From: Clostridium ljungdahlii DSM 13528
GTDB lineage: Bacteria > Bacillota > Clostridia > Clostridiales > Clostridiaceae
DNA: 64,000 bases
Direction: 5' to 3'
Assembly (NCBI RefSeq): GCF_000143685.1
Contig: NC_014328.1
Span: 620,001-684,000 of the forward strand
In this document: piece by piece, positions 1 to 64,000 of the stretch
How the letters are laid out: each line of letters begins with the position of its first letter
Numbering within the stretch: the first letter of the stretch is position 1
The notes under the pieces: generated by a model
What the model was told of the DNA's origin: nothing
Seen by the model: only the letters and a program-made list of their open reading frames with translations
The model's database searches: none
Position numbers and translations under genes: made by a program

Positions 1-228
1 AATAAGAAAAATTTAAGTGAAGAAAGGGAAAATATTATATATAATAGAGTAATAGAAATACTTATAAAAATTTCTCAAAAAAAGTTAAAAGAGTATACTG
101 CCTATATTGTTGATAAGACGAGTAAATTAAAAAATCAAGTTTACATTAGAGAAAAGTGGCTTGAAATTGAAAAAGAAGCAGAGGAAAAGGGCAAGAAAAA
201 GGGTATACTTGATCTTTTTAAAAAATGA
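1..228 (+). CDS. C-terminal part of an unrecognised protein (truncated by window edge)
   Basis: Only the last 75 codons are present: the frame is open from base 1 to a TGA at 226-228. The visible tail is rich in lysine and glutamate, probably helical, and ends EEKGKKKGILDLFKK. I do not recognise a family. The stop lies 21 bases before the start of the vWA gene, on the same strand, so it is probably an upstream member of the same operon. The start and any domains lie outside the window. Confidence 0.7.
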   Translation, partial: NKKNLSEERENIIYNRVIEILIKISQKKLKEYTAYIVDKTSKLKNQVYIREKWLEIEKEAEEKGKKKGILDLFKK

Positions 229-249
229 TTTAGAGAGGTGTTATTTACT

Positions 250-1704
250 GTGAAAACTAGAGCTAAGATGGTTCTCATTGCAGTTTTTGTGTATGTTCTC
301 CAATTGGGTTTTATACCTTCACAAAAGGTATATGCCAGTACATCATCTCCAAATGTAGATGTAGTTTTTGTGCTTGATTCAAGTGGGTCTATGAAACAAA
401 GTGATCCAGAGGAGATAAGGACAGAAGCTATAAAGATGTTTTTGGATATGGGACAGGTACAGGGAAACAAGGCAGGACTTGTGGCTTATTCAGATACTAT
501 AATAAAAGAACATAACCTGGATGCAATAAATTCTGAATCGGATAAAGAGAGAATAGAGGAAATGGCTTCTAATATACCTCTTGGGCAGAAAACCGATATT
601 GGAAGAGGTCTTTTGGAAGGTGCAAAGGTATTAGATAGTGGACATGACAGCAATAATAGACCACTTATAATACTGCTGTCCGATGGCAAAAATGATTCTC
701 AAAGGAGTGCCAGTGAATCTTTAAAGGATTTAAATAGTGCAATAAGCACATGCAAAAGCAAAGGTTATCCTGTGTATACTATAGGACTCAACTATGATGG
801 AACTGTAGATAAAGCACAGTTAACTCAAATAGCCAGTGAAACAAAGGGAAAAAACTACATAACCAATAAGGCATCAGACCTTACAGATATACTAAAGGAT
901 ATATATGGAGACAGTGCAAATGTAAAAGTTCAGGATCAGGGAAATATTGTGGCTGATGGAACCTTTCAGGATTTTAAAATAAATGTACCAGGGTCAAATG
1001 TTTTGGAAGCCAATATATCTATGGTTACAGACAACCCTTTAGAATTAAAGCTTATAAACCCTTCAGGTAAGGAAATACAGATACCTTCAAGTGATGTGGT
1101 TTTTACAAAATCAAAGAAGTATTCAGTACTTAAGATTGTAAAACCTGCGAGCGGTCAGTGGAATCTAAAGGTGAAAGGTGTAAGCGGAAGTAATATAAAG
1201 ATAAGTTATGTATTTAACTATAAAAATCAGGGAAACCAAAGTTCTGTAGATAAAAACATTCAAGGCGATAAGTCTGTATTTAAAAGTCCAAAGGTCATAG
1301 GAGCAGCTGCGGCTGCAGCACTAATTATTATAGGTCTTGCAGCCTTTGTACTGATGAAGAAAAGACGTGTACAGGGATTTGGAAGACTAGAAATTCACAT
1401 TAAGGATGAAAGTACTAGTGAGGTTCTTTCACCTCAATTTAGAAATTTGGATAATTACAGCGGAAGTTTTACACTTTTTGAAGTCTTAGGATTAAAAGAA
1501 GAGTATGCAGAAACAGAAAATATAAAATTCATATTTAAAGAAGATGACAGCATAGAACTTGTAAATAAGTCAGGCTGTGTACTGCAAAAGTCTGGTAGAA
1601 AGCTTGAGGAGGGTTCTAAGCTACTCCTTTATAACAGGGATAAAGTAACAGTGTTTTTAAATAAAGTAACAAAGAGTATAACATTAGAATTTCACTCAAA
1701 ATAG
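250..1704 (+). CDS. Secreted, membrane-anchored von Willebrand factor A (vWA) domain protein
   Basis: The start is taken as GTG at 250, because the GTG at 238 lies inside the Shine-Dalgarno sequence (AGAGGTG, 233-240). From 250 the protein starts with a signal peptide (MKTRAKMVLIAVFVYVLQ..., cleavage probably after VYA). A vWA domain follows with an intact metal-ion-dependent adhesion site: DVVFVLDSSGSM (DxSxS) and later LLSDGKND. A beta-rich region leads to a membrane segment (VIGAAAAAALIIIGLAAFVL), a KKRR stop-transfer and a cytoplasmic domain of about 110 residues. vWA domains bind protein partners through a metal ion. Being exported, this one probably senses or grips something outside and signals through its cytoplasmic tail. 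It is followed after 19 bases by the tubulin-like gene, so the two are almost certainly co-translated. Confidence 0.88.
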   Translation: MKTRAKMVLIAVFVYVLQLGFIPSQKVYASTSSPNVDVVFVLDSSGSMKQSDPEEIRTEAIKMFLDMGQVQGNKAGLVAYSDTIIKEHNLDAINSESDKERIEEMASNIPLGQKTDIGRGLLEGAKVLDSGHDSNNRPLIILLSDGKNDSQRSASESLKDLNSAISTCKSKGYPVYTIGLNYDGTVDKAQLTQIASETKGKNYITNKASDLTDILKDIYGDSANVKVQDQGNIVADGTFQDFKINVPGSNVLEANISMVTDNPLELKLINPSGKEIQIPSSDVVFTKSKKYSVLKIVKPASGQWNLKVKGVSGSNIKISYVFNYKNQGNQSSVDKNIQGDKSVFKSPKVIGAAAAAALIIIGLAAFVLMKKRRVQGFGRLEIHIKDESTSEVLSPQFRNLDNYSGSFTLFEVLGLKEEYAETENIKFIFKEDDSIELVNKSGCVLQKSGRKLEEGSKLLLYNRDKVTVFLNKVTKSITLEFHSK

Positions 1705-1723
1705 TGTCAAAGGGAGGTAGAAT

Positions 1724-4700
1724 ATGAATACTAGAGTTAGGGAACACCTGGAAGACCTTGAAGTTAGCAAAGGTGGAGGAATAATAAGTGATAAGATACG
1801 TATAGAAACCATACCTAATCCAGTTCTTGTAATAGGACTTGGAGGAACAGGTATAGATGCTATGCTGAGATTAAAATATCAAATAAATAAAAGATTTGTG
1901 CTAGAACAGGACAGTATTTCAAATACAAGAAAAGATAAACCCAAGAAAGTTGAGTTCTTAGGTTTTGAAACAAATCAGGGAGAAAAAAATAAAAGATATC
2001 CCATGAATGGTGGGGTAGGACTTGATCCTCAAAGTGAACTTGTCATGCTTTCAAATGCAGAAGTTAGGTCCATATTAAACGATCGTAAGATACTAGATGA
2101 TTGTATAAAAGAGTGGCTGGCACCAGAGTTGTCTTCTGAAAGTGGTACTGATGGTGCAGGTGGAGTTAGACAGGTTGGCAGACTGCTGCTTTTTACAAAA
2201 ATTAATGAGATTGTGGATTGCTTAGAAAAGAAAATAAGACTTCTTCAGGAAGACACAGAGGAAATTTTACATGTGTTTGTACTTTCTGGACTTTCAGGAG
2301 GAACTGGAAGTGGAACCTTCATAGATATTGCCTATATAGTAAGGGGAATAATGAATAATATTTACGGAGCAAAAGGCGATGACAAGGTAAATATTATGAG
2401 CTATTTATTTATGCCAGATGTTAACTTATCTAAGACTTCTGACAACCAATCTGCACAATCCTATATTATAAAAAATGGATTTGCAGCACTTAAAGAGTTG
2501 GATTATCTTATGGGTATTGGTGATAGGCATGAGAGGTTTACTCAAAAATACAGAAACAGGATTACAGTGGATTCACCTATGCCTCCTTTTAATCTGTGCC
2601 ATCTTATTTCTGCTACAAATGTAGACGGCAGACCTATGAGCAATGCCTATGACTACTGCATGAATGTAACTGCAGAAAATATTGTAAACTTCATGTCAAA
2701 TGAGGTTAGAGAATCTGGAGGAGTATTTGCAATACAGGATTATATAAGCAACTTGAAGCAGAACACGGATAATATGGCAAAACCATATATGGCAAATTAC
2801 AAATATGTAATGATAGGTGCCTCCTCTGCAGTACTTCCTCTTGAAGAAATTACTACTTATATGGCATATAAACTTTTTGAAAAAATACAGTATATGTTTG
2901 AGAACATGCCTAAAGAACAGGAAATAGATCAGTTTATAAGAAAGGCAAGATTAGATGAGGATGCTGTAATAGACAGATTTGAAGAGCATCTTCAAAATAG
3001 AAAGCCACTAACAGGTTATAAAAACAGGGAAAAGTTTAATTATGACAATGTAATAAAAAAGCAGTCCGTGAATATAGATGAAGAGATGAAGGAGTACTTG
3101 AGGGACTGCACAAATGAATATGATAAAGTAAAAACACAGTATCCGGGCGAAATTTTAAAACTGGTTAAGGATATGGTGAATCAAATTTTTAAAGACCCTA
3201 AAAAAGGACCTTTTTATGCATCCAGGGTGTTGTTTTCAGATGGATTTTGTGTTGTAAGAACTCTAGAGGCACAGGTAACTTCTTTAAATGAAAGACTTAT
3301 GAATATTTCTACGGAAATAAAGTCTGCAGAAGAACTAGCTGAGGATAAGTTTGTAGAAGCTAGAAAAGCCCTATTGTTTACTAAAGAAGGCAAAAAAAAT
3401 GATTACATAGAGGCTAAAAGTGAAGAGTATTTATTAAAATCTGAAGAACAGAGAATAATGAGGATGGCTGATTTTTACAGCAGTGTAATTGAAGAGCTTA
3501 GCAAACTGAATAACAGTATTTATAGGGTATATACTGAAATATTAAATGAATTGAACAGGATATTTAAAGAAGATGGAGACGTACTTGTAAAGGGAGAGGA
3601 AATAGAAGGAGCTCTTGGAAGAACTTATTCCTGGACAGTAGTAAAAGTGCCGGATTTAGTGGATTATATTGAAAAAGTTGTGAATAAAGAAGAAGCAGAT
3701 GATATTGTAAGGAGATTTTCTGAGAGACTTTTAGAGGAATCTGAGAAATGGATTGACGAAATGCATATTGATGTAGTTGGCTCAATTTCAAGTTTTGTCT
3801 CAGAAGAATACGGAGATGTAATAACAAAGTCCATGGAAGATTTCCTTGCTTTAGAATACGGAGAAGATAAATCCATAATAAATATAGTTAAAGATGAAAT
3901 TGCACCAAAGCTTGATAGGGATGCAGTGCCTATTTTCCATTTAAGTAATACGGAGGCATTGAATTTCCCAGCGTGGAGTATGGTTTCAGTGCCTAGAAAT
4001 GCAAAGAAAATTCTTGAAGGAATTAAGGAATATAAGAAAAATTCCAATAAAGGCAATGCCATTAACATTAAGGAGAGTATGGTTACAAATAGGATATTCT
4101 GGCTTAATACTAAAAATGGAGTTCCATTGTATTCTTATGCTCCTATAAAACATTACGAAGAGATTTATGAAAAGACTATGTTTGAACGGGATGGAATAGG
4201 AAGGCATTTATATCAAAACGGAGAGAAAAATTGGGTATACCTTCCATCACCTATTCCAGAAGAAGCTTGGGGTACAACTTATGTAAATGATAGAGTGAAA
4301 GAATATAATGAAAAAGTAAGGAATCTCTTTGACAGAGCCTTAGAACTTGGATGTATAGTAGATACCCAAAAGGGAAGCAATGAAAGATACAAGTGTATTA
4401 TTACTGAAGAATTTGATATAGATGATTTTATGAAAAATTATAATATGGATATGAAAGGTGACAAAATAAATATAGGAGAGGTAAAAAGGGCCATAGGGGA
4501 TATGAACAAACTTATTCAGGATAAGCTGACCCCTGTGCAAGATAGTGACAGCCAGAAATATTATATTTATGAAAGCAGCAGCAGCGAAAAGGCTAAAATT
4601 GATCTGATAAGAACTCCAGAACTTACAGAGCTTGTAAAAAAAGAGGTGGAAAAGTATGAAAAAATAATAGATAAGAAAAAGGAGCTTGAAAATATAATAT

Positions 4701-5131
4701 CAGATTTGAGCAAAGCTGAAGCTAATGTAGATAGTTTTTTAAGGGCACTTTATACGGAAACTATAATAAAGAAGGGTTTGCTTTATGTCTATAATGGAAG
4801 TGAAGACAGCAAAGTAGATATAGAACCTTTTATAAATGTATTAAAGCAAAAGGAATATCAGTATAAGGCTATATTTGATAAATATGAGACTTTAGATAAG
4901 GGAGAAAAGACTATTGTAGATAAAACTTCAGATAGAAAGTTAGAACAACTTTCCACAGGAGATGGAGTTGAAATTCTAAAATTGAAAGTAAGTTCTATTA
5001 TAGAAGAAGTGAAATCATCTGTTGGTGAACTGGACACTAGAAAGTATCAGATGGTAGAGGGTGATAAATTGTATGCTTTTTATACTGACATACTTTCAAG
5101 ACTTCAAGAAGTACAAAAATTGCTGGCTTAG
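1724..5131 (+). CDS. Giant FtsZ/tubulin-like GTPase (Tubulin_2-type)
   Basis: This 1135-aa protein has the tubulin/FtsZ nucleotide-binding layout near its N-terminus. The first is a Rossmann start, VLVIGLGGTGIDAM (about 35-47). The second is the tubulin signature SGLSGGTGSGTF (about 188-199), the loop that contacts GTP phosphates. A GGVRQVGR segment at 146-153 sits where FtsZ has its third loop. The rest (about 400-1135) is long, charged and helical with coiled-coil-like stretches, far larger than FtsZ (about 380 aa). This matches the large bacterial tubulin-like family (Pfam Tubulin_2), which recurs with vWA and GTPase genes and is predicted to remodel membranes. No signal peptide; cytoplasmic. 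SD GGGAGG precedes the ATG. Polymerisation is inferred from family, not shown. Confidence 0.85.
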   Translation: MNTRVREHLEDLEVSKGGGIISDKIRIETIPNPVLVIGLGGTGIDAMLRLKYQINKRFVLEQDSISNTRKDKPKKVEFLGFETNQGEKNKRYPMNGGVGLDPQSELVMLSNAEVRSILNDRKILDDCIKEWLAPELSSESGTDGAGGVRQVGRLLLFTKINEIVDCLEKKIRLLQEDTEEILHVFVLSGLSGGTGSGTFIDIAYIVRGIMNNIYGAKGDDKVNIMSYLFMPDVNLSKTSDNQSAQSYIIKNGFAALKELDYLMGIGDRHERFTQKYRNRITVDSPMPPFNLCHLISATNVDGRPMSNAYDYCMNVTAENIVNFMSNEVRESGGVFAIQDYISNLKQNTDNMAKPYMANYKYVMIGASSAVLPLEEITTYMAYKLFEKIQYMFENMPKEQEIDQFIRKARLDEDAVIDRFEEHLQNRKPLTGYKNREKFNYDNVIKKQSVNIDEEMKEYLRDCTNEYDKVKTQYPGEILKLVKDMVNQIFKDPKKGPFYASRVLFSDGFCVVRTLEAQVTSLNERLMNISTEIKSAEELAEDKFVEARKALLFTKEGKKNDYIEAKSEEYLLKSEEQRIMRMADFYSSVIEELSKLNNSIYRVYTEILNELNRIFKEDGDVLVKGEEIEGALGRTYSWTVVKVPDLVDYIEKVVNKEEADDIVRRFSERLLEESEKWIDEMHIDVVGSISSFVSEEYGDVITKSMEDFLALEYGEDKSIINIVKDEIAPKLDRDAVPIFHLSNTEALNFPAWSMVSVPRNAKKILEGIKEYKKNSNKGNAINIKESMVTNRIFWLNTKNGVPLYSYAPIKHYEEIYEKTMFERDGIGRHLYQNGEKNWVYLPSPIPEEAWGTTYVNDRVKEYNEKVRNLFDRALELGCIVDTQKGSNERYKCIITEEFDIDDFMKNYNMDMKGDKINIGEVKRAIGDMNKLIQDKLTPVQDSDSQKYYIYESSSSEKAKIDLIRTPELTELVKKEVEKYEKIIDKKKELENIISDLSKAEANVDSFLRALYTETIIKKGLLYVYNGSEDSKVDIEPFINVLKQKEYQYKAIFDKYETLDKGEKTIVDKTSDRKLEQLSTGDGVEILKLKVSSIIEEVKSSVGELDTRKYQMVEGDKLYAFYTDILSRLQEVQKLLA

Positions 5132-5163
5132 ATAATATGGATCTGTAATTGGGAGGAATTTTC

Positions 5164-7509
5164 ATGGAAGAAGTTTTAAAAAATTTTGTGGAAAAGTATG
5201 ATTTAAAGGTGGAAAAAACAATATACGACGGTGACACTAAAAGAAATGTGAATAACCCCATACTTTTCCTCTTTATAGGAGATAGTACTGAAGATGCCTA
5301 TGAGTATATTAGAAATAGTATAGATAAAAAATGGGATAATGGCAGAGGTGCAGTTTTTATAAATGTTTCCACAAAATCTGTTAAAGACACGGATAATTCT
5401 TTTAACATCCAGCTCCATGAAGATTTTAAAAATAAAAAGACGTTGAGAAAAGATATAAGAGATAGATTTTATAGTGATAAGGAAGATCTTAAAAATTTAA
5501 ATCGAAAAATTACAGAAGCTAGAGATAAATTGTTGTCAGAGGGGGACATGTTTAACTCCTTTGACAGCATAAATATTTCTGTAATTACTACATCTAAAGA
5601 TCCATTGAATGTAATACTTACAGAAGTAACTGTACTTTTAAAAAAGAGGATGCTGGAGGTATTTAAGCTCAGCTCTGCAGATCTCTATGTTTTGATTAAA
5701 AGTCAAAATTTAGGAGATGAGGTCTATGAAGGGGCAGTTACAGTAGGATTTTTTAGGGAAGTGGAATATTTTCAAAAAGATAGCTTTAGGTTTAAAGAAG
5801 ACATAGCTGTTTATGGGGATGAGACACAGCTTAATGTTACCTGGGAAGGACCTTTATTTTATCTTACCTATGTTCTGGAAGAAAAAAATGAGAAGGGCAT
5901 AATTCCTAAAGGTTCCATGGATAACAACTATGAAATAATTTCCTATATAAATCTTATAAAAAATAGGGAGGCATCATCCAATGCCTATTCGGATACGGAA
6001 AATCAGTACTACGACAACAATATATTTAAATCAAACATAAGTTATGATAATTCTATGAATAGGTATATTTCAGCAGGACTTTCACAGGTGAAAAGACCTA
6101 ATAGTGCCATTGCTATTTCTGTGCTTGGAGCATTTTATGAAAGAATGTTAAAGGAAATGAATACACTTTCTAAAAAGCAGCAGGAATTTATAAATGAAAT
6201 TTTAAAAATTGATGAGGCAAGTATTGAACTGCAAGTTGAAGAAATACTTCCTGAGGGAGTAACAATAGAAGACATGCAGGGGATTATGACAGATAATTTA
6301 AAACAGGTAGAGAAAAAAATATCAAGTTTTAACTTAAGGGAGATAGAAGAAAAGTTATATGACGATAGATGCGAAAAGTTTTTCTTTGAAAACTTTCAAA
6401 AGCCTTCTGAGGAATCGGTGAAAAACTGTGATTTAGAAAATAATATGAGGACTTTGATTAGAAAAAATATACTTGAGGACAATAAGCTTAATTTATATTG
6501 TGCCTTTAACTGGACCTCGGAGGAAGGAGAAACTGTAAATTATATAAGAAATAGAAGAGATTCTATTTTGAAATTTGTAAGTAAGTTAAATGATGAAATT
6601 AAGGATATATATGAGACAAGATTTGCTCCTAGCTTTGGTATTAAAAGTTTTTTTTCAAAAGGTGCCCAGGTAAAGGAAGCTCAGGAGAAAATATTTTTAG
6701 ATATATACGGTAGAAAACTAGAAATACTGAAATTAAATATATCAAAGAAAATTCTTGATATTTACGAGGATATACTTTTAAAAGTTCACAGTGAAATTTC
6801 AAGTTACATAAATAGGGTAAAGGATATAGGACAGACAATAAAAAGTTGTGAAAATAAAGTTATAGAAAAACAGGATAAATATACAGCTCAAAATGTAAGG
6901 GCTTATTATAAAAATGTAGTAAATGATATATTGGATAAACTTGAGAAAAATTTTGGAAAAGCTTTTTATTTAGAAGATAAATACCTGGGAAATACAGTAG
7001 AGAATTTAAAGGAATCGGATGAAAAATTTCTGGGGAAGATAATATATTTTTGCACTAAATATATTTTAAGTGAGGATCAGTTTAAAAAATCTTTTGAAGA
7101 AGAATTTAATGAAAGGGCCAATGTGAATGTTCCTAATTTGGAAACTAAGGTGCTTTCAAAAGAAGAACTATATCGAAAACTCTACGACATGTTGGATAAA
7201 AATTCAGCTTTAAAAATTTATATAATGAATTATGATGTAAAGCCCTACATGGAAAAATACTTTTTTGGAGATTACAGCAGTGACTTTATAAAGTATGCTT
7301 TTGATTTTGACAGAAAAACCAGAAATTATAAAATAGGATACATAGATGAAATAAAGAGCAGTGGTATTGAAAAATTGAATTTAATGGGTGGTTTTGGAGC
7401 AAAGGATATTATTTATGTAAGAAATTCAATGGAATTTTATAATTATTGTATGGAAAATGGATATTTGATCCATGGAGTAGATGAGAAATTGCTGCCAGAA
7501 ATAAACTAG
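5164..7509 (+). CDS. Large uncharacterised protein of the tubulin/vWA locus
   Basis: The protein has 781 residues. ATG 5164 is chosen because GGGAGG (5151-5156) precedes it at proper spacing. No family is recognised. The N-terminus has a Rossmann-like beta strand and turn, NPILFLFIGDSTEDA, reminiscent of the start of the tubulin fold, but I see no GGTGSGT loop. The centre and C-terminal half are rich in Lys/Glu with long helices. There is no signal peptide or clear membrane segment, so it is likely cytoplasmic. It starts 32 bases after the tubulin-like gene and is probably a structural or adaptor partner. It could be a divergent, nucleotide-blind tubulin-like protein; that is a guess to be tested by structure prediction. 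Confidence 0.75.
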   Translation: MEEVLKNFVEKYDLKVEKTIYDGDTKRNVNNPILFLFIGDSTEDAYEYIRNSIDKKWDNGRGAVFINVSTKSVKDTDNSFNIQLHEDFKNKKTLRKDIRDRFYSDKEDLKNLNRKITEARDKLLSEGDMFNSFDSINISVITTSKDPLNVILTEVTVLLKKRMLEVFKLSSADLYVLIKSQNLGDEVYEGAVTVGFFREVEYFQKDSFRFKEDIAVYGDETQLNVTWEGPLFYLTYVLEEKNEKGIIPKGSMDNNYEIISYINLIKNREASSNAYSDTENQYYDNNIFKSNISYDNSMNRYISAGLSQVKRPNSAIAISVLGAFYERMLKEMNTLSKKQQEFINEILKIDEASIELQVEEILPEGVTIEDMQGIMTDNLKQVEKKISSFNLREIEEKLYDDRCEKFFFENFQKPSEESVKNCDLENNMRTLIRKNILEDNKLNLYCAFNWTSEEGETVNYIRNRRDSILKFVSKLNDEIKDIYETRFAPSFGIKSFFSKGAQVKEAQEKIFLDIYGRKLEILKLNISKKILDIYEDILLKVHSEISSYINRVKDIGQTIKSCENKVIEKQDKYTAQNVRAYYKNVVNDILDKLEKNFGKAFYLEDKYLGNTVENLKESDEKFLGKIIYFCTKYILSEDQFKKSFEEEFNERANVNVPNLETKVLSKEELYRKLYDMLDKNSALKIYIMNYDVKPYMEKYFFGDYSSDFIKYAFDFDRKTRNYKIGYIDEIKSSGIEKLNLMGGFGAKDIIYVRNSMEFYNYCMENGYLIHGVDEKLLPEIN

Positions 7510-7518
7510 AATAGAGGA

Positions 7519-7760
7519 TTTTAACTTAAAATTTGACTTATAGATCATATAATGATAAATTTCATCACTATAAAAACTTTTAATAAGTCTAAAGTTCGAT
7601 ATTTTGAAAATCTAAGAATCTTAGCTAAACTCGTACCTCAAACAATATCTAAGCTTCTAAGATTTTCTAAAATATCTCACTAAGACTTATAAAAAATTTT
7701 TTAAATGTGATTTCAATTTTATCATTATATGTTATATATAAGTTCAAATTTAAGGTAAAA
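7519..7760. repeat. Family A palindromic repeat, copy A1
   Basis: An imperfect inverted repeat of about 240 bp. The outer arms (from TTAACTTAAAATTTGACTTA to ATAAGTTCAAATTTAAGGT) and inner arms (GATATTTTGAAAATCTAAG and CTAAGATTTTCTAAAATATC) face each other around a centre with AAACTCGTACCTCAAAC. The same layout and centre occur near 21300-21880 and 60900-61150. No gene is present. Confidence 0.8.
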
Positions 7761-8055
7761 GTTCTATACAGTAGTATTTCTGGAGAAGTTTCAACTTATG
7801 AGTTGATAGTTCAAAGTGGTGAGTTAATGAGAATTTTTTACACTATATTATGAAAAATCTTAAACTTAAAGCTCATTGAAGCGAAGCTTTAATGGCATTA
7901 TATTTTAGATTTTCTGAAGTGTTAACGGAAGAAAATCATCCATAACTATTAATTCTTAACTTTTAACTGTATTTTTATCCATTAAGAGTAAAAGATTTTT
8001 ATATATAAATCTAATTTTACTTAGAATATTTATATAGCAAGTAGGAGGTATCCAG
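7761..8055. other. Non-coding spacer before the second vWA gene
   Basis: AT-rich, with no open frame with a plausible start. A short hairpin (TTAAAGCT ... AGCTTTAA, about 7863-7893) is visible. With the palindrome upstream, this gap of more than 500 bases suggests the second vWA gene may have its own promoter, but no convincing -35/-10 pair was seen. Confidence 0.4.
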
Positions 8056-9315
8056 TTGGTAGAAAAAAGAATAAATTTAACTATGACCGTTATGAGTTTA
8101 ATAGGAGGCATCATAGGATTTATTGCAGGGGAAATTTTTATAAATGCTTATAAGTACAAGATGAGTGGAAGTTTGCTTATGGGGTTTTACTTTGGAATCA
8201 TAGCACTTTGCATAGGTACTTTTTGTCTTGTAGGAGAGATGATAAATCCAAGGCTGAATGGAGTTGGGTGGAAAAACAATTATTTAAAGACTTCTTTTAA
8301 ATTTTTGATTCCCTGTACTTTTATTGCAATTTTTGTATTTGGCATGCTTTTTCAATTTATATATGAAAGCAGCGGATTGAAGTTTCAAAAGGTGAACGAT
8401 ATAGTTTTTGTAATAGATACGTCAGGAAGTATGGCAAATACTGACCCTCAAAATGAAAGATTTTCTTCGGTTTTAAATCTTATGGATAATATGAACACAC
8501 AAAATAGGGTTTCAATATATAAGTTTGACGATACTTCAAAGAGAATAATACCTATGACAGAGGTTTCAGAGTCTCTTAAGAAAAATGCTGAGGAAGAGTT
8601 GAAACAATATGAAATTCCAGCTGGGAATACTAACATGGGAGAAGCCATTGACAGTGCTTATAATGAAATAAATTCAACTAAAAGACCTGGAAGAAAGGCT
8701 GCGGTAATTTTGCTTTCAGATGGTGAAGACAATTTTGGATTAAATAAAAAATTTGATGAGACTCTTAAACCTTTTAAAGACTCAAATATTTCTATTTACA
8801 CAATAGGTATGTCTAATGAAAATAACTTTACTACCTTAAAGAAAATTGCAAAAGATACTCATGGAGAATATTATAATGTAAAAAATGCCAGTGATTTAAA
8901 GGGAACCTTTAGTAAGATATATTATGCAACTCAGCAGAGGTTATTAGTAGACAGAAGAGATGGATTAACTGAATCTTCTACTTTATATATGATACTTAGA
9001 GTACTTTTAATTACAATTATATCTGGACTTATAACAATGTCTATAAGTTTTGTATTTGATAATAAGAATTTACTTAAGAGATTTTTAATAGGTGGAATTG
9101 CAGCTGGATTTTTAGGAGGACTTATCATGGAAGTAGGATTTTTAAATTCTCCAGATCATGGTTCTCTTTATAGGGCACTTTTAGTTATTATGATTGCACT
9201 TATATTTACGCTAATTCCAGTTATAGTTGATATAAAGGATTATTCTAAAAGCAGTTATTTGAGAGGAAATCAGAGGACTAGTTTTGACAAAACTAAAGGT
9301 AATACTTTTAGGTAA
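8056..9315 (+). CDS. Polytopic membrane protein with an extracytoplasmic vWA domain
   Basis: TTG start at 8056, supported by AGGAGG seven bases upstream; 419 aa. Three predicted membrane helices lie in the first 110 residues. A vWA domain follows with a complete metal site: DIVFVIDTSGSMANTD, a threonine later in GNTNMGEA and LLSDGEDN. About three more helices end the protein (starting near LYMILRVLLITIISGL). With the N-terminus inside, three helices put the vWA domain outside the cell, as for the first vWA protein. Fold and topology resemble Bat-type vWA membrane proteins. Its place in the tubulin/GTPase locus suggests a sensor or adhesion partner. Topology is inferred from hydrophobicity only. 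Confidence 0.85.
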   Translation: MVEKRINLTMTVMSLIGGIIGFIAGEIFINAYKYKMSGSLLMGFYFGIIALCIGTFCLVGEMINPRLNGVGWKNNYLKTSFKFLIPCTFIAIFVFGMLFQFIYESSGLKFQKVNDIVFVIDTSGSMANTDPQNERFSSVLNLMDNMNTQNRVSIYKFDDTSKRIIPMTEVSESLKKNAEEELKQYEIPAGNTNMGEAIDSAYNEINSTKRPGRKAAVILLSDGEDNFGLNKKFDETLKPFKDSNISIYTIGMSNENNFTTLKKIAKDTHGEYYNVKNASDLKGTFSKIYYATQQRLLVDRRDGLTESSTLYMILRVLLITIISGLITMSISFVFDNKNLLKRFLIGGIAAGFLGGLIMEVGFLNSPDHGSLYRALLVIMIALIFTLIPVIVDIKDYSKSSYLRGNQRTSFDKTKGNTFR

Positions 9316-9342
9316 TTATATTTAGAATTGGGTGGTAGGTTA

Positions 9343-9990
9343 ATGAAGATAATTGAATTTGAAGATGGCTCTAGTGAAATATGTGAAATTAGCTGCGAAG
9401 TTGAGAAAGACAGGCTTTATATAAGATGGAAGTGGCCTAAAAATACAGATATAGTGTATGTAATGAAAACTGACAACTTAGATGATCTTTCCTTGAATGA
9501 TGCAGAGTTGAAAAGTGCAAAATTATATACTATGGAAGAGTATAAGGAATTCAATGGGTATTGTGAGAGCATTAAAGAAATAAATCAGTATAGGTACTAT
9601 GTTTTTCCAGCTGTTGAAAGTGATGATGATATACTGCTTGTAAAGCAGAATAATGGTAAGAACCAAATTGTAGTGAGTACGGGAAAACCTGACATATACT
9701 ATGACATAAAAGAAGTAAAATCTCTAAAAGGGTTATTTTCCAAGGATAAAAAATTGCAGATAACAATAAAGTCAGAAATTCCTCTCCACAAGGATGTACT
9801 GTGTTATGTAAAAAAGAGAGATTCTTATCCTGTGAACAATAAGGATGGTATAAGTTTTGACTTTATCTGTGACATTCATGTTGGCATAAATGAGATGCCA
9901 GAAATAACAGTAAAAAAAGATGAATATGTGAAAGTATTTATAAAGGACATTGATAAATACGGTGGTAGTTATAGATTAAAACAGATATAG
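9343..9990 (+). CDS. Uncharacterised beta-rich protein next to the vWA gene
   Basis: ATG 9343 is preferred over an in-frame TTG at 9328, because the G-rich SD (GGGTGGTAGG) lies between them; 215 aa. No signal peptide or membrane segment. The sequence alternates short polar strands (MKIIEFEDGSSEICEISCEV, YIRWKWPKNTDIVYVMKTD, KLQITIKSEIPL), suggesting two or three beta-sandwich or fibronectin-like modules. No catalytic motif and no family recognised. It follows the second vWA gene after 27 bases and is probably translated with it. An adaptor role in the vWA/tubulin/GTPase locus is inferred from position. Confidence 0.7.
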   Translation: MKIIEFEDGSSEICEISCEVEKDRLYIRWKWPKNTDIVYVMKTDNLDDLSLNDAELKSAKLYTMEEYKEFNGYCESIKEINQYRYYVFPAVESDDDILLVKQNNGKNQIVVSTGKPDIYYDIKEVKSLKGLFSKDKKLQITIKSEIPLHKDVLCYVKKRDSYPVNNKDGISFDFICDIHVGINEMPEITVKKDEYVKVFIKDIDKYGGSYRLKQI

Positions 9991-10135
9991 CTTTGTAGGT
10001 TGTAAGTAAAATTTTACTTATTCTCTGGATATTTTACAACCTTCAGCCCGTTAAATATTTTGATAAGTCTAAGTAAAAAATTCTAGAAAATCTAAGAGCT
10101 TTATAAGAGAACTCACATTTGTAAGATATTATTAA
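9989..10135. repeat. Family A repeat fragment A4
   Basis: Starts AGCTTTGTAGGTTGTAAGTA and carries AACCTTCAGCCCGTTAAATATTTTGATAAGTCTAAG, nearly identical to 11823-11920. Contains the perfect palindrome AAGTAAAATTTTACTT. Arms AGGTTGTAA/TTACAACCT can form a stem. It begins at the stop codon of the preceding gene. Confidence 0.7.
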
Positions 10136-10158
10136 TAATGGATGATAGGTGCTAAAAC

Positions 10159-10326
10159 ATGAAAAAGAATAAATTATTTGCATTAATAAATTTCTTAATT
10201 ATTTTCTTAACATTTTTTATAGGATTTGAGGTTATCAAACTAAAAAGTAATCTAATTAATTATATTATACTTGGAATAGTAGATGGATGTCTATTGTACT
10301 TATACCCGAAACTATTTGATAATTAG
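10159..10326 (+). CDS. Small membrane protein, 55 aa
   Basis: ATG 10159 to TAG 10326, preceded by GATAGGTG as a modest ribosome site. The sequence starts MKKNKLFALINFLIIFLTFF, one strong membrane helix after a lysine-rich start. A second hydrophobic stretch (NYIILGIVDGCLLYLYP) follows. No family recognised. It lies in a small island between family A repeat fragments inside the vWA/GTPase locus. Two-helix small proteins can be toxins, immunity proteins or regulators; nothing here decides among these. Confidence 0.5.
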   Translation: MKKNKLFALINFLIIFLTFFIGFEVIKLKSNLINYIILGIVDGCLLYLYPKLFDN

Positions 10327-10370
10327 CAATATTTGAATTTAAAATGAGTAATCTTTGTTAGAAAGGGGAA

Positions 10371-10470
10371 AAAAATAAAATTTTCCACTTTCAATTCTCA
10401 AGTACTCTAAGACATTTTTATTAGCGATTTATGAGAGAGTTCACATTTGTAAAATATTACGAACGATGCA
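10371..10470. repeat. Degenerate family A fragment A5
   Basis: Shares GAGTTCACATTTGTAAAATATTA with the end of fragment A4 (AACTCACATTTGTAAGATATTA near 10110-10130) and a CTCTAAGACATTTTTATTAG segment. It is a decayed piece with no coding potential. Confidence 0.4.
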
Positions 10471-10538
10471 AGAGGAAATGTTAATACTCTGAGACAATTT
10501 TGAAGGAATTATAACTGTCAGTAATGGGGGCATGGTAA

Positions 10539-11051
10539 ATGTACAAGACAATAAATAATTTACTCAGTTTTTTTACTATCATAGTTTGTATTGGATTTGG
10601 GATGCCGTTCATGGGCTTGCTAAAAGGTAGGAGAGGTACAGACTCTCTTTTTCATTATAACAAAACTATGTATTTCAGGGTTTCATTAATTGGAATAGTT
10701 ATAGCGATACTATTCATAGTTATCTGCATTGTCTTAAAAAAGAAAATTAGGGCTATGGAATGTAAAATAAAATACCTACCTTCTTATACTGCACCTGTAG
10801 TTAAATATACACTATTTAAAAGCAAATATTCAGTTGTCTTTAGTATAGATGGTAAGAAATATAGACATAAATTTGAAGCAATAGGAGTTAAGAAAGTTTA
10901 TGACTTTAAGCAAGGTTCTTATGTAAGATATAGGATTTATAAGGATGAAATTATTCCTGAAAAATTTTATTTAGCAATTCCTAAGTATGAGAAAGGTATT
11001 AAAAACAAGTGGACTTATTTAAGCAAAAATCAATATAGAAAACAATGCTAA
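10539..11051 (+). CDS. Membrane protein with a small extracytoplasmic or cytoplasmic beta domain (DUF3592-like)
   Basis: 170 aa, ATG after a G-rich site (GGGGGC). Two hydrophobic helices (about 8-30 and 47-70) are separated by a short polar loop with GRRGTDS. After the second helix comes a beta domain: PVVKYTLFKSKYSVVFSI, DGKKYRHKFEAIG, GSYVRYRIYKDEIIPEKFYL. The pattern of a 'y.v.y.v.Gk.y' strand set followed by 'G..v.v.Y....P' after a TM segment resembles DUF3592 proteins, but the match is by eye. It lies in the repeat-bounded island and is probably not part of the GTPase locus proper. Confidence 0.6.
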   Translation: MYKTINNLLSFFTIIVCIGFGMPFMGLLKGRRGTDSLFHYNKTMYFRVSLIGIVIAILFIVICIVLKKKIRAMECKIKYLPSYTAPVVKYTLFKSKYSVVFSIDGKKYRHKFEAIGVKKVYDFKQGSYVRYRIYKDEIIPEKFYLAIPKYEKGIKNKWTYLSKNQYRKQC

Positions 11052-11356
11052 GTCACATTAATATTAATTTTTAACTTACAACATTCATAAAAAATTTTAG
11101 TACACAAAGGGGATAATTAATTGATTAAAAGATACTTTGACTTAGTTCATAATATTCTTATTATGTGACTTAAAAGTAAATTATGATGAACTAAAATTGG
11201 TAATCGTGTAGGGGGAATAGTATGTTTATAAGGAAATATACCCAATAGTCCAATAAACATTTATTAAATAATATAAATGTGTAATATTCTTTTATTATTG
11301 AACAATGGTAAAATATCGTGAACTGAAGATTATTTGAATTTGGGGGAAAATGGTTT
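11052..11356. other. Non-coding gap of about 300 bases
   Basis: AT-rich with only very short frames: a TTG frame at 11121 of 15 codons and an ATG at 11221 of 8 codons after GGGGG. These may be remnants. No hairpin or promoter stands out. Confidence 0.4.
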
Positions 11357-11707
11357 ATGGAATATAACATAGAATTTTGGAATGTATTAGATAGTCTTGT
11401 GCAAGAATCGGAGGTTGTTATTGATAGACCCAAGGGAACAGTTCATCCCAAATATCCAGATTTCCTTTATGAAATAGATTATGGTTATCTAAGAGGTACT
11501 TCATCAATGGATGGTAGTGGAATTGATATTTGGAAAGGAACAGACAAGGAACAAAAAATAGATGCGATAATGTGTACTATAGATTTAATAAAAAAGGATT
11601 CAGAAATTAAAATATTAATTGGATGTACTGAGGAAGAAAAAGAAAAGATTTATCATATTCATAATGATTCAGCAAATATGAAAGGTGTCTTAATTAGAAG
11701 GTTTTAA
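11357..11707 (+). CDS. Small protein related to inorganic pyrophosphatase, probably without catalysis
   Basis: 116 aa, ATG after GGGGG. The core reads VVIDRPKGTVHPKYPDFLYEIDYGYLRGTSSMDGSGIDIW, given here as separate motifs: RPKG-HPKYP, then Y-I-DYGYLRGT, then DGSGID. This follows family I soluble pyrophosphatases (E/D-xP-G..., YP.NYGyiPgT, DGDPLD), but the protein is about 60 residues shorter. The DGDxxD metal motif has Ser in place of the middle Asp. Short PPase-like proteins of this type are common in Firmicutes and often annotated as inorganic pyrophosphatase or hydrolase. The first and last Asp of the motif remain, so some metal binding is possible. It stands alone with no obvious partner gene. 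Confidence 0.65.
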   Translation: MEYNIEFWNVLDSLVQESEVVIDRPKGTVHPKYPDFLYEIDYGYLRGTSSMDGSGIDIWKGTDKEQKIDAIMCTIDLIKKDSEIKILIGCTEEEKEKIYHIHNDSANMKGVLIRRF

Positions 11708-11822
11708 ATTCAATACAAAGTAAGATATGAATTAAAATTTATTTTTTTTACTGGTGAATAAATAGGAGGATTAGGTTCCAGACATTATTATAAATTCTAT
11801 ATATGTTCTTTGTTATTTTTAA

Positions 11823-11985
11823 AAGCTTTGTAGGTTGTAAGTAAAATTTGACTTATTCTTTGGATATCTTTACAACCTTCAGCTCGTCAAATATTTTGAT
11901 AAGTCTAAGCAAAAAATATTTAAATGTGCTTCATTATTGTAAAATATCGCTGCGTATAAGTTCAAATTTTACTTAAAATCACATA
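11823..11985. repeat. Family A repeat fragment A6
   Basis: Starts AGCTTTGTAGGTTGTAAGTA and includes AACCTTCAGCTCGTCAAATATTTTGATAAGTCTAAGC. The outer arms AGTAAAATTTGACTTAT and ATAAGTTCAAATTTTACTT are complementary. Nearly identical to A4 for its first 100 bases. The rest of the 440-base gap (11708-12147) has no gene. Confidence 0.7.
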
Positions 11986-12147
11986 TAGATCGTAAAGTTT
12001 ATAACTGAATTTATGTTTTAGAGAATTTAATTCACACTCGTAAAATTATATGTCTAAATTAGTGTGCTTTAATTAAATAGTATAAAATAGTTGTAAAATT
12101 AAAGTGGATAAAAAGTGGCAAACACTTTAAAGTGGAGGATTAGTAAA

Positions 12148-12522
12148 ATGAGAAAGAAGAAAAAATTAAATATTTTTGCCTTAATAGTTATAATAATTGG
12201 AGGAGGAATGGCATTATATAATAATTATTTCCATAATATTGACTCAAATAGATATTTATCAAGCATAAATGAAGATAAGAGCATTGACTATGATGGGACT
12301 CACAAAAGTGATAAAAATAGTGAAAGTTTTGATTTCAAAAAATTTGATGGAAAGTGGTCTTTAATGCAGTTTACATCTAACAAAGGTAATATAAATTTTA
12401 CTACGCCTAATGATGGAAAATATTCTATTAGAATTATCGGGGCAAATGCAAGTGGTAATTTTGCCATAAACGTAAGTGCCAGTAATAATATAGATATTTC
12501 TCATAAAGATTTTTTTGATTAA
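12148..12522 (+). CDS. Small membrane-anchored protein preceding the GTPase gene
   Basis: ATG 12148 is chosen because GGAGG (12134-12138) lies nine bases upstream; 124 aa. A lysine-rich start (MRKKKKLNIFALIVIIIGGG) leads into a single membrane helix. An outside domain of about 100 residues follows and ends SYSIRI-like beta strands (KYSIRIIGANASGNFAINVS). No family recognised. The outer part has Ser/Asn/Lys-rich linker sequence followed by a small beta domain. It lies 24 bases before the GTPase gene and probably belongs to that transcript. A membrane anchor or surface sensor is the simplest inference. Confidence 0.65.
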   Translation: MRKKKKLNIFALIVIIIGGGMALYNNYFHNIDSNRYLSSINEDKSIDYDGTHKSDKNSESFDFKKFDGKWSLMQFTSNKGNINFTTPNDGKYSIRIIGANASGNFAINVSASNNIDISHKDFFD

Positions 12523-12546
12523 TTAATAGAATGGAGGAGTGAGAGT

Positions 12547-13821
12547 ATGGGAATCTTTAAATTTTTCAGGAGTGGTAATAGTGAACCTAGAAATACTTAT
12601 GAGAAGGCAACTTATGAAAGAGGACCTTTTATGATAACATGTCCTTTTTGCTTTAAAAAATTTAAATCAGATCATGTGGTATTCAGGGCTTCTCACTCGG
12701 AAAAGGGAGATCCTGAATATGAAAAGGTAGAGGATGAGCTTCTTAATAGATACTATAAAAAGATAGGAAAAGGAACATTAGGGCCAATGAATCCCGTTGT
12801 TAAGGCTCAAGCACTTCCTGAAAGAAATAAGACGAGAGTGGACAAAGTACTAGTTGAAATTAAAGACAAATACGATGCAAGTACAGATGAAAGATTATGT
12901 CCTTACTGTCATAATGATTTGCCTATAACTTCAGGAAGAGGACCTTCTAAAATTATATCTGTTATAGGAGCTTCTCAAGTAGGAAAGTCTGTATATATGA
13001 CAACTCTTCTTTATGTGCTTGAAAAGTATACTTGTGAAAGAATAGGGGCATCTCTTATTGCAGGAAACTCTGGTTACAATGATGAGATAAGAGAAAATCA
13101 AGAGAGAATTTTTGAAAAAAATTTAATGCTCGATCCTACTCCCAAACAGCATGTAGAACCTTTAATAGAAAATTTAAAATTTAAAGAAGATAAAATTCCA
13201 CCTTTGACTCTTATTTTTTACGATATACCAGGTGAGGGTATGACAGATAAGGCCTATATGGAAAATCATGCAGAACATATAAAAAATTCAGATGGAATAA
13301 TATTTCTTGTGGATCCACTTCAAATGAGGACTTTGAGGAAAAAGTTAAGTATTGTGAATAGGGAAAAAGGTGACTTTACGGAAAAGTATCAGGAACCGAA
13401 GGATATAATAGTGTATTTGTTTGAAAATTTTATATCCAAGGAATCTAAAGAAAAAACGCACATACCTACGGCAGTAGTAGTTACTAAAAGTGATATGCTT
13501 AAGAATTTAAAGGATGAAGAATATATAGGAGAGAACAGTAATATATTTAAAAATTACAATCATGAGGGATTTTTTAATTTAAATGAATTTGAAAATATTG
13601 ATGGTGAAGTTAGAAAGTTTTTATTGAAAGCTGATGCCCCATTTAAAGGTGCCGTGGATGCTTGCTTTAAAACTGCAGGTTATTTTGCAGTATCTTCTTT
13701 GGGTTCTAATTCCAATCATCTTGAAATAGATAGAAGCAGCAGTATAAATCCTATTAGAGTGGATGAGCCTTTTTTGTGGCTGCTTTATAAAATGAATTAT
13801 TTGGATGGGGGCAGGGAATAG
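12547..13821 (+). CDS. Zinc-ribbon TRAFAC-like GTPase (double-GTPase 2 type)
   Basis: 424 aa, SD GGAGGAG. A split zinc ribbon is formed by CPFC (32-35) and CPYC (118-121). The GTPase core follows: P-loop GASQVGKS (141-148), Walker-B/G3-like YDIPGEG (225-231) and a guanine-specificity motif TKSD (313-316, NKxD equivalent). A conserved FLVDP lies between them. Zinc ribbon ahead of a P-loop GTPase is the layout of the 'double-GTPase 2' family described with GAP1 proteins in predicted bacterial conflict systems. The family name is from memory, not a search. It is followed after two bases by the GAP1-like gene, so the two proteins very likely act together. Cytoplasmic. Confidence 0.82.
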   Translation: MGIFKFFRSGNSEPRNTYEKATYERGPFMITCPFCFKKFKSDHVVFRASHSEKGDPEYEKVEDELLNRYYKKIGKGTLGPMNPVVKAQALPERNKTRVDKVLVEIKDKYDASTDERLCPYCHNDLPITSGRGPSKIISVIGASQVGKSVYMTTLLYVLEKYTCERIGASLIAGNSGYNDEIRENQERIFEKNLMLDPTPKQHVEPLIENLKFKEDKIPPLTLIFYDIPGEGMTDKAYMENHAEHIKNSDGIIFLVDPLQMRTLRKKLSIVNREKGDFTEKYQEPKDIIVYLFENFISKESKEKTHIPTAVVVTKSDMLKNLKDEEYIGENSNIFKNYNHEGFFNLNEFENIDGEVRKFLLKADAPFKGAVDACFKTAGYFAVSSLGSNSNHLEIDRSSSINPIRVDEPFLWLLYKMNYLDGGRE

Positions 13822-13823
13822 AT

Positions 13824-14879
13824 ATGATAGAGCAGCAGTATTATACTAGGGAAAAAAGAGGAATATTTAGCAGTACTCCAGGTTATGATACTATTGCAAA
13901 AAGCAGTGGACTTGAGGATGAATTCATAAAAGACACTATTCACAGTTTATGCTCTTATACTGCTCCTGCATTTTTAGCCGGAGAAAAAGATTTAAGTAAA
14001 TATCCAAAGGCACTTTTTTATGCAAATACTGGAGATGGAAAAATTATAATAGGGCAATCAGTTTTTGCAGGGGAGGACTATACCTTAAAAAGAAACAGGT
14101 ATTTTACTCACTGCTATGTAATATCTGAGAATGAAAGAAAGTTATACATAGAAAATCCTGAAAAAATAATATATGCCTCAGGATTTGTAGAAAATTATGA
14201 TATGGAAAAGGGAAATTCTATAGAAAGTTTGAGAGAAGTGAAAGTTGATAGAGTCTGTGATGTGTTTAACTCTATAGAAGATTTGTTTTTAGCTGCTTCT
14301 ATAGATAAAAATACGTTTATAAATATGGTAAAAGCTTGTTTTGATGCAGCTGCTTTTAATAAAAAGATATATATTGTGGTTCCTTATAATGAAAATATGG
14401 ATAAAGTTATAAAAGGAATACTAAAATACCTGTATAGGGCACTTCCTTTTGCAGTAAGGAGAAAGGTTGGTTTCACAACTTATGTGAAGCAGCCTGAAAT
14501 AAAGGAGTCTATAAATATTGAATTTCTACTTGAAGGAAGCATAAAAAGGCTTACTCAAGATGTAAAAGCAGGATATGTTTTTGATATAGCAGATAATAAT
14601 TTCTATCTTGAAGGAATTGATGAAAGACATCATATTTTTATAGACTTTGTTATGAATAATATAGAAAATGAGCAGGCTTTAAATGAATTCTTTATTCAGG
14701 CAGATAATGTTTGCTCTAGAGAAAAATTTACCATTGATATGTATGATAATATTTTATGCCCATCTTCTAAAAATGAAGAAGTTAAAGAAAGTACTATGTG
14801 TATGGAGGAAAATGAACAAGTTGAACATAAACATAATCTAGTGTATTTTTTAAAGAAGTTATTTTTAAATAAAGATTAG
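13824..14879 (+). CDS. GTPase-associated protein 1 (GAP1-N2-like)
   Basis: 351 aa, starting three bases after the GTPase stop. The N-terminal 120 residues match what I recall of GAP1 type-2 N-domains: QQYYTREKRGIFSSTPGYDT, then KSSGLEDEFIKDTIHSLCSY, then PKALFYANTGDGKIIIGQSV and NRYFTHCYVIS. Typical GAP1 proteins have QQ.YT..RRG.f...G..T.A.S.GL. A helical middle region follows, including YLYRALPFAVRRKVGFTTYV, where 'LP..R....FtT' is common in the family. No enzyme motif is visible. It is shorter than multidomain GAP1 proteins, and the C-terminus (about 315-351) is low complexity. A role as regulator or effector adaptor of the adjacent GTPase is inferred from the pairing. Confidence 0.75.
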   Translation: MIEQQYYTREKRGIFSSTPGYDTIAKSSGLEDEFIKDTIHSLCSYTAPAFLAGEKDLSKYPKALFYANTGDGKIIIGQSVFAGEDYTLKRNRYFTHCYVISENERKLYIENPEKIIYASGFVENYDMEKGNSIESLREVKVDRVCDVFNSIEDLFLAASIDKNTFINMVKACFDAAAFNKKIYIVVPYNENMDKVIKGILKYLYRALPFAVRRKVGFTTYVKQPEIKESINIEFLLEGSIKRLTQDVKAGYVFDIADNNFYLEGIDERHHIFIDFVMNNIENEQALNEFFIQADNVCSREKFTIDMYDNILCPSSKNEEVKESTMCMEENEQVEHKHNLVYFLKKLFLNKD

Positions 14880-14892
14880 AGGTGACAAGTAG

Positions 14893-15675
14893 ATGCCTAA
14901 ATGTAGAGAATGTGGTACAGAGCTGGATGAAAATGATAAGTTTTGTGTATACTGCGGTGCAAAACAGGAAAAGGAACGTGAAAGAGAAGAGGATAAAAAT
15001 GATGATACAAAGTATTATGGAAAAGAAAATAATGACTATAAAAAAGAAGATAAAAAGCATGAGGATAGCTTAAAGAACAGCGATACTTTTGATTTTAGTT
15101 CATCTCATGAAACAAAAAAGACAGATAGAAAAGATAAAGATGAATTTACCAGAGAGATAGATGACACTCAACTTAAAGATAAGCGGCCATTTAATTTCAA
15201 AATGATAGGTATAACTATTTTAACTATAATTGTATTTGTTGTTGCCTTTAAGATGATATCCTCACTTATAAATAAAGGTCCCGGCAAAAATGTTTCAAAT
15301 GTGGAATCCAAGCAAAACGTTTCTTCTGATTTGAATAACAATGATGAAAATGATTCAGATAATAATTCAGGAGAATACGTGATACCTTACAGCAATACAA
15401 GGGCACTTACTAGTAATGACCTGAAAGGTATGAGTAAAAAGCAGCTGGCACTTGCTAGAAATGAAATATTTGCAAGGCATGGCTACACATTTCCTACAGA
15501 ACCATATAAGAGTTATTTTGCAAGTAAGTCCTGGTATAAGCCTAATCCCAATTATACTAATGATGGCAAGGAACTTTCCGCGCTTGAGAGACATAATGTA
15601 AAGGTGATATTGATAGCAGAAGGCCGTGGAAAATATGTATCACCTGGATATGATGCAGATTATTATAAAAAATAG
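14893..15675 (+). CDS. Zinc-ribbon, transmembrane, YARHG-domain protein
   Basis: 260 aa. The N-terminal zinc ribbon uses C4, C7, C18 and C21 (CRECG ... FCVYCG). A charged, disordered linker (about 25-100) leads to one membrane helix (about 104-124). A second linker leads to a C-terminal YARHG domain: LARNEIFARHGYTF, then YFASKSWYKPNPNY and LSALERHNVKVI. YARHG domains are extracellular modules named for the ARHG motif and often occur on surface proteins. The layout puts a zinc ribbon inside and YARHG outside, a candidate link between the cytoplasmic GTPase and the cell surface. It starts 13 bases after the GAP1-like gene and ends the locus. Confidence 0.85.
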   Translation: MPKCRECGTELDENDKFCVYCGAKQEKEREREEDKNDDTKYYGKENNDYKKEDKKHEDSLKNSDTFDFSSSHETKKTDRKDKDEFTREIDDTQLKDKRPFNFKMIGITILTIIVFVVAFKMISSLINKGPGKNVSNVESKQNVSSDLNNNDENDSDNNSGEYVIPYSNTRALTSNDLKGMSKKQLALARNEIFARHGYTFPTEPYKSYFASKSWYKPNPNYTNDGKELSALERHNVKVILIAEGRGKYVSPGYDADYYKK

Positions 15676-15730
15676 GCTAGCACATTGGCTGCTATTTCTT
15701 TGAAAATGCATAGGGTATAAAAAGTAGAAT

Positions 15731-15759
15731 TTGATATAAAATAGGAGAAATGATATACT
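15731..15759 (+). promoter_or_regulatory. Sigma-A-type promoter of the B12 uptake operon
   Basis: TTGATA (15731-15736), a 17-base spacer and TATACT (15754-15759). Transcription would begin about 15766, just before the cobalamin riboswitch. Confidence 0.6.
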
Positions 15760-15779
15760 TATTCTATAATTTAATATTG

Positions 15780-15950
15780 AATTTTAGGTACTTGATTTTT
15801 AAGTTTAAAAGGGAAATAAGTGAAGAGCTTATGCGGTCCCGCCACTGTAATGAGGAGTATATTTATGGAATTGCCACTTGGAAACAGGGAAGGTATAAAT
15901 ATACAATGAATCAGAGCCAGGAGACCTGCCTAAAATTTACGGATAGCTTA
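15780..15950 (+). promoter_or_regulatory. Cobalamin (B12) riboswitch
   Basis: The aptamer core is visible: AAAAGGGAA followed by GCGGTCCCGCCACTGTAA (about 15833-15850). GCCACTTGG and GGGAAGG come next, and then the B12 box AGCCAGGAGACCTGCC (15915-15930). These match the cobalamin riboswitch class in order and spacing. It lies upstream of btuFCD and is followed by an intrinsic terminator, so adenosyl- or methylcobalamin binding should stop transcription of the uptake genes. An apparent reading frame across it (15750-15959) is a consequence of the RNA and not a gene. Confidence 0.93.
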
Positions 15951-15988
15951 CGCGGATAGGCTTTGAAGTAAATTTTAATTTACTTGAA

Positions 15989-16018
15989 AACTATTGTCTG
16001 TATGATAATGGTTTTTTT
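15989..16018 (+). terminator. Riboswitch-controlled intrinsic terminator
   Basis: AACTATTGTC pairs with GATAATGGTT (10 bp, two G-U) around loop TGTAT, followed by five or more T. An alternative hairpin, AAGTAAA/TTTACTT at 15966-15985, lies between aptamer and terminator and could be part of the switch. Confidence 0.7.
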
Positions 16019-16051
16019 ATTTACATTATTATATGAATGGGGGAAGTATTG

Positions 16052-17002
16052 ATGTTTAAGAGTAGCAAAAAATTTGTTTTACTAATTATGATTACGATTA
16101 CGGTATTTTTGGCGGGATGTGGAGCATCTAATACAAGCAATTCTACTACAGACAGCAGCAGCAAAAGTGAATCTACTAAAAATACCGCTTATCCTTTAAA
16201 ATTAAAAGATTCAACTAATACGGAAATTACAATTCAAAGTGAGCCTAAAAAGGTGGTATCCTTATCACCTAATGTTACAGAAACAATTTATGCATTAAAC
16301 AAACAAAATATTTTGGTAGGTAGAACTGATTTTTGCACGTATCCTACACAAGCTTCTAAAATACCAGCTGTGGGTACTATAACTGACCCAAGTGTTGAAA
16401 AAATTGTTGAACTTAAACCTGATGTTGTAATAGCGTCTAATTTAACTAAACCGGACATTTTAAAAAAGCTGCAGCAGCTTAATATAAAGGTTTTAACTAT
16501 TTCAAAAAATGAAAGCTTTGAAAATACTTATAATAATATAGAAAATATAGGAAAAATAGTGAATGCTAATAAAAAGGCATATAGTATAGTTTCAAATATG
16601 AAAGAAAAAGTTAAAGTTGTACAGGAAAAGGTAAGAGGAAAGAGCACCCCTACAGTATATTATGTAGTAAGCTATGGTACAAGCGGCGATTTTACTGCGG
16701 GAAAAGACACTTTTGTAGGCAAGATGATTGAAATGGCAGGAGGCAAAAATGCTGCTTCTGATGTTACAGGTTGGAATTACAGTCTCGAAAAACTTGTTGA
16801 AAAAAATCCTGATATACTTATATGTTCCAATAAATTTAATAGCAAAAATGGCATTAAGTCTACAAAGGGTTATAAAGATTTGGATGCTGTAAAGAAAAAT
16901 AAACTTTTCGAAATTGATGAAGATATTATAAGCAGACAGGGACCTAGACTTGCAGATGGGTTAGAAGCTCTGGCAAAGATAATTCATCCTGAAGCATTTT
17001 AA
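16052..17002 (+). CDS. btuF: B12-binding lipoprotein of an ABC transporter (BtuF-like)
   Basis: ATG 16052 is chosen over 16037 because the SD GGGGGAAG lies between the two. The 316-aa protein has a lipoprotein signal (ITVFLAGC, lipid-modified Cys) and a class III (FecB/BtuF) substrate-binding fold. The motifs are KVVSLSPNVTETIYAL, then GRTDFCTYP, VEKIVELKPDVVIAS and MAGGKNAASDV. The protein is held outside the membrane by its lipid anchor and hands its ligand to the BtuC permease. The family also binds haem and siderophores. The upstream cobalamin riboswitch makes a corrinoid the expected ligand. First gene of btuFCD. Confidence 0.9.
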   Translation: MFKSSKKFVLLIMITITVFLAGCGASNTSNSTTDSSSKSESTKNTAYPLKLKDSTNTEITIQSEPKKVVSLSPNVTETIYALNKQNILVGRTDFCTYPTQASKIPAVGTITDPSVEKIVELKPDVVIASNLTKPDILKKLQQLNIKVLTISKNESFENTYNNIENIGKIVNANKKAYSIVSNMKEKVKVVQEKVRGKSTPTVYYVVSYGTSGDFTAGKDTFVGKMIEMAGGKNAASDVTGWNYSLEKLVEKNPDILICSNKFNSKNGIKSTKGYKDLDAVKKNKLFEIDEDIISRQGPRLADGLEALAKIIHPEAF

Positions 17003-17027
17003 GTATATATAAGAGAGGAATATGCTT

Positions 17028-18077
17028 ATGAAATTTTCCCGAAAAAAACATTTTAAGTTGTTTTTTTGCATTTGCATAGTAATATTATTTTTTTCGGCAG
17101 TAATATCAGCTATGCTGGGTTCTGCAGATATATCCTTCAAGGAAACACTATATGTGATACTAAGTAAAATACCTATTGTGGGAGGTTTAGTTTCTACAGC
17201 AAGTATGTCACAAAATCACATGCTCATAATATTACAGATACGTTTACCAAGGATAATAACTTCAGCATTAGTTGGAATGGGATTATCAGTAGTAGGTGCA
17301 TCCTTTCAGGCAATATTTAAAAATCCAATGGCAGATCCTTACGTACTTGGAGTATCTTCAGGAGCTGCTCTTGGAGCTGCAATTGGATTTATGTTGCAGC
17401 TGGATACTTTGCTTTTAGGATCTACAGCTATTACTATGATGGCTTTTGTAGGATCTATTGCAACTACTGTTTTGGTTTATAACATAGCCAGGGTAAAAAA
17501 CAAGATACCACCAACTACACTGCTTCTGGCAGGTGTTTCTGTGAGCTTTCTTCTATCTTCAATAATATCTATAATAATGGTATTCAACAGGCAGCAGGTT
17601 GAAAAAATTGTTTTTTGGACAATGGGAAGTGTTTCTGCAGCAACCTATAATCAAATATTGATGCTGATGCCTTTCATATTCTTGGGTGTAATTATAATAC
17701 TTTTATTTTCAAGAGATCTAAATATAATGCTTACAGGGGATGATACTGCTAAAAGTTTAGGCATAGAAGTTGAAAATGTAAAAAAAATAGTACTTGCTGT
17801 TTCCTCGATAATTGTTGCAGCTTGTGTGTCTATAAGTGGTGTAATAGGGTTTGTAGGACTAATAATTCCCCATGCAGTACGTATGGTATTTGGACCTGAC
17901 CATAGGGTGCTATTGCCTTTCTCATTGATAATTGGAGCTGTGTTTATGATTATTTGCGATACAGTGGCAAGAACTGTAGCTGCTCCTTCTGAAATACCTG
18001 TGGGTGCTGTAACTGCTTTATTTGGATCTCCATACTTTATTTATCTTTTAATAAAATCTAAAAAGAGAGTGATATAA
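17028..18077 (+). CDS. btuC: B12 ABC transporter permease (BtuC, FecCD family)
   Basis: ATG 17028 has better spacing to GAGAGG than ATG 17022. The protein (349 aa) has about ten membrane helices typical of FecCD permeases. Visible family motifs are RLPRIITSALVGMGLSVVGA, NPMADPYVLGVSSGAALGA, the GVIGFVGLIIPHAVRM coupling region and ARTVAAPSEIPVGAVTALFG near the end. It forms the translocation channel as a homodimer with BtuD. The stop codon overlaps the btuD start (TAATGA), so translation is coupled. Corrinoid specificity follows from the riboswitch. Confidence 0.92.
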   Translation: MKFSRKKHFKLFFCICIVILFFSAVISAMLGSADISFKETLYVILSKIPIVGGLVSTASMSQNHMLIILQIRLPRIITSALVGMGLSVVGASFQAIFKNPMADPYVLGVSSGAALGAAIGFMLQLDTLLLGSTAITMMAFVGSIATTVLVYNIARVKNKIPPTTLLLAGVSVSFLLSSIISIIMVFNRQQVEKIVFWTMGSVSAATYNQILMLMPFIFLGVIIILLFSRDLNIMLTGDDTAKSLGIEVENVKKIVLAVSSIIVAACVSISGVIGFVGLIIPHAVRMVFGPDHRVLLPFSLIIGAVFMIICDTVARTVAAPSEIPVGAVTALFGSPYFIYLLIKSKKRVI

Positions 18078-18907
18078 TGAATAATTCAAATTTGTGTGCA
18101 ATTGAAGTTAAAAATTTAAATTACAGTTTTGATGAAGTTAATATACTTCATGATATAAACATAGATTTTAAAAAAAATAAATTTTATTCGATTATAGGGC
18201 CTAATGGTTCTGGTAAAACTACTTTACTAAAAAATATTGCTAAAACCTTGAAGCCTTATAAGAGCACAGTTTTTATAAAAGATAAGGATATACTGGATTT
18301 AAAAAGTAAGGCACTGGCAAGAAAACTTGCGGTAGTTCCCCAAAATAGCAACTTGGATATGGATTTTTCCGTACAGGATATAGTTTTGATGGGAAGGGCG
18401 CCTTATTTTTCGAAACTTCAAAGTGAATCAGAAAGTGATTATAATATTGCTAAACAGGCTATGGAGGTTACTAATACCTGGAGATTCCGTGACAAATTTA
18501 TAAATCAGTTAAGCGGTGGTGAAAAACAAAGAGTTCTTATAGCACGGGCACTTACCCAAGATACGGATATAATACTACTGGATGAACCCATATCTAATCT
18601 TGACATATACCATCAGATTGAAATTTTGGATAATGTTAAATCACTTAGCAAAAAGATAACAGTTATAATGGTACTTCACGATTTAAATTTTGCAGCACAG
18701 TACAGTGACCATGTGATACTTGTAAATAGTGGAAGAGTTGTAATGCAGGGAACTCCTCGGGAAGTACTCACAGAAAAAAACATAAAAAAGGTGTATAAAA
18801 TAAATGTATGCATAATAAAAAATCCAGTTACCGGCAAGCCATATATAATACCTATAGGACAGGAAAGGGACTGCCCCAATATGAAAAACGGAAATTTAGA
18901 TGATTAG
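18077..18907 (+). CDS. btuD: B12 ABC transporter ATPase (BtuD)
   Basis: 276 aa, starting inside the btuC stop codon. All ABC motifs are present: Walker A GPNGSGKTT, Q-loop VPQNS, signature LSGGEKQRVLIARAL, Walker B DIILLDEP, D-loop SNLD and switch His in VLHDLNFA. The C-terminal extension includes NPVTGKPYIIP, common in FecE/BtuD-type ATPases. Hydrolyses ATP to drive uptake through BtuC. Its last 12 bases overlap the end of the convergent ytaF-like gene, so the two transcripts run into each other. Confidence 0.93.
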   Translation: MNNSNLCAIEVKNLNYSFDEVNILHDINIDFKKNKFYSIIGPNGSGKTTLLKNIAKTLKPYKSTVFIKDKDILDLKSKALARKLAVVPQNSNLDMDFSVQDIVLMGRAPYFSKLQSESESDYNIAKQAMEVTNTWRFRDKFINQLSGGEKQRVLIARALTQDTDIILLDEPISNLDIYHQIEILDNVKSLSKKITVIMVLHDLNFAAQYSDHVILVNSGRVVMQGTPREVLTEKNIKKVYKINVCIIKNPVTGKPYIIPIGQERDCPNMKNGNLDD

Positions 18908-19519
18908 TTCATAGATACCTAAAATTATAATACTAATGCCAGATACAAAAGGAGCATATTTACCGAAAAATTTAGACAAACAGCTGCTGCCTATAACACA
19001 TCCTGCAACTAGGCCTGTTGTACTGAGAATGAAGGTAAATATAGTGGCAAGTAATATATTGATACCAGTTATACTTGCGCCTATACCTACTCCAACATTA
19101 TTTATTGTGAGAGCGAAGGCTAGAAATATAGATTCTTTAACATCTATATAGCCTGAATTATCAGCGTCGGCTATTTCTGGATTGTCCAAAAGATTTTTAT
19201 AGGGTAAAAGATTATTTTCAGCATTACACAGTTTTTTATTTTCATTACAGTGATTTTTTATAACAGCGTCAATTATAAACCATATGCCCATTAATATCAA
19301 AAAACCGCTTCCAATGATATTGGCTATATTTTCAGACATAAACTTAATTAGAAATTTACCTAGAACCATAGATAGAAATGTTCCTGCAGTAGCAATTAAA
19401 GCTATTAGAATAGTACTTAATGGACTAATTTTCATTTTTTTAATACCATAGGATATTCCTACAGTGAAACTGTCTATATTTGCGGATAAGGCAAATAAAA
19501 ATGAAGGCAATAAGTGCAT
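18896..19519 (-). CDS. ytaF: YtaF-like sporulation membrane protein (MntP superfamily)
   Basis: 207 aa, six predicted membrane helices. Begins MHLLPSFLFALSANIDSFTV, where ANIDSF matches the conserved A..lDsf..G motif of the MntP/LysE-like fold. A second copy (FALTINNVGVGIGASITG) lies in the C-terminal half. The loop DADNSGYIDVKES between the halves is EF-hand-like and characteristic of YtaF proteins, which are sporulation-associated. Function is not settled; cation export (Mn2+) is suggested by the superfamily. SD AGGAGG is on the minus strand. Convergent with btuD, overlapping by 12 bases. Confidence 0.85.
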   Translation of the reverse strand: MHLLPSFLFALSANIDSFTVGISYGIKKMKISPLSTILIALIATAGTFLSMVLGKFLIKFMSENIANIIGSGFLILMGIWFIIDAVIKNHCNENKKLCNAENNLLPYKNLLDNPEIADADNSGYIDVKESIFLAFALTINNVGVGIGASITGINILLATIFTFILSTTGLVAGCVIGSSCLSKFFGKYAPFVSGISIIILGIYELII

Positions 19520-19777
19520 TATGTTCCTCCTATAGTATGGTTACTTCTATAGTATATTCATAATAAGATACAATGCTACCACTATTTACTTTTGCTTTGA
19601 AGATGTATCTAATTATGTATTTGTAAAGATAATATGGAACAGATGGAATAATGTACATCGCCCACCTATTGTTGATTTTGGGGAGATAATATGGTAATAT
19701 ACTGGTATATTAAAAGTCAATAGAAATTTGCAAAAAATAGAAAATATTTTTTAGCTTATATGAAGGGAGAGAAAAAA

Positions 19778-21298
19778 TTGATTAAAAATTTAAAGAATCT
19801 TTTAATGTTTGCATCAATTGTTGTAATGTATCAGCTAAATCCGTGTAATATTGTATTAGCGAGTGATGTTTCTACTAATACAACCAAACCCCAGACTCAA
19901 GTAGTATCAACTCAAGACAATTCAAAGTCCCAAACATTACAAGACACATCCAAAATTTTAGCATCACAAGAGGAATCTAAATACATATCGGAAAGTAATT
20001 CTAGTTCTTCAGTAAGTGAAAGCAGTGGTAATCTCTTGCCAGCAAATGCAGATAATGTGGACAACGTTCCTGTGGATAAAAGCTGGATAATTCACTTTAA
20101 CCAACCTATAGATTTGTCTTCAGCTAAAGAAAATGTAAAAATTATAAACAAAAAAACTAATGCAGAAGTGCCGATAAATATATCTTTAAGTAATTACGAT
20201 AGCTATATGACTGTATCTACAGTTTCAGCTTATGATCCTGAAAGTTATTATATATTGAAAATTGATAATAACCTAATGGGTAGATATAATAAAGTTTTAA
20301 AAACTGCTCTTACCATGAATTTTAAAACTGGGGCAAAAATAGAGAATATAGATGATATCAGTGTGTCAATAAACCAAGGTGATAGTTATAAGCTGCCTGA
20401 TGAGGTAACAGCAGTTATGTCTGATGGAGGAAAAGTGCAGGTAGGAGTTGAATGGAATGAGAAAGTAAATACTTTAGCTTCACCAGGAAAGTATGTTTAT
20501 CAAGGACAGGTAAAAGGATATAGTAAGGAAGTTGATTTGTCCTTAACTATAAACCCTTCCACTAAAGATGTGGATAGTATAGCTTCTACTTCCATGTGGA
20601 TATGGGAACTTCAAAATCAAGTGGATGCTTATGGAGGCATAGATAATTTAATAGCAAAATTAAAATCTATGGGGATAAACAATGTGTGTATTAAATACAA
20701 CGAAGGTTCCAGTCCTTCAGGTGGAGGCACCAATTTTAGAGATGATTTTTTAAAGTATGTTGGATATTTCAAAGAGGCAGGATTTAAAGTAGGAACATGG
20801 GGTTACAATCATTTTGATGATGTTCAAGGTGAGGGTAATTTAATTATAGAAGCATTAAATAACAGTGATTACTATGTATTTGATGCAGAAGATGCTGTAG
20901 AAAATAAAGCTGAGCAGACAGAGGAGATATGTGAGCTTATAAGAAGCCAGTGCCCTAATGCAATAATTGGGTATACATCTTTTCCAATAGCCAGTTATCA
21001 CCAGGATATAGCTTATTCAGTTTTTAACAAATACTGTGACTTTTCAGCACCTCAATGTTATTGGGGAGAAATGCAGTGGTCCGTAAATAGATGTTTGGAT
21101 CAAATGGCTGCAGATTATAAAGCATATGGATTGGACAAGCCAATATATCCTATAATACAAACTTACAGTATAAATTATGAAGATTATACTGCATATAGTA
21201 AATATGGCTATAAAGCTACAGGTCTTTGGTCTTTGGATGATATAGGACAAACCTTTGTCCAATATATAAATGATATGGGAAGCAAGTTTAATAATTAA
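19778..21298 (+). CDS. Secreted protein with two Ig-like domains and a TIM-barrel-like hydrolase domain
   Basis: TTG 19778 is preferred because the GGGAGAG site (19764-19770) overlaps codons after the ATG at 19760; 506 aa. The signal peptide ends near NIVLA. A Ser/Thr/Gln-rich linker (about 25-85) leads to an Ig-like domain of SbsA/Big_5 type (SWIIHFNQPIDLSSAKENVK ... YILKIDNNL). An Ig-like domain of type 4 follows (INQGDSYKLPDEVTAVMSDG ... GYSKEVDLSLTI). The last 270 residues look like a TIM-barrel hydrolase: MWIWELQNQVDAYGG, GTWGYNHFDDV, YYVFDAEDAVENKA, DFSAPQCYWGE and GLWSLDDIG. The strand-end acids (DAED) recall GH25-like cell-wall hydrolases, but I cannot place it in a named family. Single gene, exported to the wall. 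Confidence 0.7.
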   Translation: MIKNLKNLLMFASIVVMYQLNPCNIVLASDVSTNTTKPQTQVVSTQDNSKSQTLQDTSKILASQEESKYISESNSSSSVSESSGNLLPANADNVDNVPVDKSWIIHFNQPIDLSSAKENVKIINKKTNAEVPINISLSNYDSYMTVSTVSAYDPESYYILKIDNNLMGRYNKVLKTALTMNFKTGAKIENIDDISVSINQGDSYKLPDEVTAVMSDGGKVQVGVEWNEKVNTLASPGKYVYQGQVKGYSKEVDLSLTINPSTKDVDSIASTSMWIWELQNQVDAYGGIDNLIAKLKSMGINNVCIKYNEGSSPSGGGTNFRDDFLKYVGYFKEAGFKVGTWGYNHFDDVQGEGNLIIEALNNSDYYVFDAEDAVENKAEQTEEICELIRSQCPNAIIGYTSFPIASYHQDIAYSVFNKYCDFSAPQCYWGEMQWSVNRCLDQMAADYKAYGLDKPIYPIIQTYSINYEDYTAYSKYGYKATGLWSLDDIGQTFVQYINDMGSKFNN

Positions 21299-21885
21299 CT
21301 TATAGAGTTTCTAAGTAGAAAGTTTACTTATACCAGCCATATACTAACAAAATTCATCACACTAAAAACTTTTTATAAATCTAAAGCTTGGTATTTTGAA
21401 AATCTAAAGAAGCTTATATAAACAGAGTTCTAAGCGTCAGATGGAGTTTTGACTCCATCTGACGCTTAGAAATCGTTATCCAGGGACGTAGCTGCTCTAA
21501 TACTCCCACTTGGAGAAAAGCAGATATCCCAAATCTTTGATTTGGTGATAGTCGCTTTCACAGAGTGCGTGGGAGTATTAGAGCAGGTAGTCATCGGATA
21601 AACTCGTACCTCAGACATATATAAGTTTCTAAGATCTTCTAAAATACCTCGCTAAGACTTATGAAAAAAGTTTTTAAGTGTAATTTCAATTTTGTTAGTA
21701 TATTTTATGTATAAGTCTTAGTAAAAAATTTTTAGAAAATCTAGAACTTTTGAATTGTTTGAGGTACGAGTTTTCAAAAGTTCTCAGTATTTTTTAAAAT
21801 TTTTTGCTCAGCCTTATCAAAATATTTAACGAACTGAAGGTTGTAAAAAATATCCGGAGTATAAGTTGATTTTTCGATTAGAAAC
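21299..21885. repeat. Family A repeat cluster A2, interrupted by element B1
   Basis: Left half 21299-21423 and right half from 21604 match copy A3 (reverse strand) at the outer arms (GTTTACTTATACCAGCCATATACTAAC) and the centre (AACTCGTACCTCAGACATATATAAG). A second, nested palindrome follows, with the centre on the opposite strand (TTTGAGGTACGAGTTTTC, about 21758-21776). The tail AACGAACTGAAGGTTGTAAA ... GGAGTATAAGTTGA recurs in A3 and A7. No gene in the 700-base interval. Confidence 0.8.
21424..21603 (+). mobile_element. Structured mobile element B1 (180 bp) inserted in an A palindrome
   Basis: Compared with the empty sites in A3 (CTTATATAAACTCGTACC) and A1 (TAGCTAAACTCGTACC), exactly this segment is extra, flanked left by ATAAAC and ending itself in ATAAAC. 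The left hairpin is a perfect 20-bp stem (TTCTAAGCGTCAGATGGAGT / ACTCCATCTGACGCTTAGAA). The right hairpin is an 18-bp stem (CTGCTCTAATACTCCCAC / GTGGGAGTATTAGAGCAG). An inner stem-loop lies between the right arms (GATATCCCAAATC-TTT-GATTTGGTGATAGTC). A closing helix TTATCC/GGATAA encloses conserved loop sequence. No reading frame inside. Confidence 0.75.
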
Positions 21886-21887
21886 CC

Positions 21888-21930
21888 AATAAAGCCAGAA
21901 AGTGAAATTATGCTTTCTGGTTTTATTTTG
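21888..21930 (+). terminator. Strong intrinsic terminator
   Basis: AATAAAGCCAGAAAG pairs with CTTTCTGGTTTTATT (G-U near the top of the U side), followed by a T-rich stretch. It lies 590 bases after the previous gene, so it would insulate the DUF1861 gene from read-through. Confidence 0.7.
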
Positions 21931-22003
21931 GTAAAAATATAGAAAATTGAAAAAATAAGAATTATAATATAATTAGGTTAACTAAAACTAAGAAGGTGAA
22001 AAT

Positions 22004-22954
22004 ATGCTTGTTACTTGTGATAAATTATTGAAGGAGTATGATAATAAAAAAGCAAAAAAAATAGCCAAGAGAGTTAAATTTATAGGAATATTTAACAAGG
22101 ATGTTTATAATATAACAGCTCCTTTTTTAAGCAATGGTAGAACAGTAATAGCTGGTAGAGTTGAATCAAAGAGAAGTAACGATTCCATGGTTCTTTTTTT
22201 TGAAAAATATGAAGATGCATGGTGTCATATAATAGAATCACCTATTATGAATTTGGAAGACCCATTTTTCACAAAGATAGGTAATGAAATGGTAGTAGGC
22301 GGAGTTGAAGTGTTTAATGATATAAATGATCCTAATAATCTTATATGGAGAACTATGATATATAAAGGTAAGGACATTTTTCATCTTAAGCTTTTTTTTG
22401 TAGGACCTGAGGGAATGAAGGATTTACGCATAACTGAGCTAAAAGATGGTACCATAGGTGTATTAACCCGTCCTCAAGGAGCTAAAGGTGGAAGAGGAAA
22501 GATAGGATTTGCAAAGATTAAAAGATTAAATGATTTGAGCATGGGAGTTATTGAAGATGCTCCTATTTTAAATGATTTTTTTAATGATGATGAATGGGGA
22601 GGAATCAACAGCATATATCCTATTGATCAAAATAATATAGGACTTTTAGGGCATATAGCAAAAGTAGACGAGAAGGGAATGAAGCACTATTATTCCATGA
22701 CTTTTGTACTTGATATAAATTCTATGGCATATAAAGACGTACAGATAATTGCAAGCAGAAATGATTTCTTGCCGGGACCTAGTAAAAATGAAACGCTTTA
22801 TGATGTAGTCTTTAGTGGAGGGCTCACATTTAAGGGTAAGAAAGCCATTTTGTATGCAGGAATAAGTGACATTGAAGCACAAACACTCGAAATAGATAAT
22901 CCATTTTATGATTATATGAATAAAAATCCAGAATTATACTTCGATAATTTATAG
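22004..22954 (+). CDS. DUF1861 family protein (beta-propeller, GH130 partner)
   Basis: 316 aa, SD GAAGGTG. No signal peptide, so cytoplasmic. I recognise DUF1861 from YNITAPF, MVLFFEK, WRTMIYKGKDI, GPEGMKDLRITELKDGTIG, LTRPQGAKGGRGKIGF and NDDEWGGINSIYP. These proteins have a five-bladed beta-propeller-like pattern related to GH43/GH130 proteins and are often encoded beside GH130 phosphorylases, as here (8-base gap). Function is unknown. The context suggests it handles manno-oligosaccharides or assists the phosphorylase. Probably one operon of two genes. Confidence 0.8.
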   Translation: MLVTCDKLLKEYDNKKAKKIAKRVKFIGIFNKDVYNITAPFLSNGRTVIAGRVESKRSNDSMVLFFEKYEDAWCHIIESPIMNLEDPFFTKIGNEMVVGGVEVFNDINDPNNLIWRTMIYKGKDIFHLKLFFVGPEGMKDLRITELKDGTIGVLTRPQGAKGGRGKIGFAKIKRLNDLSMGVIEDAPILNDFFNDDEWGGINSIYPIDQNNIGLLGHIAKVDEKGMKHYYSMTFVLDINSMAYKDVQIIASRNDFLPGPSKNETLYDVVFSGGLTFKGKKAILYAGISDIEAQTLEIDNPFYDYMNKNPELYFDNL

Positions 22955-22962
22955 GAGGAAAA

Positions 22963-24015
22963 ATGGATATAAGAAGATATAAAGGTAATCCAATTATAAC
23001 ATGCAGTGATATAACTCCCTCTAGTAAAGACTTTCAGGTTATAGGGGTGTTTAATCCAGGGGCAGCAGAGTATAATGGAGAAGTGGTTTTAGCTTTGAGA
23101 ATAGCTGAAAGAGTTGAGCAGGAAACGGAAGATTATATGAGAGTCCCCCTTTTAGATGAAAATAATAAGCTTAAATTTGTGACAATAAATAAAAAAGATG
23201 AAAACTATGATTTTAGTGATTCAAGAGTTATAAAAAAGGTAGGCAGCAATGTTGATTTTGACTATCTTACTTCTATGTCACATATAAGAATTGCAAGAAG
23301 CTGCGATGGTGTAAACTTTAAAATAGACGAGGTTCCTTTTATTTTCCCGGAAAATAAATATGAAAGTTTTGGAGTTGAAGATCCAAGAATAACTAAAATA
23401 GACGATAATTATTATATGACTTATAGCGCAGTATCCAAGTATGGTATTGTAGTGGAGTTAGCTGTAACTAATGATTTTAAAAGTTATAAAAAATTAGGTA
23501 ATATTTTTAATACTGAGAATAAAGACGCAGTGATTTTTCCAGAAAAAATAGGTGAAAAGTATTTTGCACTAAATAGGCCGGTATCAAAGAGTACCGGCAA
23601 TCCTGTAATATGGATATCTGAATCGGATAACTTGATCAACTGGGGGAATCATAAAATATTGGCATGTACTAGAGAAAGCTCCTGGGACTCTTCTAAAGTA
23701 GGGGCAGGTATACCTCCTATAAAAACAGATGAAGGATGGCTTGAATTATACCATGGGGTAGATGATATGGAACATTATTCTATGGGAGCACTTTTACTTG
23801 ATACAAATTGCCCGGAAAAAGTTATTGGACGAAGTAAAGAGCCCATTCTTAGACCTGAAGAAAATTATGAAAAATCGGGGTTCTTTTCAGATGTTATTTT
23901 CCCTTGTGGATCTGTTTTGCGGAAAGATGAATTATATATATATTATGGAATATGTGATAATTCTATTGGACTTGCGATAGTAAAAATAAAGGATATTTTG
24001 AATACACTGGATTAA
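22963..24015 (+). CDS. GH130 beta-mannoside phosphorylase
   Basis: 350 aa, SD AGGAGG. GH130 enzymes split beta-mannosides with phosphate to give mannose 1-phosphate, saving ATP. Family signatures are present: RYKGNPIIT at the start, VFNPGAAEYNGEVVLALRI, FGVEDPRITKID (the ED-R motif), DAVIFPEKIGEKYFALNRP, GAGIPPIKTDEGWLELYHG and the final VIFPCGSVLRKDELYIYYG. The exact linkage (beta-1,2 or beta-1,4 mannose) cannot be told from sequence by eye. Cytoplasmic, no signal peptide. No sugar transporter is adjacent, so uptake must be encoded elsewhere. Confidence 0.9.
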   Translation: MDIRRYKGNPIITCSDITPSSKDFQVIGVFNPGAAEYNGEVVLALRIAERVEQETEDYMRVPLLDENNKLKFVTINKKDENYDFSDSRVIKKVGSNVDFDYLTSMSHIRIARSCDGVNFKIDEVPFIFPENKYESFGVEDPRITKIDDNYYMTYSAVSKYGIVVELAVTNDFKSYKKLGNIFNTENKDAVIFPEKIGEKYFALNRPVSKSTGNPVIWISESDNLINWGNHKILACTRESSWDSSKVGAGIPPIKTDEGWLELYHGVDDMEHYSMGALLLDTNCPEKVIGRSKEPILRPEENYEKSGFFSDVIFPCGSVLRKDELYIYYGICDNSIGLAIVKIKDILNTLD

Positions 24016-24038
24016 AAATATTTTTACAGAAGATAAAC

Positions 24039-24268
24039 AGAGTTCTTGGCATCAGATGGAGTTTTGACTCCACCTGATGCTTATTAACAGTATTCTTAGT
24101 GCTTCAGCACTTAGAAGACGTTATCCTTTAGGGAAAATCGTTATCCAGGGACGCAGCTGTTCTTTTACTCCCACTTGGAGAAAAGCAGATATCCCAAATC
24201 TTTGATTTGGTGATAGTCGCTTTCACAGAGTGCGTGGGAGTATTAGAGCAGGTAGTCATCGGAGAAAC
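24039..24268 (+). mobile_element. Structured element B2 (230 bp)
   Basis: Preceded by ATAAAC (24033-24038). The left hairpin is GCATCAGATGGAGT/ACTCCACCTGATGC, with one A-C mismatch. The right half, 24138-24268, is nearly identical to B1 (GTTATCCAGGGACGCAGCTG ... GGTAGTCATCGGAGAAAC). It carries an extra hairpin (ATTCTTAGTGCTTCAGCACTTAGAA) and a partial duplication of CGTTATCC. It ends 18 bases before the K+ channel start, in the same orientation. Confidence 0.75.
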
Positions 24269-24285
24269 TTATCTGGGGGAAAGTT

Positions 24286-25077
24286 ATGATCCATAAAATT
24301 TCTAAAAAAAGCTTAAAATTAATTTACAATGTTTTTATAGGAATACTGTCTTTAAGCATTATAATTATACTTATATTTGAAGATGCAGGGAATCTTACAG
24401 CTAGAGACCTGGATACAGTTCACAAAATAGATAATATAATATGGATGATTTTTGTAGTCGACTATTTTACACGACTTATAATTTCAGACAATAAAAAGAC
24501 TTTCATAAAGAAAAATATTATAGACTTAATTGCCATAATACCATTTAATATGATATTTCAAAGTTTAAGGATAGTTGAAAGTACAAAATTATTTAAAACT
24601 TTAAAATTAATAAATTTTTTAAGATCTTTACGGGCTCTGGCATTCTTCTTTAAGTTTCAAAAATGTTTAAATGAATTTATAAAAACTAATAAATTTAATT
24701 ATATACTTCAACTTACCATAGTCACTATACTTATGGGAGGAGTGGGGATGCATTTTGCAGAAGGCAGGACACTTGGAGATTCAATTTGGCTGAGTTTTGT
24801 AACTACAACTACAGTGGGATACGGTGATATTTCTCCCTCAACCACAGCAGGAAGGATAATAGCATCCATTTTAATGCTTACGGGTATAGGATTTATAGGA
24901 ACGCTTACAAGTACCATTTCTGCATACTTTATAGATAGGAAGGCTAAAAAGGTACGTAAAAATTTTAAATACAAGGTTTTGGATACCATTAAGGAAGAGT
25001 TAGATGACTTTGATAGTTTGTCTAATGAAGATATAAACAACATCTGCAAAACATTGATAGGCTTGAAAAATAAATAG
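24286..25077 (+). CDS. Voltage-gated-type potassium channel
   Basis: 263 aa, SD GGGGGAAAG. Four-helix voltage-sensor-like region: S1 near FIGILSLSIIIILIF, S2 near IIWMIFVVDYFTRLII, S3 near NIIDLIAIIPF and a positively charged S4-like stretch, KLINFLRSLRALAFFFK. The pore region follows, with selectivity filter TTTTVGYGDISPS (TVGYGD) and a pore-lining helix (RIIASILMLTGIGFIGTL). A short coiled C-terminal tail ends the protein. Forms a tetrameric K+ channel in the cell membrane. The gene is preceded by element B2, whose end is only 18 bases upstream, so B2 forms most of its leader. Confidence 0.9.
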   Translation: MIHKISKKSLKLIYNVFIGILSLSIIIILIFEDAGNLTARDLDTVHKIDNIIWMIFVVDYFTRLIISDNKKTFIKKNIIDLIAIIPFNMIFQSLRIVESTKLFKTLKLINFLRSLRALAFFFKFQKCLNEFIKTNKFNYILQLTIVTILMGGVGMHFAEGRTLGDSIWLSFVTTTTVGYGDISPSTTAGRIIASILMLTGIGFIGTLTSTISAYFIDRKAKKVRKNFKYKVLDTIKEELDDFDSLSNEDINNICKTLIGLKNK

Positions 25078-25089
25078 CATAATATAAAG

Positions 25090-25127
25090 AAGGTTATACA
25101 TGATTAATGCAATATGTATAACCTTTT
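25090..25127 (+). terminator. Intrinsic terminator after the K+ channel gene
   Basis: AAGGTTATACAT pairs with ATGTATAACCTT (12 bp) around GATTAATGCAAT, followed by a short T run. Confidence 0.7.
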
Positions 25128-25303
25128 GCATATGCAATTAATGTAGATATTATACATAAAATTGATAAAATCTATATAAAAAATACGCCAAAAGGAGTAT
25201 ATGCAAAAAAAAATTACCTGCTACAATCGGAGTTGTATGGAGAATTTCTTCATAGTTTTGTAAAATATTTGGATTAAAAATGAAATGAAAGGAGGAACAT
25301 CAG

Positions 25304-25495
25304 GTGATCAGTATAGTAAATGTGATTCTAAATAATGATTACACACTTCTCATAGAATTGGAACACGGCAATAAAATTCTGTTTAATATGCAGAGGATAA
25401 TAAAAACAATGCTTTACTCAAGTCTAAAAGATATTGAACGCTTTAAAAATATAAAAGTGGAGGACAAAATAATTTTATGCCAGCCTGTATATTAA
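25304..25495 (+). CDS. Small DUF2442-like protein, 63 aa
   Basis: GTG start with a strong site (AAAGGAGG, eight bases upstream). The sequence pattern ILNNDYTLLIELEHGNKILF, then YSSLKDIERFKNIKVE, follows the DUF2442 layout (short beta strands 'y.L.v.f.nG....f', then 'f..L.d...F..v.v'). Function of that family is unknown; small proteins of this kind often sit beside toxin-antitoxin or phage genes. It lies alone between a terminator and the CWB2 gene. Confidence 0.65.
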   Translation: MISIVNVILNNDYTLLIELEHGNKILFNMQRIIKTMLYSSLKDIERFKNIKVEDKIILCQPVY

Positions 25496-25576
25496 TTATC
25501 ACGCAGCCTATAATGATTTTTGCTACAGTTTCTCCATCGGAAAATTTCTAAACAAACTCAATAAAGGGGAGGAAAA

Positions 25577-28500
25577 ATGAATAAAATAAAGAATTTGATT
25601 TTTGGTATGCTATGTATTTTAGTTATAATGTGGATAAGAAGTTCATCACTAGTTTATGCAGCTGATGTAAGTGTAACTTTACGATTTAATAGTGATGGTA
25701 TTTTAACACAACCTCAACAAGTAATGATTTCAAACAGTGGAGATTTTTTTAACAATGAAACAGGCATTCAGAATAGGGGAAATAGCAATGATGGAAAGTG
25801 GATAAATTATACATTAGTATCAGGACATAACTATATGGAAGTTGATAATTGGAAGTTAGCTGATGGCAATTGGATAAGTGATAATAACTGGGATCATAGT
25901 AGTAATCTAAGACGTGTATATATTAAATTTAAAGATTCGTCAGGAAAGGAATCTGGCGGTGTTTCCCAGACAATAGATAGTACTGGTACAGAAATTATTG
26001 ACTATACAAAGATAAATGGGGGAGATATGTATACCAATAGTGAAAATGTAACAGTTAATTTTAAAGGAGATAGCATATATGGATATAATATCGATGGAAT
26101 AGAAAATGTTAAATGTGGACCTGTTAGTCTTTCTACTGATGGCGGACAAACATGGGGTCAGCAAGAAAATTACAGTGCATCAGACTGGAGTACTCCATGT
26201 ACTTTACCCATAGGTGATGGAATCAAATATATAAATATATATGGATCTATCTCTACTGTTAGTGCAGGAGATCTAATAATAGCTACAACAATATCCATAA
26301 TATTGGACAAAACTCCCCCGAGTATTAAAAATGTAAGTGTTACGCCGCAAGCATGGACTAATCAGGCTATAGTAACAGCTAATTTCTCAGATGCAACTAG
26401 CGGTGTAGCAAAAAAGCTTTATGCCCCGGGAATGAAGGATATAAGCTATTTTAAAACTGCAGGAGCTGCAGTGCAAACTATTAATGGAAATAGTTTTTCT
26501 GTGAATGCAAATGGAGAATATTCAATTTATGCTGAGGATGGAGCAGGAAATGGAACGGTTCAGGTTGTTGATGTAAATGGTATAGGTATGGCTATGGTGA
26601 AGTTTTTAGGGGGAAATGGAAGCGAAAATGTAAATGTTAATAATTTAGTTATAAACTCATATGGGTCAAGTGGATACGAGTTTAAACTTCCCAATACAGT
26701 AAAAGACAATATAGTAAAAGCAGTAAATGATACAAAAGCTAGTGAGGCAGTCATAAGTGTAGAAAGTAAAAGCATTGATGTAACATTTCCTGAAATCTCA
26801 AGTATAACTGATGCAGATCTGGAAAATGGGATAACAGTTTTAGTCACTGTGGGAGCAAATAACAATATCAGCCCAGGACAATATATAGCAATTTTAAAAA
26901 TGACACCAGGCAGTACAGACAGTAATTTTGATTTAACCTTTTCAAACATAAATCCAACAGTTGCAAGTTTTGACAAATATACTAGTTCATCAAATTACAA
27001 GGACATTCCAGTAACCATGACACTAAAAGGAAATACATTGAGCAGTATATATAATGGAATATCAAAGCTTACTTCAGGGACAGACTATACAGTAAGCGGG
27101 GATACAGTAACCATAAGCAAAGCTTATCTTGCAAAACAAACAGCAGGAACAACAGTATTAACCTTTAACTTCAGTGCAGGAAATTCACAGACGCTGTCCA
27201 TAACAGTGGAAGATACGACTCCGGTAGAAACAAAGGGGACAGGTACTGTAGTAGATGAAACAGGGAAAGCAGTTAAGACGATAGATACTGAAATAACTAC
27301 TGAAGCTGATAAAACCAGGATGCTTTCTGTGAAAGCACAGGATATTTTACTTGTAAAGGAACCTGATGGAACAGAAAGTCCGATAAGTGATTTATCAAAG
27401 ATTGGCTTTTCTTCTGAAGGAAATGCAGGGGTTTCAATTTCTCAAGATGGAACCATTAAAATAACAAATTTGAAAGACAGCACGGATTCAAAAATTGATG
27501 TAACCTTTGACATGGGCAATGGCCAGAAAATAATAATTGGAACCATTGATGTTAAGGTTTCTCAAAATGGAGATGTAAGTCTTGCAAGCAGTCTTATTGA
27601 TCCTTATGGAATTATAACAGATGTTTCTACGGGAAAAGTTATTTCAGGTGCAAATGTAACTTTGTATTATGCTGACACTGCAAGAAACAAGGCTTCTGGA
27701 AAAACTACTGGTACTGCAGTAAAACTTCCAGTTATAGCTGGATTTAAGCCTGCAGATAACAGCAATCCACAGACAAGTGATTCAAATGGTGCCTATGGAT
27801 TTATGGTGTATCCTGATACAGATTACTATATAGAAGCAGACAAAAGTGGATATGACAAATATACAAGTACTACCATATCTGTAGATAAGACAATTGTAAA
27901 ATATAGCTTTAGAATGAATGCAGCTTCATCCAGCTCAAGCGGCGGCTCTGGAGGCAGTGGCGGTGGAACACCATCCCCTGCAAAGGAAGACATAGAAAGG
28001 CTGTGGGGACAGAGCAGAATAGATACTTCTCTTGCAATTGCAAAGGCAGCCTACAAGGATAAAGTATCAAAAGTTATAATAGCATCAGGAGACAACTATC
28101 CAGATGCACTTTCAGGAAGTATACTTTCTTATAAATTCAAGGGTCCAGTAGTCCTTGTCAGAAATAATGAAGACGATGAAGATAAAGTACTTCAGTACAT
28201 GAAGTCAAATATGAATCAAGATGGAACTGTATATATTCTCGGGGGAAGTTCTTCTGTAGAGGATGGCATGGAAGAAAAGATAGTTAATGCAGGTTTTAAA
28301 AATATAAACAGGCTAAAGGGCAGTGACAGATATGAAACAGCAGCAAAAATAGTAGATGAAGCTGGAGTAAAAGAAGGAACTCCGGTAATCATAGCATCAG
28401 GTGAAAATTATGCAGATGCACTTTCTATAAGCAGTGCAGCAGCAATTAAGCAGTATCCTGTACTTATGGTAAAGAAAGATGAAATACCGGATGCTATAAA

Positions 28501-28912
28501 GAATGAAATCTCAACAATAAAACCTACTAAGGTATTTATAATGGGAATGGAAGGAGCTGTAAGTGAAAAAGTTCAGGATGATATTTCAAAGCTAGCTAAA
28601 ATAGACAGCAAAGATATTGTACGAATAGGCGGGCAGAATAGATTTGATACATCCCTTAAAGCAGCACAGTATTTTAACTCCCAGGGAAACAAGGTATGTA
28701 TAGCATCGGGAAATGACTTTGCAGATGCACTTTCAGGAAGCAGTTATGCAGCAAATATGGGCGAACCTATAATACTTGTAAATAACAGTTTAACAGATGA
28801 TGAAAAATCATTTTTACAGGGCATGAAACTGAAAGGTGCCTCTATTTTAGGAGGAATAGGTGCTGTAAGCAGTGAAATTGAAGATGAAGTTTCCAAACTT
28901 ATAAGTAAATAA
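25577..28912 (+). CDS. Large secreted cell-wall protein with three CWB2 repeats
   Basis: 1111 aa with an N-terminal signal peptide (cleavage near VYAAD). Residues about 240-340 look like a bacterial Ig domain (DKTPPSIKNVSVTPQAW). A CBM_X2-type Ig module follows (TFSNINPTVASFDKY ... FSAGNSQTLSITVED), then a carboxypeptidase-regulatory-like fold (LIDPYGIITDVSTGKVISGA) and a Ser/Gly linker. Three cell-wall-binding-repeat-2 domains end the protein at about 807, 910 and 1015: RLWGQSRIDTSLAIAKA, RLKGSDRYETAAKIVDEA and RIGGQNRFDTSLKAAQYF. Each is followed by an 'IASGDNYPDALSGS'-type core. CWB2 domains bind secondary wall polymers, so the protein coats the cell surface. No catalytic domain seen; the N-terminal 230 residues are unassigned. 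Confidence 0.9.
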   Translation: MNKIKNLIFGMLCILVIMWIRSSSLVYAADVSVTLRFNSDGILTQPQQVMISNSGDFFNNETGIQNRGNSNDGKWINYTLVSGHNYMEVDNWKLADGNWISDNNWDHSSNLRRVYIKFKDSSGKESGGVSQTIDSTGTEIIDYTKINGGDMYTNSENVTVNFKGDSIYGYNIDGIENVKCGPVSLSTDGGQTWGQQENYSASDWSTPCTLPIGDGIKYINIYGSISTVSAGDLIIATTISIILDKTPPSIKNVSVTPQAWTNQAIVTANFSDATSGVAKKLYAPGMKDISYFKTAGAAVQTINGNSFSVNANGEYSIYAEDGAGNGTVQVVDVNGIGMAMVKFLGGNGSENVNVNNLVINSYGSSGYEFKLPNTVKDNIVKAVNDTKASEAVISVESKSIDVTFPEISSITDADLENGITVLVTVGANNNISPGQYIAILKMTPGSTDSNFDLTFSNINPTVASFDKYTSSSNYKDIPVTMTLKGNTLSSIYNGISKLTSGTDYTVSGDTVTISKAYLAKQTAGTTVLTFNFSAGNSQTLSITVEDTTPVETKGTGTVVDETGKAVKTIDTEITTEADKTRMLSVKAQDILLVKEPDGTESPISDLSKIGFSSEGNAGVSISQDGTIKITNLKDSTDSKIDVTFDMGNGQKIIIGTIDVKVSQNGDVSLASSLIDPYGIITDVSTGKVISGANVTLYYADTARNKASGKTTGTAVKLPVIAGFKPADNSNPQTSDSNGAYGFMVYPDTDYYIEADKSGYDKYTSTTISVDKTIVKYSFRMNAASSSSSGGSGGSGGGTPSPAKEDIERLWGQSRIDTSLAIAKAAYKDKVSKVIIASGDNYPDALSGSILSYKFKGPVVLVRNNEDDEDKVLQYMKSNMNQDGTVYILGGSSSVEDGMEEKIVNAGFKNINRLKGSDRYETAAKIVDEAGVKEGTPVIIASGENYADALSISSAAAIKQYPVLMVKKDEIPDAIKNEISTIKPTKVFIMGMEGAVSEKVQDDISKLAKIDSKDIVRIGGQNRFDTSLKAAQYFNSQGNKVCIASGNDFADALSGSSYAANMGEPIILVNNSLTDDEKSFLQGMKLKGASILGGIGAVSSEIEDEVSKLISK

Positions 28913-28920
28913 AGAAAAGA

Positions 28921-28955
28921 GAAATTCTCCATATGTTGCATGGAGAATTTCTTGG
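28921..28955 (+). terminator. Hairpin after the CWB2 gene
   Basis: GAAATTCTCCAT pairs with ATGGAGAATTTC (12 bp) around a short loop, followed by TTGGTTTATTT, a weak U tract. It lies between convergent genes and may serve both strands. Confidence 0.6.
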
Positions 28956-28992
28956 TTTATTTGGAAATGTATATAGATTTATTCCATAATTC

Positions 28993-30375
28993 TTAATCTA
29001 CTATAGTACCTGGATTTAAAATTCCATTAGGATCAAATGCTTTCTTAATGCCTTCCATAATTTGAATTTCTCTTTTGGTAAATTGAAGAGGCATATATTC
29101 TTTTCTGGTTTTTCCAGTTCCATGTTCTGCAGTTATTGTTCCACCATATTTCAATGCAATTTTGTACATTTCCTGTTTAAATTCTTCATAGTAAGAAGGC
29201 AATTTACCATTGTCACTTAGTATGAAATTATGAATATTCCCATCGCCTATATGGCCAACTGCTGGGATTTCAGTATGGTATTTTTCAGATAAAGCAGATA
29301 TATCGTCAAAGAAATCAGGTACTGCGGATGGTGGAACTGCCATGTCAAGTCCATCAGCTACATGGTCTTTAAAAGGAGTGTAGGCATTGCTCCTTATGGC
29401 TAAGATTTCCTTCTGATCCTTTGAAGTTTCAGCTATAATGCTGTCTACTGCATTATGTTCCTCACATATTCCTACGATTTGTTCACTAGTATCATAAAGT
29501 TCATCTTCAGTTTTAGCGTCCAGCATGAGCATTAAATCCACAGAGCCTTTGGTTGCAGGCCATTTAGTACCAAGGTGCTCTGCAGCTTTTTCTGAAATAG
29601 GTCTGTCCATGTATTCAATAGCTAAAGGTGTAATTCCTTCTTGAAGTATTTTAGGAACGCAGTCGCAGGCATCCCTTCTTGAATCAAAGGAAACTATGAG
29701 TGTACCTGTGTATTTATTTTTTGCATACAATTTTAAAGTTACTTTTGTAATCACACCAAGAGTCCCTTCGCTCCCAATCATCATCTGAAGCAAATCATAA
29801 CCCATGTTGTTTTTTATTAATTTTCCACCTAAAGTGGCTATTTCTCCTGTAGGAAGAACTACTTCTAAAGCTTTAACATGATTTCGCATAATTCCATGTT
29901 TTACAGCCTTTGTACCTCCTGCATTTACAGCTACCATTCCTCCAATTTGTGCCCCTTCATCGCCGGGATGTATTGGGAAGAATAACTTATCCTGTTTATT
30001 TAATTCTTCAAGTAAATTTGCTAAAGTTACGCCAGACTCCACTGTAATCATTAGATTCTTTTTATCAAATTCCACGATCTTATTTAATCTTTCCAGAGAT
30101 AAGATTATACTTGGTTTTATGGGAACTGCTGCACCACATACACCTGTACCACCGCCCCTAGCAATTACAGGTATCATGATTTCATTTGCATATGTTAGTA
30201 TTTTGGATATTTCTTCTGGTGAACTGGGTTTAACTACTACACAATCTTTTGAGGATTCAACGCGAATTAAAGCTTCTGTTTCATCCTGCAAGTAACTTTG
30301 CATCTGAGATAGATCATCCGTAACCCAGTCTGCTCCGGTAATTTTTCTTAGATTTTCAACTATTTGTGAATTCAA
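28993..30375 (-). CDS. FAD-linked 2-hydroxyacid oxidase/dehydrogenase (GlcD/D-lactate type)
   Basis: 460 aa from a TTG start with AGGGGG eight bases upstream. FAD-binding PCMH fold: CVVVKPSSPEEISKILTYAN, then IPVIARGGGTGVCGAAVP, GAQIGGMVAVNAGGTKAVKHG and GYDLLQMMIGSEGTLGVIT. The C-terminal FAD-oxidase domain ends GGTITAEHGTGKTRKEYMP and FDPNGILNPGTI. It oxidises lactate or glycolate to the keto acid, passing electrons to FAD. In anaerobes these enzymes often work with electron-transfer flavoprotein, but no etfAB lies here. It is downstream gene of a two-gene unit with the NAD-type dehydrogenase, 30 bases apart. Confidence 0.88.
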   Translation of the reverse strand: MNSQIVENLRKITGADWVTDDLSQMQSYLQDETEALIRVESSKDCVVVKPSSPEEISKILTYANEIMIPVIARGGGTGVCGAAVPIKPSIILSLERLNKIVEFDKKNLMITVESGVTLANLLEELNKQDKLFFPIHPGDEGAQIGGMVAVNAGGTKAVKHGIMRNHVKALEVVLPTGEIATLGGKLIKNNMGYDLLQMMIGSEGTLGVITKVTLKLYAKNKYTGTLIVSFDSRRDACDCVPKILQEGITPLAIEYMDRPISEKAAEHLGTKWPATKGSVDLMLMLDAKTEDELYDTSEQIVGICEEHNAVDSIIAETSKDQKEILAIRSNAYTPFKDHVADGLDMAVPPSAVPDFFDDISALSEKYHTEIPAVGHIGDGNIHNFILSDNGKLPSYYEEFKQEMYKIALKYGGTITAEHGTGKTRKEYMPLQFTKREIQIMEGIKKAFDPNGILNPGTIVD

Positions 30376-30405
30376 AAATATTGCCCCCTTTTTAATAATT
30401 TACAA

Positions 30406-31503
30406 TTATACTACTTTAGTTACATAGTCACTAGCTTTTATGCTAAAGTAGTCACATATGTCGTATATTTCTTTAAGAGTAGTGTCGTTTACTGGAATTC
30501 CATTTTTCATTTTATCCTTATAGGATTCTACTTCTTTCTCACCATGAGTATATATTCTTGTGGCGCCTTTTGCTTTCTTTGAATTTCTAAGTTCATTTAG
30601 GTAGCTGGAAAAGTTCTCTTCAATGGATTGTTTATCCCCAAATATACCATAATCCACTGCAAAGAAATAATGACATGTTCCAGATCCATTTTCCCTATCT
30701 AAGCTAACTTTATTTGCAGTAAATCCTCCAGATAAAATTGCTGTAAACATTTCAACTGCAAGTGCAAATCCATAACCTTTATGTCCTCCAGTTGATTCTT
30801 TTGATCCTCCAAGAGGAAGCAGTCCTCCTCCAGAATTTTTTCGTACATTAAGAAGTACATCTAAGGGATCTGTAGTATCTTCACCATCACTATTTAAAGC
30901 TAGACCAAGGGGAAGAGGTTCATGCCTTTTGTTATAAACTTCAATTTTTCCCCTAGTAACTACGCTAGTAGCCATATCCATTAAAAATGGGTAGGGTTTA
31001 GCTGGAAAAGATATGGCAATAGGATTTGTGCCAAGCATAGCATCTTTTCCAAAGGTTGGTACCATTACAGCTGGAGAGTTGGTCATTGAAATTCCAAGAA
31101 GTCCTTCCTCCTCAGCCATTTTGGCATAGTAGCCTGCAATACCATAGTGATTTGAATTTCTAACTACTACCATACCCATTCCTGAAGTTTTAGCTTTTTT
31201 AATTGCGAGATTCATAGCTTTTTTACCAATTAGCTGTCCCATACCGCCCATGCCATCTATTGTTGCAGATACAGGTGTTTCCTTTACTATTTTTATTTTA
31301 GAATTGATATTTATAAGACCACTTTTTATTTCACTGTAGTACTTGACCAGCCTTTGAATACCATGGGATTCAATTCCATATAGATCTGATAAAAGCAAAA
31401 CGCTAGTTATGGTTTCACTATCTTCCCGGTTGAATCCAAATTTCTCAAAAACCAAATTACACAGCTTTTTTATATCTTCATATTTAACTTTGGTGTATGA
31501 CAT
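30406..31503 (-). CDS. NAD(P)-dependent malate/L-lactate-type dehydrogenase (Ldh2 family)
   Basis: 365 aa. SD GGAGGAATA precedes the ATG. The Ldh2/MDG family is recognised from SDLYGIESHGIQRLVKYYSE (catalytic His in ESHG), VVRNSNHYGIAGYYA, GISMTNSPAVMVPTFGKDAM, LGTNPIAISFPA, FLMDMATSVVTRGKIEV and GGHKGYGFALAVEM. The family interconverts 2-hydroxy and 2-oxo acids (malate, L-lactate, ureidoglycolate, sulfolactate) with NAD(P). The exact substrate cannot be told. Together with the GlcD-type flavoenzyme it could oxidise or recycle two forms of the same hydroxyacid. Confidence 0.88.
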   Translation of the reverse strand: MSYTKVKYEDIKKLCNLVFEKFGFNREDSETITSVLLLSDLYGIESHGIQRLVKYYSEIKSGLININSKIKIVKETPVSATIDGMGGMGQLIGKKAMNLAIKKAKTSGMGMVVVRNSNHYGIAGYYAKMAEEEGLLGISMTNSPAVMVPTFGKDAMLGTNPIAISFPAKPYPFLMDMATSVVTRGKIEVYNKRHEPLPLGLALNSDGEDTTDPLDVLLNVRKNSGGGLLPLGGSKESTGGHKGYGFALAVEMFTAILSGGFTANKVSLDRENGSGTCHYFFAVDYGIFGDKQSIEENFSSYLNELRNSKKAKGATRIYTHGEKEVESYKDKMKNGIPVNDTTLKEIYDICDYFSIKASDYVTKVV

Positions 31504-31647
31504 ATTATTCCTCCATTTAGCAAATTTACTTTAATACATAATAGTGTTACTATAGCAAATTATACCTCATTTAAATATAAAATAGAAGGTGCTTGTTACC
31601 TAAATTTGAGGTATAATAATTGCATTAAAACAAAGAAGGTGACAAGT

Positions 31648-32220
31648 ATTAAAAAGATAATTTTGATTATTTTATGTATTCTTTGGATGGGATTTATATT
31701 TTATAACTCATCAAATAATGGTGATATCTCTAACCAAAGAAGTTATAACATATTAGACAATTTAAGAAAAGAGTACAGACAAATTAAGGAAAACAAAATT
31801 GTAAGTAAGGATGTAAATAGCAATGTTCAAATTAAAACTCAAAAAGATCAAGCTAAAAGTGCATATGTGAATCCTACAGATAATAGAGAAGAGAAGCTGA
31901 ATTTAATTATAAGGAAAAATGCCCATGCATTTGAGTATTTTATACTTGCTATTTTAGTCAGTGGAGTGTTATTTGAATTTAATGTAAAAGGGGCAAAAGC
32001 TTTAATATACATAATGTTTGTATGTCTTTTTTATGCTGTTATGGATGAATTTCACCAAGCGTTTGTGCCTGGTAGAAGTTCTCTTGTAAGTGATGTACTC
32101 ATAGATTTTTTGGGAAGCTTGATTGGAATTTTTATTTTTTACACAATTTATTACTTGGTTCATAAAATAAAATCAAGACAAAAAGGAAGCCTAATTTCAT
32201 TTAAGCAGGTATTTTTTTGA
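31648..32220 (+). CDS. VanZ-like membrane protein
   Basis: About 190 aa with three or four membrane helices (IIL...LCILWMGFIFYNS, AFEYFILAILVSGVLF, ALIYIMFVCLFYAVMDE). The VanZ family motifs are RKNAHAFEYF and YAVMDEFHQAFVPGRSSLVSDVLID. The function of VanZ proteins is unclear; some modify glycopeptide resistance. Start choice is odd. AAGAAGGTG (31634-31641) is well placed for ATT at 31648, whose translation (M/I)KKIILIILCILWMGF matches how family members begin. The GTG at 31639 lies inside the SD, and TTG 31606 lies upstream of a TATAAT (31612-31617). The last 24 bases overlap the convergent macrodomain gene. Confidence 0.8.
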   Translation: MKKIILIILCILWMGFIFYNSSNNGDISNQRSYNILDNLRKEYRQIKENKIVSKDVNSNVQIKTQKDQAKSAYVNPTDNREEKLNLIIRKNAHAFEYFILAILVSGVLFEFNVKGAKALIYIMFVCLFYAVMDEFHQAFVPGRSSLVSDVLIDFLGSLIGIFIFYTIYYLVHKIKSRQKGSLISFKQVFF

Positions 32221-32739
32221 TTTTTCAAGGAAAATGTTATAGGTTTTTTCGTCGAAATTGCACATTACAACTTTATTTAAACTCGTGTCTTTATTTGTGA
32301 AAAACTTTATGGTAGTTTCAAGAAGTATTTCAGCACATTTATCTTTTGGAAAGCCGAATATACCGGAACTTATGGCGGGCATGGATATAGAATGTAAATT
32401 ATAGCACTCTGCCAGATTGAGCACACTTGTTACAGCTTTTTTTAGCTTCTCGTTTTCATTGCCTTCACCCATTACAGGGCCTACAGTGTGTATAACAAAT
32501 TTAGCAGGTAACTTATGTCCATATGTTATAACTGCTTTTCCAACAGGAACATTTCCAATTATTGATATAAGCTTATTGCTATCATTTTGTATTTCAAATC
32601 CACCGGCAGAGACTATGGCTAGAGCTGCGCCGCCTCCATGTTGTAGTTTGCTGTTTGCAGGATTTACAATGGCATCACTGTGCTCTTGTGTTATATATCC
32701 TTTTTTGATTTCAATTGTGTTATTACCTATTTTAATCAT
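32197..32739 (-). CDS. Macrodomain protein (ADP-ribose/O-acetyl-ADP-ribose hydrolase type)
   Basis: 180 aa, essentially one macrodomain. Motifs: AIVNPANSKLQHGGGAALAI (the NPAN/GGG ADP-ribose-binding loop), GKAVITYGHKLPAKFVIHTVGP, and SISMPAISSGIFGFPKDKCA. Proteins of this type remove ADP-ribose or acetyl groups from targets or hydrolyse O-acetyl-ADP-ribose. Cytoplasmic. It is convergent with, and overlaps by 24 bases, the VanZ-like gene. No ADP-ribosyltransferase is adjacent, so its substrate is unknown. Confidence 0.92.
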   Translation of the reverse strand: MIKIGNNTIEIKKGYITQEHSDAIVNPANSKLQHGGGAALAIVSAGGFEIQNDSNKLISIIGNVPVGKAVITYGHKLPAKFVIHTVGPVMGEGNENEKLKKAVTSVLNLAECYNLHSISMPAISSGIFGFPKDKCAEILLETTIKFFTNKDTSLNKVVMCNFDEKTYNIFLEKSKKYLLK

Positions 32740-32830
32740 ATACGAATCCCCTTTCAGAAATTTTTTTGAATAGTATTATGAAATTGTATAGTTCTGTTGA
32801 TACAATTATATACCTTACTCTACAATTAGC

Positions 32831-32893
32831 AATTTAACGAGCTGAAGGTTGTAAAAACATTCGAAGTATAAGTTGATTTTTTACTTAGAAACC
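32831..32893. repeat. Family A fragment A7
   Basis: AACGAGCTGAAGGTTGTAAA ... GAAGTATAAGTTGATTTTT ... TTAGAAACCC, matching the right end of A2. The remainder of this 315-base gap (32740-33054) shows no gene. Confidence 0.65.
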
Positions 32894-33054
32894 CTCATAT
32901 AAATAAAGTTGAAGATTTTCTGGATATTGGAGGAAATGCTTACTAAATTTATTTTAAAGTTTTAGACTAAAGTCCTTTATTTTAAACAACATTAAGCTTA
33001 TAATAAAAATGTTAAAAAGTTATTTTACAGTGCCTACATAAGAGGAGGATGGAA

Positions 33055-33849
33055 ATGAAAAAAATTATTTTAGTTTGTTTAGTAGTTATGGGAGTGTTTT
33101 TAGGTGGCTGTAGTTATAATAAAAATTCAGCTCCTACCAAGACGATTACAAATTCTAATGAGCAGAATGATAAAGGTTCATTTATAATGGGAGGAAAGAT
33201 TGCAACAAATGAAGATACTCAAATAACTTCAAACATTTCAGCAAGGGTTTCAGAAGTATCTGTAGACATAGGGACAAAAGTAACAGATGGACAAGTTGTT
33301 ATAAAATTGGATACCCAAGATCTTCAGAATCAAGTTGATCAAGCACAAAATGCATTAAATGCTGCAAATTCAAATTTAACTAGTGCACAAAGTAGTACGT
33401 ATAATAGTACAAGCTTAACAGGTAGTTCTACATCGTCCAATATAAGTACTTATCAAAGTCAGGTAAATCAGGCACAGGCTGCATTAAAATCTGCTCAAAA
33501 TTCGCTTAATAATGCTACTATTACATCGCCTATTGCAGGAACAGTTAGTGCTAAAAATGTAAATGTTGGAGATATGGCTTATCCAGGTAAACCGCTTATC
33601 TCAATAGTTAATTCTGATAAATTATATGTAAATGCATATGCACCATCTTACATTTTAAATAAGATTAACGTTGGTCAAAATGTAATTATTAGAGTACCTG
33701 ACCTTCCAGATCAGGATTTTCAAGGAAAAGTAACTGTCATAAATTCTAAGGTAGAGCCGCAAAGTTCAGATATTTTAGTACAGGTTAGTATAAATGGTAA
33801 AAATCCATCTTTGAAACCAGGTATGTTTGCGGAAATAGGATTAGAGTAG
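33055..33849 (+). CDS. Membrane-fusion (HlyD/RND-adaptor type) lipoprotein
   Basis: ATG 33055 is used, since ATG 33049 abuts the SD GAGGAGG; 264 aa. Lipoprotein signal with Cys after VFLGG. The adaptor layout is symmetrical: beta-barrel/lipoyl half (ISARVSEVSVDIGTKVTDGQVVIKLDTQD), a helical hairpin rich in Gln/Asn/Ser (DQAQNALNAANSNL, SQVNQAQAALKSAQNSL), second lipoyl half (ATITSPIAGTVSAKNVNVGD) and a beta-barrel (GQNVIIRVPDLPDQDFQGKV). Such proteins bridge an inner-membrane exporter to the wall. No pump gene follows; instead a second adaptor does. Confidence 0.85.
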   Translation: MKKIILVCLVVMGVFLGGCSYNKNSAPTKTITNSNEQNDKGSFIMGGKIATNEDTQITSNISARVSEVSVDIGTKVTDGQVVIKLDTQDLQNQVDQAQNALNAANSNLTSAQSSTYNSTSLTGSSTSSNISTYQSQVNQAQAALKSAQNSLNNATITSPIAGTVSAKNVNVGDMAYPGKPLISIVNSDKLYVNAYAPSYILNKINVGQNVIIRVPDLPDQDFQGKVTVINSKVEPQSSDILVQVSINGKNPSLKPGMFAEIGLE

Positions 33850-33868
33850 TGAAAAGGGGGGATACAGC

Positions 33869-34540
33869 GTGGTTAATAAAATAGTTAGTATAATCAAGAA
33901 ATATAAAATAGCAGCTATTGGAATATTAGTAGGAATTGCAGTAATATTGTGCGGTATAATATCTTATTTCTGGTATGAAAACACTTATTATATTTCAACA
34001 AATGATGCAGTAGTGGGTGCAGATGTAGTTAATGTAAATACTCAAATTCAAGGTAAATTACTAGAGTTTGATATAAATGAGGGCGATGAAGTTAATAAAG
34101 ATGAGATATTGGCCAGACAGGAAGTTACAAATACCCCGGATTCAAGTATAGATTCATCTTTAGTGAGAGCTCCTATAAGTGGTATAATTGTGAAAAAGCA
34201 GAGTACTCAGGGAGAATTTAAATTAGCTGGTCAAACTATAGCTACTGTAGCAGATGAAGATAATGTTTATGTAACTGCAAATATAGATGAAAAAGAAATT
34301 CAAAATGTGAAAGTTGGTCAAGCTGTTACTGTTAAGTTGGATGAATTTAATGGTAAAAAGTTTAATGGAAAAGTAAAATCCATTGGATTAGTATCACAAA
34401 ATGGTTTAAATCAATCTTCTAAAGATAAAAATGGTGAGTTTAAAAAAGTAAATCAAAAAGTGCCAGTTAAAATTCAGTTCAATAAGACTAAGGGATTGGT
34501 TTTAGGAACTAATGCAAGTGTCAAGATTCGTGTAAAATAA
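33869..34540 (+). CDS. HlyD/EmrA-like membrane-fusion protein
   Basis: GTG start after a GGGGGG site; 223 aa. One N-terminal membrane helix (KIAAIGILVGIAVILCGIIS) is followed by a split lipoyl domain: TNDAVVGADVVNVNTQIQGK and APISGIIVKKQSTQGEFKLA. The usual long helical hairpin between the halves is nearly absent (about 20 residues). A beta-barrel follows (QNVKVGQAVTVKLDEFNGKK). EmrA-like proteins pair with MFS drug exporters. None is adjacent, and a terminator follows. It may serve a pump encoded elsewhere. Confidence 0.82.
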   Translation: MVNKIVSIIKKYKIAAIGILVGIAVILCGIISYFWYENTYYISTNDAVVGADVVNVNTQIQGKLLEFDINEGDEVNKDEILARQEVTNTPDSSIDSSLVRAPISGIIVKKQSTQGEFKLAGQTIATVADEDNVYVTANIDEKEIQNVKVGQAVTVKLDEFNGKKFNGKVKSIGLVSQNGLNQSSKDKNGEFKKVNQKVPVKIQFNKTKGLVLGTNASVKIRVK

Positions 34541-34547
34541 AAAAGTT

Positions 34548-34625
34548 TCTGAGAATTTTAAACGAAAAATAAACTTATGCTCCGAATATTTCTACGCATA
34601 AGTTTATTTTTTAGTTAGAAATTCT
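34548..34625 (+). terminator. Family A-derived hairpin acting as terminator (A8)
   Basis: AAAAATAAACTTATGC pairs with GCATAAGTTTATTTTTT, giving a strong stem with a U tract (34565-34612). The flanks AGTTTCTGAG and TTAGAAATTCT, and the TCCGAATATTTCTAC loop, belong to family A, so this repeat copy seems to double as the transcript end. Confidence 0.75.
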
Positions 34626-34699
34626 ATTTAGAAATTATATAATGCACAATTCACAATTAAGGATGATTTTCTGATGTCACAGAAAATCTAAAAGTTTAA

Positions 34700-35854
34700 C
34701 TACTTATCTATCATAATCATGTTAAATTGGGTATTATAGCTGCAATTAAAACCTGCTTTAGATAAAGCATCTAAACTCACATTTTTACTAGGAGAAAGAT
34801 CTTTGGCATTGAAACTATAGGTTTGCTTATCTATAGTCAATTTCATTGAAGCTGAATCATAGCTTCCACCTAAGTACATAGTTATATAATTTGGATTTAC
34901 ATAAGCTTTACCTTTTATGATTTCAGCTTGATTACTTCCAAATGCAATTGGTGTTCCATATATAACTAACCTTGGATCAGCACCTATGGCTGCTAATTCA
35001 TCATTATTTGAAGATTCTTCATCTTCCTGGCTATCTAACATAACGAAATGAACATTTCCGTAATCGTAAGAATATACTTGCCCTTTGAAACCATCAGGAC
35101 CGTTCATCGGAACTTTAAATTGATTTGTAAAATATTTAGGTTTAGTTGAATCCCAGCCAACTGCATTGTAGGTTTCGTGATTGCCTTGAACTGGCATTTC
35201 AGGTAAATTGTCAATAACTCCTTTAGCAGCATTAAACCAGTTGTTCCAATGCCTATAATCTTGGCCCTTTTCAACTAAATCACCAACATTTATCATGAAA
35301 TCTGCATCTTTATTTTTAGAATAGGCATTTTGAACAGTCTTATTCCAAGGAGCATAATTTGGAACATCAGCATTTCCACTTTGAGAATCCCCAAAAACAA
35401 TAAATTTAACATCGTCTTCTTTGCTTGCTTCTGTTTTAAATTTATTTTCAGTACTCCAATTTTGGCCATCTCCTACCATATAACTATACTTAGTTCCTGG
35501 AGTAAGATTTTCTAAGGTAACTGAAAATAAATTCATACATCCAGTATTTATATCAGTGCTTGATGTAGAAAAATCTTGTTTAGTAGCATTAAAAGTTTTT
35601 GTTTCTCCAGTAGTCAAGTTTTTATATTGAACTAATCCTTTAGTTACATTTGTACTAGTTCTCCAGGTGATTGTTTGTGTAGTTTTAGGGTCTTTAGTCC
35701 AGGTTAAAGTAATGTGATCAGGTTTTACAGTAGAATTTAAATTAGTATTAATAGTTGTATTATCGTAAGCTGCATGAACTGAGTATATTGGAGCTATTGT
35801 TGATGTGGCAGCAATAAGTGCAGCTATTATCATGGATAAGTATTTTTTCTTCAT
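34700..35854 (-). CDS. Secreted purple-acid-phosphatase-like protein with an incomplete metallophosphatase domain
   Basis: ATG 35854 follows GGGGGATA on the minus strand; 384 aa with a signal peptide (cleavage near VHAAY). A fibronectin-type purple acid phosphatase N-domain follows (ITLTWTKDPKTTQTITWRTS, LTPGTKYSYMVGDGQNWS). The metallophosphatase core begins normally: FIVFGDSQSG, MINVGDLVEKGQDYRHWNNW and VQGNHETYN. But after FVMLDSQEDEE the sequence turns into ADPRLVIYGTPIAFGSNQAE, a copper-amine-oxidase-N-like or wall-associated repeat. The second half of the phosphatase, with the expected His-x-His metal ligands, is missing. An in-frame internal deletion or fusion is the simplest reading. 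Activity is doubtful. Confidence 0.8.
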   Translation of the reverse strand: MKKKYLSMIIAALIAATSTIAPIYSVHAAYDNTTINTNLNSTVKPDHITLTWTKDPKTTQTITWRTSTNVTKGLVQYKNLTTGETKTFNATKQDFSTSSTDINTGCMNLFSVTLENLTPGTKYSYMVGDGQNWSTENKFKTEASKEDDVKFIVFGDSQSGNADVPNYAPWNKTVQNAYSKNKDADFMINVGDLVEKGQDYRHWNNWFNAAKGVIDNLPEMPVQGNHETYNAVGWDSTKPKYFTNQFKVPMNGPDGFKGQVYSYDYGNVHFVMLDSQEDEESSNNDELAAIGADPRLVIYGTPIAFGSNQAEIIKGKAYVNPNYITMYLGGSYDSASMKLTIDKQTYSFNAKDLSPSKNVSLDALSKAGFNCSYNTQFNMIMIDK

Positions 35855-36009
35855 AATATCCCCCACTAACTTAATTTTCCATTTGACAATCTTATTATAT
35901 ATTTTCCAAATTAAATGGATATTATATAAAGTTAACTGTATGTTAATTTATATTATGCTATAATAAATGTTAATTATAATTTTTGTAATATTGAAGGAGA
36001 GTATGATAA

Positions 36010-36540
36010 ATGGAACATAAGGGAGTTTTAAAGAATATAGGCGGATATGTATTTTATATTATATTAGCAGTTGTGTTTGCATTGACATTTAGGACCTATG
36101 TTTTTGCAAGAACAACTGTGATAGGACCTTCTATGCAGCCTACATTTCATGATAAGGATTCTGTATTTTTAGAAAAAGTAAGTACTGAAACCGGTCATAT
36201 AAGTAGAGGAGAAATTGTTACTTTTTATTCTAAAGACGAAAATAATGATGATTACATAAAAAGAGTTATAGGAATAGCTGGAGATAAGGTTGAAATAAAA
36301 GATGGAAAGGTATATTTAAATGGACAACTTCTTTCAGAAGATTATCTTCCTAAGGGAACAATTACTGAACCTAATTCTCTTATTACACAATATGTAATCC
36401 CTAAAGGATATGTTTTTGTACTTGGAGACAATAGGGGAAATAGTACTGACAGCAGAATACTTGGACCAATAAATTTGAAAGACATAAGAGGACATGTTAT
36501 CTTGAGAGTATACCCTTTTAATAATATCAGGGCATTTTAA
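36010..36540 (+). CDS. lepB: Signal peptidase I
   Basis: 176 aa, type I signal peptidase of the Gram-positive size class. An N-terminal membrane anchor (GYVFYIILAVVFALTFRTYV) is followed by the catalytic Ser in GPSMQPTF and the catalytic Lys in YIKRVIGIAGD (Ser/Lys dyad). The conserved box VFVLGDNRGNSTDSR follows. Cleaves signal peptides outside the membrane, including those of the secreted proteins in this window. Single gene with SD GAAGGAG. Confidence 0.95.
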   Translation: MEHKGVLKNIGGYVFYIILAVVFALTFRTYVFARTTVIGPSMQPTFHDKDSVFLEKVSTETGHISRGEIVTFYSKDENNDDYIKRVIGIAGDKVEIKDGKVYLNGQLLSEDYLPKGTITEPNSLITQYVIPKGYVFVLGDNRGNSTDSRILGPINLKDIRGHVILRVYPFNNIRAF

Positions 36541-36687
36541 AACTGGTAATATGCATAAATTTAAGTGTAAATAGGTAAATATATAACTTAATTTTTGCAG
36601 TTTAAGAAAATTTGCTAAGCAACATTTTTAATTCTTAACTTGTGAAGGTTGAGTATGTAAAGTTAAATTATTTGTGGGGAGTAAAAA

Positions 36688-37488
36688 ATGAACATTAGAG
36701 AAAAATATTTAAAGGATGCTAAAAAAGTTGTAGTTAAGGTAGGCACTTCTACTCTTATAACCGAAGATGGATCTTTGGATTTGTATAGAATAGAGGAAAT
36801 AGTAAGGCAAATTTGTTATTTGCAAAATCAAGGTAAAAGTGTAGTTTTAGTAACTTCTGGAGCTATTGGTGTTGGATTTTTGAAATTGGGACTTAAAACA
36901 AAGCCAAAAGACATATGTGAAAAGCAAGCTGCTGCGGCTATTGGCCAGGGAATACTTTTGAATATATATGAAAAGATGTTTTCAGAACATGGTAAAATAG
37001 TTGCTCAAATTTTACTTACAAAAAATGATCTGGATATTGTGGACAATTATACTCATGCCCAAAATACCTTCACAGCACTTTTAAAACGTGGAGTAATACC
37101 CATAGTTAATGAAAATGATGCAGTTGCGGTAGAGGAAATAAAATTTGGTGATAACGATACTCTTTCAGCTTTGATTGCAAAGACCATTCATGCAGATCTT
37201 CTCATACTGCTCTCAGATATTGATGGACTTTATAGTTCTGATCCTCAATCAGATAAAGATGCCAAATTAATAAGCTGTGTTCCTAAAATAACTAAGGAAA
37301 TTGAAGATTGCAGTAAGGGATCTCACAGCAATGTTGGAACAGGTGGTATGTATACTAAAATTAAGGCGGCAAAAATAGCAGTATCATCGGGGATATCTAT
37401 GATAATAGCAAATGGATCCCAAGATTCTGTTATAGAAGATATAGTTTCAAATAAAGAAATTGGAACTTTATTTGAAGCAGAAAAATAA
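36688..37488 (+). CDS. proB: Glutamate 5-kinase
   Basis: 266 aa, amino-acid kinase fold. It phosphorylates glutamate at the gamma carboxyl, the first step of proline synthesis. Motifs: [44 protein letters not shown] and [15 protein letters not shown]. It lacks the C-terminal PUA domain found in longer ProB proteins, as in many clostridia. proA follows after 16 bases with its own AGGAGG site, so the two form an operon. Feedback by proline is expected for the family. Confidence 0.95.
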
Positions 37489-37504
37489 AAGGAGGCTTAT
37501 AGAG

Positions 37505-38761
37505 ATGGATGTAGGTAGTTATGTTGTAGAAAAAGCTAAAACTGCAAGTAGGGCTGCAAGAATATTATCTAATATGGGTCCGAATTTAAAAAATAAAGCT
37601 TTAGATGATATGGCAGAGGCACTTCAAAACAACAAAGAACTTATTTTACAAGCTAATAAGTTAGATCTGGATAATGCTAAAAAATCAGGTAAAGGTAAAG
37701 CTTTTATCGACAGACTTGAACTAAACCAAAAGAGAATAGATTCTATGGCAGGTGGACTTATTAAAGTTGCATCACTTCCAGATCCTATTGGTGAAGTGTC
37801 TAAAATGTGGAAAAGGCCTAATGGACTGCGTATTGGAAAAGTGAGAGTACCTCTTGGAACAATAGGAATAATATATGAAGCTAGGCCAAATGTAACTGTG
37901 GATGCTGCTGCACTTTGCCTTAAAAGTGGAAATTCAGTTATTTTAAGAGGAGGGAAGGAGGCAATAAACTCCAATGTAGCTATATACAATACAATAAATA
38001 AAGCTGCTGTTAGTGCCGGACTTCCAGAAGGGGCTATTGAATTTATAGATATAACTGAAAGAGAAGCAGTGGAAACTTTGATGAAACTTAACGAATATGT
38101 AGATGTACTAATACCAAGAGGGGGCAGGGGACTTATCAATTCCATAGTAAAGAATTCTACAGTGCCTGTAATCCAAACTGGTATAGGAAATTGTCACGTT
38201 TATGTGGATGAAAGTGCAGATTTAAGCATGGCAGAAAATATAGTGGTAAATGCAAAAACTCAAAGACCAGCAGTTTGCAATGCTATGGAGACATTGCTTG
38301 TACACAAAAACGCTGCTGAAAATTTCCTGCCTCATTTGGGAGAAACCTTAAAAAGTTTGGGAGTTGAAATAAGAGGATGTAGTGAAACGAAAAAATTGAT
38401 TCCCTATGCAAAATTGGCAACGGAAGAGGACTATGATACAGAATTTCTAGATTTGATATTGGCTGTAAAAGTAGTGAATTCGCTGGATGAAGCAATGGAT
38501 CATATTTATAAATATGGAACAAAACATTCTGAAGCTATAATAACAAATGATTATAACGCATCTCAAAGATTTTTAAATGAAGTTGATGCTGCGGCAGTTT
38601 ATGTAAATGCTTCTACTAGATTTACTGATGGTGAGCAGTTTGGATTTGGTGCCGAAATAGGTATAAGTACCCAGAAGCTTCATGCGAGAGGGCCTATGGG
38701 ATTAAACGAACTTACTACTTCAAAGTATGTAGTCTATGGAGAAGGACAGATACGAAAATAG
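37505..38761 (+). CDS. proA: Gamma-glutamyl phosphate reductase
   Basis: ATG 37505 follows AGGAGG; an upstream in-frame TTG at 37460 would overlap proB and is unlikely. 418 aa, aldehyde-dehydrogenase fold. It reduces glutamyl phosphate with NADPH to glutamate semialdehyde. Family motifs: PLGTIGIIYEARPNVTVDAA, SGNSVILRGGKEA, LIPRGGRGLI, QTGIGNCHVYVD and the catalytic Cys region RPAVCNAMETLLVH. Second gene of proBA, followed by a strong terminator. Confidence 0.96.
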   Translation: MDVGSYVVEKAKTASRAARILSNMGPNLKNKALDDMAEALQNNKELILQANKLDLDNAKKSGKGKAFIDRLELNQKRIDSMAGGLIKVASLPDPIGEVSKMWKRPNGLRIGKVRVPLGTIGIIYEARPNVTVDAAALCLKSGNSVILRGGKEAINSNVAIYNTINKAAVSAGLPEGAIEFIDITEREAVETLMKLNEYVDVLIPRGGRGLINSIVKNSTVPVIQTGIGNCHVYVDESADLSMAENIVVNAKTQRPAVCNAMETLLVHKNAAENFLPHLGETLKSLGVEIRGCSETKKLIPYAKLATEEDYDTEFLDLILAVKVVNSLDEAMDHIYKYGTKHSEAIITNDYNASQRFLNEVDAAAVYVNASTRFTDGEQFGFGAEIGISTQKLHARGPMGLNELTTSKYVVYGEGQIRK

Positions 38762-38763
38762 GG

Positions 38764-38818
38764 ATTTCTATCTGAACTTAGTTGGAGAAACAAATTCCCA
38801 CTAAGTAAGATTCATTGA
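38764..38818 (-). repeat. Degenerate B-element fragment B5 (reverse orientation)
   Basis: Read on the minus strand, TCAATGAATCTTACTTAGTGGG ... CTCCAACTAAGTTCAGAT matches the first hairpin of B3 (41448-41545), without the inner stem-loop. Present just after proA. Confidence 0.55.
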
Positions 38819-38828
38819 TTGAATTTAA

Positions 38829-38870
38829 ATTAAACTTCTGAGGATTTGACACTCAGAAGTTTAATTTTTT
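38829..38870 (+). terminator. Intrinsic terminator of proBA
   Basis: TTAAACTTCTGAG pairs with CTCAGAAGTTTAA (13 bp) around GATTTGACA, followed by six or more T. Confidence 0.9.
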
Positions 38871-38951
38871 ATTGAAATTCTTAAATAGATGGTATTCTGT
38901 AATTATGGTATAATATAGAAAATAAATTTTTGATTTTAAGAGGTGTATAAA

Positions 38952-39176
38952 ATGGCAGGTATAAAATATGAAATAAAAGAAAATAAAGGAGTATTATCAG
39001 AATCCCCTAAAGGATGGAAGAAAGAATTAAATTTAGTTAGCTGGAATGATAGAACTGCTAAATATGATATAAGAGATTGGTCACAAGAACATGATAAAAT
39101 GGGAAAGGGAGTTACCCTAACTGTAGATGAACTGAGGGAGTTAAAAAACATATTAAATAATATGGATTTGTCTTAG
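38952..39176 (+). CDS. PC4-like (YdbC family) single-strand DNA-binding protein
   Basis: 74 aa; ATG 38952 is used since the GTG at 38943 is within the SD AGGTG. The sequence matches bacterial PC4/YdbC proteins: EIKENKGVLSESPKGWKKEL, LVSWNDRTAKYDIRDWSQEH and GVTLTVDELRELKNIL. Related to the eukaryotic coactivator PC4 (p15). Family members form dimers that bind single-stranded DNA and may affect transcription or replication. Followed after 12 bases by the PBP gene, probably by operon only. Confidence 0.85.
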   Translation: MAGIKYEIKENKGVLSESPKGWKKELNLVSWNDRTAKYDIRDWSQEHDKMGKGVTLTVDELRELKNILNNMDLS

Positions 39177-39188
39177 AGGTATGATTTT

Positions 39189-41204
39189 ATGAAATGTAAA
39201 TTTTTATGGTGTATTTTCATAGCATTATCTATATTTACAGTCACTGCGTGCAGCAGCAAAAGTAATATGGTAAAAAGTAGTTTAAATAGTTACATAGATG
39301 CATGGACAAAATGCAACTATGATTTAATGTACAGTAAGATGGATAAAGATAGTAAATCTAGGATTGCTAAAAAAGATTTTGTGAGTCGTTACAATAATAT
39401 TTACAGTGGAATAGAAGCAAAGAATATAAATGTAAAGATTGACAGCAGCAGTGACATAAAATATGAAGATGGAGCTGCAAAAGTTCCAATAAAGGTAAGT
39501 ATGGATACTGCAGCAGGTAAATTAGATTTTTCAAACAGTATAAGTTTAAAAAAAGAAAAGGATAATGACAAAACAGATTGGAAAGTAGTGTGGAGTCCTT
39601 CTAATATATTTCCGGATTTAAAAGAAGGGGATAAAATAAGAATAGATACTGTACAGGGAAAAAGGGGTACGATTTATGATAGAAATGGCAATCCTATAGC
39701 AGAGGATGGTAGGGCAGCACAAATTGGGATTGTACCTGAAACTTTAGAACAAAATGGTGAAAAATCTAAGGAAAATATAGCTGCCCTATTAAACATTTCA
39801 AAAGAAGATATAAATAAGAAACTCTCTGCATCTTATGTAAAAAAGGATATGTTTGTACCTATAAAGATAATACAGGAAGACGACAGTAATCTAGCTGTAC
39901 TTCAAAGAATTTCTGGAGTAAAAGTGCAGTATATAAAGGAAAGAGTGTATCCGTTAAAAAATGCAGCTGCGCATTTAACAGGGTATGTACATAAAGTTAC
40001 TGCAGAAGAATTAAAAACAAATAAAAATTATGGACCTGATGATATAATAGGTAAATCAGGATTAGAACAAATATATGAAAGTACTTTAAGAGCTCAAAAC
40101 GGATATGAAATTTATATTGTAGATAAAAATAATAAGAAAAAAAAGACTCTCATAAAGAGAAAAGTACATAATGGAAAAGATATAAAACTTACTATAGATT
40201 CTAAAATTCAAAGTTTACTATATAATGAATTGCAGCAAGATGCTGGCATGGGTGTTAGCATGAATCCTAAAACGGGGGAGGTTCTAGCCCTTGTAAGTAC
40301 TCCTTCTTTTGATCCTAATGATTTTGTAATGGGTATGTCAAGTGATACTTGGAAAACTTTAAATGAAGATAAGAGAAGACCTTTATACAATAGATTTCAG
40401 AGCAATGTAGTTCCCGGATCTGTTTTCAAGCCTATTACAGCAGCAATAGGTTTAAAGGATGGTAAATTAAATCCACAAGTGTCTAAAAATATTTCTGGAC
40501 TTAAATGGCAAAAAGACAGTAGTTGGGGAAAGTATTATGTTACACGAGTAGAGGATTATGGCGAGCCTAGCAATCTTTTGAATGCTCTTGTTTATTCAGA
40601 TAATATATATTTTGCAAAAACTGCACTGGATATTGGAAAAGACACTATGGAGACAGAACTTAAAAATTGGGGGCTAGGTGAGGGAATGCCTTTTGAGTAT
40701 GGACTCTCTAGATCACAATTAGCTTCAAAAGGAAATATAAAAACAGAGGTGCAGCTGGCAGACAGCGGATATGGCCAGGGAGAAATTCTATTAAACCCAG
40801 TTCACTTAATGGCAATGTATGATTCTTTTGTGAATGAAGGGAATATTATAAAACCATACCTTATATATAAAGATAATGCCAAGGCACAGATATGGAAAAA
40901 AGATGTATATCCTAAAGAAGATGCAAATATTATTTTAAATGACCTAGAACAGGTAGTTTCAAACCCTAAAGGGACAGGACATGAAGCATATATACCTGGA
41001 ATGGCTTTGGCAGGAAAGACAGGTACTGCAGAGATAAAGGCTTCACAGGAGGATACTAGTGGAACGGAAGTTGGATGGTTTGCTGCAGTTAATGTAGATA
41101 ATCCAAAGCTTTTAGTAATAGCCATGGTGGAAAATGCTAAAGAAAAGGGAGGAAGCCATTATGTGGTCCCTATAGTCAAAAGTGTTTTTGAGCAAGTAAG
41201 ATAG
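39189..41204 (+). CDS. Penicillin-binding protein of the MecA/PBP2a type (lipoprotein-like N-terminus)
   Basis: 671 aa. The N-terminus looks like a lipoprotein signal (LSIFTVTAC). A MecA_N/NTF2-like domain (about 28-140) is followed by a PBP dimerisation domain (RGTIYDRNGNPIAEDG) and the transpeptidase: SVFK with active Ser at about 411, a YSDN motif and AGKTGTAE near 609. This is the class B3 layout of low-affinity PBPs such as MecA and Enterococcus PBP5, which often give intrinsic beta-lactam tolerance. It cross-links peptidoglycan outside the membrane. Whether it lowers antibiotic sensitivity cannot be told from sequence. Confidence 0.93.
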   Translation: MKCKFLWCIFIALSIFTVTACSSKSNMVKSSLNSYIDAWTKCNYDLMYSKMDKDSKSRIAKKDFVSRYNNIYSGIEAKNINVKIDSSSDIKYEDGAAKVPIKVSMDTAAGKLDFSNSISLKKEKDNDKTDWKVVWSPSNIFPDLKEGDKIRIDTVQGKRGTIYDRNGNPIAEDGRAAQIGIVPETLEQNGEKSKENIAALLNISKEDINKKLSASYVKKDMFVPIKIIQEDDSNLAVLQRISGVKVQYIKERVYPLKNAAAHLTGYVHKVTAEELKTNKNYGPDDIIGKSGLEQIYESTLRAQNGYEIYIVDKNNKKKKTLIKRKVHNGKDIKLTIDSKIQSLLYNELQQDAGMGVSMNPKTGEVLALVSTPSFDPNDFVMGMSSDTWKTLNEDKRRPLYNRFQSNVVPGSVFKPITAAIGLKDGKLNPQVSKNISGLKWQKDSSWGKYYVTRVEDYGEPSNLLNALVYSDNIYFAKTALDIGKDTMETELKNWGLGEGMPFEYGLSRSQLASKGNIKTEVQLADSGYGQGEILLNPVHLMAMYDSFVNEGNIIKPYLIYKDNAKAQIWKKDVYPKEDANIILNDLEQVVSNPKGTGHEAYIPGMALAGKTGTAEIKASQEDTSGTEVGWFAAVNVDNPKLLVIAMVENAKEKGGSHYVVPIVKSVFEQVR

Positions 41205-41390
41205 GGCTATATCTTGTTTGATGATTACCTACTATAACATTTCTATGAATTTTGTGAAAGCTACTAAATAATATTCACTGATAAGTTTAATTGCAATGTA
41301 GAATATAATTTAAATTTTTGATATAATAGTATATAAAGGAAATGAATAAATTTTTAATTTATTTAAGATTAAAGAAATTAAAAACAGGAC

Positions 41391-41422
41391 AAAAAGTCGG
41401 AAGCAGTGCTCTGACTTTTTTT
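41391..41422 (+). terminator. Intrinsic terminator after the PBP gene
   Basis: AAAAAGTCGG pairs with CTGACTTTTT (one G-U), loop AAGCAGTGCT, followed by T. Confidence 0.7.
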
Positions 41423-41439
41423 AAATAAATTATATAAAC

Positions 41440-41627
41440 GTTTTCATCAATGAATCTTACTTAGTGGAAAAAGTAGATATCCCCAATCTTTGATTTGATG
41501 ACAGTCGCTTTCTCTTTAGAGTTTTGCTTCTCCCACTAAGTTTAGATGAATTATCTAGGGCGTAGCTATGGTTAGCTCCCACTTTGATAAAAGTGGGAGT
41601 GTTACAGTAGGTAGCCATCAGATAAAG
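41440..41627 (+). mobile_element. Structured element B3 (188 bp), divergent
   Basis: Preceded by ATAAAC (41434-41439) and ending CAGATAAAG. The right half has the family core TTATCTAGGGCGTAGCTATGG ... GGTAGCCATCAGATAA around a perfect CTCCCACTTT/AAAGTGGGAG hairpin. The left hairpin (TTACTTAGTGG ... CCCACTAAG) holds the inner stem-loop GATATCCCCAATC-TTT-GATTTGATGACAGTC, which in B1/B2 lies in the right hairpin instead. It ends 29 bases before the chemoreceptor start. Confidence 0.7.
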
Positions 41628-41655
41628 TTATATTATATTTTCAGGGGGAGTGTAA

Positions 41656-43359
41656 ATGAAAAATCTAAAAGTTAGGGGTAAAATAAATCTTTTAATAGTA
41701 TGTATCATTTTGATTTTAAGTGCTTCAGTTCTTATATTAGTACATCATAATTTGAGTAATATAACAGATGAAAGCTATTCCAATCAATTGAAATCAAATT
41801 CTGGTATGGCTTTAAAGTTATTAGATGAAAAATATAGTGGAGCATGGAAAGAAAAGGGTGGCAAATTATACAAGGGGAGTAAACTCATAAGTGGAGATAC
41901 TAAATTTGTAGATTCTATAAAAGCGGAGACAGGTGAAGAAGTTACTATATTCTTAAAAGATACAAGGATTTCTACGACGGTAATGAACAAAGGAAATAGA
42001 GCCGTAAATACAAAAGCTTTATCTGAGGTTTCAAATAAAGTGTTGAAATCTGGAGAAGACTTTAGGGGAGAAACAAAAATATTGAATGTACCCTATGAGG
42101 TAATATATAAACCAATCAGGGATAATGAAGGAAATGTACTGGGAATGTTTTTTATAGGTATTAGTAAAAGTGTAATAAATAATCAGATATTTCAAGTTTT
42201 TAAAAGCATAGGTATTATTGTGTTACTAATAGCTATATTGTCTGTTATAGCAGCAAATATTTTTGTATCTAAGATAACTAAAGTATTACTTTATTCTGCA
42301 GAGTATATGAATACTTTATCAAAAGGAGATTTTACTAAAGAAGTTCCTAGAGAATACTTGAATTATAAAGATGAAGGAGGAGTTTTAGCCAAAGGTATAG
42401 AAGGTATGAGAAAATCTGTGAATAATTTGTTGTATACTATTAGAAATGATTTTAAAACTATAGTTGATGAATCAAATAGCTTGGTTCTGATTTCTAAAGA
42501 ATTATCTGGATCTTCAAGTGATGTATCCCAGACTATAAATCAGGTGGCAGGAGCAAATACAAATCAGGCACAAGAATTAGTTGCTGTAAATGGGGTTATA
42601 GATTCCTTTAGCAATGAATTGTCTAAGATAGTAGAGGATATAAATGAAATAGATAGGAGCTCTAATGAGATAGACAGTATGGCAAAAGAAAATAGTGAAA
42701 AACTGCCTAATATAGAAAGGTCTATCGCAAAGGTAAATGATTCTTTTAAAATGTTTAAGGGAGATATAACGGAGTTTAGCAGTAATGTGCTGAAAATAAA
42801 TGACATAACTAATATTATAAACAGTGTTTCAGATCAAACTAACCTGCTAGCTTTAAATGCAGCTATAGAAGCAGCTAGGGCTGGAGAAGCTGGAAAAGGT
42901 TTTGCAGTTGTGGCAGAGGAAGTAAGAAAATTAGCTTCACAAACTAAGGAGTCTTCTACAAGTATAGATAGCTTAATTAAATTGCTTTCTAATAAAATAG
43001 GAGCCATAGTAAAGGAAACTTCAGAGATGGACAATGAAATTGTAAATCAAACTAAGTCTATAAATGAATCTATAGAAGCTTTTACTAATATAACTTATGC
43101 AGTTAATAATATAATACCTAAAATTCAAAAAGTGAATGTATCTGTAGACAACCTTGAAAAAAGCAAAGATAAAATAGTGAGTAGTGTAGAAGAAACCTCA
43201 GCTACTGCAGAAGAGATGGCTGCATCTACTGAGGAAATAGCTGCTTCCAGTGCTGAAATGAGTAAGTCTGCAAATAAAGTATACGAAGTTGCAGAAAACC
43301 TTGAAAGTATGACAGAAAATCTTAAGGGCAATATAACTAAATTTAGGATAAATAATTAA
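41656..43359 (+). CDS. Methyl-accepting chemotaxis protein with a single Cache-type sensor
   Basis: 567 aa. Two membrane helices (about 11-30 and 187-208) flank an outside sensor (about 31-185), which ends [20 protein letters not shown] and looks like a small Cache domain. A HAMP linker follows, then the coiled-coil signalling domain with the hairpin tip [35 protein letters not shown] and the C-terminal [13 protein letters not shown] repeats. Senses an external ligand and controls CheA. SD GGGGGAG. Element B3 forms its leader. No chemotaxis partners are nearby. Confidence 0.95.
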
Positions 43360-43432
43360 TATGCCAACTTTGCACATATAAAATTTTGACTTAATGTAAA
43401 AAAATTAAATAGTTATTGTATAGGCAAAATAA

Positions 43433-43468
43433 AAAATGGCGGAACTTTAAGATTCTGCCATTTTATTT
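43433..43468 (+). terminator. Intrinsic terminator after the chemoreceptor
   Basis: AAAATGGCGGAA pairs with TTCTGCCATTTT (one G-U), loop CTTTAAGA, followed by ATTTTA. It also lies just after the stop of the small minus-strand gene, so it may end both transcripts. Confidence 0.8.
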
Positions 43469-43590
43469 TAAGTTGATGAAATGATATAGGTTATTATAGA
43501 TACTGCTAATATTAATGCTATAAAAAAAATTGTAGTAGCGGTTTTTATATGCCTTTTATGTAATTCTATTGGAGAGAGTTGTTCTTTCAT
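43468..43590 (-). CDS. Very small membrane protein, 40 aa
   Basis: ATG at 43590 on the minus strand, preceded by AAAGGAGC at proper spacing. The 40 residues begin MKEQLSPIELHKRHIKTATT and continue into one strong membrane helix (IFFIALILAVSIITYII). The positive residues before the helix predict the N-terminus inside. The frame is short, but the ribosome site and helix support it. No homologue recognised. Confidence 0.5.
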   Translation of the reverse strand: MKEQLSPIELHKRHIKTATTIFFIALILAVSIITYIISST

Positions 43591-43850
43591 GTTATAGCTC
43601 CTTTTATTATGTAATTATAATAATAAATTTAATATCATTTATTATGCAATTTAATTATATAATAAATAAATTGATATTTCAATATTATGAATTGTTGTAA
43701 GATAATATATTACTACATAGTGTGGAATTATATGTAATTAAATATCAATAATTAAGTTTGCCGTAACTATATCCTCCTAAGCTATAGTAAGCAAAAAAGA
43801 TAAATTTCAATGGAAGTAAATGTTCAATAATGATATAATTAGTTCATTAA

Positions 43851-43985
43851 TTATAGAGTTTCTAGATTGAAAGTTGAATTATTCTCCGGATATTTTTACT
43901 AAGACTTATGTATGAAATATTTAAATGTACTTCATTATTGTAAAAATGTATCTGCGAATAAGTTCAAATTTCAATTACAACCTAT
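43851..43985. repeat. Family A fragment A9
   Basis: ATAGAGTTTCTAGATTGAAAGTT ... CTCCGGATATTTTTACTAAGACTTATG ... ATTATTGTAAAAATGTATC ... GAATAAGTTCAAATTTC. Its left end resembles A2 and A3, and its right end resembles A6. The rest of the 420-base gap (43591-44008) has no supported gene. Confidence 0.65.
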
Positions 43986-44008
43986 AATAATTTTGGGAGG
44001 ATTACTAT

Positions 44009-45613
44009 ATGAAAAGTAACTCAATGAGAAAATTAGATATGAGATTATATGCAAAAAAATTATTTGTAGTATTTTGGACTATGTTTTTTTTACTTGGCTT
44101 TTCATTTACAGCATCGGCAGCAGACTCGTCACAAGTACTGAATCAAGTGAAAAACGATATTAAAACCTATTATGTAGGCAATATACCAGACGGGGTATTA
44201 AATGCATCTAGTATAGATGAAGCATTGAAAAAACTTAATGATCCATATACTGAGTATTTTTCTAAAGAGGAAGAAACAAATTTTTTAAATTCTATAAATA
44301 ATAAAATTTACGGAATAGGCATATATATGTCTCAGGTTCCTTCAGGAATAAAAGTAGATTCTGTAGTTGCGAATTCTCCAGCAGAAAATGTAGGACTTAA
44401 GGAAGGGGATATTATAATTTCGGCTAATTCCCATTCGCTTGCCAATATAACACTTGATCAAGCTTCTTCATATATTAAAGGAGACGAAAATACAAATGTT
44501 AATCTTGTAATTCAAAGGCAGGACAAGGTATTAAGCTTTTCTGTAAAAAGGGGAGAGGTAAGTATTCCAATAGTAGATGGAAAAATGTTGGATAGTAATA
44601 CTGCATATATTCATATAGCATCTTTTGGAGAAGACACATCACAAAAGTTTAATGAAAAGTTAAAAGAGCTTCAAGCAAATAAACCTGCAAGGTACATAAT
44701 AGACCTGAGAGATAATGGTGGAGGATATATGGATTCTGCCCTAAATGTAGCAGGAAATTTTATAGGACAAAATTTAGCACTTATAGTTGAAGATAAAAAT
44801 GGTAAAAAAACAGGTTACCTGGCAGGAGAAGAACAAAATATAATAGACAAGCCTACTATATTTTTGGTAGATAAATATACTGCCAGTGCTTCTGAAATAT
44901 TGTCTGCAGCAGTGAAGGATTATAAAAAAGCCTTTTTTATAGGAAATACTACTTATGGAAAAGGTGTGGCACAGCAGATGTTTGATCTTTCAGATGGAGG
45001 AGCATTGAAATTAACTGTAGAAAAGTTTTATTCCCCTGCAGGGAATATAATACAAAAAGTAGGAATAAAACCTGATTTTGATACAGGTAATGAGAATTCT
45101 TTGGCAGTAGCGCAATTATTGTCGGGACAGTGTAAAGATGGAACAGATGAAAGAGGATTTTTAAAGGTTACAATAAATAATGAAAAATTTTATATAGATT
45201 TAAGTATTGCTAAAAATGAGGAATATTGGTCTGCTTTTAAGTATATAGTGAATAATATAGATAGATCACAAATTTGTATAGGCACTAAAGATGGATGGGC
45301 AAAAGTTCCAGAAGAATACTTTAGCAATGTATATAAGTTTTTTTATCCAGAAGATAAGGTTTTAGATACAATGCAGCAGGTGCCGCAGGATAAAGCATTT
45401 ACTGTAATTTTTAACAAAAAAATAAGTTCTGATATGAAGAATAAAATAAATATGGAAATTATAAATGGTACTACTGGTAAAAGGGTTGCTTTTAAAATAG
45501 GCAGCGTAGAAGACAACAAGGTGGTTATTGTGCCACAAGAAAAGTTAGAAAAAGGTAAGACTTACTATATAAAGGTTAACGACACTATAAAGCCAGTTAC
45601 TGTTAAAAATTAG
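44009..45613 (+). CDS. C-terminal processing (S41) protease with PDZ and Ig-like domains
   Basis: 534 aa. Signal peptide (FLLGFSFTASAAD). A PDZ domain follows (YGIGIYMSQVPSGIKVDSVV, SPAENVGLKEGDIIISANSH). The S41 core follows: YIIDLRDNGGGYMDSALNVA, the catalytic Ser region KYTASASEILSAAVKDYKKA and the Lys partner in TTYGKGVAQQM. The C-terminal 90 residues look like a Big_5-type Ig domain (FTVIFNKKISSDMKNKINM). Family members trim C-termini of secreted proteins or activate sporulation signals. The added Ig domain suggests a wall location. The metallopeptidase gene follows after 13 bases. Confidence 0.92.
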   Translation: MKSNSMRKLDMRLYAKKLFVVFWTMFFLLGFSFTASAADSSQVLNQVKNDIKTYYVGNIPDGVLNASSIDEALKKLNDPYTEYFSKEEETNFLNSINNKIYGIGIYMSQVPSGIKVDSVVANSPAENVGLKEGDIIISANSHSLANITLDQASSYIKGDENTNVNLVIQRQDKVLSFSVKRGEVSIPIVDGKMLDSNTAYIHIASFGEDTSQKFNEKLKELQANKPARYIIDLRDNGGGYMDSALNVAGNFIGQNLALIVEDKNGKKTGYLAGEEQNIIDKPTIFLVDKYTASASEILSAAVKDYKKAFFIGNTTYGKGVAQQMFDLSDGGALKLTVEKFYSPAGNIIQKVGIKPDFDTGNENSLAVAQLLSGQCKDGTDERGFLKVTINNEKFYIDLSIAKNEEYWSAFKYIVNNIDRSQICIGTKDGWAKVPEEYFSNVYKFFYPEDKVLDTMQQVPQDKAFTVIFNKKISSDMKNKINMEIINGTTGKRVAFKIGSVEDNKVVIVPQEKLEKGKTYYIKVNDTIKPVTVKN

Positions 45614-45626
45614 TGAAAGGTGAAAA

Positions 45627-46355
45627 ATGGAAACAACTCATAGACTTTCTTCATTTGAATATAAGGTAATAAAGAAGGATATAAAAAACATAACTATTAA
45701 AATTAATGGAAAAGGTGAAGTATATGTAATAGCACCTCTTAATGTTAGTTATCCATCCATAGAGAAAATAGTTGAGAATAAAATGGAATGGATACAGGAA
45801 AACGTGGAAGTTACAAAGAATAGAATTTATAACATGAAGTCTATGGGGCTGTTAGATGGAAAAAAGCTTTTATGGATAGGGAATTTTTTAAAAATAGAAA
45901 TGCAGCAGGCAGACATAAAAAAATGTTATGTAGAAATTGCAGAAGATAAAATTATAGTTTATGGCAAAGCTGTTTTATTAAAAAATGAAGAAAATATTAA
46001 AAAGAGCATATGCGAATTTTATAAACAAAGGGCTAAGGTGATTTTTAGAGAACGAGTGGATATTTATCACAAAAATCTAAATGTTTATCCAAAAAAAATA
46101 ACAATTAGGTGTCAGAAGACTAGATGGGGAAGCTGTTCCTCTAACGGTAATATTAGTTTCAATTACAAAATATTAATGGCACCTATGGAAGTTATAGATT
46201 ATGTAGTTGTGCATGAACTTTGCCACCTGGTATATATGGATCATTCTAGAGATTACTGGAGATTAGTAGAATCTATAATTCCACAATACAAAAACAGAAG
46301 GAAATGGCTTAAATGTAATGGATATATGCTTAATTTTCCAGAAAAATACATATGA
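45627..46355 (+). CDS. YgjP-type zinc metallopeptidase (M48-like, DUF45)
   Basis: 242 aa. The zinc motif is H196-E-L-C-H200 in VVVHELCHLVYMDHSRDYW, with the downstream family signature HS.DYW. Upstream is the conserved block RCQKTRWGSCSSNGNISFNY, which is highly diagnostic. No signal peptide; cytoplasmic. The physiological substrate is unknown. Probably in one transcript with the S41 protease. Confidence 0.93.
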   Translation: METTHRLSSFEYKVIKKDIKNITIKINGKGEVYVIAPLNVSYPSIEKIVENKMEWIQENVEVTKNRIYNMKSMGLLDGKKLLWIGNFLKIEMQQADIKKCYVEIAEDKIIVYGKAVLLKNEENIKKSICEFYKQRAKVIFRERVDIYHKNLNVYPKKITIRCQKTRWGSCSSNGNISFNYKILMAPMEVIDYVVVHELCHLVYMDHSRDYWRLVESIIPQYKNRRKWLKCNGYMLNFPEKYI

Positions 46356-46435
46356 ATAGTAAGTAAACTTATAGACATTAGAAAAATAATAAAGTAAAAT
46401 TAAGTAAGTAATTTTAATTGTGAAAGGAAAATAAT

Positions 46436-46990
46436 ATGAAATTTTATTTTTTACTTTTGATTGCAGTGGCACTTTCTTTAGATGCCTTTGGTGTCTCACT
46501 GTGTGTGGGATTGAATGGCGCAGTGGAGAAAAGAAATAAGTTTCAACTTTCTTTTTCATGTGGATTTTTTCAGTTTTTTTTTGCTATATGCGGTGCTTAT
46601 GCAGGCTTTTTATTTAATACATATATTGCATCTGTTCCCCAGGTAATTGGAGGAGCATTAGTATCTATAGTAGGCATCTTTATGGTTAAAGAAGGTTTGG
46701 GGAGTAAAGGAGAATGCATACTCATTAAACCAGGAATGATTCTAGTGCTTGGAGTTTCAGTAAGTATTGATGCAATGGTAATAGGATTTACAACTTTAAA
46801 TAATATAGCAAATAGGATAGATCTACTTATTAGCACTGTGTTTATAGGATTAATTACCTTCATTATGTGTTTATTTGCTTTTTTTATTTCGAAGTACCTC
46901 CAGAAAATACATATTGTAAGTAAATATGCAGATTATATAGGGGGAGTAATACTTATTATATTTGGTATTAAAATGATGTTTTTTAAGTGA
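46436..46990 (+). CDS. MntP-like cation exporter
   Basis: 184 aa, six helices. Repeated MntP motif: VALSLDAFGVSLCVGL in the first half and LGVSVSIDAMVIGFTTL in the second, the Asp residues expected for Mn2+ export. Shorter than YtaF (18896-19519) and without its EF-hand-like loop. The Fur-family gene starts 17 bases later, so a metal-responsive pair is likely. The stop codon is followed by the SD of that gene. Confidence 0.85.
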   Translation: MKFYFLLLIAVALSLDAFGVSLCVGLNGAVEKRNKFQLSFSCGFFQFFFAICGAYAGFLFNTYIASVPQVIGGALVSIVGIFMVKEGLGSKGECILIKPGMILVLGVSVSIDAMVIGFTTLNNIANRIDLLISTVFIGLITFIMCLFAFFISKYLQKIHIVSKYADYIGGVILIIFGIKMMFFK

Positions 46991-47007
46991 AAATTTGGGG
47001 TGAATTT

Positions 47008-47439
47008 ATGGATGTAGAAAAGTACTTGAGAAAACGTAGAATAAAAGTTACAAAAGCAAGATTAAATATTTTAGATATATTATCTAAGAGTGAGAATGCT
47101 ATAACTGTTGATAATTTATTTGAAAAGTGTAGAGAAAGAAACATAAATGTAGATTTATCCACTATTTATAGATCCTTAGAATTGTTTGAAAATAAGAAAA
47201 TTGTTAGAAAATTTGATTTGGGTGAAAATAAATATAGTTACGCTATAATGAGAAAAAAGCATAAACATATATTGGAGTGTAAAATATGTCATAAGGAAGT
47301 AGAAATAGACTGTCCTATGCAGCAAATAGAGGAAATTATAAAAAGCAAAACAGGCTTTGTATTTGAGGATGAAGAACTGGATTTTAAATTAAATGGAATA
47401 TGTGCAGATTGTAGAAAGAGAAAAAGTAGTAAAAACTAA
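47008..47439 (+). CDS. Fur-family metalloregulator
   Basis: ATG 47008 is chosen with GGGGTG six bases upstream; GTG 46987 would overlap the MntP-like gene. 143 aa. Winged helix: YLRKRRIKVTKARLNILDIL, DLSTIYRSLELFENKKIVRK. The dimerisation/metal domain has HKHILECKICHKEVEIDCPM and a terminal CADCRK, giving two CxxC pairs for structural zinc. Represses metal uptake or activates export depending on the metal; Fur, Zur, PerR and Mur cannot be told apart by eye. Pairing with an MntP-like exporter suggests Mn2+ or Fe2+. Confidence 0.9.
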   Translation: MDVEKYLRKRRIKVTKARLNILDILSKSENAITVDNLFEKCRERNINVDLSTIYRSLELFENKKIVRKFDLGENKYSYAIMRKKHKHILECKICHKEVEIDCPMQQIEEIIKSKTGFVFEDEELDFKLNGICADCRKRKSSKN

Positions 47440-47445
47440 AGAGTT

Positions 47446-47769
47446 TTATTTTAAAGTTATCTGTGCAGGATATACTTTTTTTATTTTCCACACTCCTCGT
47501 GCGTTTTTTTGTATAAATACGGTATATTCTAGTTTTTCATGAGGCATTTTAGTAGACATACCAGAAACTTTAATAAATGCAACTGTTCCATTGGAAAAAT
47601 ACATATTTATATCACCCATGTTGCACAGCTTATATTTATTAAAGATGCCAGTAGTAAAATAGTTTTTAACTGCGTAGTTGATATCTCTGCACTTATAGGA
47701 CACATATACTTTTTCCACTATTGTAACAGTGAGTAAAATACTTATAAATATAATAATAAATTTTTTCAT
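47446..47769 (-). CDS. Small membrane-anchored uncharacterised protein
   Basis: 107 aa. SD GGAGGA is on the minus strand. N-terminal helix MKKFIIIFISILLTVTIVEK acts as a signal or anchor. The remaining 85 residues form a probable small beta domain (DINMYFSNGTVAFIKVSGMS, YTVFIQKNARGVWKIKKVYP), resembling DUF4878/NTF2-like lipoprotein folds only vaguely. Convergent with the Fur-family gene, six bases apart. No function assigned. Confidence 0.7.
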   Translation of the reverse strand: MKKFIIIFISILLTVTIVEKVYVSYKCRDINYAVKNYFTTGIFNKYKLCNMGDINMYFSNGTVAFIKVSGMSTKMPHEKLEYTVFIQKNARGVWKIKKVYPAQITLK

Positions 47770-47992
47770 AATTCTCCTCCATATAATGGAAATAATGCTT
47801 TCATTATTATAATATACAAATTTACAAAATAAGTAAATACATATTTTTATTTATCTAGAAAAATATTTTGTAGAGTTATGATTTATTTGAAGGCTAAGGC
47901 ATTTTTAATTTTAAATTATTTAAATTTTTACGGTTGTATGGTATTATTTTATTAACAAACATTACAATGTAAAACTTTATTGGGGTGAAATT

Positions 47993-49051
47993 ATGAGACT
48001 GGAATTTATAGATAGGGTTATGGAAGAAGATGTGCTTGGAAAGAGTATATTAACCTGTGAAGGACAAGTTTTATTACGAGCAGGAGTAAAGTTGAATAGT
48101 AACTATATAGATAAATTAAAAAAATTAGGTGTATTTTATGTATACGTCGAAGATGAAAGATTAGAAGATGTATATGTCGAAGATGAAAAATTGTCGCAAC
48201 TTAAACAGTCCACTATGAAAAGTATGTCAAAAGTAATGGTAAATCTAAATAATTATGATGAAAAAGGATTAAGACATTCTTTAAAAACAGTAGAAGAAAT
48301 GATTAATTACATAGTTGATGTTGGAGATGTTAATAAAAGCCTTTATGACATACAGACGTATGATAACTATACTTTTGTACACTCAATAGATACTTGTGTT
48401 ATGGCTTCTTTTTTAGGAATTTCCGCAGGATACAATGAATTTGATATAAAGGAACTTGGTGTGGGAGCTATCCTACATGATGTAGGAAAGACAAAGGTGC
48501 CTATAGAGATATTGAATAAAAAAGGTAAGTTGACGGATGAAGAATTTGCTGAAATAAAAAAACATCCTGTATACGGTTCAAAAATCTTAAAAAAAACGGT
48601 TGGTACATACAGTCCTATAATTAAAATAGTTGAACAGCATCATGAGAGGGTTGATGGTAGAGGGTATCCTTATGGACTTACAAACAAACAGATAACAAAT
48701 TTTGCAAAGATGGTTTGCATATGTGATGTATATGATGCTGTTAGTAACGATAGATGTTATAGAAAAAAGTTTCGCCCTAATGATGCTTATGAACTTATAC
48801 TTTCAGGAAGTGGAAGTAGTTTTGACCAGGAAATAGTATCCTATTTCAAAAATACATTTGCTGTTTATCCACTTGGATGCTGCGTTAAGTTATCAAATGG
48901 AGTTAAGGGGTATGTTGTAAGGCAAAACAGAGGATTTCCGGATAGACCGGTGATAAGGGTATTACAAGATCCTGAAACTGGAGATAACATATCAGGTTAT
49001 GAAGTCGATTTACTTAAAAATCTAAGTATAATCGTAGAAGAAATAGTATAA
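47993..49051 (+). CDS. HD-GYP domain cyclic-di-GMP phosphodiesterase
   Basis: 352 aa, SD GGGGTGA. The N-terminal 90 residues form a small DUF3391-like domain. The HD-GYP domain has H162-D163 in ILHDVGKTKVP, HPVYGSKIL, and HHERVDGRGYPYGL with the GYP motif, so it should hydrolyse cyclic di-GMP. About 80 extra residues follow (GCCVKLSNGVKGYVVRQNRG), a common C-terminal beta domain. A 30-base tandem duplication makes VYVEDERLED/VYVEDEKLSQ at about residues 50-68. Second messenger control of motility or surface growth is likely. Confidence 0.93.
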   Translation: MRLEFIDRVMEEDVLGKSILTCEGQVLLRAGVKLNSNYIDKLKKLGVFYVYVEDERLEDVYVEDEKLSQLKQSTMKSMSKVMVNLNNYDEKGLRHSLKTVEEMINYIVDVGDVNKSLYDIQTYDNYTFVHSIDTCVMASFLGISAGYNEFDIKELGVGAILHDVGKTKVPIEILNKKGKLTDEEFAEIKKHPVYGSKILKKTVGTYSPIIKIVEQHHERVDGRGYPYGLTNKQITNFAKMVCICDVYDAVSNDRCYRKKFRPNDAYELILSGSGSSFDQEIVSYFKNTFAVYPLGCCVKLSNGVKGYVVRQNRGFPDRPVIRVLQDPETGDNISGYEVDLLKNLSIIVEEIV

Positions 49052-49149
49052 ATGGAATTAAGTTGAGAAAAATAAGTTACACAGTGTGTTATAGATATCA
49101 AAATATTTATGATAATATACTGTGTATTCGTTTTTTTGAGGAGAAAAAT

Positions 49150-50163
49150 ATGAGTTCATATATTGATAATTTAATAGACAAGTTATGCAAAAACTATAAT
49201 TTTAATATTATAGAGCTAGAAGGTATAAATGGAACATGCAGTAAATGGGCGTTATGCAGAGAGCAAAATTCTATTATGCAGGTAGTTTTCTTTTCTAGGG
49301 TGGAAAGTTATAGAAATATAAATGCTGAAGATATAAAGTTACGTTTAAAGAAACTGTTTGACAGTAAAAGTGTAAGACTTGTACAAATAGTGTTAGATAG
49401 GGAAGTACATGTCACAGTGGATGAAAATAATAATCCACAATGTGGATTAATTTTTTTAAATCCTTATTTTAATCAAATAACTTTGTATACTCCTGATTTA
49501 GAGCAATTAGCTAAAGAAATATATAATTGTATGATTTATGTAAAACAAAGTACTTTAGCAAATAAGCAGTCAAAAAATATATATAAAATGAAAGACCTAA
49601 TTGTAACGTGGATCATAATAGCTTTAAATGTTGCTGTATATACGGTAACTGCATACCTTTCTGGAAATATATTTGACAGTAATATAAATGTACTTGTATT
49701 TATGGGAGCTAAGGTTAACTCACTTATAGCTTCAGGTGAGTATTATAGACTTTTTACTTGTATGTTTTTACATGCTGGAATAGTTCATTTAGGAGTAAAT
49801 ATGTATTCACTTTATATAATGGGTTCTTTTGTTGAGAAAGTGTATGGTAAAGTTAAATACATAGTGATGTACCTTATATCAGGTTTAGTTTCCTCGGTAT
49901 TTAGTTTTATGTTTTCGTCATCTATTTCAGTAGGAGCGTCAGGAGCAATATTTGGACTTTTAGGTGCGGCATTGGTATTTGCTATAAAAATGAAACATAA
50001 AATTGGTAAGGAATTTTTAATGAATGTAATATCTATAATTGTGGTAAACCTTATAATAGGATTTTCTATAGCAAATGTAGATAATTTTGGACACTTAGGA
50101 GGGCTTGTAGGAGGAGTAGTCATAACATATTTTATTGGGCAATGTAAAAACATTGCCCAATAA
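49150..50163 (+). CDS. Rhomboid intramembrane serine protease
   Basis: ATG 49150 follows GAGGAG; the longer frame from 49063 lacks a site. 337 aa. An N-terminal cytoplasmic domain (about 1-140) is followed by six or seven helices. Catalytic Ser is in VGASGAIFGLLGAAL (GxSG) and catalytic His in NVDNFGHLGGLVGG. Cleaves membrane-spanning substrates within the bilayer. The substrate is unknown. The final bases of the gene lie in a hairpin (50134-50161). Confidence 0.92.
   Translation: MSSYIDNLIDKLCKNYNFNIIELEGINGTCSKWALCREQNSIMQVVFFSRVESYRNINAEDIKLRLKKLFDSKSVRLVQIVLDREVHVTVDENNNPQCGLIFLNPYFNQITLYTPDLEQLAKEIYNCMIYVKQSTLANKQSKNIYKMKDLIVTWIIIALNVAVYTVTAYLSGNIFDSNINVLVFMGAKVNSLIASGEYYRLFTCMFLHAGIVHLGVNMYSLYIMGSFVEKVYGKVKYIVMYLISGLVSSVFSFMFSSSISVGASGAIFGLLGAALVFAIKMKHKIGKEFLMNVISIIVVNLIIGFSIANVDNFGHLGGLVGGVVITYFIGQCKNIAQ
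50134..50161. terminator. Hairpin across the rhomboid stop codon
   Basis: ATTGGGCAATGT pairs with ACATTGCCCAAT (12 bp) around AAAA. There is no U tract on either strand, but it lies between the convergent rhomboid and FtsH-like genes and may block both transcripts. Confidence 0.4.
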
Positions 50164-50171
50164 ATAAATTG

Positions 50172-51917
50172 CTAGTTAAATAAGTTTTTTAAATCATTTG
50201 AAAATAAGGTCTCCTTTTCCATAAGTAACTGAACTGTGGCTTTAAGACAGTGCCTATTTTCAATAAGAATATTTTTTACATCATTATATATTGAATCTGT
50301 AAGACACTTACACTCTTTGATAATCTCGTTTTGATTTATATTTAAATCTGATAGCTCCCTCATATTTAAAAGACCTAAAGTGTTTCCCATTCCATACTGA
50401 GTTACCATTTTAAAGGCTATGTTTGTACTATGCTGAAGATCATTATAGGCACCTGTGGTTACGTAATCTGCTCCAAAGATAACTTCTTCAGCAGCTCTTC
50501 CACCTAAAAGTACCATTATTCTTTTACGTAGGTAATCTTTATTTTGATAGAGCTTGTCCTCAGGTATACTTAATGTATAACCTCCAGCTCCCTTAGTACT
50601 TGGAATGATTGTTATTTTAGAAATCTTTTCATTTGGAAGTACTTTTGAGGATACTAGAGCATGGCCTACTTCATGGTAAGCAGTTATTCTTTTATCTATA
50701 TCTTTTATATAATCCCTATCTTTTTTCTCATACCCTGTTAGTACTATGGAAAAAGCTTTATCAATGTGCTTGTTTTCTATATAAGTACTATCTTCTTTAC
50801 AGGCGAGTATTGCAGCTTCATTTATTAAGCTCTCAATTTTTGCACCTGAAAAGTAAGAAGTTTTTTGAGCCCACTCATGTACATCTATATTGTCTACAGG
50901 TTTGTTTTTTAAGTGGAGAGATATAATTTTTTCCCTTGAAGAAACGTCAGGAAGAGTTACTTCTATATGTCTATCAAATCTTCCAGGTCTTAAAAGGGCA
51001 GGATCTAGCATATCTAACCTATTGGTGGCAGCTATTATTACAATTCCCTCTTTTTCATTAAATCCAGACATTTCTGTAAGCAGAGCATTTAAAGTTTGAT
51101 CTCTTTCATCAGAGCCTCCGGTACTTCCTGAGCCATCTCTTTTTTTACCTATAGCGTCTATTTCATCTATAAAGATAACCGCTTTTCCAGATTTATTGCT
51201 TTTAGCTTTTTTAAATAGCTGTCTTATACGGCTGGCACCTACACCTACATATACTTGTACAAAATCAGAGCCTGAAACAGCATAAAATGGGACTTCTGCT
51301 TCACCTGCAATGGCTCTTGCAAGGAGAGTTTTTCCGGTTCCTGGCTCACCGAATAATAAAATCCCTTTTGGCATTCTTGCACCATAAGACGCATATTTTT
51401 TAGGGTTCTTTAAGAAATCAACTATATCCTGGACACTCTCTTTAGCTTCCTCATTTCCCGCTACACTTTTAAAATTACAATTAGAATCTTCTATGGCAGA
51501 AGCATCTAAGGAATCGAGAGATACTATTTTTTTAGAAGATTTGTTAGAAAACTTAAGTGCCATAAAAACAGCTGTCATAATGGAAATTATAAGTATAGCA
51601 GTAGGATAAGCTTGCCTGTTATTTACAGTATATTGCTCAGATACACTTATTCCATCGTTTAAAAGTACTTCTTTAGCATTAGGGGTTCTAGGATTATCCG
51701 TATCATATATGCTTCCGTTTTTTAATTTTACTCTTATTTGGGAGGAATCTGTCATATACACTGTTGAAACTATTTTCTTTGATACATCTTTTTGAAACGA
51801 AATATATGACTTATAGGGTACAGAGCTGTTACTATAATTCATAAATAGTAACATGCAAAGAGATAAAATAGAGGTTAAAATAGGAATTATTATAAACTTA
51901 TTTTTTATCTTTTTCAT
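50172..51917 (-). CDS. ftsH: FtsH-like AAA+ zinc metalloprotease (paralogue)
   Basis: 581 aa. Two membrane helices (about 7-27 and 104-122) enclose a short outer domain. The AAA+ module has Walker A GEPGTGKT (190-197), Walker B FIDEID (249-254) and arginine-finger LRPGRFDRHIEV. The metalloprotease has H415-E-V-G-H419, with a downstream Asp ligand in GAYNDLQHS. The usual pore loop FVEMFVGVGA(S/A)R reads FVQVYVGVGASR, so the central Phe is Tyr. At 581 residues it is shorter than typical FtsH (600-650). Probably degrades membrane or regulatory proteins. Divergent from the DUF1232 gene. Confidence 0.9.
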   Translation of the reverse strand: MKKIKNKFIIIPILTSILSLCMLLFMNYSNSSVPYKSYISFQKDVSKKIVSTVYMTDSSQIRVKLKNGSIYDTDNPRTPNAKEVLLNDGISVSEQYTVNNRQAYPTAILIISIMTAVFMALKFSNKSSKKIVSLDSLDASAIEDSNCNFKSVAGNEEAKESVQDIVDFLKNPKKYASYGARMPKGILLFGEPGTGKTLLARAIAGEAEVPFYAVSGSDFVQVYVGVGASRIRQLFKKAKSNKSGKAVIFIDEIDAIGKKRDGSGSTGGSDERDQTLNALLTEMSGFNEKEGIVIIAATNRLDMLDPALLRPGRFDRHIEVTLPDVSSREKIISLHLKNKPVDNIDVHEWAQKTSYFSGAKIESLINEAAILACKEDSTYIENKHIDKAFSIVLTGYEKKDRDYIKDIDKRITAYHEVGHALVSSKVLPNEKISKITIIPSTKGAGGYTLSIPEDKLYQNKDYLRKRIMVLLGGRAAEEVIFGADYVTTGAYNDLQHSTNIAFKMVTQYGMGNTLGLLNMRELSDLNINQNEIIKECKCLTDSIYNDVKNILIENRHCLKATVQLLMEKETLFSNDLKNLFN

Positions 51918-52129
51918 TTAAGTTCTCCTTTCTTGAGATAGATTATTTACAGTGATTTATATGAATTAACTTAAAATTATAAGTTCTATAGTCGAATTTT
52001 GTAAAAACAAACGAAACTTTATAAAATCATATAATGATATTATAATATTTTTATAAATTAGTCTAATTAAAATCATAAATTTTGCTAAAGTAATTTATGG
52101 AACTAGTATGGGAATTTTAGAATTGTTTA

Positions 52130-52157
52130 TTGCAGAAAATTTAATTTACTGTATACT
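52130..52157 (+). promoter_or_regulatory. Probable promoter of the DUF1232/RNase H genes
   Basis: TTGCAG (52130-52135), 16-base spacer, TATACT (52152-52157). It lies 42 bases before the start codon. The interval to ftsH also holds AT-rich sequence suitable for the divergent promoter. Confidence 0.45.
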
Positions 52158-52198
52158 TTATAATAAGAAGTTTGTAAATTTAGGGAGGAGATTTATAT

Positions 52199-53155
52199 AT
52201 GAAAGTGTCCTTTGGAAAAGCAATTTTGACAGAACAAGACATACTTGGTATAGTTCATGAGTATGTGAATATAGAAGGACTTAATATAGAAAAGATAAGT
52301 ATAAATGAAATAATAACAATAGAAGGGACATATAAGAGCAAAATATCTGTTAATTTTCAAGTTAAGATGGGAATAGGAAATATAAATAACAATATAATAA
52401 ATTTAAAAATATTTGATGTACATGTGTATAAGTTTAGGGTATTTAAGAATGTAAAAAATATTGTCCTTAAGAAATTATTAGATAACTTTTCTCCTTATGG
52501 GGTAGAGGTGGACAGAGATACAGTAAGAGTGGATTTAAATCTGGCAGTAAAGCTGATACCTTACTTTAATCTTAAATTAAAAAAAGTAGAAATACTTCCT
52601 AGAGCACTAGAGGTAGAAGCAGAAGATATAAGATATGAGGAAAAAAAGAAATTTCCAAACATAGAGAAAAAGAAAAGAAGTATACTTATTCTAGATAAGT
52701 ATCATAAGTTTAGAAAAAAAGTTGTAAGTAAGGTGCCGCAAAAATATGAAAAAATCGTAGAGTATGGGATGCTTGTACCGGATATTATAATGTTATTTAT
52801 AAGATTATTTAAGGACAAAAGGGTTAAAATAAAGGTTAAGATTATGCTGTCAGGCGTAATAGCTTACCTTGCAAGTCCTATAGATATAATACCTGATTTT
52901 ATACCTTTTGTTGGGAAAATAGATGATGTTGCTCTGGCGTTTTTTGCACTTAATACTATAATAGATGAAATACCAGAAGAAATCATAATTGAAAATTGGC
53001 ATGGTAAGGAAAATATAATTCTGGTTACAAGAGAAGCAGTACAATATATTACAAAAATAATTGGAAGTGCAAATGTTTCTAAGGTTTTAAATCAGCTAAG
53101 CAATGTATTCAAATCATCTGAAAGAAAAGAAAAAGAGGGGAGAAGTGTTACATAA
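52199..53155 (+). CDS. DUF1232 (YkvA-like) membrane-associated protein
   Basis: 318 aa, SD GGGAGGAG. The C-terminal part carries the DUF1232 signature: KVKIMLSGVIAYLASPIDII, PDFIPFVGKIDDVALAFFAL and NTIIDEIPEEII. A hydrophobic stretch overlaps this motif. The N-terminal 170 residues have beta-rich, lysine-rich sequence (NLKIFDVHVYKFRVFKNVKN) with no recognised family. DUF1232 function is unknown. The RNase H gene follows after 26 bases. Confidence 0.85.
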   Translation: MKVSFGKAILTEQDILGIVHEYVNIEGLNIEKISINEIITIEGTYKSKISVNFQVKMGIGNINNNIINLKIFDVHVYKFRVFKNVKNIVLKKLLDNFSPYGVEVDRDTVRVDLNLAVKLIPYFNLKLKKVEILPRALEVEAEDIRYEEKKKFPNIEKKKRSILILDKYHKFRKKVVSKVPQKYEKIVEYGMLVPDIIMLFIRLFKDKRVKIKVKIMLSGVIAYLASPIDIIPDFIPFVGKIDDVALAFFALNTIIDEIPEEIIIENWHGKENIILVTREAVQYITKIIGSANVSKVLNQLSNVFKSSERKEKEGRSVT

Positions 53156-53181
53156 GGGATTGATATAACACGTAAATTGAT

Positions 53182-53940
53182 ATGGTTAAAAAAGTATATG
53201 CTATAAAAGAAGGATATGATTTTGAAAAAAATGAAAAGGTTCAAAATATTATAGTAAACACCTGGGGAGAATGTCTAAAACGTGTAAAAGGTGTTAAAGG
53301 TGCTACATATAAGAGTTTTAAGGATACAAATTCAGCTTTGGAATATTTAAAAGGAGAGGATAAGATTTTAAAAAAGTCTGAGGGCAACTATCCTAAAGAT
53401 TGTTTACATGTATATGTGGATGGAAGTTATAACATTTCAACGGAGATGTATTCTTATGCATTGGTGGCAGTTAAAGGTAATGTAGTTTATTATATAGAAA
53501 GCGATTCACATTCTTGTGAAGAAGGTAAGAATATAAGGCAAATATCTGGAGAATTAAAAGCAGCTGTTAGAGGAGTACAATATGCTTTGTCTAAGGGAGA
53601 GAAAAAAGTCGTTTTGTTCCACGACTATGAAGGAACCTGCAAGCACGCCCTTGGGCTATGGGAGAGAAAAGAAGCCTCATCTATAAAATATTACGAAGAA
53701 ATGAGCGAGCTTATGAAAAACATTGAGGTTATATTTGTTAAAGTAGATAGTCATACTGGGGATTTGTTTAATGAATTGGCAGATGAAAAGTGCAAGGAAA
53801 AGTTACAAATAGAATCAAAAAAAAGTGTTCAAAAATGGTTAATGAATAATGAGATAAAGACAGCTAATGATGAGGTAAAGAATGAGATATTAAAAATTGC
53901 ACCTAAAGGTGAAAAAAATATAAAGGTTATTGATATATGA
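53182..53940 (+). CDS. Ribonuclease H with viroplasmin-type N-domain
   Basis: 252 aa. The N-terminal 60 residues are a viroplasmin/RNase H1-N-like domain (VYAIKEGYD, IIVNTWGECLKRVKGVKGAT, YKSFKDTNSALEYLKGE) that grips RNA-DNA hybrids. The catalytic domain follows: LHVYVDGSYNISTEMYSYAL (first Asp), IRQISGELKAAVRGVQYAL (Glu), VVLFHDYEGTCKHA (Asp) and DLFNELADEKCKEKL (last Asp). All four acids are present, although the third motif reads HDYEG instead of the common TDS. Removes RNA from hybrids. No SD is obvious before ATG 53182, so translation may be weak or coupled. Confidence 0.88.
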   Translation: MVKKVYAIKEGYDFEKNEKVQNIIVNTWGECLKRVKGVKGATYKSFKDTNSALEYLKGEDKILKKSEGNYPKDCLHVYVDGSYNISTEMYSYALVAVKGNVVYYIESDSHSCEEGKNIRQISGELKAAVRGVQYALSKGEKKVVLFHDYEGTCKHALGLWERKEASSIKYYEEMSELMKNIEVIFVKVDSHTGDLFNELADEKCKEKLQIESKKSVQKWLMNNEIKTANDEVKNEILKIAPKGEKNIKVIDI

Positions 53941-54056
53941 AAATGTAAAAATTAAGCTGTTTAAAAAAAATAAATTTGCATAATCTATCTAAAGAACATA
54001 AAAAATCATAGTTCTGTAAAAGAAAAAGCATTTTTTAAAGAGAGGAGTGTAATAAA

Positions 54057-54221
54057 ATGCGTGGAAAGTTTGTAGCAGGTGCAGTAATTGGTGCAGCAGT
54101 AGGAATGATGGTAGTACCAGAATTAGATAGATCTAAAAAGAGAATGATAAGAAAAACTTCTAGATACTTAAGAAATACTGCAGGAAATATGTACGGTGGA
54201 GTTATGAATTGGATGAGATAG
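54057..54221 (+). CDS. Small YtxH-like protein, 54 aa
   Basis: ATG 54057 follows AGAGGAG at proper spacing. The sequence starts MRGKFVAGAVIGAAVGMMVV, a Gly/Ala-rich helix like the YtxH 'GxlxGaaxGaaxgll' start. It continues PELDRSKKRMIRKTSRYLRN, a charged helix. Such small proteins are stress-induced or membrane-associated in Firmicutes; function is unknown. A strong terminator follows 18 bases later. Confidence 0.75.
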   Translation: MRGKFVAGAVIGAAVGMMVVPELDRSKKRMIRKTSRYLRNTAGNMYGGVMNWMR

Positions 54222-54239
54222 TATAGAATCCTAATAAGT

Positions 54240-54297
54240 ACAATGTAAAATGTACGCTTTTAATAATAAAGATGTGCATTTTACATTGTTTTTTTAT
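54240..54297 (+). terminator. Intrinsic terminator after the small YtxH-like gene
   Basis: ACAATGTAAAATGTAC pairs with GTGCATTTTACATTGT, followed by seven T. Confidence 0.85.
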
Positions 54298-54376
54298 TAA
54301 TTTAGACTATATTGTTTAGGTTTGTGGCAATATGCTTTTATTTTTTAAAGTTTTCATATTATAATTAAAAATATGT

Positions 54377-54429
54377 TATAATGATACTAATATAGGATAA
54401 TATTTTAATATGGTTTAAAAATTATCCTA
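54377..54429 (+). promoter_or_regulatory. Putative promoter -10 and inverted-repeat operator before the XRE-TPR genes
   Basis: TATAAT at 54377-54382. Just after it lies TAGGATAAT (54393-54401), facing ATTATCCTA (54421-54429), a 9-base inverted repeat. The position, overlapping the expected start of transcription, suits an operator for self-repression. No clear -35 box. Confidence 0.4.
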
Positions 54430-54590
54430 AACAAAAATCTTCACATTACATATAACTTTAATTATATGTAATATTTAGATATTGTTATCCCAAGGTGTAG
54501 CTTTTATTTTTTATATATTGAAAAAAATGTAACATATTGGAACAAGTAGGCATGAAACAAAAATTGTGATTAATAAAGGAAGAGTGAATG

Positions 54591-55895
54591 ATGGAAATAC
54601 TTTCTTTAGGAGAAAAAATAAAGAGAAGAAGAAAAGAACTCAATATGACTTTAAAAGATTTGGCAGGGGATAGAATTACACCTGGACAAATAAGTTTGGT
54701 GGAATCAGGAAAGTCAAATCCTAGTATGGATTTGTTGGAATACTTAGCAGGTGAATTGAATACTTCCATTGAGTATTTAATGGAGTCAGAAGAAACTCAA
54801 GCACAAAAAATATGTACTTATTTTGAAAATATAGCCGAATCTTATATAATAAGTGGAAATTTGAGTCAATCGGAAAAGTATATAGAAGAGGCTATATATT
54901 ATTCAGAAAAGTATTCCTTACAATATGAAAAAGCAAAGAATTTATATTTAAAGGGGACAATCTATACAGCGAGAAAAGAATATCCTATTGCTCAACAGCT
55001 TTTATTGTCTGCTAATGTTGTTTTTATAAAAAATAATAAATATGAAGAAATTATAAAAACTTTTATAAGTTTGGGGAAGATTACAATAAGCATGAAATCA
55101 TATCATGCTTCCAGCAGTTATTTGCAGCAGGCGGAGAATGTATATAAGGAAAATAATATAGGAAATGATTTCTTGCTTGGACAAATATATTATTATACAG
55201 CTTGTATAAATTTTAAATTAGAAAATATGGAGGAAGCGATAAACTATTCTTATCTGGCAAATGAGAAGTTTAGGCAGATAGATAATAAGGAAGAATATGC
55301 TAAAAGCTTATTTTTACTTGCAGAAGAGTATAATAAAAAGGGAGATATAAATAATGCAATAAAGTATTCTAAAAAAACATTAAATGTATACAGAAAATTA
55401 GAAGATGTAATAAATACTGCAAGAATTGAAAATAATCTAGGTAAACTTTTTGGAGAGTTTAATAATATTGAAGAATCATTTATACATTTAAATAAAGCAA
55501 AAGAGCTGCGAATGAAATGTAAAGATGGCAAAATTGTGGACACACTTATAAATATATGTGAAAATTATATAAAATTAAAGGATATTATAAATTCAAAGAA
55601 AGTTCTAGAAGAAATAAGGGACAAGATAGACGAAAAAAATAATAAATCATTAGTATATTATTACATGATGAAATTTAGAATAAATATGATTGAGTGTAAT
55701 AAAAAAGAAGCAGAAAATACATTAATTGATGCATTGAATTTTGCGATAAAAATGAATTATACTAAAGAAGCTGCAGATATATCAATAAAACTTGGAAAAT
55801 TCTATGAAGATAGCAAGATGGATAAGGAAGCAGCTAAGTATTTAAGTGAAGGTGTTGAAATTTTTAAAAGAATTGGAATATTAAAAGAGTATTAA
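54591..55895 (+). CDS. XRE-type regulator with TPR repeats (RRNPP-like), first of two
   Basis: 434 aa. ATG 54591 is preferred over 54588, as the paralogue also begins MEILS-GEK. The helix-turn-helix occupies about residues 1-60 (GEKIKRRRKELNMTLKDLAG, TPGQISLVESGKSNPSMDLL). About eight TPR-like helical pairs follow (SEKYIEEAIYYSEKYSLQYE, AINYSYLANEKFRQIDNKEE, AAKYLSEGVEIFKRIGILKE). This layout is that of RRNPP peptide-sensing regulators of Firmicutes. No short secreted peptide gene is evident beside it. The second paralogue follows after 18 bases; together they may be a duplicated, interacting pair. Confidence 0.85.
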   Translation: MEILSLGEKIKRRRKELNMTLKDLAGDRITPGQISLVESGKSNPSMDLLEYLAGELNTSIEYLMESEETQAQKICTYFENIAESYIISGNLSQSEKYIEEAIYYSEKYSLQYEKAKNLYLKGTIYTARKEYPIAQQLLLSANVVFIKNNKYEEIIKTFISLGKITISMKSYHASSSYLQQAENVYKENNIGNDFLLGQIYYYTACINFKLENMEEAINYSYLANEKFRQIDNKEEYAKSLFLLAEEYNKKGDINNAIKYSKKTLNVYRKLEDVINTARIENNLGKLFGEFNNIEESFIHLNKAKELRMKCKDGKIVDTLINICENYIKLKDIINSKKVLEEIRDKIDEKNNKSLVYYYMMKFRINMIECNKKEAENTLIDALNFAIKMNYTKEAADISIKLGKFYEDSKMDKEAAKYLSEGVEIFKRIGILKEY

Positions 55896-55913
55896 ATAAA
55901 ATAGGTGATAATT

Positions 55914-57176
55914 ATGGAGATACTTTCTACTGGAGAAAAAGTTAAAAGAGCACGCATATATAAGGGATATACTTTGAAGGAACTGTGTAATAGTAAGATA
56001 TCAATTTCTAAAATGAGCTGCATTGAAAATGATAAAATAAAACCAGAAGATTGGATTTTAGAATTTTTATCAGACAAACTTGAAATTAGTTTTGAGTATC
56101 TGAAATTAGATATAAAAAATCAAATAATAAAAAATATAGATGATATTGAGAAAAAACAAGATAAAAAAAATTATGAAAAAAATTTAGTATATAATTTTAA
56201 ATTTGCTGAACGGTATAACTATGATAATATATGTTTTAGGATAATACATCTCTTATTTAACTATTATCTAGAAAAAAGTGAATTAGAAAAGTTGTATAAT
56301 ATAATTGTAAAGTATTATGAATATTTACAAAAAAATTTTTCTAAAGAAAAAGCAATCCTGTATTATATGGATGTTGGCAAATATTTTTTTAAAACAAAAG
56401 AATTTTCACAGGCTATAAATTATTATGATAATGTGTTAGACATTGCAGCAGAAACTGGTAGTAATGAATTACTAGGAAAAATTACATATAATAAAATAAT
56501 TTGTTTTATTGCTCTTAATGATTATGAAAAGGCTTATGAATTGTCTGATACGATTACAAAATTTATAAACATGATAGATGGAGACATAAAAAAAGCAAAA
56601 GTTTATCATATTTTAGCAATACTTTCTTTAAAAAATGATACTGAAAAATTCAAAGTATATGAAAAAAAGGCAAATGAATTTTATAAAGATAATTTAAAAG
56701 ATAAATCCACATCTATGGTTGAATATGCTGAAGTTATGTTTACTTTAAATATGAGTGAGAAGGCAGTATTTTATATAAATGAAGCATTGAAAATACATCC
56801 TAAAGAGCATGCAGAGGAATTTGCTAATTTTGTAATCAAAATAGTAGGTATTTTGATAAAAAATCAAATTTGGGATATAGTTGAAAGTATATGTAATATA
56901 GCTTTAGATTGTTCTATAAAGTTAAATGATATAGTTCTTATAGAAAGAGCATACTATTATAAAGCGTTGATATTTATAAAAAAAGGTCAGTTAGCTGAAG
57001 GGGAAATGTATATGAATCTTTCACTGGATGCTCTATCGAAATTTCAAACAAATATCTGCATGTATGAAAGATATATGGAAATAGGATGTATGTATTATGA
57101 TATGAAAAAGGTTCAGGAGGCTCTTAAATATTTTAATATTGCCATTGATTTAAAACAAAAATATAATTTTTTATAG
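55914..57176 (+). CDS. XRE-type regulator with TPR repeats, second of two
   Basis: 420 aa, ATG 55914 after TAGGTG. A helix-turn-helix like the first paralogue (GEKVKRARIYKGYTLKELCN, SISKMSCIENDKIKPEDWIL) is followed by a TPR array (FSQAINYYDNVLDIAAETGS, EALKYFNIAIDLKQKYN). Lower conservation in the turn (SKISISKMS versus DRITPGQIS) suggests a different DNA target or weaker binding. The codon use is even more AT-rich than the neighbours. It ends 46 bases before element B4. Confidence 0.82.
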   Translation: MEILSTGEKVKRARIYKGYTLKELCNSKISISKMSCIENDKIKPEDWILEFLSDKLEISFEYLKLDIKNQIIKNIDDIEKKQDKKNYEKNLVYNFKFAERYNYDNICFRIIHLLFNYYLEKSELEKLYNIIVKYYEYLQKNFSKEKAILYYMDVGKYFFKTKEFSQAINYYDNVLDIAAETGSNELLGKITYNKIICFIALNDYEKAYELSDTITKFINMIDGDIKKAKVYHILAILSLKNDTEKFKVYEKKANEFYKDNLKDKSTSMVEYAEVMFTLNMSEKAVFYINEALKIHPKEHAEEFANFVIKIVGILIKNQIWDIVESICNIALDCSIKLNDIVLIERAYYYKALIFIKKGQLAEGEMYMNLSLDALSKFQTNICMYERYMEIGCMYYDMKKVQEALKYFNIAIDLKQKYNFL

Positions 57177-57222
57177 GTTTACTTATAAAACTGAAAAAAT
57201 TATATTTTCTTGTTTAATAAAC

Positions 57223-57349
57223 AGAGTTCTAGGCATCAGGTGGAGTTTTAACTACCTGATGCTTAGAACTCATTATCCAGGGGCATAGCCGCTCTAATAC
57301 TCACACTTCGCTAAGTGTCAGTATTAGAGTGGGTAGTTATCATATAAAT
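57223..57349 (+). mobile_element. Structured element B4 (127 bp, shortest copy)
   Basis: Preceded by ATAAAC (57217-57222) and ending ATAAAT. The left hairpin TTCTAGGCATCAGGT/ACCTGATGCTTAGAA shows two compensatory changes relative to B1 (GCG/CGC to GCA/TGC, and GAT/ATC to GGT/ACC). The core TTATCCAGGGGCATAGCC ... GGGTAGTTATCATATAA encloses a CTCTAATACT/AGTATTAGAG hairpin without the inner stem-loop. Lies 77 bases before clpB in the same orientation. Confidence 0.75.
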
Positions 57350-57370
57350 TAAATTAATCTAAAGAGGTTT

Positions 57371-57426
57371 AGAAAGGAGGAGCTGCGTTAAAACTTGTTT
57401 TAAGTTTTGCGTGACGTATTTTTATT
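57371..57426 (+). promoter_or_regulatory. clpB leader: displaced Shine-Dalgarno and hairpin
   Basis: AAAGGAGG lies at 57373-57380, about 47 bases before the clpB ATG, too far to drive it directly. Between them, AAAACTT and AAGTTTT with flanking CG/CG can form a hairpin (about 57385-57411). No site is present next to the ATG (TATTTTTATT). No CIRCE or CtsR box seen. Confidence 0.4.
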
Positions 57427-60024
57427 ATGAACATAGATAAACTTACAATAAAAGTTCAAAATGCAATGAATGAAGCACAACTTACAGCAGTGAGATATAA
57501 TCATCAACAGGTAGATGTGATTCATATGTTTTCAGCTTTAGTGTTTGAGCAAGATGGACTTATTCCAAATATATTTGGAAAGATGTCTGTAAATTTAAAA
57601 TCTCTGGTAAAGGAAACTAAAGATGTATTAGACAAGATGCCTAAAGTGCTGGGAGAAGGAGCACAAAGTTCCTCCGTCTATGCAACTAGAAGATTTGAAG
57701 ATGTTTTTTTGCAAGCAGAAAAGATAGCTCAAAAATTCAAAGATTCATATATAAGTGTAGAGCACGTAATGCTTGGTATCATGGAAGTTCACTCTTCTGA
57801 CGTAGACGGTATACTTAAGAAATTTGATATTACAAAAGATGCATTTTTAGAAGCCTTGTCTCAAGTAAGGGGAAATCAAAGAGTTGAAACTCAGGATCCA
57901 GAGGGAACTTATGAAGCACTTGCAAAGTATGGGAGAAATCTCGTGGAAGAGGCAAAAAAACATAAACTTGATCCGGTTATAGGTAGAGATGAAGAAATAA
58001 GAAGAGTTGTTAGAATACTTTCAAGAAGAACTAAAAACAATCCTGTACTAATAGGTGATCCAGGGGTAGGAAAAACTGCTATAATTGAAGGTTTGGCAGA
58101 GAGAATTGTAAGAGGAGATATACCAGAAGGCTTAAAAAATAAGATAATATTTTCACTAGATATGGGAGCATTAATTGCTGGTGCCAAATTTAGAGGAGAA
58201 TTTGAAGAAAGATTAAAGGCCGTATTAAAAGAAGTACAGAAAAGCGAAGGAAAAATAGTGCTTTTTATAGATGAAATTCACACCATAGTTGGAGCTGGAA
58301 AAACAGAAGGTTCTATGGATGCTGGAAATTTAATAAAACCAATGCTAGCAAGAGGTGAATTGCACTGCATAGGGGCAACTACTTTTGATGAATATAGAAA
58401 ATATATAGAAAAAGATAAGGCTTTAGAGAGAAGATTTCAACCGGTGGTTATAGATGAACCTACTGTAGAGGATTCTATCTCTATACTTAGGGGGCTTAAG
58501 GAAAAGTTTGAAATATATCACGGTATAAGAATTCATGATTCTGCTATTGTGGCTGCCGCAAAGCTGTCAGATAGATATATAACAGATAGATACCTTCCAG
58601 ATAAGGCTATAGATTTAATTGATGAAGCTTGTGCTATGATAAGAACTGAAATTGACAGCATGCCAACTGAAATGGATAATGTTAAAAGAAAAATATTTCA
58701 GCTTGAGATTGAAAAAGAGGCGCTTTCCAAAGAAAAAGACACTGCTTCAATGGAAAGACTTAAAGCAGTAGAAAAGGAACTTAGCAATCTTAAAGATAGA
58801 GATAATGAGATGACTGCTAAGTATGAAAAGGAAAAGGCAAATATAACTGAGGTTAGAAATTTAAAGAAACAGCTGGATGAGGCAAGAGGACAAATTGAAA
58901 AAGCAGAGAGAGAATATGATTTAAATAAAATTGCAGAATTAAAATATGGTGTTATTCCAAAACTGGAAAGTACTATAGATGAAAAAGAGCAATCTATTAA
59001 AGAAAACAATGAAGCTGCAATGTTAAAAGAAGAAGTTACAGAACAAGAAATTTCTCAGATAGTATCTAAATGGACTGGAATACCTGTTTCAAAATTAGTA
59101 GAAGGGGAAAGACAGAAATTAGTAAAATTAGAAGATGAACTTGCAAAGAGAGTTATAGGTCAGAAGGAAGCAGTTACAGCAGTTTCAAATGCGGTACTTA
59201 GAGCAAGAGCGGGTATGAAAGATCCTAAAAGGCCAATAGGTTCTTTTATATTTTTAGGACCTACAGGTGTAGGTAAAACTGAACTTGCAAAAACTTTAGC
59301 AAGGACTCTGTTTGATAGTGAAGAAAATATAATAAGAATAGATATGTCAGAGTATATGGAAAAGTATTCTGTTTCGAGACTTATAGGAGCTCCTCCAGGA
59401 TATGTAGGATATGACGAAGGAGGTCAGCTTACGGAGGCAGTGAGAAGAAAACCATATAGTGTAATATTATTTGATGAAATAGAAAAGGCTCATGAAGATG
59501 TGTTTAATATATTCCTTCAAATATTAGATGATGGAAGGCTTACTGACAATCAGGGTAAGGTAGTTGATTTTAAAAATTCTATTATAATTATGACTTCTAA
59601 CATAGGAAGCAGTTATTTATTACAGAACAAAAGCAGTAATGGAATAGATAAAGATGTAAGAGACAAAGTAATGAGTGACATGAAATTTAAGTTTAAACCT
59701 GAATTTTTAAATAGACTAGATGATATAATAATGTTTAAGCCCCTAAACACAGAAGAAATTAAATTCATAATAGATATATTCCTAAAGGATATAGAAAATA
59801 GGCTTAAGGAGAAAAATATATCCATACAAATAACCCCAAAAGCAAAAGAAGTTATGGCAGAAGAAGGTTATGATCCTGTTTATGGAGCAAGGCCTTTAAA
59901 AAGATATATAGAAAACATTCTGGAAACATCTATTGCAAAGAAGATAATTAATGGAGATATATATACAGGCTGCAAGGTAAGAGTAGATTATGAAAATGAT
60001 AAGTTTAAAATAGAAAAACTATAA
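57427..60024 (+). CDS. clpB: ClpB disaggregase
   Basis: 865 aa, full length. N-domain ([18 protein letters not shown]) followed by the first AAA+ module with Walker A GDPGVGKT (about 209), a coiled-coil M-domain (about 410-525) and the second AAA+ module with Walker A GPTGVGKT (about 611) and sensor sequence. [12 protein letters not shown] at the end of the M-domain and [20 protein letters not shown] in NBD2 confirm ClpB rather than ClpC/ClpA. With DnaK it dissolves aggregated proteins using ATP. It is a single gene in this window. The leader is unusual (see the entry at 57371). Confidence 0.97.
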
Positions 60025-60084
60025 TTATTTATTAAAATAAAGGTTACCATATATGATAGAACGTTAAAAAAGAGGGTGTTTTTT

Positions 60085-60891
60085 ATGAAAAAACCTGTCT
60101 ATTCAATCATATATGGTATTTTTATCTATTTATTTGTAATTGCTTGTATAAGCTTAATATGTAAATGGGATTGTGTAAAATATAATTTTGCGGAAGAGAG
60201 AAAAAATATTGTTTTAGCTAAAGATAATGCACCAACGTATTCTAAAGAAGTATTCTTAACTTTTGATGATGGTCCTTCTGTAAATAACACTACAAAGATA
60301 TTAAATATATTACAACAAAATGGAGTAAAAGCTACTTTTTTTATAGTAGGTGAAAAGGCAAAAGAAAATCCTTCTATATTAAAGCAGCTAAGTGACAGCG
60401 GTATGAGTATAGGAGTACATACATATTCTCATAATTATAAAGAGATGTACAGCAGTTTGGATGCATACTTAGAGGATTTTCGAGTTTGTAAAAATATAAT
60501 AAAGAATATAACGGGAAAAGATTCTATAGTATTTGTGAGGCTTCCAGGTGGGTCAGATAACTTAGTAGCAAGTGTAAGCAATTTAAATATTATAAAGAAG
60601 ACTTTAAAGGGAAACGGAATGAAGTATGTAGATTGGAACGTGGTTTCAGGGGATGCAGATAAACGTTTTGTGTCCAAAGATATTATAAAACAAAATGTAA
60701 TAGATGGATGCAAGAATAAAAAAATTGCAGTAGTTTTAATGCATGATTCTTACTATAAAACTTCTACAGTAGAAGCACTGCCAGATATTATAAGTTATTT
60801 AAAAAAAGAAGGCTTTGCTTTTAGAACTTTTGATGGTATAACTTTAGAAGAGGAGTTTAGAATGACAGATAAAGGAATCATTAATAGATGA
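60085..60891 (+). CDS. Membrane-anchored polysaccharide deacetylase
   Basis: ATG 60085 after GAGGG; 268 aa. One N-terminal helix (YSIIYGIFIYLFVIACISLI) anchors the NodB-homology domain outside. Motifs: VFLTFDDGPSVNNTTKIL (catalytic Asp-Asp), GVHTYSHNYKEMY (metal His pair), VRLPGGSDN and VVLMHDSYYKTSTVEAL (catalytic His). It removes acetyl groups from peptidoglycan N-acetylglucosamine or similar polymers, protecting the wall from lysozyme. The gene stands alone. Confidence 0.92.
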   Translation: MKKPVYSIIYGIFIYLFVIACISLICKWDCVKYNFAEERKNIVLAKDNAPTYSKEVFLTFDDGPSVNNTTKILNILQQNGVKATFFIVGEKAKENPSILKQLSDSGMSIGVHTYSHNYKEMYSSLDAYLEDFRVCKNIIKNITGKDSIVFVRLPGGSDNLVASVSNLNIIKKTLKGNGMKYVDWNVVSGDADKRFVSKDIIKQNVIDGCKNKKIAVVLMHDSYYKTSTVEALPDIISYLKKEGFAFRTFDGITLEEEFRMTDKGIINR

Positions 60892-60899
60892 CTAAAATT

Positions 60900-61152
60900 A
60901 TAGAGAGTTTCTAAACGAAAAATCAAATTATACTCCGGATATTTTTACAACCTTCAGTTCGTTAAATATTTTGATAAGTCTTAGTGAGGTATTTTAGAAA
61001 ATCTTAGAAGCTTATATATGTCTGAGGTACGAGTTTATATAAGCTTCTTTAGATTTTCAAAATGCCGAACTTTAGACTTATTAAAAGTTTTTAGTGTGAT
61101 GAAATTTGTTAGTATATGGCTGGTATAAGTAAACTTTCAAGCTAGAAATTCT
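60900..61152. repeat. Family A palindromic repeat, copy A3 (complete, uninterrupted)
   Basis: AGAGTTTCTAAACGAAAAATC ... AACCTTCAGTTCGTTAAATA ... GAAAATCTTAGAAGCTTATA ... TGTCTGAGGTACGAGTTTAT, then the mirrored arms to GTAAACTTTC ... TAGAAATTCTA. Reverse complement of A2 but without element B1 at TTTATATAAGC. Terminal GTTTCTA/TAGAAAT arms face inward. It lies between convergent genes. Confidence 0.8.
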
Positions 61153-61167
61153 ACATAAAGATGTAGA

Positions 61168-61902
61168 TTAATTAGATTTAGTTTTGGTTTCTCTTTCTAT
61201 TATAAACTTTTTAGCATTTAATTCTAAGGTATCATCTAGAGGGTCAAGTTTTGTATCACCATATTTTTTAGAAATAGCTGTAGATATAAATCTATCTGCT
61301 AATTCAGGATTTTTAGAAAGGAGAGAACCGTGGAAATAAGTGCAAAAACAATTTTTGTAGATGCAGCCTTCGTATCCATCTTCTCCATTATTACCATAAC
61401 CTACGATTACTTTTCCAAGAGGTTCTAAATCTCCTATATAAGTTCTTCCAGAATGATTTTCAAAGCCCACATAAGTTTCTTTATATTTTTCGTTATATAT
61501 AACTGTATTTCCTATAAATCTATTGCTGCCGCCCTCTGTATATATATTAAGTACATCAAGACCTGGCAGTTTTTGGCCATCAGGTGTAGAATAGTACTTT
61601 CCAAGAAGTTGATAGCCTCCACAAATTGATAAAAATACTTTACCATCTTCAATGTAACTTACGATACCTTCTCTTTTATTTTTGACAAGGTCCTCTGATA
61701 CTATAGACTGCTCATAGTCCTGGCCACCACCAAAAAGAGTTATGTCATATTTAGAGCTGTCAAAGGGATCTCCAAGAGATATGTTAAATACATTTATATC
61801 TATACCCCGCTGCTGTGCCCTATATTTTAATATGAGTATATTTCCTAAATCTCCATATACATTTAATAAATCAGGATATAAGTGACATATGTTTAATTCC
61901 AT
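61168..61902 (-). CDS. gatD: Lipid II isoglutaminyl synthase, glutamine amidotransferase subunit
   Basis: 244 aa, class I glutaminase of the CobB/CobQ type. Active Cys94 in LSICGGYQLLG and His191 in CTYFHGSLLSKNPELADRFI. Starts LNICHLYPDLLNVYGDLGN, as in GatD proteins. With MurT it amidates the D-glutamate of lipid II, needed for efficient peptidoglycan cross-linking. It follows murT after 30 bases and is translated from its own GGGAG site. Confidence 0.95.
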   Translation of the reverse strand: MELNICHLYPDLLNVYGDLGNILILKYRAQQRGIDINVFNISLGDPFDSSKYDITLFGGGQDYEQSIVSEDLVKNKREGIVSYIEDGKVFLSICGGYQLLGKYYSTPDGQKLPGLDVLNIYTEGGSNRFIGNTVIYNEKYKETYVGFENHSGRTYIGDLEPLGKVIVGYGNNGEDGYEGCIYKNCFCTYFHGSLLSKNPELADRFISTAISKKYGDTKLDPLDDTLELNAKKFIIERETKTKSN

Positions 61903-61932
61903 TTTAGATACACTCCCTATTTCTCTAATATT

Positions 61933-63281
61933 TTACCACAGCTTTTTGATATATCCCTTGAAATTGAGAAATTTCCTGAAAGTTATCATAGCAGTATAAG
62001 TGGCTAATACATATACTGTATTTGACTTACAACTTTTTACTTCATCAATTAGATTTTCATAGTGCTTACAAATTATAAAGTTGTCTTGGGGTAATCCTGC
62101 TACTTTTAATCTTACGGCCATGTCATAAAGTCTTATACCTGAAATCATTATTTTATCTATATCCAGTGAAGACAGCTTTTCAAAATTCACGTCCCATATC
62201 CAAGATACATCTCTTCCATCTGCATAATTGTCATTTAGAAGTACAGCTAGGTTAAAGGTCCTGTTGTCAAGGCTTAAAGTATTTATAGCTTGATCATAAC
62301 CAGCAGGATTTTTTACTAAGATTATTTTAACTTCTTTACCTTCTATATTTATGACTTCCTGTCTTCCAAAACTGCTCTTTTGTTTTTTTAGAGAATCATA
62401 TATACAGGAAGTAGATATTCCACAAACCATTGCTATAGAATAAGCACATAGGGCATTATACATATTATATGTACCCGGTTGATTTATATAATATTCCTTT
62501 TCATTAATTATTACTAATGATCCATCTGGAGTCTGCTCTTTTATTTCATCTAAAGTATAATCCAATTCAGGTCTTTTATAACCACATTTTTCACAGTAGT
62601 AATCGCCCAAATGATTATATGTAAGAAAATTATATTTGTAAGGATTTTTGCATTTTTTGCAGAACTTAGCGTCTGCATTAGTATCTACTTTTTTTATATT
62701 TGTTGGAGAACAATTAAATCCATAATAAATAGTTCTGTTTGGTAAATTTAGATCTCCAAGAAGAGATTCGTCTCCGTTAAGTATTAAATTTGAAAGAGGT
62801 ACTTTTTTGATACCTTTTAGAATTTTGTTTAATGTAGTGTAAACTTCTCCATATCTGTCAAGTTGATCTCTAAATAAGTTTGTTACAGTTATAATTTCTG
62901 GAGTTATATAATCTGTAAATAAAGGAACATTTGCTTCATCACATTCTATAACTGCATAGTTTGTCTCACTACATTTTTTAAACGAATAATTTTCTATAAA
63001 ACATGAAACTATACCTGTCAGCATATTTGCACCTGTATTGTTTGTAATTACACGTTTTTTCCCATCCTTTAGCATGTTGTAGACCATACTTGTAGTTGTA
63101 GTTTTACCATTTGTACCTGTTATAAGTATAATTTTATAATCCTTACATATGGTTTTAAGAATATTCTTATCTAATTTTAAAGCAACTTTTCCAGGAAAAT
63201 TACTTCCTCCTTTAAATAAAAATTTGATAATTTTATTACGATCTTGGAAATAATAATACTAAAAAAAGATTTTATGTTAAT
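61933..63281 (-). CDS. murT: Lipid II isoglutaminyl synthase, MurT subunit (reading frame interrupted near N-terminus)
   Basis: Mur-ligase-like: ATP loop ILITGTNGKTTTTSMVYNM (63150-63080), a four-cysteine zinc ribbon CKKCKNPYKY ... YCEKCGY, and a DUF1727-type C-terminus. The open frame containing the ATP loop runs upstream through LFKGGSNFPGKVALKLDKNI, as in MurT, but no ATG/GTG/TTG start occurs before a stop. The typical N-terminus (NIKSFFSIIISKIVIKLSNF) is in another frame, ending at AAATTTTT (63218-63225 on the plus strand reads A5 then TTT). One extra T in this run would join both frames exactly, giving KLSNFLFKGGSNFPGK. So a 1-base deletion, sequencing error or -1 slippage is implied. 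The start is probably ATT at 63281, with AAGGTGG ahead of it. Confidence 0.82.
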
Positions 63282-63300
63282 TTTTAACACCACCTTCAAC

Positions 63301-63799
63301 TTAAGTAAAGCATTTGTTTATTTACTTTACATATTGTTTGTCATAAGTCTATAGGCCCTAAATTTAAGATTGAAGTCTATTATAGTACACAACAAATACA
63401 CGAGCAAGTAAATAACTCTTAATATTATAATACAATATTATAATTTTTACATTAAAAAGTTGTAAATTTACTGTATTTCTTAAGCTGAATAATAGAATTT
63501 GGAAATAAACATCCACAGTAATGTATGATTTATAAATGTATATATATAAGACTGTTAAAATTATAATATAAGGGCATAGTTAAATAAGTTATAATATGGA
63601 AGTAATTTATCAAGTAGTTTTGCAAGTTTAAATAAGATAAAATTCATTATAGACCTAACTTATAAATAAAAAGTATAGCTCATATTCAAAAATACATAGA
63701 ATTAATGTAGTACATATAAAATACACAAAGTATATAGTGTAGTATTACAGGTATAAATATATAAAATACTTTATAATTAAATTTAAAATAATTTTTTTA
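63301..63799. other. Non-coding AT-rich gap before pckA
   Basis: About 560 bases between murT and pckA without any credible frame. An inverted repeat AAGTAAA (63303-63309) / TTTACTT (63320-63326) lies just upstream of murT and could be an operator. Otherwise AT-rich promoter-like DNA. Confidence 0.5.
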
Positions 63800-63827
63800 T
63801 TGCATTTTTCTATAAATGGTGTAATAT
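63800..63827 (+). promoter_or_regulatory. Probable pckA promoter
   Basis: TTGCAT (63800-63805), 16-base spacer, TAATAT (63822-63827), 31 bases before the start codon. Confidence 0.5.
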
Positions 63828-63858
63828 ATAAATATAAACTAATTTAGGGGGAAACATC

Positions 63859-64000
63859 ATGAATATTGACTTATCATATTTAAATATTAATAAATATAGA
63901 AATATGTATAAAAATTTATCACCATCAGAATTAACGGAATTTTCAATTAAAAGAGGAGAAGGATTTTTATCAAATAAGGGAGCTCTTATGATTAATACTG
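63859..64000 (+). CDS. pckA: Phosphoenolpyruvate carboxykinase (ATP), N-terminal fragment
   Basis: Only the first 47 codons lie in the window. ATG 63859 follows AGGGGG. The N-terminus reads MNIDLSYLNINKYRNMYKN, then LSPSELTEFSIKRGEGFLSN and KGALMINT. The LS...L.E.si.RGEG.ls..GAL...T pattern is diagnostic of ATP-dependent PEP carboxykinase. Interconverts oxaloacetate and PEP, linking the C4 and C3 pools. The catalytic sites lie beyond the window. Confidence 0.85.
   Translation, partial: MNIDLSYLNINKYRNMYKNLSPSELTEFSIKRGEGFLSNKGALMINT

Follow-up and report, generated by a model that had tools for sequence, protein, structure and literature searches.

Systems of this class have been predicted in print by Makarova and Koonin (2010; PMC2875224) and by Kaur et al. 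(2020, eLife; PMC7159879); no experimental or functional work on the class was found in openly licensed papers. The window analysed here is the whole 64,000-nucleotide stretch of Clostridium ljungdahlii DSM 13528. The firmicute tubulin theme, in the parts of Kaur et al. that were compared, contains a zinc-ribbon DO-GTPase, a GAP1-N2/M protein, two tubulin-domain genes and two vWA genes, one of them multi-TM, and all of these are also present in the window. The same theme includes a C-terminal coiled coil of the tubulins, a vWA-YtkA fusion and an FNIII component. The FtsZl1 operons are likewise similar, with a Tubulin_2-type protein beside vWA and P-loop GTPase genes, and the FtsZl1 alignment includes C. 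kluyveri and Brevibacillus brevis (PMC2875224, compared in part). The YARHG proteins described by Coggill and Bateman (2012; PMC3355149, also compared in part) share with one window protein an extracellular YARHG domain, a proposed peptidoglycan binder.

The locus also differs from these descriptions. Compared with the theme of Kaur et al., it carries a second FN-like/GTPase/GAP1 triad upstream, related to tubulin-free systems; vWA1 is without YtkA and GAP1 is short; and a zinc ribbon-TM-YARHG accessory is present, whereas the word 'YARHG' is absent from the main text of that paper. The second tubulin of the window has no GTP loops, and neither loop loss nor a double triad appears in the text of Kaur et al. 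that was compared. The FtsZl1 description, as compared, mentions neither GAP1 nor a degenerate second tubulin, nor the composite arrangement. The YARHG protein differs from those of Coggill and Bateman in its cytosolic-end zinc ribbon and its operon linkage to tubulin and GTPase genes; neither 'zinc ribbon' nor 'tubulin' nor 'Clostridium' occurs in the consulted text of PMC3355149. The class is already known, but this locus looks like two such systems joined, with one tubulin lacking GTP loops.

The gene cluster spans about 20,000 letters (Table 1). The initial annotation had placed its boundary within the window; however, the cluster starts 4.7 kb upstream of it, at G000:C1:615340, with a further triad made up of an FN-like gene, another DO-GTPase and another GAP1. 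Pfam searches recovered the proposed domain set, namely two vWA proteins, Tubulin_2, a zinc-ribbon DO-GTPase, GAP1-N2 and the zinc ribbon-TM-YARHG protein. The GAP1 gene does follow the GTPase gene after 2 bases, as had been noted, but short gaps do not hold throughout: 546 bp separate the 786-aa gene from vWA2, and the interval between gene H and the GTPase is 2,556 bp long and contains three non-conserved ORFs as well as repeats. Promoter and terminator scans gave signals little above those of shuffled sequences.

Table 1. Genes and intervals of the locus; window positions unless a genome coordinate is given.
Feature	Coordinates	Strand	Remark
FN-like gene, 359 aa	G000:C1:615340-616419		outside window, upstream
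Upstream DO-GTPase, 392 aa	G000:C1:616437-617615		outside window, upstream
Upstream GAP1, 868 aa, GAP1-N2 + GAP1-M	G000:C1:617622-620228	+	3' end = window 1..228
vWA1, 488 aa	238..1704	+	VWA E 1.2e-22
Tubulin_2 / FtsZl1-type protein, 1135 aa	1724..5131	+	Tubulin_2 E 1.6e-85
Pseudotubulin (degenerate tubulin-like), 786 aa	5149..7509	+	T1/T4 GTP loops replaced
vWA2, polytopic membrane protein	8056..9315	+	VWA E 9.3e-25
H, conserved 220-aa protein	9328..9990	+	paralogue of upstream 359-aa gene
Slot, not in conserved core	9991..12546	.	non-conserved ORFs of 170, 116 and 135 aa, repeats
DO-GTPase with split zinc ribbon	12547..13821	+	DO-GTPase2 E 3.3e-7
GAP1-N2 + GAP1-M protein, 351 aa	13824..14879	+	E 4e-38 and 4e-16
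Zinc ribbon-TM-YARHG protein	14893..15675	+	Zn_Ribbon_1 E 1.7e-7, YARHG E 3.6e-24

The 1135-aa protein matched the Tubulin_2 profile with 287.9 bits (cut-off 27), and carries the motifs GGTG (residue 40) and GGTGSG (residue 192). The T4 GTP loop GGTGSG was found in all 81 Tubulin_2 sequences, from the window and 80 further loci. Against profiles of 25 FtsZ sequences, compared in order to locate the catalytic T7 loop, only about 50 columns around T4 were aligned (69%, E 4.5e-5), and therefore polymerisation cannot be read from the sequence. A PDB sequence search with the two tubulins returned nothing useful (two matches for one, the best at 0.042, and 0 for the other). The initial annotation had counted two large unknown proteins; one was found, the 786-aa protein, which starts at TTG (781 aa if an internal ATG is used), and by profile comparison it is a divergent tubulin. 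The window protein itself gave no Tubulin_2 match in Pfam; 19 of the 59 members of its family matched at E <= 0.01 (best 6.2e-6), and hhalign of the family with Tubulin_2 gave E 2.1e-6 and probability 89 (with the N-terminal parts alone, the probability was 57). The GG[TS]G[ST]G motif is absent from all 59 aligned members, and the T1/T4 glycine loops were found in 0 of 59. On this profile similarity, the 786-aa protein is a second, degenerate tubulin homologue without GTP loops, and with those loops missing it was not classed as a GTP-binding tubulin.

The window DO-GTPase matched DO-GTPase2 (PF19993) with 30.6 bits (cut-off 27). The P-loop (GASQVGKS) and the split zinc ribbon (CxxC pairs CPFC at 32 and CPYC at 118) are both present, as had been noted, and so is TKSD. 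The GAP1 protein lacks the long C-terminal part and the TM of most homologues in Bacilli, where 60 of 64 have a hydrophobic TM-like segment. By position, H would correspond to the FNIII protein that Kaur et al. describe; the Pfam fn3 model matched 0 of 27 rows (26 distinct) of the FN-like H and A proteins. Both vWA proteins of the window keep the MIDAS DxSxS/T/D positions, in agreement with the intact metal sites first proposed; these calls were listed by alignment column, since Bacilli carry variants that a strict regular expression misses. By hydropathy alone, vWA1 would consist of an N-terminal signal/TM, the MIDAS vWA domain, a TM at 347-365 and a cytosolic tail of about 120 aa; vWA2 would have six hydrophobic segments, with the MIDAS vWA domain between predicted segments 3 and 4. 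The window vWA1 is shorter than its homologue in C. carboxidivorans (L007) and lacks the YtkA-like domain, which in L007 fell slightly short of the cut-off of 25.9 bits (24.7 bits, 3.6e-5).

The predicted topology fits the outside-to-inside link of the initial annotation. An alternative is a dedicated membrane-remodelling or vesicle-forming apparatus as put forward by Makarova and Koonin, in which the tubulins would do mechanical work and the vWA proteins would be structural rather than sensory. The FtsZl1 operons carry the same component set, and a membrane location is predicted for both vWA proteins, for most of the GAP1s in Bacilli and for the CxxC/TM accessories. However, no membrane-bending domain is among the Pfam matches of the locus, the T6-H7 elements were not identifiable in FtsZl1 by Makarova and Koonin (PMC2875224, in the part compared), and the extra GTPase/GAP1 triad resembles regulation. 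Such an apparatus is considered improbable.

The core has the fixed order vWA1-tubulin-pseudotubulin-vWA2-H-GTPase-GAP1, and was complete in 76 of 80 loci selected by tubulin; the remaining 4 are cut by sequence ends. Presence was counted separately from the gene-order listing, which goes by longest ORF and hides genes (e.g. in L022, L037, L044, L047, L049, L068 and L083). Among the 148 genomes of family f100, 71 had tubulin and GAP1, one had tubulin only, none had GAP1 only and 76 had neither. Across 291 Clostridia genomes the tubulin and GAP1 modules were found apart, and Tubulin_2 and GAP1-N2 occurred together only in the window's own genome (1/291). The expectation that these genes stay together therefore holds for the core unit, but not over Clostridia. 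Within the genus Clostridium, 6 of 13 genomes were over the cut-off. The genus survey also returned two weak Tubulin_2 rows, which are 672-aa frames with stops.

This patchiness would suit an anti-phage or conflict system, in which the FN-like and GAP1 proteins sense an invader, the DO-GTPase switches, and the tubulin and membrane proteins contain the invader or kill the cell. Kaur et al. (PMC7159879, in the parts compared) place the GAP1-N2 tubulin systems under conflict, a TCAD9 gene adjoins the triad in C. carboxidivorans L007, and the locus in the window has a variable gene slot. GAP1 and FN-like genes are also the least conserved of the core between close relatives (91.7-95.5% aa), H having the highest dN (0.039-0.043). 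However, the seven core genes keep their order with no variable effector among them, and dN/dS of the locus genes was 0.02-0.29 against two close relatives (against L007, at a dS of roughly 1 or higher, GAP1 reached 0.42). Searches of 72,556 plasmid records and 50,697 phage records gave no full-length match, with 3 partial matches among the plasmids and 1 among the phages, and PADLOC (2023) gave for 10 proteins one weak match, LmuB at 1e-3, to the upstream GTPase. The invariant core, together with dN/dS values under 0.3 relative to close relatives, speaks more for a machine that is maintained than for a rapidly changing defence island, and the conflict role is regarded as rather doubtful.

Distance correlations were compared among the core genes. 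The tubulin-GTPase partial correlation was 0.80 in 77 genomes and 0.70 in 64 Bacilli, and 0.49-0.76 on slow columns; with equal column numbers and H excluded, its mean was 0.53, and 89 of 100 resamples had it as the top pair. The tubulin-pseudotubulin partials were unremarkable: a single variant gave 0.39 and the six others 0.00-0.22. For GTPase and GAP1, the Bacilli gave weak partials both on slow columns (0.02 and 0.20) and with equal column numbers (0.17). The tubulin-GAP1 partial was -0.40 in one variant, so the method is visibly unstable. Tubulin and GTPase show the strongest gene-specific distance coupling, which would fit the GTPase-tubulin link suggested earlier.

Phylogenetic trees were used to place the upstream triad. 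The upstream GAP1s grouped with tubulin-free GAP1s (split 100/100), and a 94/87 split joined the upstream GTPase to the GTPase of a locus that has no tubulin. The GTPase tree held 39 of 42 rows, leaving out L012 B' and an L121 fragment (both without a P-loop by regular expression) and a second short L121 fragment. In G265 the order is A-B-C-B' (A, FN-like; B, GTPase; C, GAP1), with no tubulin. With its upstream triad falling among tubulin-free systems in the trees, the locus in Clostridium resembles a composite, in which an originally tubulin-free GAP1-N2 GTPase system appears docked directly upstream; a tandem duplication of H-GTPase-GAP1 as its source was dropped after the trees. The two GAP1 triads might instead be independent systems that are merely neighbours, as their closest relatives differ and each occurs separately elsewhere. 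This is judged unlikely: FN-like, GTPase and GAP1 genes stand upstream in all 12 Clostridium loci with upstream sequence, the gaps in the window's locus are 17, 6 and 9 bp, and the species pairs L009-L010, L011-L012 and L014-L053 recur in both GTPase and both GAP1 trees. For the window, L006 and L007, placement varies between these trees or is weak.

The preferred reading is that the locus may encode a machine for signalling and cytoskeletal work, anchored in the membrane and of the GAP1-N2/tubulin type, with a second GTPase system docked upstream. Its probability is put at about 0.4, a value lowered by the weak tubulin-pseudotubulin pair. The two vWA proteins would hold their metal-binding domains outside and bind a wall or surface ligand, and the cytosolic tail of vWA1, together with vWA2, would relay this state inward. 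The degenerate tubulin, having lost its loops, presumably lacks ordinary GTP binding and might be a partner that helps to connect the membrane proteins with the active Tubulin_2 protein. The DO-GTPase, under GAP1 and FN-like control, would act on the active tubulin and time its assembly; the upstream triad may be a second switch, and the output is probably local reinforcement or remodelling of the envelope or membrane. By analogy, an integrin-like bacterial link could be imagined, in which the outer MIDAS vWA reads wall or contact, the pseudotubulin is an adaptor that holds and gates a tubulin-like polymer switched by GTPase and GAP1, and the second GTPase system is an extra input; this is speculative and has a low likelihood. 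A possible parallel is a methanogen operon with vWA-like and tubulin-like genes that has been reported to be upregulated by motion (PMC12008871). The seven-gene core, the loop-less tubulin and the evolutionary tubulin-GTPase tie leave a short list of testable pairs, and, if the preferred reading is true, bacteria possess a signalling machine that reaches across the membrane from the surface to a tubulin and could be studied in Paenibacillus or Brevibacillus.

The YARHG protein had been proposed as a shared outside sensor; however, proteins of the window type occur in only 5 of the 80 loci, all in Clostridium, so that it was rejected as a core member and is an accessory confined to that genus among these loci. 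The variable slot lies inside the locus in the window, L004 and L005. Slot genes as effectors were dropped, as the slot proteins of L004 and L005 resemble, by eye, ordinary enzymes.

The genes named in the initial annotation were recovered in the described region by a Pfam search of the window proteins; its boundary had to be moved, and the locus begins outside the window. The source genome (G000) is a single contig of 4,630,065 bp, on which the window occupies C1:620001-684000, and the window tubulin is 99% identical to those of C. ljungdahlii ERI-2 and C. ragsdalei. A same-genome search with the window GAP1 as the query revealed a second GAP1 directly upstream (27% identity, E 1e-9). Reading of the upstream stretch showed that it belongs to a triad, A, B and C, which runs up to and into the window with intergenic gaps of 17 bp (A-B), 6 bp (B-C) and 9 bp (C-vWA1). 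The triad abuts the window genes, and the whole locus therefore covers about 20.3 kb. The DO-GTPase2 profile exceeded the cut-off at only two places in this genome, B and the core GTPase.

Features of the locus, with observations on neighbouring genes in related loci
Feature	Position	Length	Description
Whole locus	G000 (source genome):C1:615340 to window 15675	~20.3 kb	
A	upstream of window	359 aa	FN-like
B	upstream of window	392 aa	DO-GTPase, CxxC pairs; DO-GTPase2 2.9e-6
C	upstream, reaching into window	868 aa	GAP1; GAP1-N2 6.7e-38 plus GAP1-M
vWA1	window 238-1704		~100 aa shorter than the C. carboxidivorans homologue; the missing part corresponds to a YtkA-like domain
Slot	window 9991-12546		between H and GTPase, outside the conserved core
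GAP1 (M), downstream copy	window 13824-14879	351 aa	
YARHG protein	window 14893-15675		accessory gene after GAP1
Gene directly upstream of triad, C. carboxidivorans	L007:427-1686		match to the ternary complex associated domain TCAD9 at 2.6e-15
Genes upstream of locus	L084:497-5933		by eye, nucleotide-sugar genes that resemble those for mannose-1-phosphate guanylyltransferase and dTDP-rhamnose
Repeats upstream	L084:9194-9402		similar to the slot repeats

The triad was found upstream of the core in 12/12 Clostridium loci having upstream sequence; in the only other Clostridia locus, the thirteenth (L015, Lutispora), the sequence begins within vWA1 and is thus uninformative. A-B-C is paralogous to the core genes H, GTPase (L) and GAP1 (M), with A-H at 3e-8, C-M at 1e-9, and B 27.5% identical to the L type. 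A further GTPase match, B', lies between C and vWA1 in five loci (L006-L010), and the C. carboxidivorans copy has hydrophobic segments and matched DO-GTPase2 (5e-7). In five more loci (L011-L014 and L053) this place is taken by an ORF of 321-370 aa; those of L014 and L053 contain a P-loop and are both in the GTPase tree, and a regex search found none in L012. No gene occupies this place in the window's group. Upstream GAP1 copies grouped in their tree with GAP1s of tubulin-free genomes (split 100/100), and downstream copies with Bacilli GAP1s. Two long-branched GAP1s (L123 and L129) from incomplete genomes (85% and 65% complete), in which no tubulin was found, also fell on the downstream side. 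In the GTPase tree, which carries a long-branch warning from the tree tool, the partner of B was the GTPase of a locus lacking tubulin (94/87, not starred); B' grouped with membrane GTPases of tubulin-free loci (100/99). Genome G265 has the order A-B-C-B' without a tubulin, its B gene being in pieces. The most parsimonious reading is the docking of a GAP1-N2 system of tubulin-free kind beside the tubulin system in an ancestor of these Clostridium species, with co-inheritance of both from then on.

A relative of the tubulin was encoded in 254 of the 265 candidate stretches scanned, and the best 80 loci were retained. These contain the tubulin (80), pseudotubulin (80), vWA1 (80), vWA2 (78), H (77), GTPase (77), GAP1 (76) and YARHG protein (5). 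The seven-gene core is complete in 76, and the remaining four (L004, L023, L041 and L061) stop at a locus or contig end; the gene order is identical wherever the listing shows it. Since these loci had been selected by tubulin, genomes were also surveyed without that selection. Among 148 genomes of family f100 (probably Paenibacillaceae), Tubulin_2 exceeded the cut-off in 72 and GAP1-N2 in 71, all of them among the 72; both lie on one contig in 70/71, about 8-12 kb apart at the places compared. By contrast, among 291 Clostridia genomes Tubulin_2 exceeded the cut-off in 9 and GAP1-N2 in 14, and both did so only in the window's genome. The core set is therefore rigid inside certain lineages, whereas the modules are separable at a larger scale; co-occurrence of these genes across Clostridia was not supported. 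In the genus survey, 6/13 genomes had Tubulin_2 over the cut-off, and the same six had H. Two Clostridia loci without GAP1-N2 (L113 and L118) have vWA1, tubulin and GTPase in a similar order.

The 786-aa protein, the one large unknown of the locus (two in the initial annotation), appears by profiles to be a divergent tubulin without the GTP-binding T1 and T4 loops. Alone it gave no useful Pfam match; in its family, a set of 59 that includes the window protein, 19 members matched Tubulin_2 at E <= 0.01 (best 6.2e-6). Profile-profile comparison with the 1135-aa family gave E 2.1e-6 and 89% probability. The N-terminal parts alone gave a weaker signal (57%, E 1e-4) lying after T4; the T1 and T4 positions were accordingly matched by their order and the flanking strands. 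All 59 members have a TRxDDPLNV-like motif at the T4 position, FIGDK-like residues occupy T1 in their alignment, and GG[TS]G[ST]G is absent from their entire length. The locus set has two GGAGSG matches (L044 residue 656; L063 residue 102), both off T4. The 1135-aa tubulin kept GGTGSG in 81/81 sequences, and both tubulins of a distant relative (G219) have a GGGTG-type loop. Kaur et al. (PMC7159879) stated that firmicute GAP1-N2 systems have two tubulin genes; the apparent loss of the GTP loops in one of them goes beyond that statement. Two Paenibacillus pseudotubulins (P0048 and P0052) are named 'transcription initiation factor TFIID' in their sources, apparently a misannotation. A tubulin 47% identical to the window's, within the Paenibacillus range (P0088), is publicly labelled Yersinia pestis, and is probably mislabelled or contaminated. 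Distant tubulin-like proteins (26-27% identity, 24-30% coverage) are encoded on plasmids of Thermus, Meiothermus and Allomeiothermus.

Against two close relatives, dN/dS lay at 0.02-0.07 in the tubulin and the two GTPases, and at 0.05-0.08 in flanking ABC-type genes. The range was 0.10-0.17 in vWA1, vWA2, the pseudotubulin and H, and 0.14-0.29 in A and the GAP1s (M against one relative). H had the highest dN (0.039-0.043), with a dS twice that of the other genes. Against C. carboxidivorans, dN/dS was 0.10-0.42 at dS of about 1 to 1.9. The genes are under purifying selection, and over whole genes nothing resembles an arms race. The core genes all correlated strongly in their pairwise distances, as linked genes would. 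The tubulin-GTPase partial correlation stood out at 0.80 (77 genomes) and 0.70 (64 Bacilli); it was 0.49-0.76 on slow columns, and averaged 0.53 with equal column numbers and H omitted (top in 89/100 resamples). This coupling favours a direct functional link between the two. The pseudotubulin-vWA (-0.07 to 0.42), tubulin-pseudotubulin (0.00 to 0.39) and tubulin-GAP1 (-0.40 in one variant) partials are no more than hints.

Domains, hydropathy topology, loop loss, the fixed core, tree support for the composite history and purifying selection were computed. In the proposed mechanism, the vWA proteins would sense, the pseudotubulin might serve as an adaptor, the GTPase would act upon the tubulin, and the output would be at the envelope. 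This class of system was already covered by earlier work, which proposed membrane remodelling for FtsZl1/vWA/GTPase operons (PMC2875224) and a conflict role for GAP1-N2 systems (PMC7159879); no functional study was found among the openly licensed papers searched. In a methanogen, an operon that combines vWA-like with tubulin-like genes is reported to be upregulated by motion, a possible link to mechanical stress (PMC12008871).

A relative of the 323-aa protein of L020 was found in 64/67 Bacilli loci; 59/64 have two CxxC pairs within the N-terminal 70 residues, and 59/64 a TM-like segment, and the two tested gave no match to a Pfam ribbon. Its 603-aa neighbour in L020 contains a TM and matched the bacterial SH3_3 domain (5e-12); relatives of this neighbour are also present in 44 of these loci, and the one in L029 gave no SH3 match. 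Both genes are upstream on the opposite strand in the loci listed in full. Five Clostridium loci have instead the YARHG protein, two without CxxC pairs; L004 and L005 stop before its position. Peptidoglycan binding was proposed for YARHG (PMC3355149). Thus, each lineage adds a membrane protein possibly facing the wall, in parallel rather than by homology. Other complete Clostridium copies of the downstream GAP1 have 350-650 aa; most of the Bacilli copies reach about 800-1170 aa and include a TM-like segment. The gene content of the slot differs among three close relatives (equivalents in L004 and L005), and its repeats are ~50-100 nt.
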